From Bolinopsis microptera (taxonomy: Eukaryota; Ctenophora; Tentaculata; Lobata; Bolinopsidae), in NCBI RefSeq assembly GCF_026151205.1, contig NC_087081.1, forward strand, positions 17,275,058 through 17,339,057: 64,000 nt of DNA, given 5' to 3'. Every line of letters starts with the position of its first letter. Positions within the stretch are counted from its first letter, which is position 1. A model generated the notes under the pieces. It searched no databases, had not been told where the DNA came from, and saw only the letters and a program-made list of their open reading frames with translations. The position numbers and the translations under genes were made by a program. Positions 1 through 64,000 of the stretch are shown here, one piece after another.

Positions 1-156
1 TTCGATATTTCTTTGATTTCAAAACGCAGTAATTATATCTATATCTAATAAGTATAAAGTTGCAAAATAATTATCAGAGTAATTTGTGCACGTCTTCTAG
101 CGTACCGTTAACAATCGCCGACACTATCGTACTGATCCATCTCCCGATCTTCTTAA

Positions 157-228
157 ACTATATATTTCCACAGAGAGTACCGTGTAACCATGGCAACCAT
201 GATAGTAACTATATATTTCCACAGAGAG
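157..228 (+). repeat. Two-copy tandem duplication of a 3' splice site
   Basis: The stretch tatatatttccacagagag occurs at about 159-178 and again at about 210-228, roughly 50 bp apart. The right copy is the acceptor of the protease exon. The left copy is an intact-looking duplicate of the polypyrimidine tract, the AG and the first exon bases. Confidence 0.6.
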
Positions 229-1168
229 CACGATGTGCGTGGTTGATCCTGATCGGGAAGCTACTGCCTTTGCTGGGGACTCTGGAGGCCCACTTTTCGT
301 GAAATCTGGAGAAAACTTCGCACAAATAGGCTTAGTGAGCTGGGGAGCAGGGGACGCGAAAGAGAAAGCGTACAATATGTTCCTTAACCTCCACCATTAC
401 ACTGACTGGGTTAAAGCTGCCATTAAGCGTGCTGAAGCAGAGTCATGGTTGGAACTTCACACGGGCGCTAACCATGGGGTGGTGGTGATACACGATAACA
501 CGGGTCACAAGTCCACTATTTGTAACGAAAATGTGGGTAAAGACGAGGTCAATGCTATTTGCAGAGAACAGGGCTACAAAATGGGAGTTCTGGCTGACGT
601 TAGAGAGTACAGACCAGATAGGAAACGTAGAAACCAGGATACCACACCATTCGGGCAGACAAATCTGAAATGTAGTGCTGAGGCTAAAGATGTGATGTCA
701 GAGTGTACAATGGATAAGTACGGCGAGTCTGAAGTGCCGTGTTTTAGCGGGGAGGAACTAGCTGTGAAGTGCTCTAACCAGGTGTGGCACTTCAAGGTAA
801 CCCGCATTGTGCCCAAAACTAGGACCGTTAAAGGTACCAGCTTTGTAAAGGGTAAGGTAATGTGTGAGGTCACCGCTAGCAAATATGGTATGGACCTGGA
901 TTTGAAATCTCACGTGAGAGTAGGCCTAGTAATGAGAGGAGTAGATGGTGTAGAGGAAGTAGATGCAGATATGAAATACAAGAGGCGGGTGAACGCTTAT
1001 ACGTCTAAAGTTAAATCTACAGACGAAATAAAAGAGGACGAATGTTTTGCTTGCATTGCTTACGTGGGCGGCACCACAATCTACACTGTAGCAACACATG
1101 GTCCTGAGGATTGTCCTGACATTGACCAACATTACCAGCAGTGGGTGGAGGAGCAACACCACGTGTAA
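225..1168 (+). CDS. Trypsin-like serine protease with SRCR domain, 3' exon(s), partial
   Basis: The exon opens after a 3' splice site (ttccacag at 217-224, phase 1) and reads to a TAA at 1166-1168. It starts near the end of an S1 protease domain. GDSGGPL, carrying the catalytic Ser, is about 20 residues in, followed by the usual IGLVSWGAG stretch and the C-terminal helix. The catalytic His and Asp must lie in exons left of the window. After the protease comes a cysteine-rich segment (GVVVIHDN..., ICREQGYKMG, FGQTNLKC, ELAVKC) that resembles a scavenger receptor cysteine-rich domain, then about 110 residues I cannot assign. This suggests a secreted protease of the immune or matrix type. The stop lies inside an inserted CRE/E-box repeat. 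A second, diverged copy of the last ~25 codons follows at 1231-1315. Confident for the protease end, moderate for SRCR. Confidence 0.75.
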
Positions 1169-1235
1169 TGACGTCACACCACGTGTTATGACGTCACACC
1201 ACGTGTTATGACGTCACACCACGTGTTATGTAGCA
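1160..1235 (+). repeat. CRE/E-box minisatellite at the end of the protease coding region
   Basis: Three to four copies of a ~20-bp unit, TGACGTCACACCACGTG plus TTA. The unit joins a perfect CRE palindrome (TGACGTCA) and a perfect E-box palindrome (CACGTG). It supplies the present stop codon of the protease ORF. Confidence 0.85.
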
Positions 1236-1315
1236 ACACACGGCCCTGATGATTGTCGTGACATTGACCAACATTACCAGCAGTGGGTGGAGAAGCAACA
1301 CCACCAGAATTAGTC
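1231..1315 (+). pseudogene. Displaced duplicate of the protease C-terminal codons
   Basis: The sequence encodes VATHGPDDCRDIDQHYQQW... and ends in TAG. It is a near copy of the last ~25 codons of the upstream ORF (VATHGPEDCPDIDQHYQQW...). The CRE/E-box repeat array separates the two copies. This copy may be the original C-terminus, cut off by the insertion. Confidence 0.6.
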
Positions 1316-1759
1316 GAATTTTAGTGTATTGTAGTATTTGGTCTTACCAATGGTAAAGACTCACTGTTTATTGTTTAATAATGCTTTGACTCTTTTTAGT
1401 TGTTTTACAAGTTTACAATCACTCACATTACTTATTGATAAATTAAAAATGTTTTGTTTAAATTTCCCATCATTTATCTAATCCCAGGGCCAGGGTCACC
1501 ACCTACCCTGATCACAAAAATCCCTCCTTTTCACTATTATCCATTCGTAACCATCCTTTACTTTTTTTTAAGTGGTGGATGGAAAAAATTAAACATAAGT
1601 GATAAGATACTCGAAGAAGTTTAAATTAGATGATGATCGCTATTTATCAAAATTTAACAAGAATTATTAATTAAGCTTAAATAAATCATTTTGTTTTCAT
1701 TGTAGAAGCGTGTTAATTGATAATAATGAGCATGAAATGAGAACTAGCTTGAAACTCAC
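1316..1759. other. No gene seen
   Basis: AT-rich sequence after the protease and before the leftmost DNMT1 exon. No convincing exon on either strand. The CXXC exons of DNMT1 expected further left on the minus strand were not found. Confidence 0.5.
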
Positions 1760-4700
1760 AGTTGCTTGCATTTGATCCACGAAAATGGCCTCGAAGGAAG
1801 ATTGTACGAGGGGCGTGACAGTTGCGTGCGATATGTCCGTACTTTTAGTTTTACTAGCAACCTGGGGGTCGACAATTTTAAATAAACTATACATTTTCAG
1901 GTGCGCAATAGAATTACAAATATGCGCTAAAATGTACAGATCCAACAACCCGTTTTAGAGGTAACTTTTGAAAAGTTGAAGTAACAGGGTCAACAGTTGA
2001 AGGTTAACAACTATTCACTGCAACTTACTGCTGCCTAGCTAAATTTAACAAACCTTAGGTTGAACATTAACGAGAGCTCTATGAGAGTTAGCTGGCTGTG
2101 TCCCACCCAGAGTAACTCCAGCCAGCTGGATAAGCCCTCTCACTGCGGGCACTGTGATCAGTAGGTCCTCATCATCATCAGCAGCCTGACAGTTATTAGA
2201 TAATTAGTTAATTAGATAATTATTAGGTCCTCATCATCATCAGCAGCCTAACAGTTATTAGATAATTACCTAGTTAATTAGATAATTAGTAGGTCCTCAT
2301 CATCATCAGCAGCCTACCAGTTATTAGTTAATTAGTTAATTAGATAATCAGTAGGTCCTCATTATCATCAGCAGCCTAACAGTTATTAGATAATTAGTTA
2401 ATTAGATAATTAGTAGGTCCTCATTATCATCAGCAGCCTAACAGTTATTAGATAATTAGTTAATTAGATAATTAGTTAATTAGATAATTAGTAGGTCCTC
2501 ATTATCATCAGCAGCCTAACAGTTATTAGATAATTAGTTAATTAGATAATTAGTTAATTAGATAATTAGTAGGTCCTCATCATCATCAGCAGCCTAACAG
2601 TTATTAGATAATTAGTTAATTAGATAATTAGTAGGTCCTCATCATCATCAGCAGCCTAACAGTTATTAGATAATTAGTTAATTAGATAATTAGAAGGTCC
2701 TCATCTGCATCAGCAGCCTAACAGTTATTAGATGATTACCTAGTTAATTAGATAATTAGTAGGTCCTCATCATCATCAGCAGCCTAACAGTTATTAGATA
2801 ATTAGTTAATTAGATAATCAGTAGGTCCCTCATTATCATCAGCAGCCTAACAGTTATTAGATAATTAGTTAATTAGATAATTAGTAGGTCCTCATTATCA
2901 TCAGCAGCCTAACAGTTATTAGATAATTAGTTAATTAGATAATTAGTTATTAGATAATTAGTAGGTCCTCATTATCATCAGCAGCCTAACAGTTATTAGA
3001 TAATTAGTTAATTAGATAATTAGTAGGTCCTCATCATCATCAGCAGCCTAACAGTTATTAGATAATTAGTTAATTAGATAATTAGTTAATTAGATAATTA
3101 GTAGGTCCTCATTATCATCAGCAGCCTAACAGTTATTAGATAATTAGTTAATTAGATAATTAGTAGGTCCTCATTATCATCAGCAGCCTAACAGTTATTA
3201 GATAATTAGTTAATTAGATAATTAGTTAATTAGATAATTAGTAGGTCCTCATTATCATCAGCAGCCTAACAGTTATTAGATAATTAGTTAATTAGATAAT
3301 TTGTAGGTCCTCATTATCATCAGCAGCCTAACAGTTATTAGATAATTAGTTAATTAGATAATTAGTTAATTAGATAATTAGTAGGTCCTCATTATCATCA
3401 GCAGCCTAACAGTTATTAGATAATTAGTTATTAGATAATTAGTAGGTCCTCATCATCATCAGCAGCCTAACAGTTATTAGATAATTAGTTAATTAGATAA
3501 TTAGTTAATTAGATAATTAGTAGGTCCTCATTATCATCAGCAGCCTAACAGTTATTAGATAATTAGTTAATTAGATAATTAGTAGGTCCTCATTATCATC
3601 AGCAGCCTAACAGTTATTAGATAATTAGTTAATTAGATAATTAGTTAATTAGATAATTAGTAGGTCCTCATTATCATCAGCAGCCTAACAGTTATTAGAT
3701 AATTAGTTAATTAGATAATTAGTAGGTCCTCATCATCATCAGCAGCCTAACAGTTATTAGATAATTAGTTAATTAGATAATTAGTTAATTAGATAATTAG
3801 TAGGTCCTCATCATCATCAGCAGCCTAACAGTTATTAGATAATTAGTTAATTAGATAATTAGTAGGTCCTCATCATCATCAGCAGCCTAACAGTTATTAG
3901 ATAATTACCTAGTTAATCAGATAATTAGTAGGTCCTCATCATCATCAGCAGCCTACCAGTTATTAGTTAATTAGTTAATTAGATAATCAGTAGGTCCTCA
4001 TTATCATCAGCAGCCTAACAGTTATTAGATAATTAGTTAATTAGATAATTAGTAGGTCCTCATTATCATCAGCAGCCTAACAGTTATTAGATAATTAGTT
4101 AATTAGATAATTAGTTAATTAGATTAATTGGGTCAACTACATCCTTAAAAAAACTAAAAATATAACAAAACTAAATCCTTAATGAAACTAAAAATATAAC
4201 TAAAATAAAAAATAAAAAACTAACTCTATCATAGCTCTCGATCTGCTCAATGAGAAACTGAGCGTGCTTCAGAAGAGTTTCCTCGGAGAACTTGGCGCAG
4301 TTCTCGGGTGGCACTACTAGCTGAACACAGTTGATCAGATCCTCCATTGTCATATCTGAGAGGTAGTGGAAGTATTAAGTATTAAGTAACGACTAAAATC
4401 GTTTTTTTTTAAAACGGATATAAAATTTAGTTCAACAGCTTGGATCTGCAGTGGTCGGGTGGACTTCACCACTGCACTGCTACTATATCAGTATTAACAT
4501 ATTATTAGCATATTATTAGCATATTATTATATGTTAATTTATAAACTACAAACCTGAATCCTCCTCCAATATCTCGATTACTGTTTTGCTAAGATATGTT
4601 TTCTCACGTAACATGTCGAATAAGAGGGCATACTGTTCACTGGGTTGGGATAACAGATAGTCTGCATATGCTGACAAGAGAAGTGGTGTTATTACGTCAC

Positions 4701-7124
4701 ACCACGTGTTATTACGTCACACCACGTGTTATGACGTCACACCACGTGACCATACTGTTCACTAGGTTGGGATAACAGATAGTCTGCATATGCTGACAAG
4801 AGAAGTGGTGTTATGACGTCACACCACGTGTTATGACGGCACACCACGTGTTATGACGGCACACCACGTGTTATGACGTCACAACACGTGACCATACTGT
4901 TCACTGGGTTGGGAAAACAGATAGTCTGCATATGCTGACAAGAGAAGTGGTGTTATGACGTCACACCACGTGTTATGACGTCACACCACGTGACCATACT
5001 GTTCACTGGGTTGGGATAACAGATAGTCTGCATATGCTGACAAGAGAAGTGGTCTTATCAGTCAACTTGGTTGGGTAATAAATTTACTCAGAATTACATT
5101 GAACAAAAGCCCCGGTATAAAGTGGTAAAGTATGGGTAGGGTAAATTGGAGTTTTATTGTACCAACCTTATTCTTAAACACACAATAATGAACAGTACAC
5201 ACATATAACACATATAGTACAGTATATAGTACCTGTGGTGAAGCCTATTAGTTCTTTCTCCCCTCCATCAAACCCAGCTATGTACCAGGAATCAATGGGA
5301 CCCAGTCTGGAACCCCGCACTCCACCTGAATGTGGTGAATGTTATATTATATATTATATATAATATGTTATCAGATAACCTAATCTATTTTAGTACAGGT
5401 ATAATATTAATCTGTGTTCAGTGGCATAACTGTACATGTAGGTTTATTGTAGGAGAAGATGTTTCACCTTGAAGACTTGGGGAATCGTCGTAGATAGGTT
5501 TAACATAACCACTAAAGTAGAGATGTACATTCTGGTCTATCAACCCTGGGAGTAGATAGGTTTAATGTTTATACAGGCGAGTAGTATGTATAATATAGTA
5601 CCGACTATTGATATAATGCTTAAACATTTATGAACATGATAAATAAGATGAGTGTAAGTAAACAAGTCCATCTTTAATGGATTTTCCTTGACTAAGTCTT
5701 AACTTCCTTGACTAAGTCTCGCTTAGTGCCTAGAATGTGCCCAAACTGTGAAAATATAGCCAACTGGGCACCCTATCAAGTATCAACATGTTACAAGGCT
5801 ACCCACCCATAGCACTGAAAACAGATTATCTGCTATTTCTAACTCACCAGTGTCAAAGGGGCACAAGTGACCATACTCATCATACACAGTAAAGTCAGTG
5901 ATACGATGCTGCGGTTTTTCGTTCCACTCACTGTCACCTGAATTATAAATCAATTTCGTTATGATTCCCCCAATTCCTAAATCATTTATTTAGAAGAACT
6001 GAAAAATTCAGCAGATAGAACTTTTACAAAATTTCCACCAAAAGATGTAAGTTTACCATTACTGTCAGCGTCAAACAGGGACAAGGACTCTGAAGCCAAT
6101 GCAATGAACTCCTCTACAGCATCAGCATCATCACCTCCGAACATCTTCAACGATTCAGAATCCAGCAGCTGATTTTAATATAACACTTGAATGAGCTAGT
6201 ACATTAAAATTCATTTAATATATTGGTGACTCAATATTTATTTTTTAAATGTATATATACATATACATATATATACTAACTAGAGTAAAATTTGAACGCA
6301 TTTAAGTTTTGTCAACTTACTTGTTTGCAGACATCACATTTCAAAGGCTTAGATGCAAGGCTTTTCTTTTTGAGATTCTTATTGGAGTCCCCATTGTAGT
6401 TTTCTGTTTTTAAACGCTTACTTGCTGGTCCTTCTGTTAGAAAGACATTCAGAGAACCAAGCTTTTCTTTAATTTCATGTAATACAACTTGGTGTTCCAA
6501 AAGCATTGTCTCAAAAGTGTTTCTCAATAACAAAATTATGTATAAAGGATCGGTGGGTGTAATTCGAGTTGTATGGTCAGAGGACCCTTGATAAAATTAT
6601 TCTTTGACTATTACTAAGCTTAACATTTTGAATTTGTAGAACAATTTATCTATGATTTTCAAGAACAAATGGTTCAATACATTTTGCAATTCAATAACCA
6701 CTGCATGACTTAGTTAGTATTGCTCTAAAATTTCTAACCTTGTTCTGTCAGAACAATTTGGCACGAGGTTTCTTCCCCAACTATGAAACTATATTATCGA
6801 CCTACTCATAAGAGCGAAGAAAGATTACCAAAAAGCATCAAATAATGGTAAAAACTTAGTTATGCAAATGATTGAAAAGAAATCAATCAAGGATCCTCTA
6901 ACCATGACATGTAGAATTGCACTCTCCTACTTAATAAATATTTTTTACCAGGAATCAAATTTACCTTGAGCCTCTGCTACAATATCTGTTGAAGATGAGG
7001 GTATCCCATCAACAACGTTCAGAGATACTTTTATGTCAGTTTCTACATCTTGGGACTTCTTCAATTTACTAACTTTAGCTGGAAACATCTGCCGAAGATC
7101 TTTCTGCTTGACATTTTTAACCAT
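1760..7124 (-). CDS. DNMT1: DNA (cytosine-5)-methyltransferase 1, N-terminal half (RFTS), ten exons
   Basis: Maintenance methyltransferase acting in the nucleus on hemimethylated CpG. Exons in transcript order: 6965-7124, about 6321-6509 or 6522, 6057-6168, 5848-5937, 5468-5545, 5233-5325, 4554-4670, 4225-4355, 2054-2185, 1760-1861. Phases agree at every junction from 6321 leftwards. The first exon has QKDLRQMF, like the PCNA-binding QxxI..HF of DNMT1. Then come a Lys-rich linker and the RFTS domain: [82 protein letters not shown], then [10 protein letters not shown]. Where vertebrate RFTS has a zinc-ligand Cys (YCKHGH), this has YDEYGH. About 400 residues are present. The CXXC, BAH and catalytic regions are not seen. 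The first ATG (7122-7124) may be internal, because a possible acceptor lies just upstream next to the scaffold gap. Introns at 2186-4224 and 4671-5232 carry splice-site minisatellites. Confidence 0.9.
2160..4125 (-). repeat. Minisatellite made of the 3' splice site and first 21 bases of a DNMT1 exon
   Basis: About 30 copies of a 60-80 bp unit. On the minus strand each unit reads an AT-rich tract (TAATTAACTAATTATC type), then TTAG, then GCTGCTGATGATGATGAGG. The copy at 2160-2190 is the real exon start, with acceptor GTCAG and first exon base at 2185. The array therefore fills the end of the intron with imitation acceptors. Reading from an upstream copy meets an in-frame TAA within one unit. 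Confidence 0.9.
4629..5056 (-). repeat. Four copies of a DNMT1 exon start, interleaved with CRE/E-box repeats
   Basis: The real exon start (acceptor CTTGTCAG, exon base 4670) and ~40 bases of exon are repeated at about 4741-4810, 4888-4950 and 4992-5056. Between the copies lie one to four units of TGACGTCACACCACGTG. Only the leftmost copy continues into the full exon. Confidence 0.88.
6534..6964. other. DNMT1 intron, nothing recognised
   Basis: AT-rich intron between the first and second visible DNMT1 exons. The phase of the first exon (ends phase 1) does not match either plausible acceptor of the next. A small exon may be hidden here, or one border may be misread. Confidence 0.4.
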
Positions 7125-7210
7125 TTTTATTGCTAAGGTTCAAAACAAGATGTAGACTTATAATCAAATTAACACAACAAATTGCATGGTACAATAAATA
7201 AATTTTAAAA

Positions 7211-7310
7211 NNNNNNNNNNNNNNNNNNNNNNNNNNNNNNNNNNNNNNNNNNNNNNNNNNNNNNNNNNNNNNNNNNNNNNNNNNNNNNNNNNNNNNNNNN
7301 NNNNNNNNNN
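7211..7310. other. Scaffold gap (100 N)
   Basis: Exactly 100 N, the usual convention for a gap of unknown length. It lies between the DNMT1 5' end and the truncated PSMC4 gene. Confidence 0.98.
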
Positions 7311-7394
7311 GTGTTGTAGGAACTATATAATATATTTTGGGGGTTTTGTAGTAAACCATATAAATATGTTGGTTTTGTGGGAAACTAAAAAAAA

Positions 7395-7748
7395 ATATCT
7401 GTTGTAGGTTGTAGTGAACTTACAACTAATTTGTAGTATTGTAGTGAACTATATTAACTATACTGTTGTAGTGTTGTAGTGAACCATACTAACTATACTG
7501 TTGTAGTGTTGTAGTGAACTATATTAACTATACTGTTGTAGTGTTGTAGTGAACTATACTAACTATACTGTTGTAGTGTTGTAGTGAACTATACTAACTA
7601 TACTGTTGTAGTGTTGTAGTAAACTATATTAACTATACTGTTGCAGTGTTGTAGTGAACTATACTAACTATACTGTTGTAGTGTTGTAGTGAACTATACT
7701 AACTATACTGTTGTAGTGTTGTAGTGAACTATATTAACTATACTGTTG
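7395..7748. repeat. 35-bp minisatellite, left block
   Basis: About nine copies of a 35-bp unit (core ctgttgtagtgttgtagtga). The same array resumes at 9625, on the other side of the LINE, so the LINE interrupts it. Confidence 0.9.
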
Positions 7749-9624
7749 TGGTGGTGGTGATGGGCTAGGCGTCTAAGGGTCCCTCAAGCAAGGTCTTCTT
7801 AGCAAACGCCAGGATTTCTATCGGGTTGGTGGTTAGTATGTCCAAGTTTTAAGTCAGATTTTCCGAAGATTTCTTCTCTCGTCCTGATCGTTGCAGGGCA
7901 CCGAATCCAGAGTGGTACCGTTTCTTCTTCTTCTCCGCAACGGGGACAAGTTGCACTCTTTGTAGAGTCGATCCTATTTTTGTAGTGGGACAGGTGAAGG
8001 CAATGGCCTGCTCTGAGTTGTGCTAGCAGCGCTCCGTCTTTCCTGCTCTCTATTTTACTGTCCGCTCTTTTTCTGTTGTATCCCTTGTAAGTCTGGGAGA
8101 CCAGGTGGTGTTGGGGGTCGCTATCCTTGATGTGAGCCTTTGCTACTGCTCTGGCAACTCCGTATGAGATTGTAGACTGTCCTTGGCCCAGGTCGGGAGT
8201 TGTGCTGCTTCCTTTGCTGCTTTGTCAGCGTATTCGTTCCCAGGAATGTTGGAGTGGCCGGGAATCCAGTGCAGGTACGTTGTCCCATGGAGTGATTCCA
8301 GAGTTTTCCTGATATTCTGTGTGTCTGGGTTCAGGCTATCGATGCTAGTCAGTAATGCCTGGCTATCAGAGCATATGATGGTGTCATCATACTTCTGGTT
8401 CTCTGTCATCCATTTCAGGGCTTCCGTAAGTGCAGTTTTCTCCTCACCATAGGAGCAGGTGAACTTATTTCCCTTCTTTTTGATGGTCTCCAGTATAACG
8501 GGGTTAGCTGCTGACCCTGTGGTGATAACTGCTGCTGCTCCACCTTCCTTTGTTCCACCTTTACATGATCCGTCAGTATAGATGGTAGTACATATGTCGT
8601 ACTTGTCAATCATTCTGATAGCACTTTGGGCGGTCAGTCTTTTGGCAGAGCTTTCGTTAGCTGAATCGCTTGTGTCCCAGAAAGTGTCTCTTGGTCGTGT
8701 GGAGAAAGGGTGTTGGTTGTTAGGCACAGCTGGATGGGATTTGGGTACTAGCATAGGAGTCTCTGGGAGTGCTGTGAACACTTTCCAGTTCCTTTTCCTC
8801 TGTTCTTCTGAATTCTCCCAGGGCTTTTGGAATGGAGATGGGAGGGCTTCTACGGGATTTCCGTGAGTTGGTAGTTGCCCTCTGGTGGAGTTAGTTTTCT
8901 CTCTCCAGGAACTACGGATCTTGCTTCTGTGGGTGGTAGGTGTTTTAGGGCGTAGTGCTGCGTGCCTTGGATGATCTGAAGGGAGTCGGTCTGCTTTTTC
9001 TGCAGCAATAGTGATGATTCGCTCACTATGTGTCTTGTAGCTTTCAACTTCAGCTTCGATTCTTAGCGCTTCTGTAGGTGTTGACGAGTATTGACCAGTG
9101 ACTAGCCTCAGGGCTTTGTTCTGTGCTACTTCTAGCTTGTTGAGTTGAGTAGCAGATAGCCATGGTTGCCAAGCAGCTGCAGCATAATCAAGTACGCTCC
9201 TCTGGGTAGCAATGTACACCCCTCCGTAGGTTTTCTTTTCTCCAGCCCCACTGTTTTCCTGCCAGGGACGCCAGTATCTTACAGCGTTCAGAGACTTTCT
9301 TGGTCACTTCAGTGACATGCTGTTGAAATGACAGTGTTCGGTCCATATGAACCCCAAGGAACTTTGGGCTAGCGTTGAACGGGATAGGTGTTACATCCAG
9401 GTTCAAGGAGGGTCTCCACTTTGCTTCATTAGTAGCTGGAGTGAAGAACGTAGCTTCACTTTTATCTACATTGAGCATCATCTTTTTCCTGTTGCTCCAT
9501 TCCTGTACTTTATCAAGAGCTAGCTGAACTTGTCTGTTGGCTTTGTTGAGATCGATGTCTGATGCCCACAGGGAGGCATCATCTGCAAACAGAGCTAACT
9601 CTACTCCTTCTGGGATCACTTCAC
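7749..9624 (-). mobile_element. 5'-truncated non-LTR retrotransposon with RNase H domain
   Basis: On the minus strand the element starts inside a reverse transcriptase domain (ALFADDASLWAS, at 9188-9619). It continues after a frameshift near 9200 through the thumb region to an RNase H domain (8143-9219) with TDGSC, E..AL, CSDSQAL and WIPGHSNIPGNEYAD. A degraded CPRCG zinc knuckle (about 7940-7980) and a CAC-repeat tail near 7748 follow. The RNase H suggests an I/R1/LOA-type LINE. It lacks ORF1, the endonuclease and most of the RT, and carries stops, so it is a dead 5'-truncated insertion. The same 35-bp minisatellite flanks both sides. Confidence 0.88.
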
Positions 9625-11229
<1,605 letters not shown>

Positions 11230-11524
11230 TTCAGCCCTACAAATAGTACACAGTTCAACTAAAAGTGAGGAATTTAAATCCTAGTCATAATGTTTCCATA
11301 GCCATAATTGACTGATTTTTGTCAACAAAAGAATATTCAAATTAATTTAAAATTAGCTGCTCTCAGGGGTTCTCAAGACGTTCGAATTGAGCGCATATGT
11401 TAGATCTAGCTAGATCCTTGTTGATTCTTGGGACAAAAAAACGTGCAAAAAAAACGTGCGGCAAATATGCCAACTACTTCCTAGAAATTCTTCCAGATTC
11501 CTAAGAATCTGACTACTTAATTTC

Positions 11525-11640
11525 TAGTCGACTACGTGGCTCAATAGGTTAATGCATTCTCTTCCAATCTGCAGGATGCGAGTTCTGGACTCACAGACGA
11601 TAATTGTATTCCCACTTTTTTGGCAATTATGAATAACTAA
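11525..11640 (+). mobile_element. tRNA-like SINE fragment
   Basis: Box A-like tggctcaataggttaatgc and box B-like gatgcgagttctggactc are spaced as in tRNA-derived promoters. It does not fold into an intact tRNA. It resembles the better-defined SINE at 44737-45042. Confidence 0.4.
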
Positions 11641-11929
11641 TGAATATATCATTTGTCGTGTAACAGTGCAATATCATTTGTCGCAAATCAGAATAATCAG
11701 AAACTATTTGGAAAACCCAAAAACTGACTAATGAATAACTAATAATACCTCAGTAATATAATCAGCAAAGCTCAATACATTATGGTATGGAATTGAGGGT
11801 GAAACATAATGAAATAGTCACCTTGGCCACGGAGCGGCTGAAAAATGTATAGTCCATATTTTCATAATTGTAATTGATTACATTAAATGACAGTTGCCCT
11901 AGATTAGAGGGTCATTTACCCTCCAGCCT

Positions 11930-12745
11930 AGAAGAAGCCAGCGCCATCCGGCTGTAAAAGTCACTGATGCAGACTTTGCTGACGACCTTGCTCTAATCAC
12001 GGATAGTGTTGCAGAAGCCCAAGATTTCCTCAAGAGTTTGGAACTGGCGGCCAATTCAGTCTGACTCCACCTTAACGAGGGGAAACTAAGTACATGGAAT
12101 CAACATTAGAGATCATGATATTCAGACAATATCGGCAGCGAGTGAGAAGAATATAGAAAAAAAGTCGAGGACTTTGTATACCTGGGTAGTAGAATGAAGA
12201 GTTCTGAGAAAGGCTTTGAAGTTAGAAAAGCTAAGGCTTGGGCAGAATGTCACCAGATGAAGATCAATGAAACAATAAGTTTTCAATGAAACAGATGGAA
12301 GTCTGGTATGGGTAGAGATCTCAAGGTATGACTGTTCCAGTCTACAGTCGAGTCCATCCAAGTCAATATGGCTCTGAAACATGGACTGTCACTCAGACCC
12401 TCCATAGTGGCACCCAACATAGACCAACAATAATGTAGATGGACACCTTATTAGAGCATCTGATAAGATAGCTGAGTGGAGGATGAGGCTCCCTGGTCAT
12501 CTTGCCAGACACAACGAACTTCTGACCGAAGCTGATGGGTCTGTCCGTGAACACCTTCACGGACATCAGCGTAGGGAAAGACCACACCTTGTGTATGAAG
12601 ACATTCTGCGGGGGGGGGGGGGGGGGGGGGCACGGGGCTTGACGACAGCAAACAGATTAACAAATTCATGCTGGATAGACAGATCTGGAGAAAAGTCACA
12701 TCTGCGCAGACATTGAAGCTGCCCTAAGTCGAAGTAAGTCAAGTA
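11930..12745 (+). mobile_element. Degraded LINE reverse-transcriptase fragment
   Basis: In shifting plus-strand frames it reads VTDADFADDLALITDS, then VEDFVYLGSRMKSS, then a C-terminal region ending CWIDR. FADD is the RT catalytic motif. Several stops and a ~20-G insertion (12610-12630) show that it is dead. Confidence 0.7.
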
Positions 12746-13450
12746 AGTCAAAATAGTACAGTTTAGGCACAAGAAATATTTCTTCCATTTCAACTCAACA
12801 AGCGATTGTAGTGAAAACTAGAGTAGAAGCTTGGAGAAATTTTTTATTAGAATGAATCTATATTTTGGTATTTAAAAATAGAAATTGAGAGTATAATATA
12901 TATAAAATTGAGTATAATGAAGTTTTAAATAAGCACTGTAAAGTTTAACATTTCTATAGTTTCTTATAACCATTGATACAAATGCCATAATCTTTCGCCA
13001 GCCCTCCAATAAATAATGTCCACTTTCAAGTTGCATTTTATATCCTTTAATTACACATGTCATAAACATAAGTATATTATAATGTAAACTTTTTGTCACA
13101 ACAAGACTGGAATCCATAGTAACATCCCTTTATCTCTGCCAACAATTGTTATCTGGTCCAATAACTCATCTGGACTAGTGTTTCGGTGTGTGCAAAAGGT
13201 TTAAGGCCCAGACATTCCTTGCCTTGTTAGTTGTGTGTCCTTTCACAATCCAATTAGCAGTCAAGGACAAAACTCACGAGAAGAACAAAAACGTGAGTAC
13301 AACCAAAGAGTCTTGAATGTAGAGAAAGCCATGTTCACCCCACTAGTTTTTCAAAATATTTATTTTCGAGGGTGTCTAATGTTATAGCTAGACAATTACC
13401 ATCGTTGAAATTATCCGTGTATATCGTTTAAAAAAATGTATTGGGAATCA
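12746..13450. other. No gene seen
   Basis: AT-rich, no convincing exon or element border. Confidence 0.4.
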
Positions 13451-13454
13451 ACTT

Positions 13455-14270
13455 AATAACACCAGAATGTGTGTGTGTGTGTGTGTCTGATGTCTGTGTG
13501 TAATTTCCGAACGGTTATACAAAAAAAAACGGTAAGAGTTACGGGACTGGTTTTTTCGGTATAGTGCCGACAAAACTCTGATGAAGCCCATGGGCAAATT
13601 TTTTTTAAATCGGCCGGTGGTAAGTGGTTTAATTGACGGTTTTGTACCACAAATGTTGCATAAAATTGCTTGAGCAGAACGGCAAGAGTTACGGGGCTTG
13701 CTCTCTATATCTCACTACTGTATAATATGTAGCTGCATTTAAGTAGCGTCATAATTGCATTAGCCCGGGAAGATTCGCTGTAATGTAATACCATACGCTC
13801 ATTAGGGGAGGAGGACTGTTAGTGTTTGGGGTGTGTTTGGACTGCAGAGAAAGAGAGAGAGTTCATACGACAATGTTATGCGTGTTTTCAAATATAATGT
13901 GCGGGTGTGGTGCGGAGTTAACAAGGGTTTATTTCTATAACGATTTATTGTAGCTATTAAAGGGGATGTACGGATAAAGTACCAAACCTTATTGTGTATA
14001 TTTGATAACGATTTAAAGAAAAATAGAAAGCGGTTCAAGACGGGAGTGATGATGTGGAATACTCGGTGTTCAGACCTTATGACTTTATGATCATGGAATG
14101 TGGTGCCTCATGGCTAATAATGACTTAATTATCCACAAGAAATAACTGATTATGAGATTATTGTTTAAGAAACTATTGGGTCACCTAATGCGGGTTTTGA
14201 CTCAGCGGGTAATTACTCCTACCCTTTTTAACTGCGGCAGTGAAATCCCGGCCGAAGGCCGGGTTACACT
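13455..14270. mobile_element. Possible Helitron-like non-autonomous element (3' end)
   Basis: The segment ends in a perfect GC-rich hairpin (cccggccgaaggccggg, about 14247-14263), followed about six bases later by ctag and then t. This is the layout of a Helitron 3' terminus. Internally, ggtaagagttacggg and a diverged copy occur about 140 bases apart. The 5' end is uncertain; a candidate tctctatatctcactac lies near 13700. No Rep/helicase ORF. Confidence 0.4.
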
Positions 14271-14279
14271 AGTATTAAT

Positions 14280-15231
14280 AATAATTCTATACAGAACCAT
14301 AATTGAAACAATTATGGCCCCTTATTGATTGAAATAAATTTTCGTGCACATACAGAATGAATGGTTAATAATTTAATATATATGTAGACCAAGCTCTGTG
14401 CACGGGATGCTTCCTGGAAGAATCCAGTTCTTTTAGCGGGGCACCCTACCTAAAGCCAAATTGAGATATAATAATCATATTCCTAGAGAAATAATCAGAA
14501 ATCGAATACCAATCAAATAATATGATATATATGAGTAGTAACTATATTTACTATGCAAAATGCCCCAACCACATAGTGTAAATTTATAAAGAATTCAAAT
14601 TCCATATCATCATTAAACCTCAATACCTAGTCAATATAATAGCCCAAGCAAAATTAAATAACTTCTTATATACCTTACTGTCATACTACAAATTAATTAA
14701 ACATTTGAAATCTGTTGACCAGAGAATAAATTTCTAAGCCTAATGCAAGTGAAATAATTTAGATGCAATAATGAATGCCTAATGTGAGTATCATTTGTCA
14801 ATGTCCTTGTAAAAAAGTCTGTACAAGAGATATGAGTAACTAATATAGAAGAAAAAACAGGAAGTTGTCGTCTGTTGTAAAATAAATAAAATATCTAGAA
14901 TATAAATTAGAATATAAAATAACATTCAGTCAATGTGTCGTCAATAAACTGTACAATTATCAAATGTTAAAACTGGGTGATACAGTCACCAAAAAAAAAT
15001 ACTAAGTATGATAAGTTAATAAATTAAATGTGGTCTATAAAACTACCACTAAGTATAATAGGTCAATAAATTAAAAGTGGTTTATAAAACTACCACTGTG
15101 GGAACCCCTTCTCCAGTTAAAACATGTCAGTCATGTGCAAAATCAATCAGAATGGTAAGGTGGTAAAAAAGGGAATATCTTTTCGATACATCAATTATAT
15201 ATGCCTCAGATTTAAAAGAATTAGAAGTTAC
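14280..15231. other. No gene seen
   Basis: AT-rich sequence before the 3' end of the LINE on the minus strand. Two diverged tandem copies of a ~55-bp segment (ataagttaataaatta...tggt.tataaaactaccact) lie at 15010-15100. Confidence 0.45.
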
Positions 15232-16600
15232 TTAGTTATCGGCGACTATGATTGCAGTGTAAAATTTGTCATATGAATTGTCGACGGTATAATTAGGGTC
15301 TGTTGTTATAGATGATAGTAGCTGTTTCTTATACGAATCACTAAAGCTTTTAACATCGGGCAGATTTCGTAGATCTGTTGGAACATTATTCCAACATTTT
15401 GCCCCCAAGTATTGAAAGTTTTTATGTGATGTTGATCTATTGACATAAAGGTTGCAGCTTTCGCCGCTCCTACTACCTCCTGATATGTAACTAAATTTGT
15501 TCATAAAGTTTGTAGGACAATTGTCATGGATGATTCTAAACATATAATTTGACAGATGGAGTTGTCGTCTAAGATGGAGTGGTAACCATTTCATGTCTCT
15601 ATAAACATTAAGGCTGCTCTCTGTTTTTGGAACGTTGAGAGCTATTTTGGCTACCTTTTTGTACAGAGTGTCAAGTTCAGCAAGTTTTGTCTTGCCAGCT
15701 CTACAATAGATCGTGTCTAAATAATCGAATTGTGGCAACATGAGTGCATTGGCAAACATTTTCCTATATTTAATGGGTAGCAGTGCTTTACTTCTATACA
15801 TGGCACCAATTCTCTTCATGACCTTCCTAATAATATAATCTACATGGCTTTTGAAGTTTAATTTACTATCTAGAATGAGGCCAAGATATTTTGTCTCTTT
15901 GCACTCCTTGATTGTGAAAGTTACCTCATTACAATCAATGGTTATTTCATCATGTTGGTCAACAGAATCAAACAATAGGAATTCAGTCTTCTTTTCATTG
16001 AGTGATAATTTATTAACACTGAGCCATTTAAAGATTGTCATAAGTTCTATTTTCATGTTTATAAATGTGCTTCTGCAGGTTTGATCAAAGAATAGTGCAC
16101 CATCATCTGCAAATAGAAAGGGCTTAGATAGGTTACAGGCATAAATGATGTCATTTATGAAGATACTAAATAATATAGGCCCAATGATGCTTCCTTGTGG
16201 TACACCACTCAGAACTTCTAAAAATGAGCTTAGATTGCCATTGATCCTAGTGCATTGATATCTACAAGATAAGAAGTTCTTAAACCAGGTTAAAGCAATG
16301 CCACCAATTCCATAATATGCCAATTTTTGAAGCAATATTTCATGATTCACTGTGTCAAAGGCCTTCTTAAGATCAAGAAAGATGATTCCTGGTTTATAAG
16401 ACTTAGATTTACTCATATATATTTCGTCCATCAGATCGTACATCAGATAAGTTGTGGAGTGATTTTTCCGAAAGCCATATTGATGCCGGATGAAAAGTTT
16501 GTTCTCTTCCATGTAATCAGTGAGTTGCTTGCCGACAAAGTATTCTATAAGTTTTCCTACAAGTGGAAGGATGGATATTGGCCTGTAATTATTAGGATCA
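15232..16600 (-). mobile_element. Jockey/CR1-like LINE, reverse transcriptase and C-terminus, 5'-truncated
   Basis: A long open minus-strand frame runs from about NYRPISILPLVGKLIEYFVG (16590) to the stop at 15232. It has QYGFRKNHST, PGIIFLDLKKAFDTV, SGVPQGSIIGP and the catalytic FADDGALF, then the thumb and C-terminal region. The frame from the first methionine is 426 residues without a stop, so the copy is recent or preserved. The endonuclease and the upstream RT segments are missing. Sequence above 16620 is scrambled. Confidence 0.9.
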
Positions 16601-16619
16601 TCTTATTGTGGGCAGAATA

Positions 16620-18540
16620 TGTGTCTATGTTGAAGTGTCCTGGTATAAAACTCATTTGAGTGACTGCATTAAAATAATTTAAGGAGAGTTATCTTTAAAC
16701 TTTCAGACAATAGGGATAAATACTAGGACCTACTAATATCAAAACAAAATTTTAGCCACCTAAATTGTTTTTAAGCTTTCTCTTCTCCTACGATTGACTA
16801 GAGGAACCATCTTTGGCGAGTATTAGGAACTTACAAATACCGTGCTGTAAGTTTGCAAAGCATGTGGACTAAGTGGGTCGAAAGTCGCTCCTACTAAATC
16901 GCTCGCCCAAATTTTAAGAAAATTCTTGTGAAAAGGCCCTTTAAGCATGAAAGTGGTCTAGATCGGTGTATTTTTGGACGCTGATTCCGAATCACCCCCC
17001 ATGACGTAGGGTTAAAATGCTTCCCTGGAGAGTTAAGGGCAAAAAACCGTTTTGGTCACGTGACAGGCTAGTAAAACGTGAATTCGATTATTTAGGGCTC
17101 GGGTTAGGGTTAGGGTTGTGGTTAAGATTATGGATAGCTTCGGGGTTATGATAAGGGTTAGGGTTGGGATTAGGGTTTATGTAAAACCGTTTTGTACGGC
17201 TGCAAAACTAAAAAAACCAAAGTCACGTGAAATTTTTGGGCGAGCGATTTAGTAAAAGCCGTCGAAAGAACTCGACTTGAAAGTGGGTGTTGAGAATTCT
17301 CAACTAAACTTAAGATAATGACGTCCAGAACATGAGGCAATAAAGTGAGTAGTAGAGGCTGAAGGGGAAGTATAAATGTCACAAAGAGATCAATAAAACA
17401 AAAAATTCAATCAAACAAGAAATTTAATTTTAGCACATTTTACAGAATAAAAATATGTAAAGCAATTCATCAAATATGTGGCTTAGCGTAGCGCAGTTCG
17501 TTCGCGGCAGGTCATAAAACGTATGACAACAACACTTCCAGTAAGGGTTGCCGTTTGTTGCGGATTCCGAATCATCCCCCATGAAATAAGGTTCGGTTAT
17601 AATGCCTCCTAAAATGTTTCCCTACCTGGCAAAAAATTGTATCACGTCGTGACCTTGACCATTGTTAATAGTTTGGCCCGGGGCGCGGGCCAAACACTTG
17701 CCATCGGGCAATTTCGAGAAGAAAGCGGCGCGCGCTACTTCGAAGAAATTTAGTGTTTAGACGAGTAACATCCGTCAAGTCGTGACCCCAAGGTCGTTTC
17801 ACTAATACAGGGGAGCCGCGCACTGATCGTGCGTGGCGGGTCACACAACATATAACGTTTGACAAGCAAGATATTGGCGGAAAACTTTCTCGATCACATG
17901 ATCTGATAAGACTGTATAGTATAATATAAGGAAGTTAGTATAATTTTTCGTTAAGGTTAGGGTTTCAGCATATGGTTTTCTTACGGATTGGGTTAGGGTT
18001 AGGATTTAACGGGTGGTACTCGTAAAATATTTGAGTCCAACTCGGTGCGCGTTCTGGTAGGCTATATAATATATATATATATATATATAATAAACCTACA
18101 AGGTTAGGATCAGATTAGAGTGTTAGGTTTTCGAATATTCGTTCTCTACGGCTAGAGATCGGATTGAATAAGTCACGTGACAGTCGAGTGTAGAGTGATT
18201 TTGTTATACAGTCATATCACGTGATCGAGACAGTTTTCCGCCAATATCTCGCCAGGAGAGCATTCTAACCCTATGTCACGGGGGTTGTATCACGTCGTTG
18301 ACCATTGTTAATGGTCTGGCCCGGCGCGCTACTTCGTAGCACTTGCCATAACATTTCGAGAAGAAAGCGGCGCGCGCTACTTCGAAGAAATTTAGACGAG
18401 TAACTGGTAACATCCCGCATCCGTCAATCACGTCGTGCCCCCCATTGTCGTTTCACTATCGTGGCCACTATAGTCTACAACGTATGACAAGTGAACGCCT
18501 CCGCGTTGACAATAATATGAAATAATCATGTACGTCTGCT
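16620..18540. repeat. Complex dispersed repeat region, inverted and direct copies
   Basis: No gene seen. 17640-17760 and 18285-18400 share a diverged direct repeat (accattgttaat.g..tggcccgg, gagaagaaagcggcgcgcgc). 17868-17900 and 18217-18250 are inverted copies of about 34 bases (agatattggcggaaaact...). CACGTG occurs repeatedly. Probably old transposon remnants. Confidence 0.6.
17098..17180 (+). repeat. Degenerate TTAGGG-type interstitial repeats
   Basis: gggttagggttagggtt with diverged neighbours (gttgtggttaagattatgg) and then ataagggttagggttgggattaggg. A shorter patch lies at 17955-18006. Internal in the scaffold, so an interstitial telomere-like tract and not a chromosome end. Confidence 0.65.
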
Positions 18541-18665
18541 TATGAGTATGTAAATGTTACTGGGCGGCGCTCAGCCTGTCATTCCGCCGAATCTTTACTT
18601 ATGTTTATGAACATAATAGCCTGGGGTCCCCAGGTAAATGAGTATGACGAAGAATAAAATCATTG
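18540..18665. repeat. Copy of a dispersed repeat shared with 37.3 kb
   Basis: ctgggcggcgctcagcctgtc at about 18560 matches ctgggcggcgctcggcctgtc at about 37350. Further similarity continues over ~90 bases (tgcc/tccccaggt.aaatg). Confidence 0.6.
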
Positions 18666-18818
18666 GTTTATCTTTTTAAATTGCTCTATACAAATTTAAA
18701 GATCATGAGAATTATTTAATCGCGAAAAGTGTTTAAATTATTATTAATACATAATAGATGTCACAATTGAGCACGTTAATGCGTTTTATTAGCAAGTATG
18801 AAGTATTATTGATATTAA

Positions 18819-19072
18819 GGGCCATATACTTAGGACGTCCGGCAAATAGGGAGGGGTTGGTTTTGGAATTTCGGACAAATCCGGACAGGGGGAGGTAGTT
18901 TCTGAAAATCCGGACGTTGGTTTTATTTGTATTCTTAAGAGTAGCTGGAAATCCGGACGTCCGCGGGAGGGGGGTGGTTTTGAAAATTCGGACACACCCG
19001 GACAGGGAGTGGTCTGAAAATCTGCGATTTTGGCGGACGTCCTAACTCTAACTCTAAGTAGATGGCCCCTTA
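18819..19072. mobile_element. MITE-like element with TTAA flanks
   Basis: The ends are inverted: gggccatatacttaggacgtccg on the left and cggacgtcct...aagtagatggcccc on the right. TTAA lies on both outer sides (18815-18818 and about 19072), as for piggyBac-type target duplication. Internal direct repeats of a ccggac..gg motif. No ORF. Confidence 0.5.
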
Positions 19073-19300
19073 AAGCATAGTGGTAAAAGTTAGTAGATGG
19101 ATATCACATAAAGATACCAATTTATACGAGCTACTCTATTAGTATTATTCCACTGCTCTCTTTGTGACAGAATTAACCAAATATAAGATATCAGCAAGCT
19201 GAGTCAAACAAAGTTTGGTAACGTGAAAGACAGCCGAGCGAGGAGCTACTTAAGATTTGGCCGATCGTTAATTTCCATCGGTCATTAAATTGAATTAGTA

Positions 19301-20435
19301 CTAGTAGCTGTAAACGTAGAACCAGAAAATAGCAACTGTTGAGGCTAAAATTAAGGTTGTCCCTTCGGCTCCATTGCAGTTTTCGTAATCGCAGGTTTTA
19401 CAATCTTTGAGTTTCCAGGTAGCATTCGGGCTATGAGCAGTGTCACACGATCCACACCCGCACACAGTTAGGTTTGCGTTGTTCTCCTTGTAGCTCGGCT
19501 TCGGCCTGAGGTGCATTCTCTTTAACGTCTTAGGGAGAGAGGGTAAGAGAGGGGGGGGGGGGGTGCAGCAGGGAGGCGGAGGGGGGTGTTCAGCAGGGAG
19601 GGGGGGGGGGGGGGAGACAGTTACAAATCCCCCGAAGAGTTCTTGAGAAAGTTCTTACTTCTTTAGAAAAGGTAAAATAGTGACATATAAAGACTTACCC
19701 CCAACAGTGAATGTCCTGTAAGAGAGACCCATTGCTGCACTTAACAGAGATGCCTCCCTGAAAGCAACTATAAGTAAAGATAGGAGGGTGGTAAGAGTTA
19801 CAGTTGCTATTATCCTGTATACTGGCGGTCTCGTTCCAGGCTGCACAAGATAGGCAGGTGCCGTTATCAGCACTATCAGGACATTCTCCACATCCGTACT
19901 CCGAGAAAGTGTTGTTTGCTTCATTGTAGTTCGGCCTGAACGAGATGTGTAGTGTGTACTAATCTTTGAGAAACAAATCGAAACTGAATTGACATGACCG
20001 ATTAATAAAAATAATGGCAATGCGACAATTAACATTTAACAAGGTGTTGTAAATTGTAAAATGGAATTTTGCATAAACAACTGACTGGTGACAGAAAGCA
20101 GCAGCTTTTGCTTCGTCTCCATTAGTTCCACTAGCAGTACATTTATCGGTAATGGTAGAGTTATCACTGATTATATCCGAACCTGAAGGTGAGGACTGAG
20201 GATATGGTAAAACTAAAAGTAAAATAACGCTGAAGCAGTACAGTAAAGCCAAAATTAATTGTAAACAATTAATATTATTCAGTTTTTTTGACTGGAAGTT
20301 GCCGAAAAATCGTTTAACCATCCACAATGATTTACCTTCAATAACGCAGGTATAGGTCCAATAGTATTCCTCAGTCATGACAGTCACTACTTGGAATATC
20401 GCTAAAACAGCGAGCCAGGTAAAGCTTTTCATCAT
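19301..20435 (-). CDS. Ly6/uPAR-like (three-finger) cell-surface protein, about four exons
   Basis: Exon 1 (20336-20435) encodes MMKSFTWLAVLAIFQVVTVM, a signal peptide, then EEYYWTYTCVIE. A second exon lies near 20090-20190 (TDKCTASGTNGDEAKAAAFC). Exon 3 (19699 to about 19945) has YGCGECPDSADNGTCLSCAA and SYSC/KCSNGS-type cysteines. Exon 4 (19301-19517, phase matched to exon 3) has VCGCGSCD and ends CKTCDYENCNG, close to the CCxxDxCN end of Ly6 domains. A hydrophobic tail (LILASTVAIFWFYVYSY) suits a GPI-anchor signal. Exons 3 and 4 both start with a similar LR/FRP.Y.E segment, which suggests an internal duplication. The exon 2 borders are not settled. Poly-G tracts sit in the last intron. Confidence 0.7.
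19545..19613 (+). repeat. Poly-G tracts in the Ly6-like gene intron
   Basis: Two G runs (about 13 and 15 bases) separated by cagcagggaggcgga-type sequence that is itself duplicated. Confidence 0.8.
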
Positions 20436-21002
20436 GCCAACAGCCTGGGCCAGTTAATGTTAATGTTATTGACTTGATCTCAGTCTTATTTTGATTGATG
20501 ATGTCAACCCTTCTAGATCGTTGCTCTGCGAATTAAAAGAGCAACGATCTAGTAAAAACGATAGTTTGCGCGGCGCGTTGAAGCCCTCCAATAAATAATT
20601 ATTAAACAGAACAAAAGGGAGAAATCTTCGTTTGAAGTGAAGCCGTAAAACAATAAGCTAAAAAAAACTTTGGCATGTAACTGTAAGCAGTTGGTATCGA
20701 ATTCAAGATAAGAGATAAGAGTCATCAAATAACAGTCACATGCCAGCCTGACAGTGAGGCTATATCTGTATTTGTTTGCCGTCCCATGTTGAGACAATAT
20801 CACAATTTAATTTTATGTTAACTTTATTTTAGAGCATAGACGTTATTGCCCCCTTATCTCAAAAAAGAAATGACACAAAATTAACTTACATGAACAGACG
20901 CAGAGGAGACCTTTTCAAGTAAGTAAGAAAAATAGGTCACCCCACGAGGTAGTTATTTAAAACATTTCCTGGTGTTTGAGATCTCTCCAAAATCAACTGA
21001 AG

Positions 21003-22394
21003 AGATTTCCCTTGGAGAATTTCTCTTTAGACTCTTAACTTGCGAACAAATTGAAGCAGCAAACTTTAGGCTAGAAACTTTATTGAATTGAAATAATCAT
21101 TCCACGTAACAACGTCTTCTTCAGTTCTGTAATAAAATTGTTAAACATGTGTAAAAATTAACGACGGAAAGAAATTTAACAATAACATTAAAACAAAAAC
21201 AGAGAAATAAAATTTTTTTATATGACCCAAAAATGTTATTGCAAAAAAAATGTCAAAACAACAAAAAATACGACAAGAAGAAATGTAAGCTAATACAACT
21301 AAATACTGTACTACTCATGATACTAAACTAATTAGTAAACGTAAAACTGGTTGTTCAGAATTCACAGTTCATGTGTAAAAACTAATGATAAAATCAGCAC
21401 TTAAGCAACGATAACTCGGTTGTCATGGTTACTATCCAAGATAGTCCTATCAATACATTATTTACTAGTTAAACATCGACTAAATATTTGTACAAATAAC
21501 TCAACTCAGAACGATCATTCATTTCAGGACTTAATCTCAATATATACATCGCTTCTACAATCTTTCTACGAACAGTTTTACTCTGTAAATCAAGTAACTT
21601 AAAAGATAAAACTGGGGTTCGGTTAGGATGTAGAGATGCGTAGTGCTGTCCAACCCCATTCTCTGGATGTGCTCTAGGATTCCTAGCAGCCTGTCTGTGC
21701 TCCATCAGACGAGCATGGAGGCTTCTCTCAGTTTCCCCACAGTATCTCTTACCACATAACCGAACCCCAGTTTTATCTTTTAAGTTACTTGATTTACAGA
21801 GTAAAACTGTTCGTAGAAAGATTGTAGAAGCGATGTATATATTGAGATTAAGTCCTGAAATGAATGATCGTTCTGAGTTGAGTTATTTGTACAAATATTT
21901 AGTCGATGTTTAACTAGTAAATAATGTATTGATAGGACTATCTTGGATAGTAACCATGACAACCGAGTTATCGTTGCTTAAGTGCTGATTTTATCATTAG
22001 TTTTTACACATGAACTGTGAATTCTGAACAACCAGTTTTACGTTTACTAATTAGTTTAGTATCATGAGTAGTACAGTATTTAGTTGTATTAGCTTACATT
22101 TCTTCTTGTCGTATTTTTTGTTGTTTTGACATTTTTTTGCAATAACATTTTTGGGTCATATAAAAAAATTATATTTCTCTGTTTTTGTTTTATTAAAACT
22201 TTTAATGTTATTGTTAAATTTCTTTCCGTCGTTAATTTTTACACATGTTTAACAATTTTATTACAGAACTGAAGAAGACGTTGTTACGCGGAATGATTGA
22301 TTATTTCAATTCAATAAAGTTTCTAGCCTAAAGTTTGCTGCTTCAATTTGTTCGCAAGTTAAGAGTCTAAAGAGAAATTCTCCAAGAGAAATCA
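21003..22394. mobile_element. Inverted pair of Penelope-like element 3' ends
   Basis: Two arms of about 620 bp, 21003-21626 and 21757-22394, are near-perfect reverse complements around a ~130-bp spacer. Across the spacer and left arm, the minus strand reads CGKRYCGETERSLHARLMEH and on to FKLLDLQSKTVRRKIVEAMY. This resembles the GIY-YIG endonuclease end of Penelope-like retroelements. The right arm repeats only the distal part in the opposite direction. Head-to-head terminal copies are characteristic of Penelope insertions. No reverse transcriptase is included. Confidence 0.75.
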
Positions 22395-23238
22395 AGTTCA
22401 AATGCGACTCATAAATATAGCCCCCTTGAACTATTTATCCAACTGAAGAGAGCACTTTATATTCATTTCACAGTAAACAAAAACCACGATTTACAGTTTG
22501 GGCGAAAGGAAAATAATATAGTGAATGGATTAACTCATAACTGTAGTTTATATTTTATTTCATCGACAGTTGTCGTCAAATTGTGTGCATGAAAAACAGA
22601 GAATTTGAAATTACAAATGTGCTAAATTTTCATGTTACGTGCGTAACAGTTCAGACTTTGAACTTACGGCGGACGTTGCAGGGGGGGGGGGGGGGGGGGG
22701 GGGGGTGGGACGTTGCAGGGGGGGGGGGGGGGGGGGGGGGGTTACATGTGTGATGTGCATTGAACTGTAAATTCTCGCATATAAATTTTTGGGAGGTTGC
22801 AAGTAAAAATTGCACCTTATTCATATCTCTGCAAATAAATAAACTTATTTTGAAGTTGTTCAACATCACAGGAGCAATTAGTGATACATTTTACAAATCT
22901 TAATTTCGTCTCTAATTTATCACATTAAATCGTTAAAAGTTTTCCCAGGTCCAACAAAATATTAAAACTGACATTTACAGAATTAGCTTCTAAATAATAA
23001 TGATTATATTACTAGAGTACTCTGCTTCTAATACTGCTACTATATAGTAGAGATTATATAGTCAATACAGAAATGGTTATTGGTGAGAATTTCCCTGAGC
23101 CAGCAGTAAACACAATAACTCAAAAGTTTAAACTTTAATCAAGCTGAAATCCATAAATTTACTATTGGCAATATAAACTCACATAATTTCATTTCGAACA
23201 ATTAATCCACTAATAAACTAAGTAATTAACTAATTGAA
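22395..23238. other. Downstream flank of TRAPPC8, with two poly-G tracts
   Basis: No gene seen. Two G runs of about 24 and 22 bases at 22681-22705 and 22719-22740 are separated by tgggacgttgca. The flank gacgttgca is also duplicated, so this is a two-unit G-tract repeat. Confidence 0.6.
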
Positions 23239-26200
23239 TCAAAGAGCGTCCACTCTAAGAAGAGAAGTAGAATCGAGAAGTTGAGGAAGAGGGCCGGTAT
23301 CCCTGGCAACACACACAGACAACTGGTTAATGTTGTATACTCCCGGTGTAGAGAAGACAGCCGTCAAGTTTACTGATCTTGTCACGTGATCAGGTATCTC
23401 TATCTTGTGACGGACTACACCCGACCACATGAAGGGGAGAGTGTCCTTTGGTGGAGCCGGCCTGTGGGAATATCATATCATAACCACAATAATAAGGGAG
23501 CAATACTTTGGTGGAGCCGGCCTGTGGGAATATCATATCATAACCACAATAATAAGGGAGCAATACTTTGGTGGAGCCGGCCTGTGGGAATATCATATCA
23601 TAACCACAATAATAGGGGAGCAATACTTTGGTGGAGCCGGCCTGTGGGAATATCATATCATAACCACAATAATAGGGGAGCAATACTTTGGTGGAGCCGG
23701 CCTGTGGGAATATCATATCATAACCACAATAATAGGGGAACAATACTTTGGTGGAGCCGGCCTGTGGGAATATCATATCATAACCACAATAATAGGGGAG
23801 CAATACTTTGGTGGAGCCGGCCTGTGGGAATATCATATCATAACCACAATAATAGGGGAACAATACTTTGGTGGAGCCGGCCTGTGGGAATTTCATATCA
23901 TAACCACATTAATAGGGGAGCAATACTTTGGTGGAGCCGGCCTGTGGGAATATCATATCATAACCACAATAATAGGGGAACAATACTTTGGTGGAGCCGG
24001 CCTGTGGGAATATCATATCATAACCACAATAATAGGGGAACAATACTTTGGTGGAGCCGGCCTGTGGGAATTTCATATCATAACCACAATAATAGGGGAG
24101 CAATACTTTGGTGGAGCCGGCCTGTGGGAATATCATATCATAACCACAATAATAAGGGAGCAATACTTTGGTGGAGCCGGCCTGTGGGAATATCATATCA
24201 TAACCACAATAATAAGGGAGCAATACTTTGGTGGAGCCGGCCTGTGGGAATATCATATCATAACCACAATAATAAGGGAGCAATACTTTTGGTGGAGCCG
24301 GCCTGTGGGAATATCATATCATAACCACAATAATAAGGGAGCAATACTTTGGTGAAGCCGGCCTGTGGGAATTTCATATCATAACCACAATAATAAGGGA
24401 GCAATACTTTGGTGGAGCCGGCCTGTGGGAATTTCATATCATAACCACAATAATAAGGGAGCAATACTTTGGTGGAGCCGGCCTGTGGGAATTTCATATC
24501 ATAACCACAATAATAAGGGAGCAATACTTTGGTGGAGCCGGCCTGTGGGAGTTTCATATCATAACCACAATAATAAGGGAGCAATACTTTGGTGGAGCCG
24601 GCCTGTGGGAATTTCATATCATAACCACAATAATAGGGAGCAATACTTTGGTGGAGCCGGCCTGCGGGAATTTCATATCATAACCACAATAATAAGGGAG
24701 CAATACTTTGGTGGAGCCAGCCTGTGGGAATTTCATATCATAACCACAATAATAAGGGAACAATACTTTGGTGGAGCCGGCCTGTGGGAATTTCATATCA
24801 TAACCACAATAATAAGGGAGCAATACTTTGGTGGAGCCGGCCTGTGGGAATTTCATATCATAACCACAATAATAAGGGAGCAATACTTTGGTGGAGCCGG
24901 CCTGTGGGAATTTCATATCATAACCACAATAATAGGGGAGCAATACTTTGGTGGAGCCGGCCTGTGGGAGTTTCATATCATAACCACAATAATAAGGGAG
25001 CAATACTTTTGGTGGAGCCGGCCTGTGGGAATTTCATATCATAACCACAATAATAGGGGAACAATACTTTGGTGGAGCCGGCCTGTGGGAGTTTCATATC
25101 ATAACCACAATAATAGGGGAGCAATACTTTGGTGGAGCCGGCCTGTGGGAATATCATATCATAACCACAATAATAAGGGAGCAATACTTTAGTGGAGCCG
25201 GCCTGCGGGAATTTCATATCATAACCACAATAATAAGGGAGCAATACTTTAGGGTAAGTATAGGAGCAAGTGTGTACGAGTAGGAATAACATTATCTGAC
25301 TAACCTGCCAGCAGTGGTATTAGCAGTAACCATAACAGTAAGTGAGGTGTTGTAACAGTTAGTAATGTGCAGTGTTACCGGTACCGGCAGCAGAGGTGCC
25401 GTCTTGAAATCTGCTGACCAAGTTTCCTGGTAACTCAGACCCAAACTTAGTAACTGTGGGAATGTATATATTAGAATGTGCGCTACAGGTAAAATTGTTT
25501 GCTACGATAAAAGTAGATTATAAGTACGTTTGACGGATACAAATTAATAACTTATTAACTAAAGAGATACAAGTTAAGTAACTTATTAATTTAGTAACTG
25601 ATTGGATGTGAATTGTCAGTTTAGAATTAGTTGATTGAAGAACTGCTCGAGTGCTCTTATTGATCATGTCTCACAAAATATTGGAATTATTGTTGTATTT
25701 TGATGGCTTATTGGCGACAAATTTATAATAACTTTTCATTAATTAAGTCGGTACCTGTTGAGGCTGTGGAAGGAGAGAAGCCTGTAGAGCGGTGTGGTTT
25801 TGAGCATGGAGTATTCTAGACTTGTTGCCCTCCTCAGAGACACTGCCCTCCCAGAACACTAGCATTCCTGCAGTGGGAACTGTGTATTAAAGAGAACACT
25901 AGCATTCCTGCAGTTGGAACTGTATTAAAGAGAACACTAGCATTCCTGCAGTGGGAACTGTATTAAAGAGGACACTAGCATTCCTGCAGTGGGAACTGTA
26001 TTAAAGAGAACACTACCATTTCTGCAATGGGAACTGTGTATTAAAGAGGACACTAGCATTCCTGCAGTGGGAACTGTGTATTAAAGAGGACACTAGCATT
26101 CCTGCAATGGGAACTGTGTATTAAAGAGAACACTAGCATTCCTGCAGTGGGAACTGTGTATTAAAGAGAACACTAGCATTCCTGCAGTGGGAACTGTGTA

Positions 26201-29200
26201 TTAAAGAGAACACTAGCATTCCTGCAGTGGGAACTGTGTATTAAAGAGGACCAGGAAACAAATATATTTTCTTGATGGGAAAGAACTAAAGCAGATAAGT
26301 GGTAAAATGAAACATTGTTTCCTGCAAAGTATGAACTATGTAGTGAGTATGTACCCATGTTATAGTGGGGAGATGTAAAGTATGTACCCATGTTATAGTG
26401 GGGAGATGTAAAGTATGTACCCATGTTATAGTGGGGAGATGTAAAGTATGTACCCATGTTATAGTGGGGAGATGTAAAGTATGTACCCATGTTATACTGG
26501 GGAGATGTAAAGTATGTACCCATGTTATAGTGGGGAGATGTAAAGTATGTACCCATGTTATAGTGGGGAGATGTAAAGTATGTACCCATGTTATAGTGGG
26601 AAGATGTAAAGTATGTACCCATGTTATAGTGGGGAGATGCAAAGTATGTACCCATGTTATAGTGGGGGGATGTAAAGTATGTACCCATGTTAAAGTGGGG
26701 AGATGTAAAGTATGTACCCATGTTATAGTGGGGAGATGTAAAGTATGTACCCATGTTATAGTGGGGAGATGTAAAGTATGTACCCATGTTATAGTGGGGA
26801 GATGTAAAGTATGTACCCATGTTATAGTGGGGAGATGTAAAGTATGTACCCATGTTATAGTGGGGAGATGTAAAGTATGTACCCATGTTAAAGTGGGGAG
26901 ATGTAAAGTATGTACCCATGTTATAGTGGGGAGATGTAAAGTATGTACCCATGTTATAGTGGGGAGATGTAAAGTATGTACCCATGTTATAGTGGGGAGA
27001 TGTAAAGTATGTACCCATGTTATAGTGGGGAGATGTAAAGTATGTACCCATGTGATAGTGGGGAGATGTAAAGTATGTACCCATGTTATAGTGGGGAGAT
27101 GTAAAGTATGTACCCATGTTATAGTGGGGAGATGTAAAGTATGTACCCATGTTATAGTGGGGAGATGTAAAGTATGTACCCATGTTATAGTGGGGAGATG
27201 TAAAGTATGTACCCATGTTATAGTGGGGAGATGTAAAGTATGTACCCATGTTATAGTGGGGAGATGTAAAGTATGTACCCATGTTATAGTGGGGAGATGT
27301 AAAGTATGTACCCATGTTATAGTGGGGAGATGTAAAGTATGTACCCATGTTATAGTGGGGAGATGTAAAGTATGTACCCATGTTATAGTGGGGAGATGTA
27401 AAGTATGTACCCATGTTATAGTGGGGAGATGTAAAGTATGTAAAGTATGTAAAGTATGTAAAGTATGTAAAGTATGTACCCATGTTATAGTGGGGAGATG
27501 TAAAGTATGTACCCATGTTAAAGTGGGGAGATGTAAAGTATGTACCCATGTTATAGTGGGGAGATGTAAAGTATGTACCCATGTTATAGTGGGAAGATGT
27601 AAAGTATGTACCCATGTTATAGTGGGGAGATGTAAAGTATGTACCCATGTTATAGTGGGGAGATGTAAAGTATGTACCCATGTTATAGTGGGGAGATGTA
27701 AAGTATGTACCCATGTTATAGTGGGGAGATGTAAAGTATGTACCCATGTTATAGTGGGGAGATGGACTGTCTGCGGAGGTTTTGTTCGCCTCAAGGCAGG
27801 CCTGTGATCTCCTGTACAGATCTAGCACGTGATTAGCCGAGGTATCTACTAGCGGTCCACCTCCCAAACTGAGAGGAGTTATGAAGTTGAGGTCATTTAT
27901 AGAAAATATCATCTCATGTTACCTCTAGACAATGGAACTTGTTTTATTTCTAATCTGAATCAGAGAACATTACAATTACAGCTAATAATCATGGTATATC
28001 AAAATTTCGTGTATCGTTGATATATTCATATATAATATATATACCATTAGTAATTACCTGACACTAGAAAAGTAAGCAGATTCTTTGGGAGAAAGTTCAG
28101 CTCTAAACGGAATGTTGATACTTGCACCTGGATACACAACTAATGGAATGTTAGACTCCAAGCTGTTCATGATCCAACGGTTGCTCACCAAACTCAGCTG
28201 GGTCACCTGTAAAGTAACAATGTTAAACTTATAACTTATAAGTGATAAATAAAAAGTGATAACGTCGGAAACATGTTATGAAAATGGAAATGGAAATGAA
28301 GTGGATTTAACATAACTTCGTGGAATCGTGCCGAGAGCTAATACCGCATTCTTTTTATTTACTGTTGATCGATCTTCTCTGTTCATATGCTATCTTCAAG
28401 TCAATATCAGTTTAAAGATGTAGGTGGTGGAATGTAACACAAACTCACATGAAGATCTTGTAGACTGAGCGAATAATATCCCACATTGTTAACTATAACA
28501 GAACCCAGCAGCTGTAATTTGTTGTGGGACGTCGGAGTAACGTTACAAACTCGTGATTCTACCGTCACGCTCACACTGATGTTGACCTTCGTTTCTGTGC
28601 TCACTGCCCGGTGACTGAGAAAAATCATACTTGAAGTAAATCAATTGAAATGGTTAATTTGCAAAGTAAAATTCAATTTTGAACAATTCTCAAAGTGACA
28701 TATTTCCAGTAACTAACTTTTTTGAAAACCAAATAGAATAATATATGATACAAAGAAAACTTCATTTACGGACGTGAGGAGAGTAAGGACTCCTCCAACT
28801 ACATTAAATCAATTCCTTCTGTAACGTCCTCAATAAATTTTAGTTGATGATGAGAGATAAGACTCAGAATTGGGATTGAAAAATTTTAAGTCGAAATAGG
28901 AGTTCTGTCCCGGCCGATAGAATCCCCTGGCACGGATGTCAGGGTGCACATTGTCTCCTGTTAGTGTGGCATTTGTTGAGAAAGTCTCCCCGTCTAGAGT
29001 CTGCAGGTGGGGTTCACATTTCACGTCTTTACAAACAGTTGATATTTGTTTGGCGATGAAATCCCTAACTGAGTTGTGGCGGATGATGATGTAGCCTCCT
29101 CTTGGACCTTTGGACAGTTTAGAGCATGGTTGATGTCCATTTTGGCCCAACAAACACATGACTGAAGTAATCGTGGAAGGTCTTTGTTATATCGTAGAAG

Positions 29201-32200
29201 TAGACTATTCCTGAATTCCCCTTTGTTCAGTGTGAAACCATAAATCTCTCACTGCTTTCATTGCAGACTAACGTATATTCTGATTCTTGCTTATCTGCTC
29301 TCACTTTGAGAATTTCTTGCAGCGACTCGGAATCCTGATCTATATCTGTTTCAATTCCGGCCATGGCCTTTACTAAGAACTAATCACTTCCATGGATGTT
29401 TGATACTCCTCTGATGCCAACTTTGATAAAACTGGTATGCCTAGTCCCCCATATCGTACGGGTAGCGCAACTGTTCTTGGTGTAATAGGGCATCCAAATA
29501 AAGCCGGTATGAATTTCTCATCGATAAGCATGTCAAGAGGTTGCAAGTATTGATCTATTCCTTCAATTGTTCTCATGAAGTATGTAATTTTGTGTCTAAA
29601 TCCATGAGTGAATGCTGCATGAGCTGCTTGTGGCTGGGATTGACCAAAATCTGATAATCTGTTGATCATTTTGGCCCATCCTTCAACTAAATTATTGATG
29701 TAAAGTTGTTTATATTCCTGTGACTCAATAACCGCTCCAAGATGTCTCTGTCCATTTATTTTTATCTCAATCCCGCTTTCTCCAAATATAACTAAAAAAG
29801 AATATTGATGAAGGAGCAATGAACTAACATTTCATTTGCATGTCAGTTAACTTCTACACAAATTGTTTTTGTTCTTTCTTAAGTTGCAATTCCAAGGCCA
29901 CAACGCTTAACTTCACGAAGTTAAGAATGTATAGAAGATAAGCATATAAAGCAATGCAACATCCTTTAATTTCAGTGTCTACAAGTAGTTCATTTTTCTT
30001 TAGACAGATCTGAGCATTCGTTCGAATTTCGAGGGAAACGCCTTGCGTATAGTAATTTTAGTATTATATTGATTTAACTTGGCTATAGTATTTCGGCATT
30101 ATCGACGGCCAGCTCTGTTGCTCTCACGCCTCAGCTCACCACTAAAGACATTTTTTGGGGCTGCCATCTGTTGATGAAATTATTGATTTTATGTTTGGAA
30201 ATTCGTTACTGTCATAACTATATCTTCATTGCTAGGTTTTATGACAATTTTCAATAATACGTACTCGAAGAAACAGGCTGCAACAGTGCTACTTGATGAT
30301 GAAATTAAAGTTTCTCTTCGCTCTCACATTGGCTCTGATCACGGGTAGGATTTCATTCCATATTATTATTTTGAAGACATACAGGATCGGAGTTATGTAA
30401 ACAAGCAGGAATGCAACGAGTAATAAATTTAAAAGACTACTACAAATTTCAAATTTGATGAACCTTTAATGATATTTGCAGCCACTACTGAGGACAGAGT
30501 AAAAATTACAACGAGGCTCTAAAATATATGTTAGAACTAGTTAAAAATAGCCATTGCATCTGGACACTAAGAGTCGGAAAGGCAATTTTAAGAGATATAA
30601 ACATTTTCTGCATTTTACTGCTTAATAAATTATTTGAGTAAAGAGTTACTAGGAGATTTTCGATATTATGATTAAAGACGATAGGCAGCCCTTCATTTTA
30701 AAGACTTTTGCCCTACCTATGTGAACGATATTAATTTCAGTTAAACAAGTCAAGACAGATTGCAGAAAAGACCTAAGCGGGTTTGAAAAGCTTCTTCTAG
30801 AGGAGCACAATAAAATCAGAGATTTATACCCTGAACTGCCAAGTTTATGCTATGCTGGAAGCGCTAATGGAATCCACCTCAACGCTCAACAATGGGTAGA
30901 AAGTAGTACAGCTAATAAAACTACAGTTGATGATTTATCGCACAGTCCCTTGGCAGTAGAAAAAAAGGTAGGAGAGAACATAGGAAAAATGCTTGCGGTT
31001 GAAGGTGACGTAGAAACGGTCATATCTATTGTGAGAGATTGGTTCAATCCTTGTCAGTATGTACTGTTAGATCTTATCGATGCTCAGGGGATAGACGACT
31101 ATGGGTTAAGGAAATGCGCTCAGATCCTGTGGAAGAGTACCATGTATGTCAACTGTGGCCTTAAAATAATGCCAGACAAGCAAGTTTTAACAATGTGTCA
31201 ATATTATCCTCCTATGATTCTAGCATCTACTAGTAGTAATATCAAGGAGAACCTTGTATCATTGACGGGTCGGGAACACATCATAGAGGACCAGCGGAGT
31301 TATCAGTTCAACTTCAGTAGGTCACAATTACAGTTTAAAGCATTCCAAGCTGTGGAGTTCGGACTAACCATATTTCAAAATAACACGCGAGGACCTTTAT
31401 TGGAATGGAAGTTAGATCCTCAAAAAAATGCAATTTATTATTTAAAGTACTGTGACTTAGAATTGCTAGTCAACGAAAACACCGAACACTACACACAAAT
31501 TGTGTACACTCTTTACACAATAAAAGTAAATGAAGTGGGTTTCGAAATATTGGCCAATGGAACAACGATGTTTTTCATCGAAGTGGGAAAGATCGAAGGA
31601 GCAGAGGATTGCCTGGAGGACTGGAAAACTTTGACTAAATCAGAATATGCCGGTTTCAAGACAAGGATTATAGGATACTTAAAATATGATATTAAAAATT
31701 GGTTTAGACCTTTGCCAACTTCAAACTTAAAGAAACTAGACATCGATTATGGTATGAAAATAGAAGACTTATTTTCAAGAGATGAAAGGGGCAAAAGGCA
31801 AGCAGATGTGACAGGAATTTATGAGACAGAGAACAACGTATTTGACCTTGATGATGACGATAACGACTCATCATCACAGAAGTTAACTGATAAAAAGCAT
31901 TACATTATAACTGACAACGATGGCAAGAAAATAAACGTTACTTTCCCACCGATTCACGTAACATTTGGTACACGAACAAACGGCGCAGCTAAAACCTTTA
32001 TCGACACTACTGATGATTTTGAAGGAATAGAAAGATTTCAGCTCATACTCCAGCAAGGGGAACATAAAGGAATTCTCACGGGTAACGATCAACTTTACAC
32101 TTGGCAAGAAGCTAAGAAAGCGTATGACGAAAAGGGACTTCTGCTTCCGTACATTACTGCCGAGCTTAAGTCGAACGACTTCGGAAGGTTTGTTTGTTTG

Positions 32201-35200
32201 GGGACCGGTTTTTGGTACCCGGCCAATGTTTACAAAATAATATGATACATAACAATATAATTTTATCTAATATACGTGAATATGAAAATTGAAAATTATG
32301 ATTCAACCTTTTTACGTCTACCTATTTACGTCTATTCATTAAAAACAAAAACTTTAAAAATATAAAATAAATAATTTGATTTTTTTAAGGTCGTTGGAGT
32401 TCGATGTGGGGAATAAACTGAGCTTCGGTGGATATTACAACGGAGAACTAGTGGACGATACCAGCAAATATACACTCAGGATAAGGGGGGTTGTGAAGGA
32501 TAAGAACCACGAGATAATCATTATTGACACAGATGTGATAGGTGAGATTGACAGGACTAAGAAAATGAGTTTCATCAGCGCCGGAGGAGCGTCTGTATTC
32601 TTAGTAATTATCATTGGCTTCATTGTCTCTCATTTCATACGAAAAAGAAGAGAGAAAAGACGTGTTATAGAAACTATAGCCAAGTTCAATGATATGCTTG
32701 CTAATGATGACCGTCGAATCAGCCCACCAGCATCGCAAGCCTTCACATCGCTGCAGGTTCCAGAATCCAAGAGCGCCATGACAACTAACACGGCTAGCAC
32801 TGAATGGTGGACACAGGATGAAACAGAGTGCCAGTGTGCAGGAACGTGTCACTGTGCAGATCAATACAGTGATCAATACAGTGTTCAGTATGATCAATAC
32901 AGTGATCAGTATGAGTATGATCAGTACGGGGATTGTGAGGTAGAGCAGTACGACAGTCAGGGGGATGCTGCCTTTGGAGCCCAATATTCTGCAGTTGAGG
33001 CAGCATCGAGACTGCTTAGCGAAAATGATAAAAATATTGTGAAAAGGAGAGGGGGATACCCGTGATTTTTTCATTAATAAAGTTGCATTTGTGATAAAAT
33101 TTATTATTAAGTTATCAAAGTGTACTACAGTAAAACCCCGATATACCTCAAACCCCGATTTACCGTGGCCGTTTCCAATATAATTTAAACAAAATAAAAC
33201 CCCGATTTACCGCGGATGTTTCCTTTCCCCCAAACTCCGCGGTAAATCGGGGTTTTACGTATTATTAAATTATTAAAGTGTACTAATATTAAGTTATTAA
33301 ATTGTACTAATATTAAGTTATTAAAGTGAACTAATATTAAATTATTAAAGTGTACTAATATTAAGTTATTAAACTCAAAACTGTACTAATATTAAGTTAT
33401 TAAATTGTACTAATATTAAGTTATTGAAGTGTACTAACGTTACACCAGGAATATCTGTGGAAGGAGTGTAGTATAACAGAGTAACTAAATCGTATTTCTC
33501 TGCCTCCTCCCCTCCATAAACCCACACAGCTATGTAAGCCGTTTGACCTGTAACGGATTTTTGTCATCAATTGGAAGTTTCAGGGTTTCATTCGAATCAG
33601 GAAAAAGCGGACATATGTGTTTTTTTGCGTTTGAAGATTTTGCATCAGAATTTCGGAGGAAGAGTTAGAAAGAAATGATGAAAGATAAACTAACCGGGGT
33701 TGAGTTGACCGTCAGGGAGATTAACTACAGCAGCTCGAGGAGCATGATGCGAGGGATCTATCACGTGACAAAACTGTCCGCCTCGTGGGTGAACCACAGG
33801 TTGAAACGGCGACAGTCGCACCTTAGTCAGTATTTGTTAGGGTCCAAAGAAGACCCGATAAAACTTGAATCGAAGTTTCAAGAGGGTGAGCAAATTTAGT
33901 CAGATAACGAGACAAACAGACAGATAACGAGACAAACAGACAGATAACGAGACAAACAGACAGATAACGAGACAAACAGACAGATAACGAGACAAACAGA
34001 CAGATAACGAGACAAACAGACAGATAACGAGACAAACAGACAGATAACGAGACAAACAGACAGATAACGAGACAAACAGACAGATAACGAGACAAACAGA
34101 CAGATAACGAGACAAACAGACAGATAACGAGACAAACAGACAGATAACGAGACAAACAGACAGATAACGAGACAAACAGACAGATAACGAGACAAACAGA
34201 CAGATAACGAGACAAACAGACAGATAACGAGACAAACAGACAGATAACGAGACAAACAGACAGATAACGAGACAAACAGACAGATAACGAGACAAACAGA
34301 CAGATAACGAGACAAACAGACAGATAACGAGACAAACAGACAGATAACGAGACAAACAGACAGATAACGAGACAAACAGACAGATAACGAGACAAACAGA
34401 CAGATAACGATAAAAACAGACAGATAACGAGACAAACAGACAGATAACGAGACAAACAGACAGATAACGAGACAAACAGACAGATAACGAGACAAACAGA
34501 CAGATAACGAGACAAACAGACAGATAACGAGACAAACAGACAGATAACGAGACAAACAGACAGATAACGAGACAAACAGACAGATAACGAGACAAACAGA
34601 CAGATAACGAGACAAACAGACAGATAACGAGACAAACAGACAGATAACGAGACAAACAGACAGATAACGAGACAAACAGACAGATAACGAGACAAACATA
34701 CAGATAACGAGACAAACAGACAGATAACGAGACAAACAGACAGATAACGAGACAAACAGACAGATAACGAGACAAACAGACAGATAACGAGACAAACAGA
34801 CAGATAACGAGACAAACAGACAGATAACGAGACAAACAGACAGATAACGAGACAAACAGACAGATAACGAGACAAACAGACAGATAACGAGACAAACAGA
34901 CAGATAACGAGACAAACAGACAGATAACGAGACAAACAGACAGATAACGAGACAAACAGACAGATAACGAGACAAACAGACAGATAACGAGACAAACAGA
35001 CAACAGATAGCTAACCTCGCCGAGAGAGCAGGGACGAGAAGTAGCCAGACAGAGTTTAGTGAGAGGAGTAGCCCCGGTGTTGGTGGCCTCTATTACTGCA
35101 CACTTCACCTCACCACAAAACAGCTGAATTCAGTTGTAGTTACATTTCCTTCTTATTTAACAAATTCAAGTCAGGTTTCGTGAAATCGAGTTTGAATTGT

Positions 35201-38200
35201 ATTAGTAATGTAAGCAATGTGTATTGAGTATATGCTAAAATACAGTGATATGAAGATTGAATAAGTATGGTTACCTAACGTGATGTATTAGTAATGTAAG
35301 CAGTGTGTTAATGTGTATTGAGTATTTGCTAAAATCAGACTCACGTGAGTTGGAAGGGAGGAAGTTTCCAGCTCAAGTCTTGGGAGTGGAGACGTCACTA
35401 GCATATTGAGTCTGCAACAATTGGTATTGGAGGATTCAACTACATGGTGGTCCAGAAGTCCCCCCCCCTCCCGCCCCTCCTGCCCACACACGCAACCCTT
35501 TAAATTTGTGTGCAATTTTGACACATGCACAAGAGAAACGCCATCTTAGGACACAAGGAGAGTGAGGACTCCTCGGACTACATTAAATTAATTCCTTCTG
35601 TAACATCCTTAATAAATGTAATAGATTTATAGAGTTTTAATTAGTTTAAAACATGAGTTATGTAAGGATTGCGTGTGTGTAGTTGCTTCTGGACCACCCT
35701 GAGCTGGGTGCATTAGATATTATGTTCATTCTAGGTCCTATTTTGGCGCCTAAAAATAATCGAACGTTCGTGTTATTTATTTTACAGAAAATGAGTTCTA
35801 TTCTTGAATCCTGTACTATATATATTATATATATATATTAGTGATATGCACAGCAAGTTAAAGAGTCGAGTGGCTAAATAGTAAATAACCTGTTGTCAAT
35901 ACCGTACACCTGACCAACACGCTGATCCTTAGTTTGGTTTAACCGGGGTCCTCTCGGACACAGGTTTATCTTCCCTGGAATCATGTTCTCCATCACACTG
36001 AAAATATTAATAAAGTTATTATAAATTAATAAAGTTATTTATTATTATATATTGCACTGTCCTGTTCTCTGTGAGACCCACCTTGTCAGGATACCACATA
36101 TAACTGGGAAATACCTCAGAGTTAACAGGCCACCCGGCACCCCATCAGCTTAATTGGGTGCCCAATCAACCTGAAAACTTCACCCAGGTCATAGTAGTGT
36201 TACAAGTGCTTAGTGCACCCAAAAACATCGCCCAAATCTTTGTAGATCAGATTTTCAGATTACGTTGACTTGAGAGCCTGCCTTGGCTCAGATCTCATGT
36301 CTTCTGATGATTTTCCGTTTATCAAATTGAAATCATTAATTGGACATTGAAAAAAAATTCAGTCAAAACAGTGAAATTGGGGTCGCGGAAAGATGAAATC
36401 TGAAAATGTCCTACCAGTAGGACATTTTCATAATTTTCTTTTTGCATATGAAGCTTTCAGTTCTACGGTGGTAACTTGTGTCACTCACACTGACCTCACT
36501 GGTTGGTCACTGGTAAAAATTTCGGTCAAGGAAAGGGCGGAAAAGTTTCTATTAAAAAATATTCCAAAATGTTTCATTCTATTGTGATGATTTTCCGTTT
36601 ATAGAAGCTTTATTTTGCAATCTAACTTTCAGTAACTCAATCTTTTGCAGTCCACAGTGAAGTCATTTGATCATTGCAGAAAAATTGAGTTAAAACAGTG
36701 AAATTTAGGTCACGGAAAGCTGAAATCTGAAAATCTCCTACCGGTAGGACATTTAAAACATTTTCCTTTTATCAAAGTTTTCTACGGATGTTAAGCTTCC
36801 AGTACAACAATAAAGAATTATTGTTGTTCTGATCAAGTACAAGGCACCCTGTCCAGGAAAATTTCAAATTGGGTAAAGTTTCCCGGTATCCCCTCAGTCG
36901 CATTTTGAAAGCAGATATTTCTGTGAAAAGATAGACGATATATGATATCTACCATCTCAGATCCTCCCTCTTCACTATGTGCCGGAGGTTTTTTGTTGTT
37001 GTTGTATATCAATATGGTAGCTTTTTTCCGTCGGCCGTCGTCGTCGTACATACGTACATACGAGCCCGCGCGCACAGATGTCACACACGTTTCTCACTCC
37101 GCAAAGTTATTTTGCGCGATATTCCGAATTAAATTATTGTTGGTGCGCTGAGCTGATCAAATAAATAGTTAATTTCACCATGTACGTATCCCACAAGGCA
37201 CTTATTTATGAAATTTGAAGGTATAATTAAGTGGACTGTATTTCGAGTTAGTATTCCTATTATGCACAGGTCCGTGCCAGGTTGTATAAACAATAAACAT
37301 AGGGTTGCATAGAAATATACACGATTTCCAGAATCAATATTATATTAACTGGGCGGCGCTCGGCCTGTCACTCCGCCATATCTGCATGCTTATAACTTTA
37401 TAAACAGTAAAGCCTGAGGTGCCCAGGTTAAATGGAATATGATGAAATATGCCATTACGGATCGGGAAATTGAGCGGCCATCCACAAAAGAAAAGCGGCT
37501 GCATTTCTTGTTAAGTCTGCCCGCTGACTACGTTGAACAACTTAAAATCATTTTTATCATTTTTTGGTCAAAATTTCGGTCAATATCAAAAAATCTAAAA
37601 AGAAGTATTCCTCATGATACCAAACTCTACATAGCTGAAATAAAGCTGTACTTGCGAATTAGCGAACAAGATGACGATGTTAAGTTTCATCACAACTCAG
37701 TTTTAGCTGTTTTTAAAGCCTTAAAACAGCAATGACCAGCGATGCCATGCACATTTGACCAAAAGTCGACGAATGAATGCAGGGCATGGGGTTAGAACGT
37801 GCGTGAGAGTGCGTGTGAGCGCGTGAGAGTGTGTGAGAGTGCGTGAGAGTGTGTGAGAGTGCGTGAGAGTGCGTGAGAGTGCGTGTGAGCGCGTGAGAGT
37901 GTGTGAGATGGCATGAGAGTGCATGAGAGTGCGTGAGAGTGCGTGAGAGTGCGTGAGAGTGCGTGATAGTGCGTGAGAGTGTGTGAGAGTGCGTGAGAGT
38001 GCGTGAAAGTACGTGAGAGTGCGTGAGAGTACGTGAGAGCGCGTGAAAGTGTGTGAGAGTGCGTGAAAGTACGTGAGAGTACGTGAGAGCGCGTGAAAGT
38101 GTGTGAGAGTGCGTGAGAGTGCGTGACTCCAACAAGAGAGTGCGTGAAAGTGCGTGACTCCAACAAAAAAGTGCGTGAGAGTGCGTTAGAGTACGTGAGA

Positions 38201-41200
38201 GTGCGTGAGAGTACGTGAGAGTGCGTGATAGTGCGTGAGAGTGCGTGAGATTGCGTGAGAGTGCGTGAGAGTGCGTGACTCCAACAAGAGTCACGTGATC
38301 AACTAGCGCACAACCCATCACATTCTACAAGGAGATTGTATAGAACTCAGTGAACTGCTATCCAATGTAAAATAAAACTTCACTTTGGAAGCGAGGCAAG
38401 ATAAAGCACCACTTTTAATAAACAAGGATGAAAATCAATTTACACTATTAGTATTACTATTACAGGTAACTGTATTACAGGTAAATGGAAAGGTCAGAAA
38501 ACAACAATTTACAAAAAAACCCACAATATAAATTATTTTTCTTATACCATTAATAATTTATCATGTCTACAAACTCGGTTCAAATAATGATTACTGAGCC
38601 AGTAAATAGGTTTTCATTAAAAATAATGAGCCAGTAAGGTTTCACTAAAAATAGTGAGCCAGTAAGTAGGTTTCACTACAAATAATAAGCCAGTTAGTAG
38701 GTTTCACTAAAAATAGTGAGCCAGTAAGTAGGTTTCACTACAAATAGTGAGCCAGTAAGTAGGTTTCACTACAAATAGTGAGCCAGTAAGTAAGTTTCAC
38801 TGTGATTAAGGGGATTATAGGTATTAGGTAGGAAGACTGATCCACTGGGCGAGAAGACTGATCCACTGGGCGAGAAGACTGATCCACTGGGCGAGAAGAC
38901 TGATCCACTGGGAGAGAAAACTGATCCACTGGGCGAGAAGACTGATCCACTGGGCGAGGAGACTGATCCACTGGGCGAGAAGACTGATCCACTGGGCGAG
39001 AAGACTGATCCACTGAGCGAGGAGACTGATCCACTGGGAGAGAAGACTGATCCACTGGGCGAGAAGACTGATCCACTGGGAGAGAAGACTGATCCACTGG
39101 GCGAGGAGACTGATCCACTGGGCGAGAAGACTGATCCACTGGGCGAGGAGACTGATCCACTGAGCGAGAAGACTGATCCACTGGGAGAGGAGACTGATCC
39201 ACTGGGAGAGAAGACTGATCTACTGGGAGAGAAGACTGATCCACTGGGCGAGGAGACTGGTCCACTGGGAGAGAAGACTGATCCACTGGGAGAGAAGACT
39301 GATCCACTGAGCGAGAAGACTGATCCACTGGGCGAGGAGACTGGTCCACTGGGAGAGAAGACTGATCCACTGGGCGAGAAGACTGATCCACTGGGCGAGA
39401 AGACTGATCCACTGGGAGAGAAGACTGATCCACTGGGAGAGAAGACTGATCCACTGGGAGAGAAGACTGATCCACTGGGAGAGAAGACTGATCCACTGAG
39501 CGAGAAGACTGATCCACTGGGAGAGAAGACTGATCCACTGGGAGAGAAGACTGATCCACTGAGCGAGAAGACTGATCCACTGGGAGAGAAGACTGATCCA
39601 CTGGGAGAGAAGACTGTCTCACTAAGTGAGGAGTTGGGGGAGTCCTCTGACAGTGTCATGTCGGATGAAACAGGCGGATAAATGCGGGAGGAACATGTAG
39701 TAATAGTAGGAACAGTGGAACTGGAGAATATGAGGGGTTTGACAAAGAGTAGTGGTTTTACGAACATGGGACTTTCAATGCTGTCTTTACGGGGTGCCTC
39801 CTTCAACATAGTCCTCTGTGTATTAGGAATACTGGGAATACTAGCAATACTGGGAGCTATAAGTAGTAGACTAGGGGGATTGGGAGAAAGTGTTTCCTCG
39901 TGTAACTGCTGATGCTCTATTAACAGTGAGTTTTGGAGTGTTTTGAAGGAACATAGAGAACACCTGTAAGTGATGAGACCGCTGTAAGTAGTACCACTAG
40001 TAGACACTGCTAGACCAGCAGGGTCGTAACCCTGGTAACCCTGGTAACCCTGGTAACCCTGGTAACCCTGGTAACCCAGCCCGTGGAGCTGCTGATGCTC
40101 TTCTAGCTGAGAATTGTGGCGTGTTTTGAAGGAACATAGAGAGCACCTGTAGGTTCTCTGCCCCCCATTATTATGGTTCCGCTGGTGAGAAGCTAAGGTA
40201 GATTTTCTAGCAGTAGAAAAGGAACAATGGGAACACTTGTAGGGTTTCTTTCCAGTATGAACTCGTTGATGAACATTCAAGTTATGTTTACGACCTGTAG
40301 TGTAGGCGCAATCACGGCATTTGTGTGTTACCTTTAGGATGGGAACAGTAGAACTACAGTGTTCATTATTGATGTGACTTAGTGGAGAACCAAGATAATG
40401 TTGCTGAACATGTTCTGTGAAGTTATCCTCGTTAGAAAACATAGTTCGGCATGAAGGGCATACACTACTACTACTACTACATACAAAACCTTCTGATTTA
40501 GCAACAACCCTATCTTCCTTTTTTACTTCCGTTTTTATTATTTCTGGAAATACAATGCCTGGATCCATCATTCAGCTTTCTGGGAAATCTTTGTTTACTA
40601 ATTACTAATTACTAATTATTAAATCGGCTATTAAGAAGTAAATGTTTAATAAGAATATACAATTAAGAATGAATAAGTGTCAAAAAGAGAGCATCACGGC
40701 TCTCGACAGACAAAGTGAAACAAGGCGAATGAATGGAGAAAAACTAACTGAAATAATCGACCTTTCAGCACTCATGAGATCTATGAATGAACATATCCTC
40801 AGCACATATACTGAGAGTAAGAGTGGAGAAAGTAGAAATGTGCTTCCTACAACCAGTAAGGTACCATTAGTTAGTAGTATATATTTGTTGCAGTAGTCAG
40901 GAATACTCAGGATCTAATAAGGGTCTAATAGTAATCACACATAAACACATACGCGGCATTCCTGTAACATCCCTAAACTTGTATCACTATTGTACCAGTA
41001 CTAGTGGAACCCGTGCCAGTATTATACCAGTACAGGAACAACTAAAAGCACTGGATATTACATCTAATATTACAAGCAGGTAATGGTATCTCATTACAGC
41101 TGGTACAAGCAGGTAATGGTATCTCATTACAGCTGGTACAAGCAGATAATGGTATATCATAACAGCTGGTACAAGCAGGTAATTATAGTATATCATTACA

Positions 41201-44200
41201 GCTGGTACAAGCAGGTAATGGTATTTCATTACAGCTGGTACAAGCAGGTAATGGTATATCATTACAGCTGGTACAAGCAGGTAATGGTATATCATTACAG
41301 CTGGTACAAGCAGGTAATGGTATATCATTACAGCTGGTACAAGCAGGTAATGGTATATCATTACAGCTGGTACAAGCAGGTAATGGTATCTCATTACAGC
41401 TGGTACAAGCAGGTAATGGTATCTCATTACAGCTGGTACAAGCAGGTAATGGTATCTCATTACAGCTGGTACAAGCAGGTAATGGTATCTCATTACAGCT
41501 GGTACAAGCAGGTAATGGTATCTCATTACAGCTGGTACAAGCAGGTAATGGTATCTCATTACAGCTGGTACAAGCAGGTAATGGTATCTCATTACAGCTG
41601 GTACAAGCAGGTAATGGTATCTCATTACAGCTGGTACAAGCAGAGCAGGTAATGGTATCTCATTACAGCTGGTACAAGCAGGTAATGGTATCTCATTACA
41701 GCTGGTACAAGCAGGTAATGGTATCTCATTACAGCTGGTACAAGCAGGTAATGGTATCTCATTACAGCTGGTACAAGCAGAGCAGGTAATGGTATCTCAT
41801 TACAGCTGGTACAAGCAGGTAATGGTATCTCATTACAGCTGGTACAAGCAGGTAATGGTATCTCATTACATCTGGTACAAGCAAGTAATGGTATCTCATT
41901 ACAGCTGGTACAAGCAGGTAATGGAATCTCATTACAGCTGGTACAAGCAGGTAATGGTATCTCATTACAGCTGGTACAAGCAGGTAATGGTATATCATTA
42001 CAGCTGTTACAAGCAGGTAATAGTATCTCATTACAGCTGGTACAAGCAGGTAATGGTATATCATTACAGCTGTTACAAGCAGGTAATGGTATCTCATTAC
42101 AGCTGGTACAAGCAGGTAATGGTATATCATTACAGCTGTTACAAGCAGGTAATGGTATCTCATTACAGCTGGTACCTGCAGGTAATGGTATATCATTACA
42201 GCTGGTACAAGCAGGTAATGGTATCCATTACAGCTGGTACAAGCAGGTAATGGTATCTCATTACATCTGGTACAAGCAAGTAATGGTATCTCATTACAGC
42301 TGGTACAAGCAGGTAATGGTATCTCATTACAGCTGGTACAAGCAGGTAATGGTATCTCATTACATCTGGTACAAGCAAGTAATGGTATCTCATTACAGCT
42401 GGTACAAGCAGAGCAGGTAATGGTATATTATTACAGCTGGTACAAGCAGGTAATGGTATCTCATTAATACAGCTGGTACAAGCAGGTAATGGTATCTCAT
42501 TACAGCTGGTACAAGCAGGGAATGGCATCTCATTGATACAGCTGGTACAAGCAGGTAATGGTATCTCATTACAGCTGGTACAAGCAGGTAATGGTATCTC
42601 ATTACAACTGGTACAAGCAGGTGATGGTATATCATTACAGCTGGTACAAGCAGGTAATGGTATCTCATTACAACTGGTACAAGCAGGTAATGGTATCTCA
42701 TAACATCTGGTACAGTGGTACAAGCAGGTAATGGTATCTCATCACAGCTGGTACAGCTGGTACAAGCAGGTAATGGTATATCATAACAGCTGGTACAAAC
42801 AGGTAACGGTATCATGCGTAATGTGTATATTATACATAAGATGGTAACACTATTACTCTGTTTCCTGTCCACTACTGCAAACAATTAATTGTAACGCTGC
42901 TGTTCTCTGTTCCACACTTCATTTTTTAGCTTTGTGTTCAAAGTTAACATTGTGATAACGTTTCTGAAGTGCCTACTTCTGTGCCACCCTGTACTTAAAA
43001 TATAATTTTTAGTAGGGTCATATTAGTAGACCCCCCCCCCGTATTATTAGCTTCTTTACTGCTGACACCTTCCCTCTTACAGGGATTGTTTGTTTTGCTG
43101 ATTTTTTCCATTTCTTGTGGTCTGAATGTTATAGTATTGTACTATCTTTATACTTTTATAGTACACTGATTGGCACAAGTTCATTAAGTATCGTTATATA
43201 AACAACACACAGTCAGTGACTGTTTTAGTGGTCACCACTTAACAAGTCACCAATTAAACACACCTAATTAACATTGCGTGTTAAAAGAATACACTACTAT
43301 ACCAATTAAACACACCTAATTAACATTGCGTGTTAAAAGAATACACTACTATACCAATTAAACACACCTAATTAACATTGCGTGTTAAAAGAATACACTA
43401 CTATACCAATTAAACACACCTAATTAACATTGCGTGTTAAAAGAATACACTACTATACCAATTAAACACACCTAATTAACATTGCGTGTTAAAAGAATAC
43501 ACTACTATACCAATTAAACACACCTAATTAACATTGCGTGTTAAAAGAATACACTACTATACCAATTAAACACACCTAATTAACATTGCGTGTTAAAAGA
43601 ATACACTACTATACCAATTAAACACACCTAATTAACATTGCGTGTTAAAAGAATACACTACTATACCAATTAAACACACCTAATTAACATTGCGTGTTAA
43701 AAGAATACACTACTATACCAATTAAACACACCTAATTAACATTGCGTGTTAAAAGAATACACTACTATACCAATTAAACACACCTAATTAACATTGCGTG
43801 TTAAAAGAATACACTACTATACCAATTAAACACACCTAATTAACATTGCGTGTTAAAAGAATACACTACTATACCAATTAAACACACCTAATTAACATTG
43901 CGTGTTAAAAGAATACACTACTATACCAATTAAACACACCTAATTAACATTGCGTGTTAAAAGAATACACTACTATACCAATTAAACACACCTAATTAAC
44001 ATTGCGTGTTAAAAGAATACACTACTATACCAATTAAACACACCTAATTAACATTGCGTGTTAAAAGAATACACTACTATACCAATTAAACACACCTAAT
44101 TAACATTGCGTGTTAAAAGAATACACTACTATACCAATTAAACACACCTAATTAACATTGCGTGTTAAAAGAATACACTACTATACCAATTAAACACACC

Positions 44201-47200
44201 TAATTAACATTGCGTGTTAAAAGAATACACTACTATACCAATTAAACACACCTAATTAACATTGCGTGTTAAAAGAATACACTACTATACCAATTAAACA
44301 CACCTAATTAACATTGCATGTTAAAAGAATACACTACTATACCAATTAAACACACCTAATTAACATTGCGTGTTAAAAGAATACACTACTATACCAATTA
44401 AACACACCTAATTAACATTGCGTGTTAAAAGAATACACTACTATACCAAGTTATCTCTACTTTTTATTAACATATAATAATTAGTTTCTGTAATATGTCA
44501 ATTTCAATAATCTTATAAAATATAAGCATCACTTTGGACAGTTTTTGTCAATTTTTGTCAATTTTCCTTAGTTTCATTTTTTTAATTTGCCCTAGGTATG
44601 TACTGAGTATGTACTAGGTATGTACTATGTACATAAAATTACCTAGTACATACATACAAATAAAGTTTGAATCCGTCAATTGAACTAGTTTTAATGTTAA
44701 ATCACAGAGATCATTACTTTGAAGAGTAATTATAATAATAATAATTTGGTCGACCGCAGTCGGGGAGCCGATTTCCCTGTCTAATTGCATTTCGGCCACG
44801 GTCCTTTCGGTACAGATTTCCCTGCAGTATAGTCGGGACGCAACCCCAGGCGTATACACTCGTGTTATATTCGCAGCTCTAATGAAAGCCACTACCATTT
44901 ACACCATGGTTTGGTGAGTGACGGCTGCCCTTCAGTTTTTGAGATTTTAGCCCAACTGGGATTCGAACTCGCAACCTCCAGGCCAGTAGACAGGCGGATT
45001 AACCGACTGAGCCACTGAGCCACTTGAGCCACTGAGCCACTGAGAGTAATTATAATTTTTATACAACAGGAAAGAGAGTGCCCTTATCTCGTTACTCGCC
45101 TCTCTTTGGTGCCATCAGGAGCTTGCTTGTCCAGTGCTTTAGTAGATACCAGATGATAAACAAGGCTAGCTATACTCAAGTTCCCTTCAACTAGCGGGGT
45201 AACAGACAGGGATATTATAACCTCCTCCTCAGGACCTAGTACCAACCGAGCTAGCTCAGACGTTTCAACCTGAGGGACAAAGACCTTCAGTTTATTAAAT
45301 ATTGCACACTTCTTGTTTATCAGGTAATTTATTTGACATGATATCTAAAACTACAGTACGTGTACCTCACAGACCACACTACAGTACGTGTACCTCACAG
45401 ACCCCACTACAGTACGTGTACCTCACAGACCACACTACAGTACGTGTACCTCACAGACCACACTACAGTACGTGTACCTCACAGACCCCACTACAGTACG
45501 TGAACCTCACAGACCACACTACAGTACGTGTACCTCACAGACCACACTACAGTACGTGTACCTCACAGACCACACTACAGTACGTGAACCTCACAGACCA
45601 CACTACAGTACGTGTACCTCACAGACCACACTACAGTACGTGTACCTCACAGACCACACTACAGTACGTGGACCTCACAGACCACACTACAGTACGTGTA
45701 CCTCACAGACCACACTACAGTACGTGTACCTCACAGACCACACTACAGTACGTGTACCTCACAGACCACACTACAGTGCGTGTACCTCACAGACCACACT
45801 ACAGTACGTGTACCTCACAGACCACACTACAGTACGTGTACCTCACAGACCACACTACAGTACGTGTACCTCACAGACCACACTACAGTACGTGTACCTC
45901 ACAGACCACACTACAGTACGTGTACCTCACAGACCACACTACAGTACGTGTACCTCACAGACCCCACTACAGTACGTGCACCTCACAGACCACACTACAG
46001 TACGTGTACCTCACAGACCACACTACAGTACGTGTACCTCACAGACCACACTACAGTACGTGTACCTCACAGACCACACTACAGTACGTGTACCTCACAG
46101 ACCACACTACAGTACGTGTACCTCACAGACCACACTACAGTACGTGTACCTCACAGACCACACTACAGTACGTGTACCTCACAGACCACACTACAGTACG
46201 TGCACCTCACAGACCACACTACAGTACGTGTACCTCACAGACCACACTACAGTACGTGTACCTCACAGACCACACTACAGTAAGTGTACCTCACAGACCA
46301 CACTACAGTACGTGCACCTCACAGACCAGGGGTGTAGGAATGATTTTCTTCATGGGGGGGGGGGCCAAATTCAAAATATTTTTTGGCGCTTCGCGCCACA
46401 CCCTAAATTTTTTGGCCCTTCGCGCCAAATCCTGAATTTCGAGGGTAAGGGCAAAAGAAAATTGCAGCATGTGCGGTATCGCGATTTTTCACGTTTGCCG
46501 CGACAAATCGCGATTTTTCAGATTCTGGCCTCACGACAAATCGCGATTTTTTTCAGTTCTCCGCTTCAAATTGCGCATTTTCCTTTAAATCTACGGACCA
46601 AATTCTCGTTTTCTATAATTAGTATATGAAACCAATCAGTATCGCATCCACAACCTTCCGAATGTAGGCACGGACTTCAAAAAACCGAAAACAGAAAAAT
46701 ATATTTTCGGCTCAGAATGATCAAGGTAGCATGAAACATGAACTAAAGTAATTTCCAGAAAAACTTTGAAAAATTTTGACTTAGAAAATTGTCGGTCCGA
46801 GTCATTCTCGATACGTACCTCTGAAAGCAGAGCTCCCGCTTCCGAGCTCGTATTGCGAAGGGGAGGCCTGCCTTCCGAGATCGCATTACAAAGGCCAAAG
46901 GGGAACCCTCGAGTCCAAAATCATATATCGAACTTCGAAAACAGAAAAATATATTTTCGGCTCAGAATGATCAAGGTAGCATGAAACATGAACTAAAGTA
47001 ATTTCCAGAAAAACTTTGAAAAATTTTGACTTAGAAAATTGTCGGTCCGAGTCATTCTCGATACGTACCTCTGAAAGCAGAGCACCCGCTTCCGAGCTCG
47101 TATTGCGAAGGGGAGGCCTGCCTTCCGAGATCGCATTACAAAGGCCAAAGGGGAACCCTCGAGTCCAAAATCATATATCGAACTTCGAAAACAGAAAAAT

Positions 47201-50200
47201 ATATTTTCGGCTCAGAATGATCAAGGTAGCATGAAACATGAACTAAAGTAATTTCCAGAAAAACTTTGAAAAATTTTGACTTAGAAAATTGTCGGTCCGA
47301 GTCATTCTCGATACGTACCTCTGAAAGCAGAGCACCCGCTTCCGAGCTCGTATTGCGAAGGGGAGGCCTGCCTTCCGAGATCGCATTACAAAGGCCAAAG
47401 GGGAACCCTCGAGTCCAAAATCATATATCGAACTTCGAAAACCGAAAAAAATATTTTTGGCTCATAATGATCAGGGTAGCATGAAACATGAACAAAAGTA
47501 GTTTCCAGAAAAACTTTGAAAAATTTTGACTTAGAAAATTTTCGGTCCGAGTCATTCTCGATACGTACCTCTGAAAGCAGAGCTCCCGCTTCCAAGCTCG
47601 TATTGCGAAGGGGAGGCCTGCCTTCCGAGATCGCATCAGAAAGGGGAACCCTCGAGTCCAAAATCATACATCGAACTTCGAAAACCAAACAAAATATTTT
47701 TGGCTCATAATGATCAGGGTAGCATGAAACATGAACAAAAGTAGTTTCAGAAAAACTTTGAAAATTTTTGACTAAATAAATTTTCGGGGAAAAAATTTTT
47801 TTTCCCAAAAATTTTTAGAAACCTAAATTAAAAAGTTGGCCCTTTTTGGCCCCTTGCCCAGATTTCATGGGGGGGCGATGGCCCCCCTGCCCCCCCGCTT
47901 CCTACACCCCTGTCACAGACCACACTACAGTACGTGTACCTCACAGACCACACTACAGTACGTGCAACTCACAGACCACACTACAGTACGTGCACCTCAC
48001 AGACCACACTACAGTACGTGCACCTCACAGACCCCACTACAGTACGTGTACCTCACAGACCACACTACAGTACGTGTACCTCACAGACCACACTACAGTA
48101 CGTGCACCTCACAGACCACACTACAGTACGTGCACCTCACAGACCACACTACAGTACGTGCACCTCACAGACCACACTACAGTACGTGTACCTCACAGAC
48201 CACACTACAGTACGTGTACCTCACAGACCACACTACAGTACGTGTACCTCACAGACCACACTACAGTACGTGTACCTCACAGACCACACTACAGTACGTG
48301 CACCTCACAGACCACACTACAGTACGTGCACCTCACAGACCACACTACAGTACGTGCACCTCACAGACCCCACTACAGTACGTGTACCTCACAGACCACA
48401 CTACAGTACGTGTACCTCACAGACCACACTACAGTACGTGTACCTCACAGACCACACTACAGTACGTGCACCTCACAGACCACACTACAGTACGTGCACC
48501 TCACAGACCACACTACAGTACGTGTACCTCACAGACCACACTACAGTACGTGTACCTCACAGACCACACTACAGTACGTGTACCTCACAGACCACACTAC
48601 AGTACGTGTACCTCACAGACCACACTACAGTACGTGTACCTCACAGACCACACTACAGTACGTGTACCTCACAGACCACACTACAGTACGTGCACCTCAC
48701 AGACCCCACTACAGTACGTGTACCTCACAGACCCCACTACAGTACGTGTACCTCACAGACCACACTACAGTACGTGCACCTCACAGACCACACTACAGTA
48801 CGTGCACCTCACAGACCACACTACAGTACGTGTACCTCACAGACCACACTACAGTACGTGTACCTCACAGACCACACTACAGTACGTGTACCTCACAGAC
48901 CACACTACAGTACGTGCACCTCACAGACCACACTACAGTACGTGCACCTCACAGACCACACTACAGTACGTGTACCTCACAGACCACACTACAGTACGTG
49001 TACCTCACAGACCACACTACAGTACGTGTACCTCACAGACCACACTACAGTACGTGTACCTCACAGACCACACTACAGTACGTGTACCTCACAGACCACA
49101 CTACAGTACGTGTACCTCACAGACCACACTACAGTACGTGCACCTCACAGACCACACTACAGTACGTGTACCTCACAGACCACACTACAGTACGTGTACC
49201 TCACAGACCACACTACAGTAAGTGTACCTCACAGACCACACTACAGTACGTGCACCTCACAGACCAGGGGTGTAGGAATGATTTTCTTCATGGGGGGGCC
49301 AAATTCAAAATATTTTTTGGCGCTTCGCGCCACACCCTAAATTTTTTGGCCCTTCGCGCCAAATCCTGAATTTCGAGGGTAAGGGCAAAAGAAAATTGCA
49401 GCATGTGCGGTATCGCGATTTTTCACGTTTGCCGCGACAAATCGCGATTTTTCAGATTCTGGCCTCACGACAAATCGCGATTTTTTTCAGTTCTCCGCTT
49501 CAAATTGCGCATTTTCCTTTAAATCTACGGACCAAATTCTCGTTTTCTATAATTAGTATATGAAACCAATCAGTATCGCATCCACAACCTTCCGAATGTA
49601 GGCACGGACTTCAAAAAACCGAAAACAGAAAAATATATTTTCGGCTCAGAATGATCAAGGTAGCATGAAACATGAACTAAAGTAATTTCCAGAAAAACTT
49701 TGAAAAATTTTGACTTAGAAAATTGTCGGTCCGAGTCATTCTCGATACGTACCTCTGAAAGCAGAGCTCCCGCTTCCGAGCTCGTATTGCGAAGGGGAGG
49801 CCTGCCTTCCGAGATCGCATTACAAAGGCCAAAGGGGAACCCTCGAGTCCAAAATCATATATCGAACTTCGAAAACAGAAAAATATATTTTCGGCTCAGA
49901 ATGATCAAGGTAGCATGAAACATGAACTAAAGTAATTTCCAGAAAAACTTTGAAAAATTTTGACTTAGAAAATTGTCGGTCCGAGTCATTCTCGATACGT
50001 ACCTCTGAAAGCAGAGCACCCGCTTCCGAGCTCGTATTGCGAAGGGGAGGCCTGCCTTCCGAGATCGCATTACAAAGGCCAAAGGGGAACCCTCGAGTCC
50101 AAAATCATATATCGAACTTCGAAAACCGAAAAAAATATTTTTGGCTCATAATGATCAGGGTAGCATGAAACATGAACAAAAGTAGTTTCCAGAAAAACTT

Positions 50201-53200
50201 TGAAAAATTTTGACTTAGAAAATTTTCGGTCCGAGTCATTCTCGATACGTACCTCTGAAAGCAGAGCTCCCGCTTCCAAGCTCGTATTGCGAAGGGGAGG
50301 CCTGCCTTCCGAGATCGCATCAGAAAGGGGAACCCTCGAGTCCAAAATCATACATCGAACTTCGAAAACCAAACAAAATATTTTTGGCTCATAATGATCA
50401 GGGTAGCATGAAACATGAACAAAAGTAGTTTCAGAAAAACTTTGAAAATTTTTGACTAAATAAATTTTCGGGGAAAAAATTTTTTTTCCCAAAAATTTTT
50501 AGAAACCTAAATTAAAAAGTTGGCCCTTTTTGGCCCCTTGCCCAGATTTCATGGGGGGGCGATGGCCCCCCTGCCCCCCCGCTTCCTACACCCCTGTCAC
50601 AGACCACACTACAGTACGTGTACCTCACAGACCACACTACAGTACGTGCAACTCACAGACCACACTACAGTACGTGCACCTCACAGACCACACTACAGTA
50701 CGTGCACCTCACAGACCCCACTACAGTACGTGTACCTCACAGACCACACTACAGTACGTGTACCTCACAGACCACACTACAGTACGTGCACCTCACAGAC
50801 CACACTACAGTACGTGCACCTCACAGACCACACTACAGTACGTGCACCTCACAGACCACACTACAGTACGTGTACCTCACAGACCACACTACAGTACGTG
50901 TACCTCACAGACCACACTACAGTACGTGTACCTCACAGACCACACTACAGTACGTGTACCTCACAGACCACACTACAGTACGTGCACCTCACAGACCACA
51001 CTACAGTACGTGCACCTCACAGACCACACTACAGTACGTGCACCTCACAGACCCACTACAGTACGTGTACCTCACAGACCACACTACAGTACGTGTACCT
51101 CACAGACCACACTACAGTACGTGTACCTCACAGACCACACTACAGTACGTGCACCTCACAGACCACACTACAGTACGTGCACCTCACAGACCACACTACA
51201 GTACGTGTACCTCACAGACCACACTACAGTACGTGTACCTCACAGACCACACTACAGTACGTGTACCTCACAGACCACACTACAGTACGTGTACCTCACA
51301 GACCACACTACAGTACGTGTACCTCACAGACCACACTACAGTACGTGTACCTCACAGACCACACTACAGTACGTGTACCTCACAGACCACACTACAGTAC
51401 GTGCACCTCACAGACCCCACTACAGTACGTGTACCTCACAGACCCCACTACAGTACGTGTACCTCACAGACCACACTACAGTACGTGCACCTCACAGACC
51501 ACACTACAGTACGTGCACCTCACAGACCACACTACAGTACGTGTACCTCACAGACCACACTACAGTACGTGTACCTCACAGACCACACTACAGTACGTGT
51601 ACCTCACAGACCACACTACAGTACGTGCACCTCACAGACCACACTACAGTACGTGCACCTCACAGACCACACTACAGTACGTGTACCTCACAGACCACAC
51701 TACAGTACGTGTACCTCACAGACCACACTACAGTACGTGTACCTCACAGACCACACTACAGTACGTGTACCTCACAGACCAAATAGTTACATTATCTTTA
51801 TGATCAGGAAATAGTACAGATTAGCATGATTAATAAATTGAATTAGATCAATAAATTTAATTAGTAATACTCTTCTAATAGTATACTCTTCTAGCAGTAT
51901 ACTCTTCTAGTAGTATACTCTTCTAATAGTATACTCTTCTTGTAGTATACTCTTCTAATAGTATACTCTTCAAGTAGTATACTCTTCTAATAGTATACTC
52001 TTCTAATAGTATACTCTTCTAATAGTATACTCTTCTAGTAGTATACTCTTCTAATAGTATACTCTTCTAATAGTATACTCTTCTTGTAGTATACTCTTCT
52101 AATAGTATACTCTTCTTGTAGTATACTCTTCTAATAGTATACTCTTCTTGTAGTATACTCTTCTAATAGTATACTCTTCTAATAGTATACTCTTCTAATA
52201 GTATACTCTTCTAATAGTATACTCTTCTAATAGTATACTCTTCTAGTAGTATACTCTTCTAATAGTATACTCTTCTAATAGTATACTCTTCTAATAGTAT
52301 ACTCTTCTAATAGTATACTCTTCTAATAGTATACTCTTCTAGTAGTATACTCTTCTAATAGTATACTCTTCTAATAGTATACTCTTCTTGTAGTATACTC
52401 TTCTAATAGTATACTCTTCTTGTAGTATACTCTTCTAATAGTATACTCTTCTAATAGTATACTCTTCTAATAGTATACTCTTCTAATAGTATACTCTTCT
52501 AATAGTATACTTTTCTAATAGTATACTCTTCTAATAGTATACTCTTCTAATAGTATACTCTTCTAATAGTATACTCTTCTAATAGTATACTCTTCTAATA
52601 GTATACTCTTCTAGTAGTATACTCTTCTAATAGTATACTCTTCTAATAGTATACTCTTCTAGTAGTATACTCTTCTAATAGTATACTCTTCTAATAGTAT
52701 ACTCTTCTAGTAGTATACTCTTCTAATAGTATACTCTTCTAATAGTATACTCTTCTAGTAGTATACTCTTCTAATAGTATACTCTTCTAATAGTATACTC
52801 TTCTTGTAGTATACTCTTCTAATAGTATACTCTTCTAGTAGTATACTCTTCTAATAGTATACTCTTCTAGTAGTATACTCTTCTAATAGTATACTCTTCT
52901 AATAGTATACTCTTCTAGTAGTATACTCTTCTAATAGTATACTCTTCTAATAGTATACTCTTCTAATAGTATACTCTTCTAATAGTATACTCTTCTAATA
53001 GTATACTCTTCTAATAGTATACTCTTCTAATAGTATACTCTTCTAATAGTATACTCTTCTAATAGTATACTCTTCTAATAGTATACTCTTCTAATAGTAT
53101 ACTCTTCTAATAGTATACTCTTCTAATAGTATACTCTTCTAATAGTATACTCTTCTAATAGTATACTCTTCTAATAGTATACTCTTCTAATAGTATACTC

Positions 53201-56200
53201 TTCTAATAGTATACTCTTCTAATAGTATACTCTTCTAATAGTATACTCTTCTAGTAGTATACTCTTCTAATAGTATACTCTTCTAATAGTATACTCTTCT
53301 AGTAGTATACTCTTCTAATAGTATACTCTTCTAATAGTATACTCTTCTAATAGTATACTCTTCTAATAGTATACTCTTCTAATAGTATACTCTTCTAATA
53401 GTATACTCTTCTAGTAGTATACTCTTCTAATAGTATACTCTTCTAATAGTATACTCTTCTAATAGTATACTCTTTTAATAGTATACTCTTCTAATAGTAT
53501 ACTCTTCTAATAGTATACTCTTCTAGTAGTATACTCTTCTAATAGTATACTCTTCTAATAGTATACTCTTCTAGTAGTATACTCTTCTAATAGTATACTC
53601 TTCTAATAGTATACTCTTCTAATAGTATACTCTTCTAATAGTATACTCTTCTAATAGTATACTCTTCTAGTAGTATACTCTTCTAATAGTATACTCTTCT
53701 AATAGTATACTCTTCTTGTAGTATACTCTTCTAATAGTATACTCTTCTAACTATACTGTACGGCGTACATGGGTTGGTGTTCATGTAGTGAGTTGAAACT
53801 AGCCTATCAGTTGTTTCTAGTAAGGTAAAATTGTGAACACTGTGCACATCCTACCATTTTCTATAAAAATAGAATTTCCAGATAAGTGAAAATATTCCTT
53901 CAATTAATAGAAAGAAAATTAAGTTTAAAAATCGCACTAAAATTAATTTAAGATGAAATGTAAAACAATCCCATATCCACAATATCATCTCTATCGTTAT
54001 ATAATCCTTTTTTTCGTTATATAATCCTTTTTTTTTCCTAAGGCCGCATTTATCATAATTAAAGATTTTGCCGTGCTATATAAATATAGCCCATTTGATA
54101 AAGTATACATTTGCCTTTTATTTCTACATAATGACAATGTGACTACGTCTGTGTTTACCTTAGTGTTTACCTGCAGCAATAGACAAACCATGTTTTGTGG
54201 TCTCAATTAGACTCCATTAGTAGTAGTATAGTGTTAGACTTCATTTATTGATTTATTCAAGCTTGATAGTTAGGATAGATCTTCAATATTAGTAGTAATT
54301 CATATCGATGTTTAAAAATCGCATTTTTTAAACTTCCAGTCCAGTTAGATTTCCCTTTCTCACTTAGTGAGTAATGCTAGTATAGTAGTATAGTAAAAGT
54401 ATAGTATTTGTCAGTAACGTTTCTTTCTTATGATAAGGAAGTGTACTGGACATGTATAAACTTCAGAGTTCCGCGGACTTGTATCTAGGTAAGTTTCTGT
54501 TTGTATTTTAATTGTTTCATAATGTTATTTAAAAGAATGTGTAGCTTGTAAACATGTAATAGATATATTTGTATTTCTAAAAGAGACAGTAATACATGTT
54601 TCTTTTCCAATAAAACCTATGATTGTCATGCCTGCTTTAGTCAAGATGACCTAAAAGAGGCTGTTAAATTTATTATTTATAACACTTATGTCGTCTTCGG
54701 TGGGATTGTATTCATACAAACCAAGGGTATTCCTATGGGTGGAAATTCAAGTTCCCCTATAGCTGATCTCACTGTTGGCAAAAATTTAATTATATGAAAC
54801 GTTTACTTCAGGAAAAGAAAATGGGATTAGCAAAGATATTATCCAATAATAAACGATATGTTGACGATTTATCTATTATTAACTACCTTTACTTTCATAA
54901 ATTGATTAAAGATATTTATCCTAATTCATTGGAGATGGAGCGAGCTGGTTCCAATAATAAAATCATTAACTACCTTGATTTAAATATTAATATTTCCACA
55001 GAAGGACTAGAAATATCAGTGTATAACAAAACTGATGATTTTAATTTTCATGTTGTATCCCTTACATTTCCTCACAGTAACATCCCAACCGAGGTTGGCT
55101 ACAACGTTTTTTCAAGTCAAGTTCTTAGATATGGTAATGTTTGCACTAGATTGGATATCTTTACCTCCCATCTTCACAAAATATTCAAAATTCTAATTGA
55201 TAGAGGATATAGCCGTGATAGACTGATTAAAGGCATTAAACGTTGTCTGAGGAAATATGATAACGTTTTCAGGAAGTTCGGTATTCTAGATGACCGTAAC
55301 ATTATTAAAGAACTCCCCTGATATCTTTTGATTTATTGAAACACGGGTACTAACTCTGCTAAACTGAACAAATTCTGAAACTTAGGTGAATAAGTGTACA
55401 ACGTGCTAAACCGAAGTTCAGACTGACCAGTGAAAATGGGCGAGCGTACCAAGTGTCATTTTAATTAGAAGTTTTAGTCAGTGATTTATTATTGAAGCTT
55501 GTAATTACAATATCTAATGCTCCTATAAATACTTTAATTAATTGTTTGTCCCGTTATTCTTTTTCCTTCCTCTTTTCCTTGTCATCCCCTTTAGTTTTAA
55601 GATTCTTGCTATAAATGGCTACAGCTAACACTATTAATGCTAAGTACCAAACAACAAGTGGGAGGTGGATCGTTGGTACCATTAAATCGATTTAACACCG
55701 CAATTCCAGTCGCAAGCCTGGGACCACTACTAGCATAGTCACAACATCTACAAAGCTGCCATATAGACTGACTGACAATTTTCTCGACTGACTGACAATG
55801 TTTCTTCTTTTTCCCCATTTAGAATACAAAGATTAGTACATTTTAGCTTATGATTAATATTATATTTTTACCTATAGTTTACTTAGAGTATGTTGTGGTG
55901 TACTACTACTACTAGTGTTGTGTTGTGTTGTGTAGCCAGCAAACCACATTCATTTGATTTATCACACAAACAAATGGTTGCACAGTTCTAAGTAGATATA
56001 GTAGTTACAATATAAAAAACACTGCTCATTTCAGGATGCATATCATGCACTGGTTTCTCTTTAGGGCTCCTTGCAAACCTCATCGTCCTATCCCACCTCG
56101 CCTCCAAAACCTGGCAACGTTCCAAGACGCGCGGCTCAGACCGCGTGATTGTGACGTCACGTGAGTGCGTGATGACGTCACGTGACGGGCTGGTGGTAGT

Positions 56201-58917
56201 GTTGGCGATGGTGGACGGTGTGATTACAGTTCTCCATGTAGTGTGTGGGATTACCCTCCTGGGTAACGGTACAGGTTCTCCCATCTTTATTAAACCACCA
56301 TCTTCTGTATAGAAACAGCTCAAATTATTTGAATAGGATTGTAGCATTACAGAATAAGTCAATCCTACTTTGGAATACAATAACCAGTGCTCGACCGGGG
56401 CCCCGGCCAAAATAATAACCCCCGACCACGGCCAAAATTGAGCAATTAACCGGGGGCAATACCTTTATACCTGGACCCGACCAAAATATTTACCCCGGCC
56501 CCGGCCAAAAACCATACATCTGTCGGGGGCACAGCCGGGGATTTTATAAATAATTTCAGAAAATTTTCTAAGCAGTTAAACACAATTTAACTGTACCGTA
56601 AATCGTAATAATAAAATTTGAAACAATTTATCATCAAAGTTATTATTATTATAAATATAATTATTTATGCTTCAATTTCTGACTTCACAATTGTAAGCCA
56701 CCCCCGGCCCCGGCAAAATGGAAGATTTCCCGGCCCCGTTAAGATCCCGCCCCCGGTCGATCACTGACAATAACTTATTCTCACAGGTTTATTTAAGATA
56801 AGAGAGTTCTGCATAACATGGGGTATGCTGTGGAACATTAGTATCAGACTGTCTTCACTAATTATCATGCTGCTAGCTACAGAGCTGCTCTACTGCACAA
56901 AGCAGCGGGTTGTGGTCGCTATACTGGTGTGCTACTCAATATTACAGGTACTTGTTAGGGGGGGGGGGGGGGCAGCGGGTTGTGGTCGCTATACTGGTGT
57001 GCTACTCAATATTACAGGTACTTGTTAGGGGGGGGGGGGGGCAGCGGGTTGTGGTCGCTATACTGGTGTGCTACAAAATATTACAGGTACTTGTTAGGGG
57101 GGGGGGCAGCGGGTTGTGGTCGCTATACTGGTGTGCTACTCCATATTACAGGTACTTGTTAGAGGGGGGGGGGGGGGGGCAGCAGGTTGTGGTCGCTATA
57201 CTGGTGTGCTACTCAATATTACAAGTACTTGTTAGGGGGGGCAGCGGGTTGTGGTCGCTATACTGGTGTGCTACTCAATATTACAGGTACTTGTTAGAGG
57301 GGGGGGGGGGGGCAGCAGGTTGTGGTCGCTATACTGGTGTGCTACTCCATATTACAGGTACTTGTTAGGGGGGGGGGGGGGGGGGGCAGCGGGTTGTGGT
57401 CGCTATACTGGTGTGCTACTCCATATTACAAGTACTTGTTAGGGGGGGGGGGGGGGGCAGCGGGTTGTGGTCGCTATACTGGTGTGCTACTCAATATTAC
57501 AGGTACTTGTTAGGGGGGGGGGGGCAGCGGGTTGTGGTCGCTATACTGGTGTGCTACTCAATATTACAGGTACTTGTTAGGGGGGGGGGGGACCGGGTTG
57601 TGGTCGCTATACTAGTGTGCTACTCAATATTACAGGTACTTGTTAGTGGGGGGGGGGGGGGGGGCAGCGGGTTGTGGTCACTATACTGGTGTGCTACTCA
57701 ATATTACAGGTACTTGTTAGGGGGGGGGGGGGGGGGCAGCGGGTTGTGGTCGCTATATGGTGTGCTACTCTATATTACAGGTACGTGTTAGGGGGGGGGG
57801 GGTGGGGCAGCGGGTTTTGTGGTCGCAATTCTGGTGTGATACTCAATATTAAGGGTACTTGTTAGTAGGGGGGGGGGGGGGGGCCAGCGGGTTGTGGTCA
57901 CTTTACTGGTTGTGCTACTCAATAATACAGGTACTTGTTAGGGGGGGGGGGGCAGCGGGTTGTGGTCGGTATACTGGTGTTGCTACTCCATATTACAGGT
58001 ACTGTTAGGGGGGGGGGGGGGGGGGCAAGCGGGTTGGGGGTCGTATACTGGTGTGCTACTCAATTATTACAGGTACTTGTTAGAGGAGGGGGGGGGGGCA
58101 GGGGGTGTGGTCGATATTTCTGGTGTGCTACTCAATATTTCAGGTTACCTTGTTAGGGGGGGGGGGGCAGAGGGTTGTGGTCGCTATATGGTGTGCTACT
58201 CAAGATTACAGGTACTTGTTAGAGGGGGGGGGGGGGGGGGGCCAGCGGGGTGTGGGCGCTATACTGGTGTGCTACTCAAATATTACGGTACTTGTTAGGG
58301 GGGGGGGGGGGCAGCGGGGTTGTTGGTCGCTATACTGGTGTGATTACCAATATTTCAGGTACTTGTTTAGGGGGGGGGGGTGCAGCGGGTGGTGGTCGCT
58401 TTTTGGTGTGCTACTCATATTAAAGGTACTTATTAGGGGGGCTGCAGGTTGTGGTCGCTATACTGGTGTGCACTCCATATTACCAGGTACTTGTTAGGGG
58501 AGGGGGGGGGGGGCAGAGGGTTGTGGTCGCTATACTGGTTGCTACTCCTTTTACAGGTACTTGTTAGGGGGGGGGGGCAGAGGGTTGTGGTCGCTTTACT
58601 GGTGTGCTACTCATTATTACAGGTATTGTTAGAGGGGGGGGGGGGGGGGGCAGCGGTTGTGGTCGCTACTACTGGTGTGCTACTCAATACTTACAGGTAC
58701 TTGTATAGGGGGGGGGGGGGGCAGCGGGTTGTGGTCCTTTTAGGGGTCCCCCAATTAAAGTACTTGTTGGGGGGGGGGGGGGGGGGGCGGGGGGGGTTTT
58801 TGGTCGCTATAGGGGTGTGCTCCCAATTTAAAGGTATTGGGTTGGGGGGGGGGGGGGGGGGGGGGGGGGAGGGGGTTTTGGGGGTGTTACGGTGTGCTAC
58901 TAAATATTCAAGTCTTG

Positions 58918-58955
<38 letters not shown>

Positions 58956-59437
58956 GGGGTTTGCTTTTTACTGGTGGGGGCTACTCAAATTACAGGTACT
59001 TTTTTTGGGGGGGGGGGGGGGGGCACGGGGTTGTGGTCGCTATATGGTGTGCTCTCAATTTCAGGTACTTTTTTTAGGGGGGGGGGGGGGGGGGGAGGGG
59101 GGGGGGGCACCGGGGCACTAAAATCGGCGGGGGGGGGGGGGCCCCCCGGGGGGGGGAGGGGGGTCGTTTTGGGGCCCCCCCGGGGGGGGGGGGGGCAGCG
59201 GGTTGTGGTCGCTATCTGGTGTGTTTTTTAAAAGTACTTTTTTAGGGGGGGGGGGGGGGGGGGGGGGCAGCGGGTTGTGGTCTTTTTTACTGGTGTGCAA
59301 ACTCAAATACGGACTTGTTAGAGGGGGGGGGGGGGGGGGGGGCGGGGGGGCAATCCCAAATACGGGGGGGGGGGGGGGGGGGGGGGGGAGGGGGTTTTTT
59401 TCGCTATATGGTGTGCTACTCAATATTACAGGTATTT

Positions 59438-59473
<36 letters not shown>

Positions 59474-62400
59474 CTATCGGGGGGCGCCCCCAAAAAAGGC
59501 GGGGGGGGGGGGGGGGGGGGGGGCCAGGCGGGTTGTGGGGCTTTACTGGTTTTGCTATTTCAAAAAATTAACATACTTGTTAGAGGGGGGGGGGGGGGGG
59601 GGGGGGGCGCGGGTTTTTTCCTTATACTTTCTACTCAAAACAAAATTTAGGGGGGGGGGGGGGGGGGGGGCGCGGGTTGGGCGCCTTGGGGGTCCCTTTC
59701 CAATATTCGGTCTTGTTGTTGGACGGGGTTTTTTTATGAAAATGTGATTTTTTAATTGAAGAAATAAATTTAGGAAGATTTTCCTTAATTACGAATAGTG
59801 CAGCCGGGGTTAAACGTTTGGTGTTACTTTGGTTCCCAATTTTTCCAACCCCCTTTTTGAAACAAAATAGCCGTTAATAAAAATCCATACTATTTAGAAC
59901 ATTTGATCGGTTTAAAATTTTTCAACGGGGGGACTCAGTTTTTTTACTAAACAAATTATATTAACAAATACTGTTAACAAAATGTTAATAAATAATAATT
60001 TTAAAATATCCTTTCAAATTTCGTACCAAAATTCTAGCCCGAATTTCGACTGTTTTAAATTTTTTGCGACCCTAGTAGAGTTGGAAATAATAGCCGCCAA
60101 CAGTGAGTTAATCTTCTTGTTTCCTTTTCACACATAAAATTAAAGACTTTTTTAATTAGTTTTTTCCCGGGGTGACCCGGCCCTTACCCCCCCTGAGGAG
60201 GGGCAGGGGGTGGACGCAGTGAGGGGTGGGGACGTCACACCCCACGTGACGTCAAAATTTAAATGGACTATTAATTAGTGTACCCAGGTGCCCCCCGGGC
60301 CCCCACTATACCCTCCTGAGGAGGTGCAGGGGGGTTGGACGTCAGTGAGGGGTGTGACGTCAACCTCCCTACTGGTCCCCCTTTTTAATGCTTAAAATTG
60401 TGTACCCCAGGTGCCCGGACTTTCCCTGGGGGGGGGACTTTACAAGTAAGGAATCAGGAGAATCTGGGGGGGGGCAACATCCCCGGCAACAGGGGTTTTT
60501 TTACAACAAAAACATTCAAATTTATTCAATTATTGGGTTTATTTTTTTTGGGGGGGAGAATTTTTAAAAAAACTTTACACTTCTAAAATTTGTTAAGCCT
60601 TAAAATGGCTTAATTTTCGATTAGTAAAAGCTTATGGATCTTATTTTTTAAAATTTTTGTTAATATTTAATTAATTAAAATATTTTAATTAAAAAATTTT
60701 AAATTTAAAATTAATTAATTAATTAATTGCACACTAGGGAGACCCGCACGGGTAGGTTAATCTGGTGGGTTTGAAATTATAGAGTTCCTTTTTCCCGCCC
60801 CCCTTCTCCCCGCCTTTAAAAAAATTATCTTCTCAAAAACAACCGTGGCTGCCACGTTATTTTCTTTATTCTGTAAAACTTTTTTTAAAACGCTGTGAAG
60901 CCCTTTGTAGTTTTTAGTGAACCATTTGTAGTTAACACTTTGTAGTGTAGTGAACACATTTGTTACAGACGATTATATTTTGGTAAGGTGGTTAAGATTA
61001 ATCTGACTTACAATAATGTTGCGTTAATTTTGGTCCACTAGAACAATAATGTCTCAGGCCGTTATCCCACGAAGGGCGAGACAGAGACTTACTCTACAAC
61101 CCTTTCCAGGACTCCCTCAACACTAGTTCCTCCTCCTCCTCACAGCAACCCTCCCAACCTGACACCTCACGCCGCACTGCACTAGTCATGTGTCTCACTT
61201 ACTCCTTCCACTATCTCTCCCCCAGATATTATCTGCTATTCTAGAGTACTCACAGACAGTGTGGGGCACCAGCTTCATCTTCACTTCCTTCCCTCCTGAC
61301 CTGGGCCGTATTAAGATGTACGGAGTGCTGTTTTACAGTGTCGGGGTAGCGGCCCGGGCCTGGGTTACCCCCCTTCTCTTCTTATTCGCAGAGAGGAGGA
61401 AGCTTTGGCACCACGTGTCATGACGTCACACCACGTATCATGACGTCACACCACGTGTCATGACGTCACACCACGTGTCATGACGTCACGATAACGCGGC
61501 CCGAGCCTGGGTTACCCCCTTCTCTTCTTATTCGCAGAGAGGAGGAAGCTTTGGCACCACGTGTCCATGTCGTCACACCACGTGTAATGACGTCACACCA
61601 CGTGTCATGACGTCACGATAACGCGGCCCGGGCCTGGGTTACCCCCTTCTCTTCTTATTCGCAGAGAGGAGGAAGCTGTTCTGGCACCACGTGTCATGAC
61701 GTCACACCACGTGTCATGACGTCACGATAACGCGGCCCGGGCCTGGGTTACCCCCTTCTCTTCTTATTCGCAGAGAAAAGGAAGCTTTGGCACCACGTGT
61801 CATGACGTCACACCACGTGTCATGACGTCACACCACGTGTCATGACGTCACGATAACGCGGCCCGGGCCTGGAAGCTTTTCAGTGTGTGTCACAGAGCCA
61901 GATAGAAAGAGGTCATCAAAACGTTAAAACAAGGTTCTACAAGCCTGCCAAAATACAGGTCGAATATGATAATATCAGACCTTGTATCAGTGATGTTGAT
62001 AACTGAATATACTATCAGTGATGTTGATCAGTTGATAACTGAATATACTATCAGTGATGAAAATGGTATCTCCGTGAATGAAGCAGCCCATGAATTTAAA
62101 TGGCCAGCTGTATTTTCGCTCAATCGCAGAGACAAACATCAGTTTTTCGCTTACAATTCGAAACGTATGTATTTTAGGGTGTATATAATATATGTATATA
62201 ACACAATGTATACTGTATATAATAATTAATATGTATATAACACACTGTATAATGTATATAATGAGCATATAACACAATGTATAATGTATATAATAATTAA
62301 TATGTATATAATACAATGTAAAATGTATATAATAATTAATATGTATATAACACAATGTATACTGTATATAATAATTAATATGTATATAACACACTGTATA

Positions 62401-63902
62401 ATGTATATAATGAGCATATAACACAATGTATAATGTATATAATAATTAATATGTATATAATACAATGTAAAATGTATATAATATGTATATAACACAATGT
62501 TAATGAATATAATACATAAGTATATAACACAATCATGTAATAACCTGATCTTTAGAAGCAGTCTTTAGTTTGCTTTTGTAGGACATGTCAGGTGAGGAGC
62601 CTCTTGAAGGTGCTTTAACTGGGGATTCAGTTAATTAGTTACTTAATTAGTCAATTAATCAGTCAACTAATTAATTAATTAGTTGATTATAATTAGTTGG
62701 TTAAGAAGTTAATTAATAAGTTCACTAATTATTAGTTAATTAATTATTAGTTAATTAATTATTAGTTGATAAATTAATTAGTTAGTTAATTAATTAATAA
62801 GATAGAACTAACTTAGTTTGATAGGATGATTGGGGTCCCTTGGGGAGTGCAGACAGAGTAAAGATATGTTAGATAAGGTGAGGGGTACTTGGAGAGGGTT
62901 CTTCACTGGAATCAGCACTGTCACCGTCTCTGCAAGGGCAACATTACTTATCTCTATTTAGAATATTAATTGTAAGCCTTAACTTAAAACTAGTAATAAT
63001 ATAAATAATACGCAGTAGTATTACCTTAATTTAAAAACTAATAATAATATAAATAATACGCAGTAGTATTACTAATAATAATATAAATAATACGGAGTAG
63101 TATTACTAATTACCGTTAATAGCACAAATAGGTCTGAAGGTGTTGAGGGTATCCCCACTAAATACTGTCTGGCTAGGTTTAAAAAAGGAAACCCGCCCCT
63201 CACTCATGAGACCGTGAGCAACGTCTTCAAGCTCTAACTCTCCCTGTCTCTTAGCTTTGTCAAAATCTGAAAGTGAAAGTGAAAGTGAAACATATCCGCC
63301 CCTCACTCATGAGACCGTGAGCAACGTCTTCAAGCTCTAACTCTCCCTGTCTCTTAGCTTTGTCAAAATCTGAAAGTGAAAGTGAAACATATCCGCCCCT
63401 CACTCATGAGACCGTGAGCAACGTCTTCAAGCTCTAACTCTCCCTGTCTCTTAGCTTTGTCAAAATCTGAAAGTGAAAGTGAAACATATCCGCCCCTCAC
63501 TCATGAGGCCGGGGGCAAAAAAGTCTTCAAAGCTCTAAAATCTCCCTGTCTCTTAGCTTTGTCAAAATCTGGAGTACGTTATTATTTATCAGCCATATTT
63601 TAGTTTTCAAGATGTGATTGCCTTACTAGATTGCAAATACACATAATCTATTGTGTGATATTAGTTATGGCTTCCATATTATAATTCACGGACTATTTGG
63701 TGGTATCCCGGCATGTTTAAACACAAGATAAAGTGAAGGATATCTTTAGATGGAATCCGTACCAACATGGCAAGTTTTTTATTAAAAACTATTTATAACC
63801 ATGTTAAACTATGTTTTAAAATATCACACGTTCACCAGCAATCGAGTTAGCAAACTTTAAACATATCAAACATACCAGGGGTCTCCTTCACCATCCCGAC
63901 AA
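23239..63902 (-). CDS. TRAPPC8: Trafficking protein particle complex subunit 8, C-terminal portion, at least 16 exons
   Basis: TRAPPC8 is a subunit of TRAPPIII, which acts on Rab1 in ER-Golgi and autophagy traffic. Exons in transcript order: 63876-63902 (uncertain), 63114-63266, 62813-62929, 62545-62618, 45096-45269, 35890-35997, 35345-35411, 35016-35123, 33695-33821, 33446-33547, 28449-28614, 28058-28206, 27744 to about 27902, 25755-25867, 25305-25453, 23239-23461. Most junction phases agree. Recognisable stretches are VLIPVKNPLQVPLTLSNISL, LCPRGPRLNQTKDQR, LFCGEVKCAVIEATN, VVNLPDGQLNP, YIAVWVYGGEE, MLVFWEGSVSEEG, VPVTLHITNCYNTSL and the C-terminal FSTPGVYNINQLSV. Small exons appear to be missing between 45096 and 35997 and between 33446 and 28614. 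The border at about 27902 is open. Introns of 17, 9 and 5 kb hold nested genes and arrays. The N-terminal half lies right of the window. Confidence 0.9.
23451..25255 (-). repeat. 60-bp minisatellite copying the 3' splice site of the last TRAPPC8 exon
   Basis: Thirty copies of a 60-bp unit. On the minus strand each reads TATGAAATTCCCACAG, then GCCGGCTCCACCAAAG, the acceptor and first 16 exon bases of the terminal TRAPPC8 exon (first base 23461). Only the leftmost copy continues into the exon. Any upstream acceptor reads into an in-frame TGA within the unit. Copies differ by A/T and G/A variants that form runs. The 100-300 residue ORFs through the array are by-products of a period divisible by three. 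Confidence 0.95.
25855..26255 (-). repeat. Minisatellite copying the 3' splice site of the TRAPPC8 exon at 25867
   Basis: Ten units of about 36-42 bp. On the minus strand each reads ACACAGTTCCCACTGCAG, then GAATGCTAGTGTTCT. The leftmost is the true acceptor, and the exon continues GGGAGGGC. The AG is kept in all copies, including those with point changes. Confidence 0.93.
26345..27765 (-). repeat. 33-bp minisatellite copying the 5' splice site of the TRAPPC8 exon ending at 27744
   Basis: About 42 copies of a 33-bp unit. On the minus strand each reads TCTCCCCACTATAACATGG, then GTACATACTTTACA. The first copy is the end of the exon encoding SADSPSPHYNMG, and GTACAT can serve as donor (phase 1, matching the acceptor at 25867). 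Because 33 is divisible by three and the frame is open, each later donor would add 11 residues (SPHYNMGTYFT). A 9-bp subrepeat expansion (aagtatgta) sits at 27432-27476. Confidence 0.9.
28776..29820 (-). mobile_element. Retroelement remnant: RT C-terminus and nuclease-like domain
   Basis: Two minus-strand pieces. 29373-29819 has LPVRYGGLGIPVLSKLASEE, and 28830-29159 has GGYIIIRHNSVRDF, CEPHLQTLDGE, HPDIRARGFY and YFDLKFFNPNSESY. Both belong to one element type that I recall as common in cnidarian and other invertebrate genomes, placed after a reverse transcriptase. The PD...DLK spacing suggests a PD-(D/E)xK nuclease fold, by inference. It lies in a TRAPPC8 intron. A tail segment (ggactcctc.aactacattaaat) recurs at 35555-35620. 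Confidence 0.65.
30296..33065 (+). CDS. CAP-domain single-pass membrane protein with RPTP-like juxtamembrane region, three exons
   Basis: Exons: 30296-30344 (phase 1 donor GTAGGA), 30741-32187 (phase 2), 32390-33065. They join in frame to 723 residues. MMKLKFLFALTLALITG is a signal peptide. A CAP/SCP domain follows: EEHNKIR, GENIG and AQILWKST.YVNCG...MCQYYPP match CAP motifs, but the usual GHFTQ histidine is absent (GLRKCAQ). About 250 residues are unassigned. They include a furin-like RGKRQ and an acidic Asp run. Next is PYITAELKSNDFGR joined to SFGGYYNGEL, a motif found just outside the membrane in receptor tyrosine phosphatases. Then come one transmembrane helix (FLVIIIGFIVSHFI) with RKRREKRR, and a cytoplasmic tail rich in DQYSDQYS repeats. 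No phosphatase domain. The gene lies antisense inside a TRAPPC8 intron. Confidence 0.8.
33126..33258. mobile_element. Short palindromic MITE-like element
   Basis: Begins acagtaaaaccccgatatacc and ends ggtaaatcggggttttacg. Internal aaaccccgatttaccgcgg faces ccgcggtaaatcggggttt around ~22 bases. A CAGT.AAACC.CGATATA end is typical of pogo/Tigger-type elements. No ORF. Confidence 0.45.
33260..33440. repeat. 24-bp AT-rich minisatellite
   Basis: About seven copies of a ~24-bp unit (ttattaaagtgtactaatat type), just downstream on the minus strand of the TRAPPC8 exon at 33446-33547. Confidence 0.8.
33898..35003. repeat. Near-perfect 20-bp minisatellite filling a TRAPPC8 intron
   Basis: About 55 copies of cagataacgagacaaacaga with only two visible point variants (near 34410 and 34699). 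It starts about 12 bases inside the intron after the exon ending at 35016, and ends ~75 bases before the next exon. The intron (33822-35015) is therefore almost all repeat. The three long minus-strand ORFs of SVCLVICLF type are artefacts. Confidence 0.95.
36280..36790. repeat. Two diverged tandem copies of a ~300-bp hairpin-bearing repeat
   Basis: 36345-36440 and 36655-36760 share gtca/gttaaaacagtgaaat and gtcgcggaaag.tgaaatctgaaaat. Each is followed by a hairpin (aaaatgtcctac, then gtaggacatttt). Intronic, no gene. Confidence 0.6.
37340..37780 (+). repeat. Dispersed repeat with a 98-residue ORF
   Basis: The left part matches 18540-18665 and the right part matches 9870-10110. An open frame at 37439-37735 (MMKYAITDRE... 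to ALKQQ) is not recognised. With two other damaged copies in the window it is probably a transposon-derived ORF and not a host gene. Confidence 0.5.
37795..38285. repeat. 10-bp GTGCGTGAGA-type minisatellite
   Basis: About 45 imperfect decamers (gtgcgtgaga, gtgtgtgaga, gtacgtgaga), with actccaacaa inserts at three places. Long HSHALSRTLT ORFs on the minus strand come from the repeat. Confidence 0.9.
38575..38810. repeat. Repeats of the zinc-finger gene C-terminal codons
   Basis: About seven copies of a 31-37 bp unit (gtgagccagtaagtaggtttcacta). The unit overlaps the coding end of the zinc-finger ORF, so several copies lie past its stop. Confidence 0.8.
38769..40571 (-). CDS. Intronless C2H2 zinc-finger protein with a long SVFSPSG repeat tail
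   Basis: One open frame of 600 residues from the ATG at 40571. Residues ~35-225 hold five C2H2 fingers: CPSC...H..QH, CRDCAYTTGRKHNLNVHQRV, CSHCSFSTARKSTLASHQRN, CSLCSFKTRHNSQLEEHQQL and CSLCSFKTLQNSLLIEHQQL. One linker has the classic HTGKKPYKC form. Between fingers 4 and 5 is a GYQ repeat (five copies). The C-terminal ~270 residues are about 37 copies of a 7-residue SVFSPSG unit coded by a 21-bp minisatellite that starts inside the coding region. The second half is Ser/Pro/Gly-only, as expected for a disordered tail. Likely a nuclear DNA-binding protein. It is nested in a 9-kb TRAPPC8 intron on the same strand and has no introns, so a retrocopy origin is possible. Confidence 0.82.
   Translation of the reverse strand: MMDPGIVFPEIIKTEVKKEDRVVAKSEGFVCSSSSSVCPSCRTMFSNEDNFTEHVQQHYLGSPLSHINNEHCSSTVPILKVTHKCRDCAYTTGRKHNLNVHQRVHTGKKPYKCSHCSFSTARKSTLASHQRNHNNGGQRTYRCSLCSFKTRHNSQLEEHQQLHGLGYQGYQGYQGYQGYQGYDPAGLAVSTSGTTYSGLITYRCSLCSFKTLQNSLLIEHQQLHEETLSPNPPSLLLIAPSIASIPSIPNTQRTMLKEAPRKDSIESPMFVKPLLFVKPLIFSSSTVPTITTCSSRIYPPVSSDMTLSEDSPNSSLSETVFSPSGSVFSPSGSVFSLSGSVFSPSGSVFSPSGSVFSLSGSVFSPSGSVFSPSGSVFSPSGSVFSPSGSVFSPSGSVFSPSGSVFSPSGPVSSPSGSVFSLSGSVFSPSGSVFSPSGPVSSPSGSVFSPSRSVFSPSGSVSSPSGSVFSLSGSVSSPSGSVFSPSGSVSSPSGSVFSPSGSVFSPSGSVFSPSGSVSSLSGSVFSPSGSVFSPSGSVSSPSGSVFSPSGSVFSPSGSVFSPSGSVFSPSGSVFSPSGSVFLPNTYNPLNHSETYLLAHYL
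38826..39616 (-). repeat. Coding 21-bp minisatellite
   Basis: About 37 units of gagaagactgatccactggg plus c/a, all in frame with the zinc-finger ORF. Variants (ggcgagg, gagcgag, ggtcca) change P to L or S/P residues without breaking the frame. Confidence 0.93.
40572..41050. other. Upstream flank of the zinc-finger gene
   Basis: AT-rich flank of the nested gene, which may contain its promoter. A plus-strand ORF of 84 codons (40642-40896) is unrecognised and has no supporting motif. Confidence 0.4.
41040..42805. repeat. 33-bp minisatellite
   Basis: About 52 copies of a 33-bp unit (ggtaatggtatctcattaca, then gctggtacaagca). Occasional agcag insertions shift the frame. Runs of the t.atatcat and t.atctcat variants alternate. 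No exon border recognised in the unit. Confidence 0.93.
42806..43220. other. No gene seen
   Basis: Intronic sequence between two arrays, with a 12-C run at 43031-43042, one of the few long C tracts on the plus strand. Confidence 0.4.
43225..44450. repeat. Highly homogeneous 52-bp minisatellite
   Basis: About 23 copies of a 52-bp unit (accaattaaacacacctaat, then taacattgcgtgttaaaag...). Only one substitution is visible (gcatg for gcgtg near 44318). The homogeneity implies very recent expansion or gene conversion. Confidence 0.95.
44737..45042 (-). mobile_element. tRNA-derived SINE with 14-bp target-site duplication
   Basis: On the minus strand the head has a box A-like TGGCTCAGTCGGTTAATCCG and a box B-like GCGAGTTCGAATCCC. 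A ~200-bp body and an ATT-rich tail follow. The direct repeat agagtaattataat flanks it at 44723-44736 and 45043-45056. The head gagccactgagcc is internally reiterated. It sits about 50 bases downstream of a TRAPPC8 donor. Confidence 0.82.
45345..46326. repeat. 28-bp minisatellite, block 1
   Basis: About 35 copies of acagtacgtgtacctcacag plus accacact. The same array continues in blocks 2 and 3, interrupted by two hAT-type insertions. ORFs of 200-500 codons in all plus frames are artefacts. Confidence 0.95.
46327..47912. mobile_element. hAT-type non-autonomous element, copy 1 (1586 bp)
   Basis: Terminal inverted repeats CAGGGGTGTAGGAA and TTCCTACACCCCTG, with an 8-bp target duplication tcacagac (46319-46326 and 47913-47920) taken from the minisatellite. 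The interior has three complete ~250-bp tandem units and a shorter, diverged fourth. No transposase. The 72-codon ORFs repeat with the 250-bp unit and are not genes. Confidence 0.92.
47913..49264. repeat. 28-bp minisatellite, block 2
   Basis: About 48 copies of the same 28-bp unit. The block starts with the rare variant cgtgcaactc and ends with cagtaagtg, both also found at the matching ends of other blocks. Confidence 0.95.
49265..50596. mobile_element. hAT-type non-autonomous element, copy 2 (1332 bp)
   Basis: Same terminal inverted repeats and the same tcacagac flank (49257-49264 and 50597-50604) as copy 1. It has one 250-bp unit fewer and is otherwise almost identical. It arose by duplication of element plus flanking array, not by a second insertion, because both flanks match. 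Confidence 0.92.
50597..51780. repeat. 28-bp minisatellite, block 3
   Basis: About 42 copies. The variant order follows block 2, apart from a one-base loss near 51053 and an earlier end. Confidence 0.95.
51850..53755. repeat. 16-bp minisatellite
   Basis: About 118 copies of tagtatactcttctaa with cttctagtag and cttcttgtag variants. The variant clusters suggest higher-order duplication. It directly follows the 28-bp array after ~70 unique bases. Confidence 0.95.
53756..54585. other. No gene seen
   Basis: AT-rich intron sequence of TRAPPC8, with no recognised exon on either strand. Confidence 0.4.
54590..55321 (+). pseudogene. Reverse-transcriptase fragment with GIPMG and YVDD motifs
   Basis: The plus strand reads VFIQTKGIPMGGNSSSPIAD, then, after a frameshift near 54790, NNKRYVDDLSIINYLYF, KIINYLDLNINISTEGLEIS, TDDFNFHVVSLTFPHSNIPT and a C-terminal helix region. 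This is a reverse transcriptase of the type often found as domesticated-looking or Penelope-related copies in invertebrates. The frameshift and missing 5' part make it a dead copy. Confidence 0.75.
55615..61423 (+). CDS. Rhodopsin-type GPCR-like receptor, four exons, C-terminal part uncertain
   Basis: Exons: 55615-55675, 56065-56268, 56787-56947, 61226 to about 61423. Phases 1, 1 and 0 match across all joins. TM1 is WIVGLLANLIVLSHLA with the conserved Asn. TM2 is LVVVLAMVDGVITVLHVVCG with LAxxD. A Cys starts TM3 (FCITWGMLWNISIRLSSLII), which ends LLATELLYC in place of DRY. TM4 spans the last junction (VVVAILVCYSILQ joined to ILSAIL). The last exon has one more hydrophobic segment ending WVTPLLFLFAERRKL, which could be TM5 or a TM7/helix-8 remnant. 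So at most five or six segments are visible, and exons may be lost in the degraded 57-60 kb region. Intracellular loop 1 is coded by a CRE/E-box repeat. The gene is antisense inside a 17-kb TRAPPC8 intron. Confidence 0.65.
56385..56766. mobile_element. hAT-type MITE in a receptor intron (382 bp)
   Basis: Ends CAGTGCTCGACCGGGG and CCCCCGGTCGATCACTG are inverted. The 8-bp target duplication acaataac is present at 56377-56384 and 56767-56774. The interior is GC-rich at both ends and AT-rich in the middle, without an ORF. The right target-duplication copy begins 20 bases before the receptor exon at 56787. Confidence 0.93.
56901..59720 (+). repeat. Poly-G minisatellite copying the 5' splice site of a receptor exon
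   Basis: About 40 units of 60-75 bp. Each has the last ~46 exon bases (gcagcgggttgtggtcgcta ... caatattacag), then the donor gtacttgttag and a G run of 7 to more than 30. The first unit is the true end of the exon at 56947. Units are clean to about 57.8 kb, then show growing indels and miscalls, which suggests poor consensus in G runs. Gly-rich ORFs on both strands here are artefacts. Confidence 0.9.
59721..61189. other. Low-confidence sequence, no gene assigned
   Basis: AT-rich with a pair of GC-rich tandem segments (60170-60260 and 60280-60370, each with cctgaggagg.gcagggg and a gacgtca motif). Base quality looks poor near 59.7-60.6 kb. Missing receptor exons could be hidden here. Confidence 0.4.
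61386..61880 (+). repeat. Tandem copies of the receptor exon end, joined to CRE/E-box repeats
   Basis: The stretch gcggcccgggcctgggttac ... ttcgcagagaggaggaagct is repeated about four times. Between copies lie one to four units of CACGTGTCATGACGTCACAC. The last copy is cut short (gcggcccgggcctggaagctt) and runs on into a different downstream sequence. Confidence 0.9.
61881..62544. repeat. AT-rich minisatellite and unassigned sequence
   Basis: 62165-62520 carries ~38-bp units of gtatataacacaatgtataa type in higher-order order. 61966-62160 has a short tandem duplication (atcagtgatgttgat) in an open plus-strand frame with no recognised domain. Confidence 0.6.
63198..63580 (-). repeat. Four copies of the start of a TRAPPC8 exon with its 3' splice site
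   Basis: The exon at 63114-63266 begins after (TTTCAC)n TTTCAG. About 70 bases of exon plus this acceptor are repeated three more times upstream (to the right), period ~96-105 bp. The outermost copy is damaged (gaggccgggggcaaaaaag). Only the innermost copy continues into the complete exon. Confidence 0.9.
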
Positions 63903-64000
63903 CTTAGTTAGCAACTAAAAATGAAAGTGAAAGTGAAACATATCGAACATACCAGGGTCTCCTTCACCATCCCGACAACTTAGTTAACAACTCAAAGTGA
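63868..64000 (-). repeat. Two-copy duplication around a possible small TRAPPC8 exon
   Basis: cataccagg(g)gtctccttcac and the following ~40 bases occur at about 63871-63915 and 63948-63995. On the minus strand this reads VGMVKETP followed by a CCTG/GTATGT donor in the phase needed for the next exon. The second copy runs to the window edge. Confidence 0.55.

Follow-up and report, generated by a model that had tools for sequence, protein, structure and literature searches.

The window analysed here is a stretch of 64,000 nucleotides from the ctenophore Bolinopsis microptera (C10:17275058-17339057; the assembly comprises 264.65 Mb in 232 contigs). Exons were placed in it by homology and reading frame, and they belong to a trypsin-SRCR gene, the RFTS region of DNMT1, and TRAPPC8. 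The DNMT1 RFTS region, on the minus strand, aligns to the DNMT1 structure 3epz with an E-value of 6.8e-58 and without a gap across the acceptor that bears an array. The last exon of a long minus-strand TRAPPC8 gene matches the Pfam family Ig_TPPC8_C above the cut-off (E 1.9e-9), and two more TPPC8 domains match this gene below the Pfam cut-off; a PDB search with a TRAPPC8 exon string gave no match. Exons at 62.8-65.3 kb are presumably part of TRAPPC8 as well, as judged from similarity and the reading frame. A small gene finder trained on the exons of this window added one DNMT1 exon beyond those set by homology, but it mistook copies of array units for exons too. No Pfam hit was obtained for the exons at 56.8 and 61.2 kb, and the latter is doubtful because the gene finder stops it 32 bp ahead of the array.

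TRF reported 116 rows within the window, and merging yielded 57 arrays with a period of at least 10 in 71.3 kb (the window with short flanks), which were compared with the exon list. Before counting, 21 of the 57 were dropped: three in coding exons, seven upstream of the last called exon, one (the upstream 44-bp array) with its intron start unseen, and ten that are intergenic, in retroelement regions, or in an unbounded interval, two of which begin close to a donor (at 2 and 9 bp) and do not cross it. Of the 36 usable intron arrays that were left, eight contain an exon edge inside the repeat unit, or seven if one doubtful exon is excluded (the array at 61349 was scored as an edge despite the gene finder). 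These arrays hit DNMT1 and TRAPPC8 exons, among others (Table 1). As the first-pass annotation had noted for units of 33 to ~100 bp, acceptors and donors are both affected; the unit lengths found range from 33 to about 107 bp. Both ends of the intron that separates TRAPPC8 exons C4 and C3 carry an array, one of 40 bp at the acceptor and one of 33 bp at the donor, and exons C3 and C4 join in frame.

Table 1. Tandem arrays at or near exon edges and the 20-bp array in a coding exon (window positions unless a contig position is given; the slash marks the splice site).
Feature	Position	Strand	Evidence
44-bp x 40 array across acceptor of presumed trypsin exon, upstream of window; cut at start of stretch read	C10:17272500-17274260		TRF, exon list
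Two-copy acceptor duplication, ATATTTCCACAG/AGAG, trypsin-SRCR exon 225-1313	about 156..232	+	sequence read; Trypsin and SRCR hits; absent from TRF output
20-bp array CACCACGTGTNATGACGTCA in 3' end of coding exon, flanked by direct duplications of about 56 bp	1157..1236	+	flank comparison
Composite array across acceptor of DNMT1 exon 4554-4670; unit = acceptor, 42 exonic bp and 20-bp repeats	4629..5058	-	TRF; ungapped DNMT1 alignment over edge; flank duplication
60-bp x 30 array across acceptor TTCCCACAG/GCCGGC, last TRAPPC8 exon 23239-23461	23446..25250	-	TRF, Pfam
40-bp x 10 array (proper 25853-26248) across acceptor CACTGCAG/GAATGC, TRAPPC8 exon 25755-25867	25826..26248	-	TRF
33-bp x 43 array across donor AACATGG/GTACAT, TRAPPC8 exon ending 27744	26346..27764	-	TRF
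TRAPPC8 intron filled by 20-bp x 55 array, starting about 14 bp past donor; unit without exon edge	33901..35002	-	TRF
71-bp array across donor ATTACAG/GTACTTG; G runs between host copies; exon 56787-56947 from gene finder only	56902..59115	+	TRF, gene finder
Composite array: four copies of about 60 bp host sequence and 20-bp repeats; candidate exon edge inside	61349..61851	+	sequence read, flank duplication
34/48-bp array filling intron from 4 bp past donor of exon 63114-63266; unit without edge	62977..63110	-	TRF
97-bp x 3.8 array across acceptor CACTTTCAG/ATTTTGAC, exon 63114-63266	63193..63571	-	TRF
76-bp array; unit holds called 27-bp micro-exon 63876-63902, whole, with both splice sites	63859..64359 (window ends 64000)	-	TRF, gene finder

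The comparison with the exon list flags 11 arrays, three beyond the eight counted. One is the upstream 44-bp array, whose exon is taken to be trypsin from its AAHC motif. The other two, at 38595 and 62668, were kept among the 36 and scored as having no edge: the former meets the end of a zinc-finger reading frame and involves no splice site, and the latter overlaps a doubtful donor by 6 bp and has (TTAA)n-like sequence. No splice edge was found at the 31-bp array 38595-38801, the 33-bp array at 41071, or the 52-bp array at 43249. Other repeats of the window include a coding minisatellite at 38832-39616 (21 bp x 37), whose heptad repeat (SGSVFSP) closes a C2H2 zinc-finger protein, and a LINE-like element with RNase H that has 35-bp arrays of one common unit at both ends (7399-7753 and 9628-9721). 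A tandemly recurring block at 45350-51781 contains three occurrences of a 28-bp array and two of a 250-bp repeat.

Tandem duplications of exon-intron boundaries have been termed mirages, a name that comes from amphioxus Adh3 and also covers globins (PMC3087553); a further mirage was described in amphioxus PGBD5 (PMC3902484). The suggestion that arrays of this kind belong to no named class can therefore be set aside. The portions of these two papers drawn on here describe mirages in Adh3, the globins BflGb6 and BflGb9, TnC, and PGBD5, with units of 10-160 bp at both 5' and 3' edges, unstable lengths, and regular splicing reported as undisturbed. The likeness to the ctenophore arrays lies in repeats of that size across the exon-intron boundary at either edge, an intact exon, and an unstable copy number. 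The unit spans the boundary at DNMT1 4629-5058 and in TRAPPC8 at 23446, 25826, and 26346; an intact exon lies at one array end, as indicated by in-frame joins and by homology across the retained edge; and the copy numbers of the 33-, 40-, and 60-bp arrays differ between paralogues. Compared with the amphioxus cases in those portions of the literature, the animal is another one, many arrays occur per region, one intron has arrays at both ends, edge arrays reach about 43 copies, and some units include filler DNA. The arrays share the features of mirages that were examined, in what is probably a new host phylum, for which our literature searches returned no earlier report among the matches listed. 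Mirages, which the cited portions of PMC3087553 and PMC3902484 describe from amphioxus only, would probably be extended to a ctenophore, and their local density makes their origin testable.

Two other known phenomena show partial similarity. Intron gain by tandem genomic duplication, as described for potato RdRp in the part of PMC4974935 consulted, likewise involves a duplication that contains splice signals. In our gene models, in contrast, the copies lie within existing introns and no new intron is made within a former exon, which does not fit this assignment. Internal tandem repeats of human duplicated genes are similar in that minisatellites alter gene structure between paralogues, although in the part of that paper considered (PMC2812944) an exon edge within the unit is apparently no part of their definition. 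A link to chromatin loops was also considered, on the basis of part of PMC12221973, and led nowhere.

The first-pass annotation had noted at least eight arrays that include an exon edge and extend only into the intron. The eight TRF arrays bear out the first half of this statement. The second half follows from geometry: a tandem duplication that crosses an edge always leaves an intact exon on the exon side, so that the intron-side placement of the copies is automatic and carries no information. The number of edges hit, on the other hand, is informative.

How many hits are expected was calculated in two ways. When introns are ignored and units are dropped anywhere in the 71.3 kb with its 66 edges, 1.48 edge arrays are expected against eight seen (P=0.00005). 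When units are instead placed randomly, each over the de-arrayed intron to which it belongs, with the intron minus its array assumed to be the original intron and with intron and array lengths entered by hand, 6.01 are expected against eight of the 36 arrays (P=0.18). A strong preference for edges vanishes once intron length counts, and splice-site seeding as a strong effect was rejected under this intron-aware null. Six of the eight edge arrays lie in de-arrayed introns of 59-327 bp: the 60-bp array in one of 98 bp, the 33- and 40-bp arrays in one of 135 bp, the DNMT1 array in one of 234 bp, and the arrays at 63193 and 63859 in introns of 327 and 59 bp, respectively; the two arrays with unproven exons lie in de-arrayed introns of 589 and 2,101 bp. 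It had been argued earlier that random tandem duplication should not favour exon edges this strongly, and that the idea of seeding should fall if, genome-wide, units contained edges no more often than intron length predicts. Duplications of 30-100 bp are expected to cross edges often in short introns, and the regional count (71.3 kb around the window and four myosin loci) came out on the side that the annotation had named as contrary to its idea. The upstream 44-bp array and the duplication at 156-232 stand outside the count because an intron start or a TRF row is missing; adding them would slightly raise the excess.

The four myosin-head loci (L065-L068, 35.4 kb) were taken from a Pfam search, their overlapping TRF rows were merged by hand, and arrays of L067 outside the myosin exons were dropped. 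The gene finder returned chains of myosin-like exons there and, in L066 and L067, some additional weak ones. In L065, two tandem matches at 2713-3186 correspond to one myosin-head region (profile about 102-167) and are possibly alternative exons. None of the 20 arrays in these loci contains an edge, with 1.31 expected, a sample of low power because only short units (10-48 bp) occur. The choice of loci was not fully blind, since long open frames hinted at repeats in L065 and L067; such a selection bias would favour finding arrays. Pooled with the region of the window, 7.31 edge arrays are expected and eight observed (P=0.45).

Exon edges could nevertheless be true hot spots, with duplications seeded at splice sites by R-loops, a paused polymerase, nicks, or reverse transcription. 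The eight arrays seen against 6.0 expected point this way and speak to that extent against an origin by ordinary duplication. Proximity can be cited too: six further arrays of the 57 stop short of a called exon edge, beginning 2-14 bp from it. In the myosin loci, two start on the final base of an exon and three lie 1-11 bp from an edge; none has the four exonic bases that the edge rule demands of a unit, and by this rule arrays that start on the final exon base score no edge. Arrays near edges are, however, expected where arrays fill most of a short intron, and the excess is not significant under either intron-aware count. None of the units read in a non-systematic look resembled copies of spliced RNA. 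We regard hot spots as an unlikely explanation.

The explanation that we consider probable is that these mirage minisatellites originated in small introns through ordinary tandem duplication. A tandem duplication of 30-100 bp would arise from an error of local repair or copying, with no preferred location, and one that falls inside an exon would usually be removed by selection. By calculation, a duplication that overlaps a short intron will with high probability cross an exon edge, and in that case the exon side always retains an intact exon. From there the array may expand and contract on its intron side through slippage or unequal exchange, processes with which the copy-number changes described below would be consistent. 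Among the causes that the first-pass annotation had offered, one fits, namely selection that tolerates duplications only with an intact site beside the exon. In small introns, exon-edge arrays thus need no mechanism specific to splice sites, which makes them a trap for scans of repeat-rich compact genomes.

Some arrays contain foreign filler, either a dispersed 20-bp minisatellite or G runs, between host copies, a structure that would fit the repair of staggered breaks with filling-in and filler capture. Patch-mediated double-strand-break repair makes tandem duplications and is comparable in that a direct duplication flanks an insert; here, in contrast, the insert is a repeated 20-bp minisatellite found genome-wide.

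Parts of window 20.0-45.2 kb recur as an inverted duplicate elsewhere on this contig, at a distance of about 100 kb (C10:17414755-17444500). The identity of the two copies is patchy: about 94-98% where 20-35 kb is matched, and mostly 87-91% across 35-45 kb. Three edge arrays are present at the matching edges in the paralogue and are therefore older than the segmental duplication, and their copy numbers have changed in both directions. According to TRF, the 33-bp array has 42.9 copies here and 26.9 in the paralogue, the 40-bp array 10.1 and 22.0, and the 60-bp array 30.1 and 45.1 (about 37 without an interruption of about 480 bp). The 20-bp array at 33901-35002 has 55.1 and 54.5 copies. The 52-bp array at 43249-44449, which is not an edge array, has 23 copies here and about one in the paralogue. 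A TRAPPC8-like exon at 45058-45223 has a GC donor here (GAGAG/GCGAGT) and GTGAGT in the paralogue.

The retention of three arrays in both paralogues could be taken to mean that exon-edge arrays are kept by selection, with extra splice sites or intron length helping splicing or regulation. As copy numbers changed in both directions between the paralogues, we find this very improbable. An assembly artefact is even harder to credit: tandem arrays are easily misassembled and copy numbers may be off, but the units differ, the exons are intact, and the same arrays recur in the nearby inverted duplicate at about 94-98% identity.

The 20-bp minisatellite is widely dispersed: CACCACGTGTNATGACGTCA has 502 exact matches genome-wide on many contigs, and a reversed-pattern control has none. 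Its flanks were compared at 41 non-redundant sites, consisting of the window and those from the first hundred places of the 502 (C1 to C5), with L043 and L057 excluded as duplicates. In this test, which is that for target duplications of a transposable element, direct host duplications anchored at the array ends reach a score of at least 10 at 16 of the 41 sites, with aligned lengths of 10-86 bp, and a score of at least 20 at 12. Left and right flanks taken from different loci, used as a control, reach these scores in 3 and 0 of 1,602 comparisons, respectively. Of 12 flank-duplicated sites read, nine start and seven end at or near CACCACGTG, as counted by eye. The duplicated segment contains an acceptor at DNMT1 and at the gene L016. 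The exon of L016 is presumably that of a serine hydroxymethyltransferase-like gene. Similarly, the G runs at 56902-59115 act as filler between host copies.

It is conceivable, if rather doubtful, that this minisatellite, with arrays commonly bounded near CACCACGTG, moves genome-wide and inserts with direct target duplications of 10-90 bp, and that a duplicated exon edge then starts a mirage. If so, some exon-edge arrays would be the product of a mobile minisatellite or of repair that captured it as filler. That a mobile 20-mer was the main maker of exon-edge duplications is a stronger proposition and seems quite improbable to us. Its dispersal, the duplicated flanks, the recurrent boundaries, and the two genes with an exon edge inside the duplication argue for it. 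Against it, at most three arrays of the window are concerned (1157, 4629, and 61349), and 25 of the 41 sites lack a flank duplication with a score of 10 or more. A search for an empty insertion site of the 1157 array returned only the window's own copy, and a near paralogue of this site matches up to window base 1156 and then stops. A longer transposon behind the 20-mer was also rejected, since the only longer sequence adjoining arrays on both sides at unlinked loci is a match of 22 bp at two of them (L045 and L058); two 20-mer sites 2 kb apart share 21 bp, and other matches lie away from the arrays.

The flank-duplicated 20-mer looks new, and it offers a concrete handle on how such duplications start, which makes it a lead worth following. 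An excess of 20-mer sites near contig ends, weak because the sites on C6 and C10 come from among the matches listed, was observed in addition, with 15 of 27 sites on five contigs lying within 2.5 Mb of an end where 7.3 are expected (P=0.0015).

Follow-up and report, generated by a model that had tools for sequence, protein, structure and literature searches.

Tandem copies of its own donor and acceptor sites make up nearly all of a TRAPPC8 intron

In the trafficking gene TRAPPC8, an intron (27743-25868, minus strand) in the window, the whole 64,000-nucleotide stretch analyzed here, consists almost entirely of tandem copies of its own donor and its own acceptor. TRF reports 42.9 copies of a 33-bp donor unit and 10.1 copies of a 40-bp acceptor unit, with only 97 unrelated bp between the two arrays, in agreement with the approximately 42 copies, 10 copies and 90 bases of the initial annotation. 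On the minus strand the donor unit reads ...ATGG/GTACATAC (the slash marks the junction), and the exact 12-mer ATGGGTACATAC occurs 42 times in this array; the acceptor unit reads ...CTGCAG/GAATG, with 9 exact GCAGGAATG motifs and one GCAGAAATG. The second copy of this intron contains 27 exact donor 12-mers and 21+1 acceptor motifs. Both units extend across the neighboring junction, taking in exonic as well as intronic sequence (21 exonic nt in the donor unit, 15 in the acceptor unit), and they are unrelated to each other. The structure is not singular, about ten such junctions being present in TRAPPC8. We favor the view that duplication of their edges makes short introns grow, splicing continuing at the outermost, intact site.

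The intron separates exons B and C (Table 1), which are 98.4% and 97.3% identical to their counterparts in the homologous copy, with no gaps. The upstream limit of exon B had been placed at 27902, which has to be corrected, since the exon starts at 27868 (CTCTCAG/TTTGGG). On the other hand, the proposed phase-1 fit between the outermost donor and the innermost acceptor was confirmed: when these are joined in the homologous copy, a single open frame of 307 codons runs from exon A0 to the stop. Exons e2b to e8 join in one open frame and A0 to E in another. The e2b-e8 product aligns without gaps to residues 3-149 of the Drosophila chain 7b6e_A (E 4.2e-42), an alignment that spans two array junctions, the acceptor one at e3 and the donor one at e4. 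With e1 joined to e2 across their intron, the PF12739 score rises to 84.3 bits, against 67.4 without e1, and the PF24542 match spans the D-E array junction; the C-terminal part had no match among solved structures (phmmer). Protein homology thus runs without an insert across the array junctions at e1/e2, e3, e4 and D/E. We infer that the exon-proximal splice sites are the ones used, and at B/C it is the reading frame and the phase that point to this. The e1 array fits less comfortably with constant use of the outermost donor: there this donor is GTAGTG, which looks weaker than the GTAAGT of 35 inner copies.

Table 1. TRAPPC8 exons and splice-site arrays located in the window.
Feature	Position	Strand	Remarks
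TRAPPC8 exon B	27744..27868	-	last 21 nt are the first copy of the 33-bp unit; homologous exon 98.4% identical, frame open there
Donor array, 33-bp unit x ~43, ATGG/GTACAT copies	26346..27764	-	TRF and motif count
9-bp sub-repeat inside B-C donor array	27429-27478		
Unrelated intron, 97 bp, between the two B-C arrays	26249..26345	-	
Acceptor array, 40-bp unit x ~10, CTGCAG/GAATG copies	25853..26248	-	TRF and motif count
TRAPPC8 exon C	25755..25867	-	first 15 nt inside the acceptor unit
TRAPPC8 exon D	25305..25453	-	joined frame; Pfam PF24542 over protein end
D-E intron acceptor array, 60-bp unit x ~30, CCCACAG/GCCGG copies	23446..25250	-	
Last TRAPPC8 exon E and stop, starts within 60-bp array	23239..23461	-	PF24542 Ig_TPPC8_C 3.6e-21
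TRAPPC8 exon A, without array	28058..28206	-	joined frame
TRAPPC8 exon A0, without array	28449..28614	-	joined frame; weak PF24546 Ig_TPPC8_4th, below cut-off
TRAPPC8 exon e9, acceptor single-copy	45100..45269	-	second copy: 53-bp unit x 32 at e9 junction
TRAPPC8 exon e7, exon-proximal copy intact	63114..63266	-	
e7 acceptor array, 97-bp unit x ~4, distal copy decayed	63193..63571	-	second locus: single copy
e6 donor array inner end, 76-77-bp unit	63859..64000	-	continues beyond the window, junction outside

The same chromosome carries a longer TRAPPC8 copy with 26 located exon edges and 25 arrays, of which 8 cross an exon edge and a ninth adjoins one without crossing it. Copy numbers in the gene reach 27-43 and about 254, and the copies bear splice signals, though in the e4 donor array GT is lost in 4 of 6 copies. 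The e1-e2 intron has arrays at both ends, although the acceptor-side array merely abuts the junction, and only 17 of its bases are unrelated to them. Other introns retain 48-97 bp of unrelated sequence, the D-E intron of the homologous copy having only 48 bp outside its array.

In TRAPPC8, crossings of exon edges are modestly more frequent than expected. Under a per-intron null, which depends on estimated ancestral intron lengths, uses the exons located to date (others probably lie undetected between e9 and A0), gives the 27571 array a period of 70 rather than TRF's 211, and concerns a gene chosen because of its B-C intron, 4.21 crossings are expected against the 8 observed (P=0.0047, about 0.005). 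Without the B-C intron the figures are 6 of 23 against 3.38 (P=0.021). The expectation was 3.84 (P=0.0016) before exon e2b was placed and 4.24 (P=0.0050) afterwards, becoming 4.21 once a stray 5 bp was removed from one length and the e7 acceptor was revised. A gene-wide uniform null (0.96 expected, P=2e-6) was discarded as too harsh, given that most of the affected introns had been short prior to their expansion. Intron length by itself predicts about half of the crossings. Short ancestral introns account for much of the tendency of arrays to lie at exon edges, with a modest excess left over. Open-frame lengths, tried as a quick indicator of arrays, disagreed with the real frames and were dropped.

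Beyond TRAPPC8, an unlinked myosin gene contains a 22-copy donor array. The myosin sample, selected by Pfam, gave 2 crossings among 29 arrays (0.56 expected, P=0.105); one of its crossings (M9) relies on an exon placed by eye and absent from the family search output, and M1 was left out of the count, since the TRF repeat overlaps the exon match while the repeat is seen in the sequence to be intronic. TCP1 genes and kinases are compact or mostly single-exon over the domain, and their introns were excluded from the counts. Six 10-kb stretches around kinase hits, at most 0.9 Mb from chromosome ends, contain 19 arrays, among which no clear junction crossing was seen by eye; exons are unannotated there and these arrays stand outside all counts.

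Array length differs between homologous copies, which may be either haplotypes or duplicates. The B-C donor array has 43 copies in the window and 27 in the second copy, and the B-C acceptor array 10 and 22. Some junctions occur in a single-copy state: the e9 acceptor is present once in the window and 32 times in the second copy, the e7 acceptor about 4 times and once, respectively, and in a myosin gene an acceptor occurs 3 times in one copy and once in its homologue. In the single-copy myosin homologue the unit is bordered by a 10-bp direct repeat (CAACTATTTC), and at the single-copy e9 site by AAAC...AAAC, 4-bp direct repeats 53 bp apart. The distal copies of the e7 and e4 arrays are decayed.

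We consider it probable that these arrays are exon-edge minisatellites of the type called mirages in amphioxus, produced by junction-spanning duplication, enlarged by slippage or unequal exchange, spliced at the exon-proximal sites and near neutral. A segment lying between short direct repeats would be duplicated in tandem and would by chance include one splice junction of a short intron; the exon-proximal junction would stay intact, and the additional copies would come to lie within the intron. The array would then expand or contract through slippage or unequal exchange. Splicing would continue at the outermost donor and the innermost acceptor, so that the extra sites would be invisible to selection. 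For the B-C intron, this supposes an independent birth of an array at each end, with growth of the intron from an initial length near 134 bp to about 1.8-1.9 kb. In a stronger version, minisatellites would be born preferentially at junctions through a link to transcription or splicing, introns would lengthen mainly in this way and the spliceosome would be strictly exon-proximal; we regard this as rather unlikely.

Other explanations are less likely still. The initial annotation proposed a ladder of isoforms, with some transcripts using inner donors of the 33-bp array and adding 11 residues per step between B and C. Its premise is correct, the unit being divisible by three and the frame open (no stop in the 472 codons of the donor array in the window, nor in the 295 of the second copy), so the ladder is possible at this array. 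It is nevertheless unsupported. Only 3 of 11 junction-crossing arrays have periods that are multiples of three (4 when the variable e3 unit is counted as 36 bp and not 35), which is the share expected by chance, and the acceptor unit of the B-C intron (40 bp, 38 in places) is not such a multiple. Even among the divisible ones, the 60-bp D-E unit has an in-frame TGA on reading onward from its acceptor. In the e1 donor array, reading beyond the outermost donor meets an immediate stop. Distinct substitutions in the B-C donor array (3 synonymous, 6 nonsynonymous, P=0.40) reveal no coding constraint, and the copy number is unstable. We give the ladder little credence, although human IFI6 shows that donors within a repeat can serve as alternative splice sites, which keeps the idea testable.

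It is about as improbable, and if anything slightly more so, that selection favors the arrays, either as redundant splice sites or because they offer splicing factors a platform (e.g. U1 on tens of donors), aiding exon definition in long introns. The number of arrays crossing exon edges would agree with this, as would the lower mutation of GT/AG in young arrays (pooled, 1 of 390 cells against 166 of 8665 other cells, Fisher P=0.011). This hint of constraint carries less weight given mutational hot spots and the common ancestry of the two copies, and in these counts the D-E array of R was entered only up to its inserted element. Old arrays lose GT/AG freely: besides e4, 5 of 88 cells are mutated in e1 (88 of 1715 elsewhere) and 104 of 510 in e3 (1203 of 8674), which pooled gives 109 of 598 against 1291 of 10389, in the direction opposite to the young arrays. 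The signs of constraint are thus contradictory, and we suggest that the arrays are close to neutral, in line with their mixed periods and with the decay of distal copies at e7 and e4. The complete absence of some arrays in homologous copies (e9, e7, myosin), the share of crossings predicted by intron length and the myosin result also argue against selection.

The arrays could instead have created the introns, exonic sequence becoming intronic after tandem duplication of a stretch with a proto-splice site (Rogers model). At one unit per array, only about 36 bp would be left of the e1-e2 intron, very short for an ancestral intron, and a potato RdRp intron was gained via a boundary-crossing duplication that copied the acceptor, pyrimidine tract and branch site, according to the available extract of PMC4974935. 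However, no single duplicated exonic segment supplies both donor and acceptor of the B-C intron, whose units are unrelated, and the other introns keep unrelated sequence. The e9, e7 and myosin junctions exist in single copy, therefore the intron predates the array, and such an origin is very unlikely. Least likely of all, the window copy would be a truncated duplicate or leftover haplotype of a dead or misassembled, unspliced locus: e2, e3 and e4 have one genomic match each while e5 and A0-E have two, in inverted orientation, but the copy continuous with e1-e4 has the same two B-C arrays, the seven exons shared by the copies are free of stops and, over 362 codons, show 27 synonymous against 2 nonsynonymous differences, and the myosin donor array lies in an unlinked gene.

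Under the preferred reading, a compact intron could grow more than tenfold by a simple route with the protein unchanged, its single-copy and amplified states being both present. TRAPPC8 junctions with 1, 4, 10, 22, 27, 32, 43 and hundreds of near-identical sites form a natural dose series, in several cases as copy-number variants of one junction, which bears on how the spliceosome chooses among identical sites. If exon-edge arrays are common outside amphioxus, automatic annotation would often misplace exon ends in such genomes.

The host is an animal, probably not a cephalochordate. Its CCT-epsilon is well diverged from mammals: it aligns along its length with a mammalian chain at 898 bits, with many differences. 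Literature searches that paired minisatellites with introns, with sponges or with intron length returned nothing closer than the amphioxus mirages. These are minisatellites across exon-intron boundaries in Adh3, the globins BflGb6 and BflGb9, troponin C and PGBD5 (extracts of PMC3087553 and PMC3902484; the Adh paper, known through citation, is PMC117041). As described there, they are alike in lying at 5' or 3' boundaries, in units of 10-160 bp, in the splice signals of many copies and in variable copy number, which in the mirages differs between haplotypes (6 and 3 globin units). Splicing of the mirages is reported as regular, which for globin RT-PCR suggests (PMC3087553). In human IFI6 (G1P3), minisatellite units likewise supply splice donors at an exon end, and inner donors are used to give three mRNAs (extract of PMC4526556); in TRAPPC8, acceptors are amplified too and alternative donor use is only a possibility. 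Variable minisatellites of ~30 bp at exon-intron boundaries alter gene structure in human segmental duplications, there with novel introns in recent paralogues (PMC2812944, in extract), whereas pre-existing introns were lengthened here. The potato case, as far as its extract goes, involves one extra copy and a new spliced intron, in contrast to many-copy arrays with no sign of new introns. In C. elegans, a minisatellite is tied to alternative splicing, not to copied splice sites, in the extract of PMC4039745. Unlike the mirages so described, TRAPPC8 has both intron ends arrayed in two introns of one gene, about 10 affected junctions, and arrays of 27-43 and about 254 copies against the 3-6 quoted for BflGb6. 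Compared with known mirages, the scale and the arrays at both ends of one intron are unusual, and so, probably, is the lineage.

The 3' part of TRAPPC8 lies on the minus strand of the window (G000:C10:17275058-17339057 within a 264.7-Mb genome; C10 is NC_087081.1), and its last exons match the Pfam family Ig_TPPC8_C (3.6e-21). The intron between exons B and C opens with a 33-bp unit repeated about 43 times and closes with a 40-bp unit in about 10 copies, the two arrays lying 97 bp apart, in agreement with the initial annotation for both ends. The donor 12-mer has 42 exact occurrences in the former array, the acceptor motif has 9 plus one variant in the latter, and both units include part of the adjoining exon. 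Exon B, previously placed at 27744-27902, kept its end at 27744 but not its start, being slightly shorter than claimed. Downstream, the D-E intron is itself made of a 60-bp unit that carries the intron's acceptor and is repeated about 30 times.

A DNA search of the genome revealed an inverted homologue 134 kb away. The longer copy R (C10:17383001-17442900) covers the gene up to the stop, its located exons beginning near position 310 of PF12739, a profile of 453 positions. Exons e2, e3 and e4 have one match each in the genome, while e5 and A0 to E have two each. Therefore, the 3' part is present in the window as a second copy, which is either an inverted duplicate that is truncated or another haplotype that was retained. 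The 7 shared exons present 27 synonymous and 2 nonsynonymous differences in 362 codons and no stops, which argues against a dead copy. Inverted pairs are present on C10 and, at an unrelated locus, on another chromosome (C11), and they are either large inverted duplications or misplaced haplotypes.

Junction-crossing arrays are a pattern of the TRAPPC8 gene. Considering periods of at least 10, at least 3 copies and at least 60 bp, R contains 25 arrays, compared to 26 located junctions; 8 arrays cross a located junction, one adjoins the e2 junction and the remaining 16 are away from them. An additional one, with a 97-bp unit, crosses the e7 acceptor in the window copy. The e1-e2 intron is composed of the donor array, the acceptor-side array and 17 other bases. 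Inside another TRAPPC8 intron, a 38-bp array begins over the last codons and stop of a rhodopsin-type receptor ORF, so edge-crossing arrays are not confined to splice sites. Two zinc-finger-like ORFs were seen by eye in a further intron, the second continuing in frame into a 21-bp array, possibly a coding repeat.

Coordinates and composition of arrays and associated features in both TRAPPC8 copies and the myosin loci
Feature	Unit x copies	Location	Remark
Exon B		window 27868-27744 (-)	
B-C intron		window 27743-25868 (-)	
D-E acceptor		window 23461	
Array	33 bp x 52	window 41071-42813	+ strand unit has CAG|GTAATG and TTACAG|CTGG; no exon tied to array
Retroelement-like ORFs		window 28830-29831 (-)	by eye; upstream of exon A0; also in second copy
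e1 donor	41 bp x 44	R, C10:17383227	outermost frame-preserving donor GTAGTG; 35 inner copies GTAAGT
e2 acceptor side	12 bp x 13	R	adjoins junction, no crossing
e3 acceptor	35 bp x ~254	C10:17385919-17394830 (8.9 kb)	long C runs; more diverged than other measured arrays
e4 donor	34 bp x 6	R	
e6 donor	77 bp x 5.6	R	
e9 acceptor	53 bp x 32	R	
B donor	33 bp x 27	R	
C acceptor	40 bp x 22	R	
E acceptor	60 bp x ~37	R	
MITE-like stretch		L001 ~8252-8733	by eye; inverted G- or C-rich ends; within D-E acceptor array, second copy only
Receptor ORF		C10:17403422-17404486	PF00001, 4.5e-14
38-bp array		C10:17404467-17404941	
Zinc-finger-like ORFs		C10:17418304-17419278	
21-bp array		C10:17419256-17419767	
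Inverted pair, C10		17298299-17303640 (window); 17436457-17442639	~134 kb apart
Inverted pair, C11		11963502-11968049; 12108836-12116669	~153 kb apart
Myosin donor	40 bp x 22		units identical
Myosin acceptor	72 bp x 3		

Even seeding over all introns of R predicts 0.96 crossings vs the 8 seen (P=2e-6). With each array reduced to one unit, five affected introns are short (~36, 92, 96, 134 and 328 bp) and those of e4 and e9 are long; in the short ones, a seed of 40 bp will therefore often reach over an edge. When conditioned on intron length, 4.21 crossings are expected in TRAPPC8 (R) vs 8 seen (P=0.005), and 3.38 vs 6 after removing the B-C intron (P=0.021). In 11 myosin loci (149 kb), sampled through their Pfam match irrespective of arrays, 29 arrays lie between exon matches; 2 of these cross an edge, with 0.56 expected (P=0.105). 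The edge preference is therefore modest in the loci sampled.

Exons A0 to E joined in R generate a single open frame of 307 codons. Another open frame joins e2b to e8, and its product aligns ungapped with Drosophila chain 7b6e_A over residues 3-149 (E 4.2e-42), passing over the junctions of the e3 acceptor and e4 donor arrays. The PF12739 score is 67.4 bits with e2 and 84.3 bits once e1 is added. The gapless alignment and this gain indicate that the conserved protein lacks array copies at the e1-e2, e3 and e4 junctions. The predicted B|C junction is supported by reading frame and phase.

It had been proposed that use of inner 33-bp donors would add 11 residues per step. The frame is indeed open across all copies of the donor array, but its substitutions reveal no coding constraint (3 synonymous, 6 nonsynonymous), and 3 of the 11 crossing arrays (41, 35, 34, 77, 97, 53, 33, 40, 60, 40 and 72 bp) have periods divisible by three, the e3 unit varying between 35 and 36. 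A functional isoform ladder is possible, though unsupported. Splice-core cells are mutated in 5/88 cases vs 88/1715 other cells in the e1 array and 104/510 vs 1203/8674 in the e3 array, being more mutated than the rest when both are pooled. In the pooled young arrays they are less mutated (1/390 vs 166/8665, P=0.011), which hints at constraint on the splice core, confounded by mutational hot spots and shared ancestry.

The e9 acceptor unit has 1 copy in the window and 32 in R, the e7 acceptor about 4 in the window and 1 in R, and the myosin acceptor 3 vs 1 in an inverted homologue. The single-copy myosin unit has a 10-bp direct repeat at its borders and the single-copy e9 unit is bordered by AAAC; such borders are expected if the arrays were seeded by duplication between short direct repeats. 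In the e7 array the exon-proximal copy is intact and the distal one decayed, and in the e4 array GT was lost in 4 of 6 copies, all inner.

In the portions of open-licence papers covered by our literature search, no earlier case of an intron amplified at both ends was found. Other reports describe repeat donors in alternative use in human IFI6 (PMC4526556), human segmental duplications in which repeats at the borders between exons and introns are variable (PMC2812944), and one boundary-crossing duplication in potato (PMC4974935). Mirages, as described in PMC3087553 and PMC3902484, are tandem repeats over 5' and 3' exon-intron boundaries. They occur in the globin, Adh3, troponin C and PGBD5 genes of amphioxus; two haplotypes carry 6 and 3 units, and splicing is apparently regular. 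The CCT-epsilon of the host studied here has its best matches among animal chains but clearly differs from the mammalian protein, which would not fit a cephalochordate. The TRAPPC8 exon-edge arrays probably belong to the known kind called mirages.
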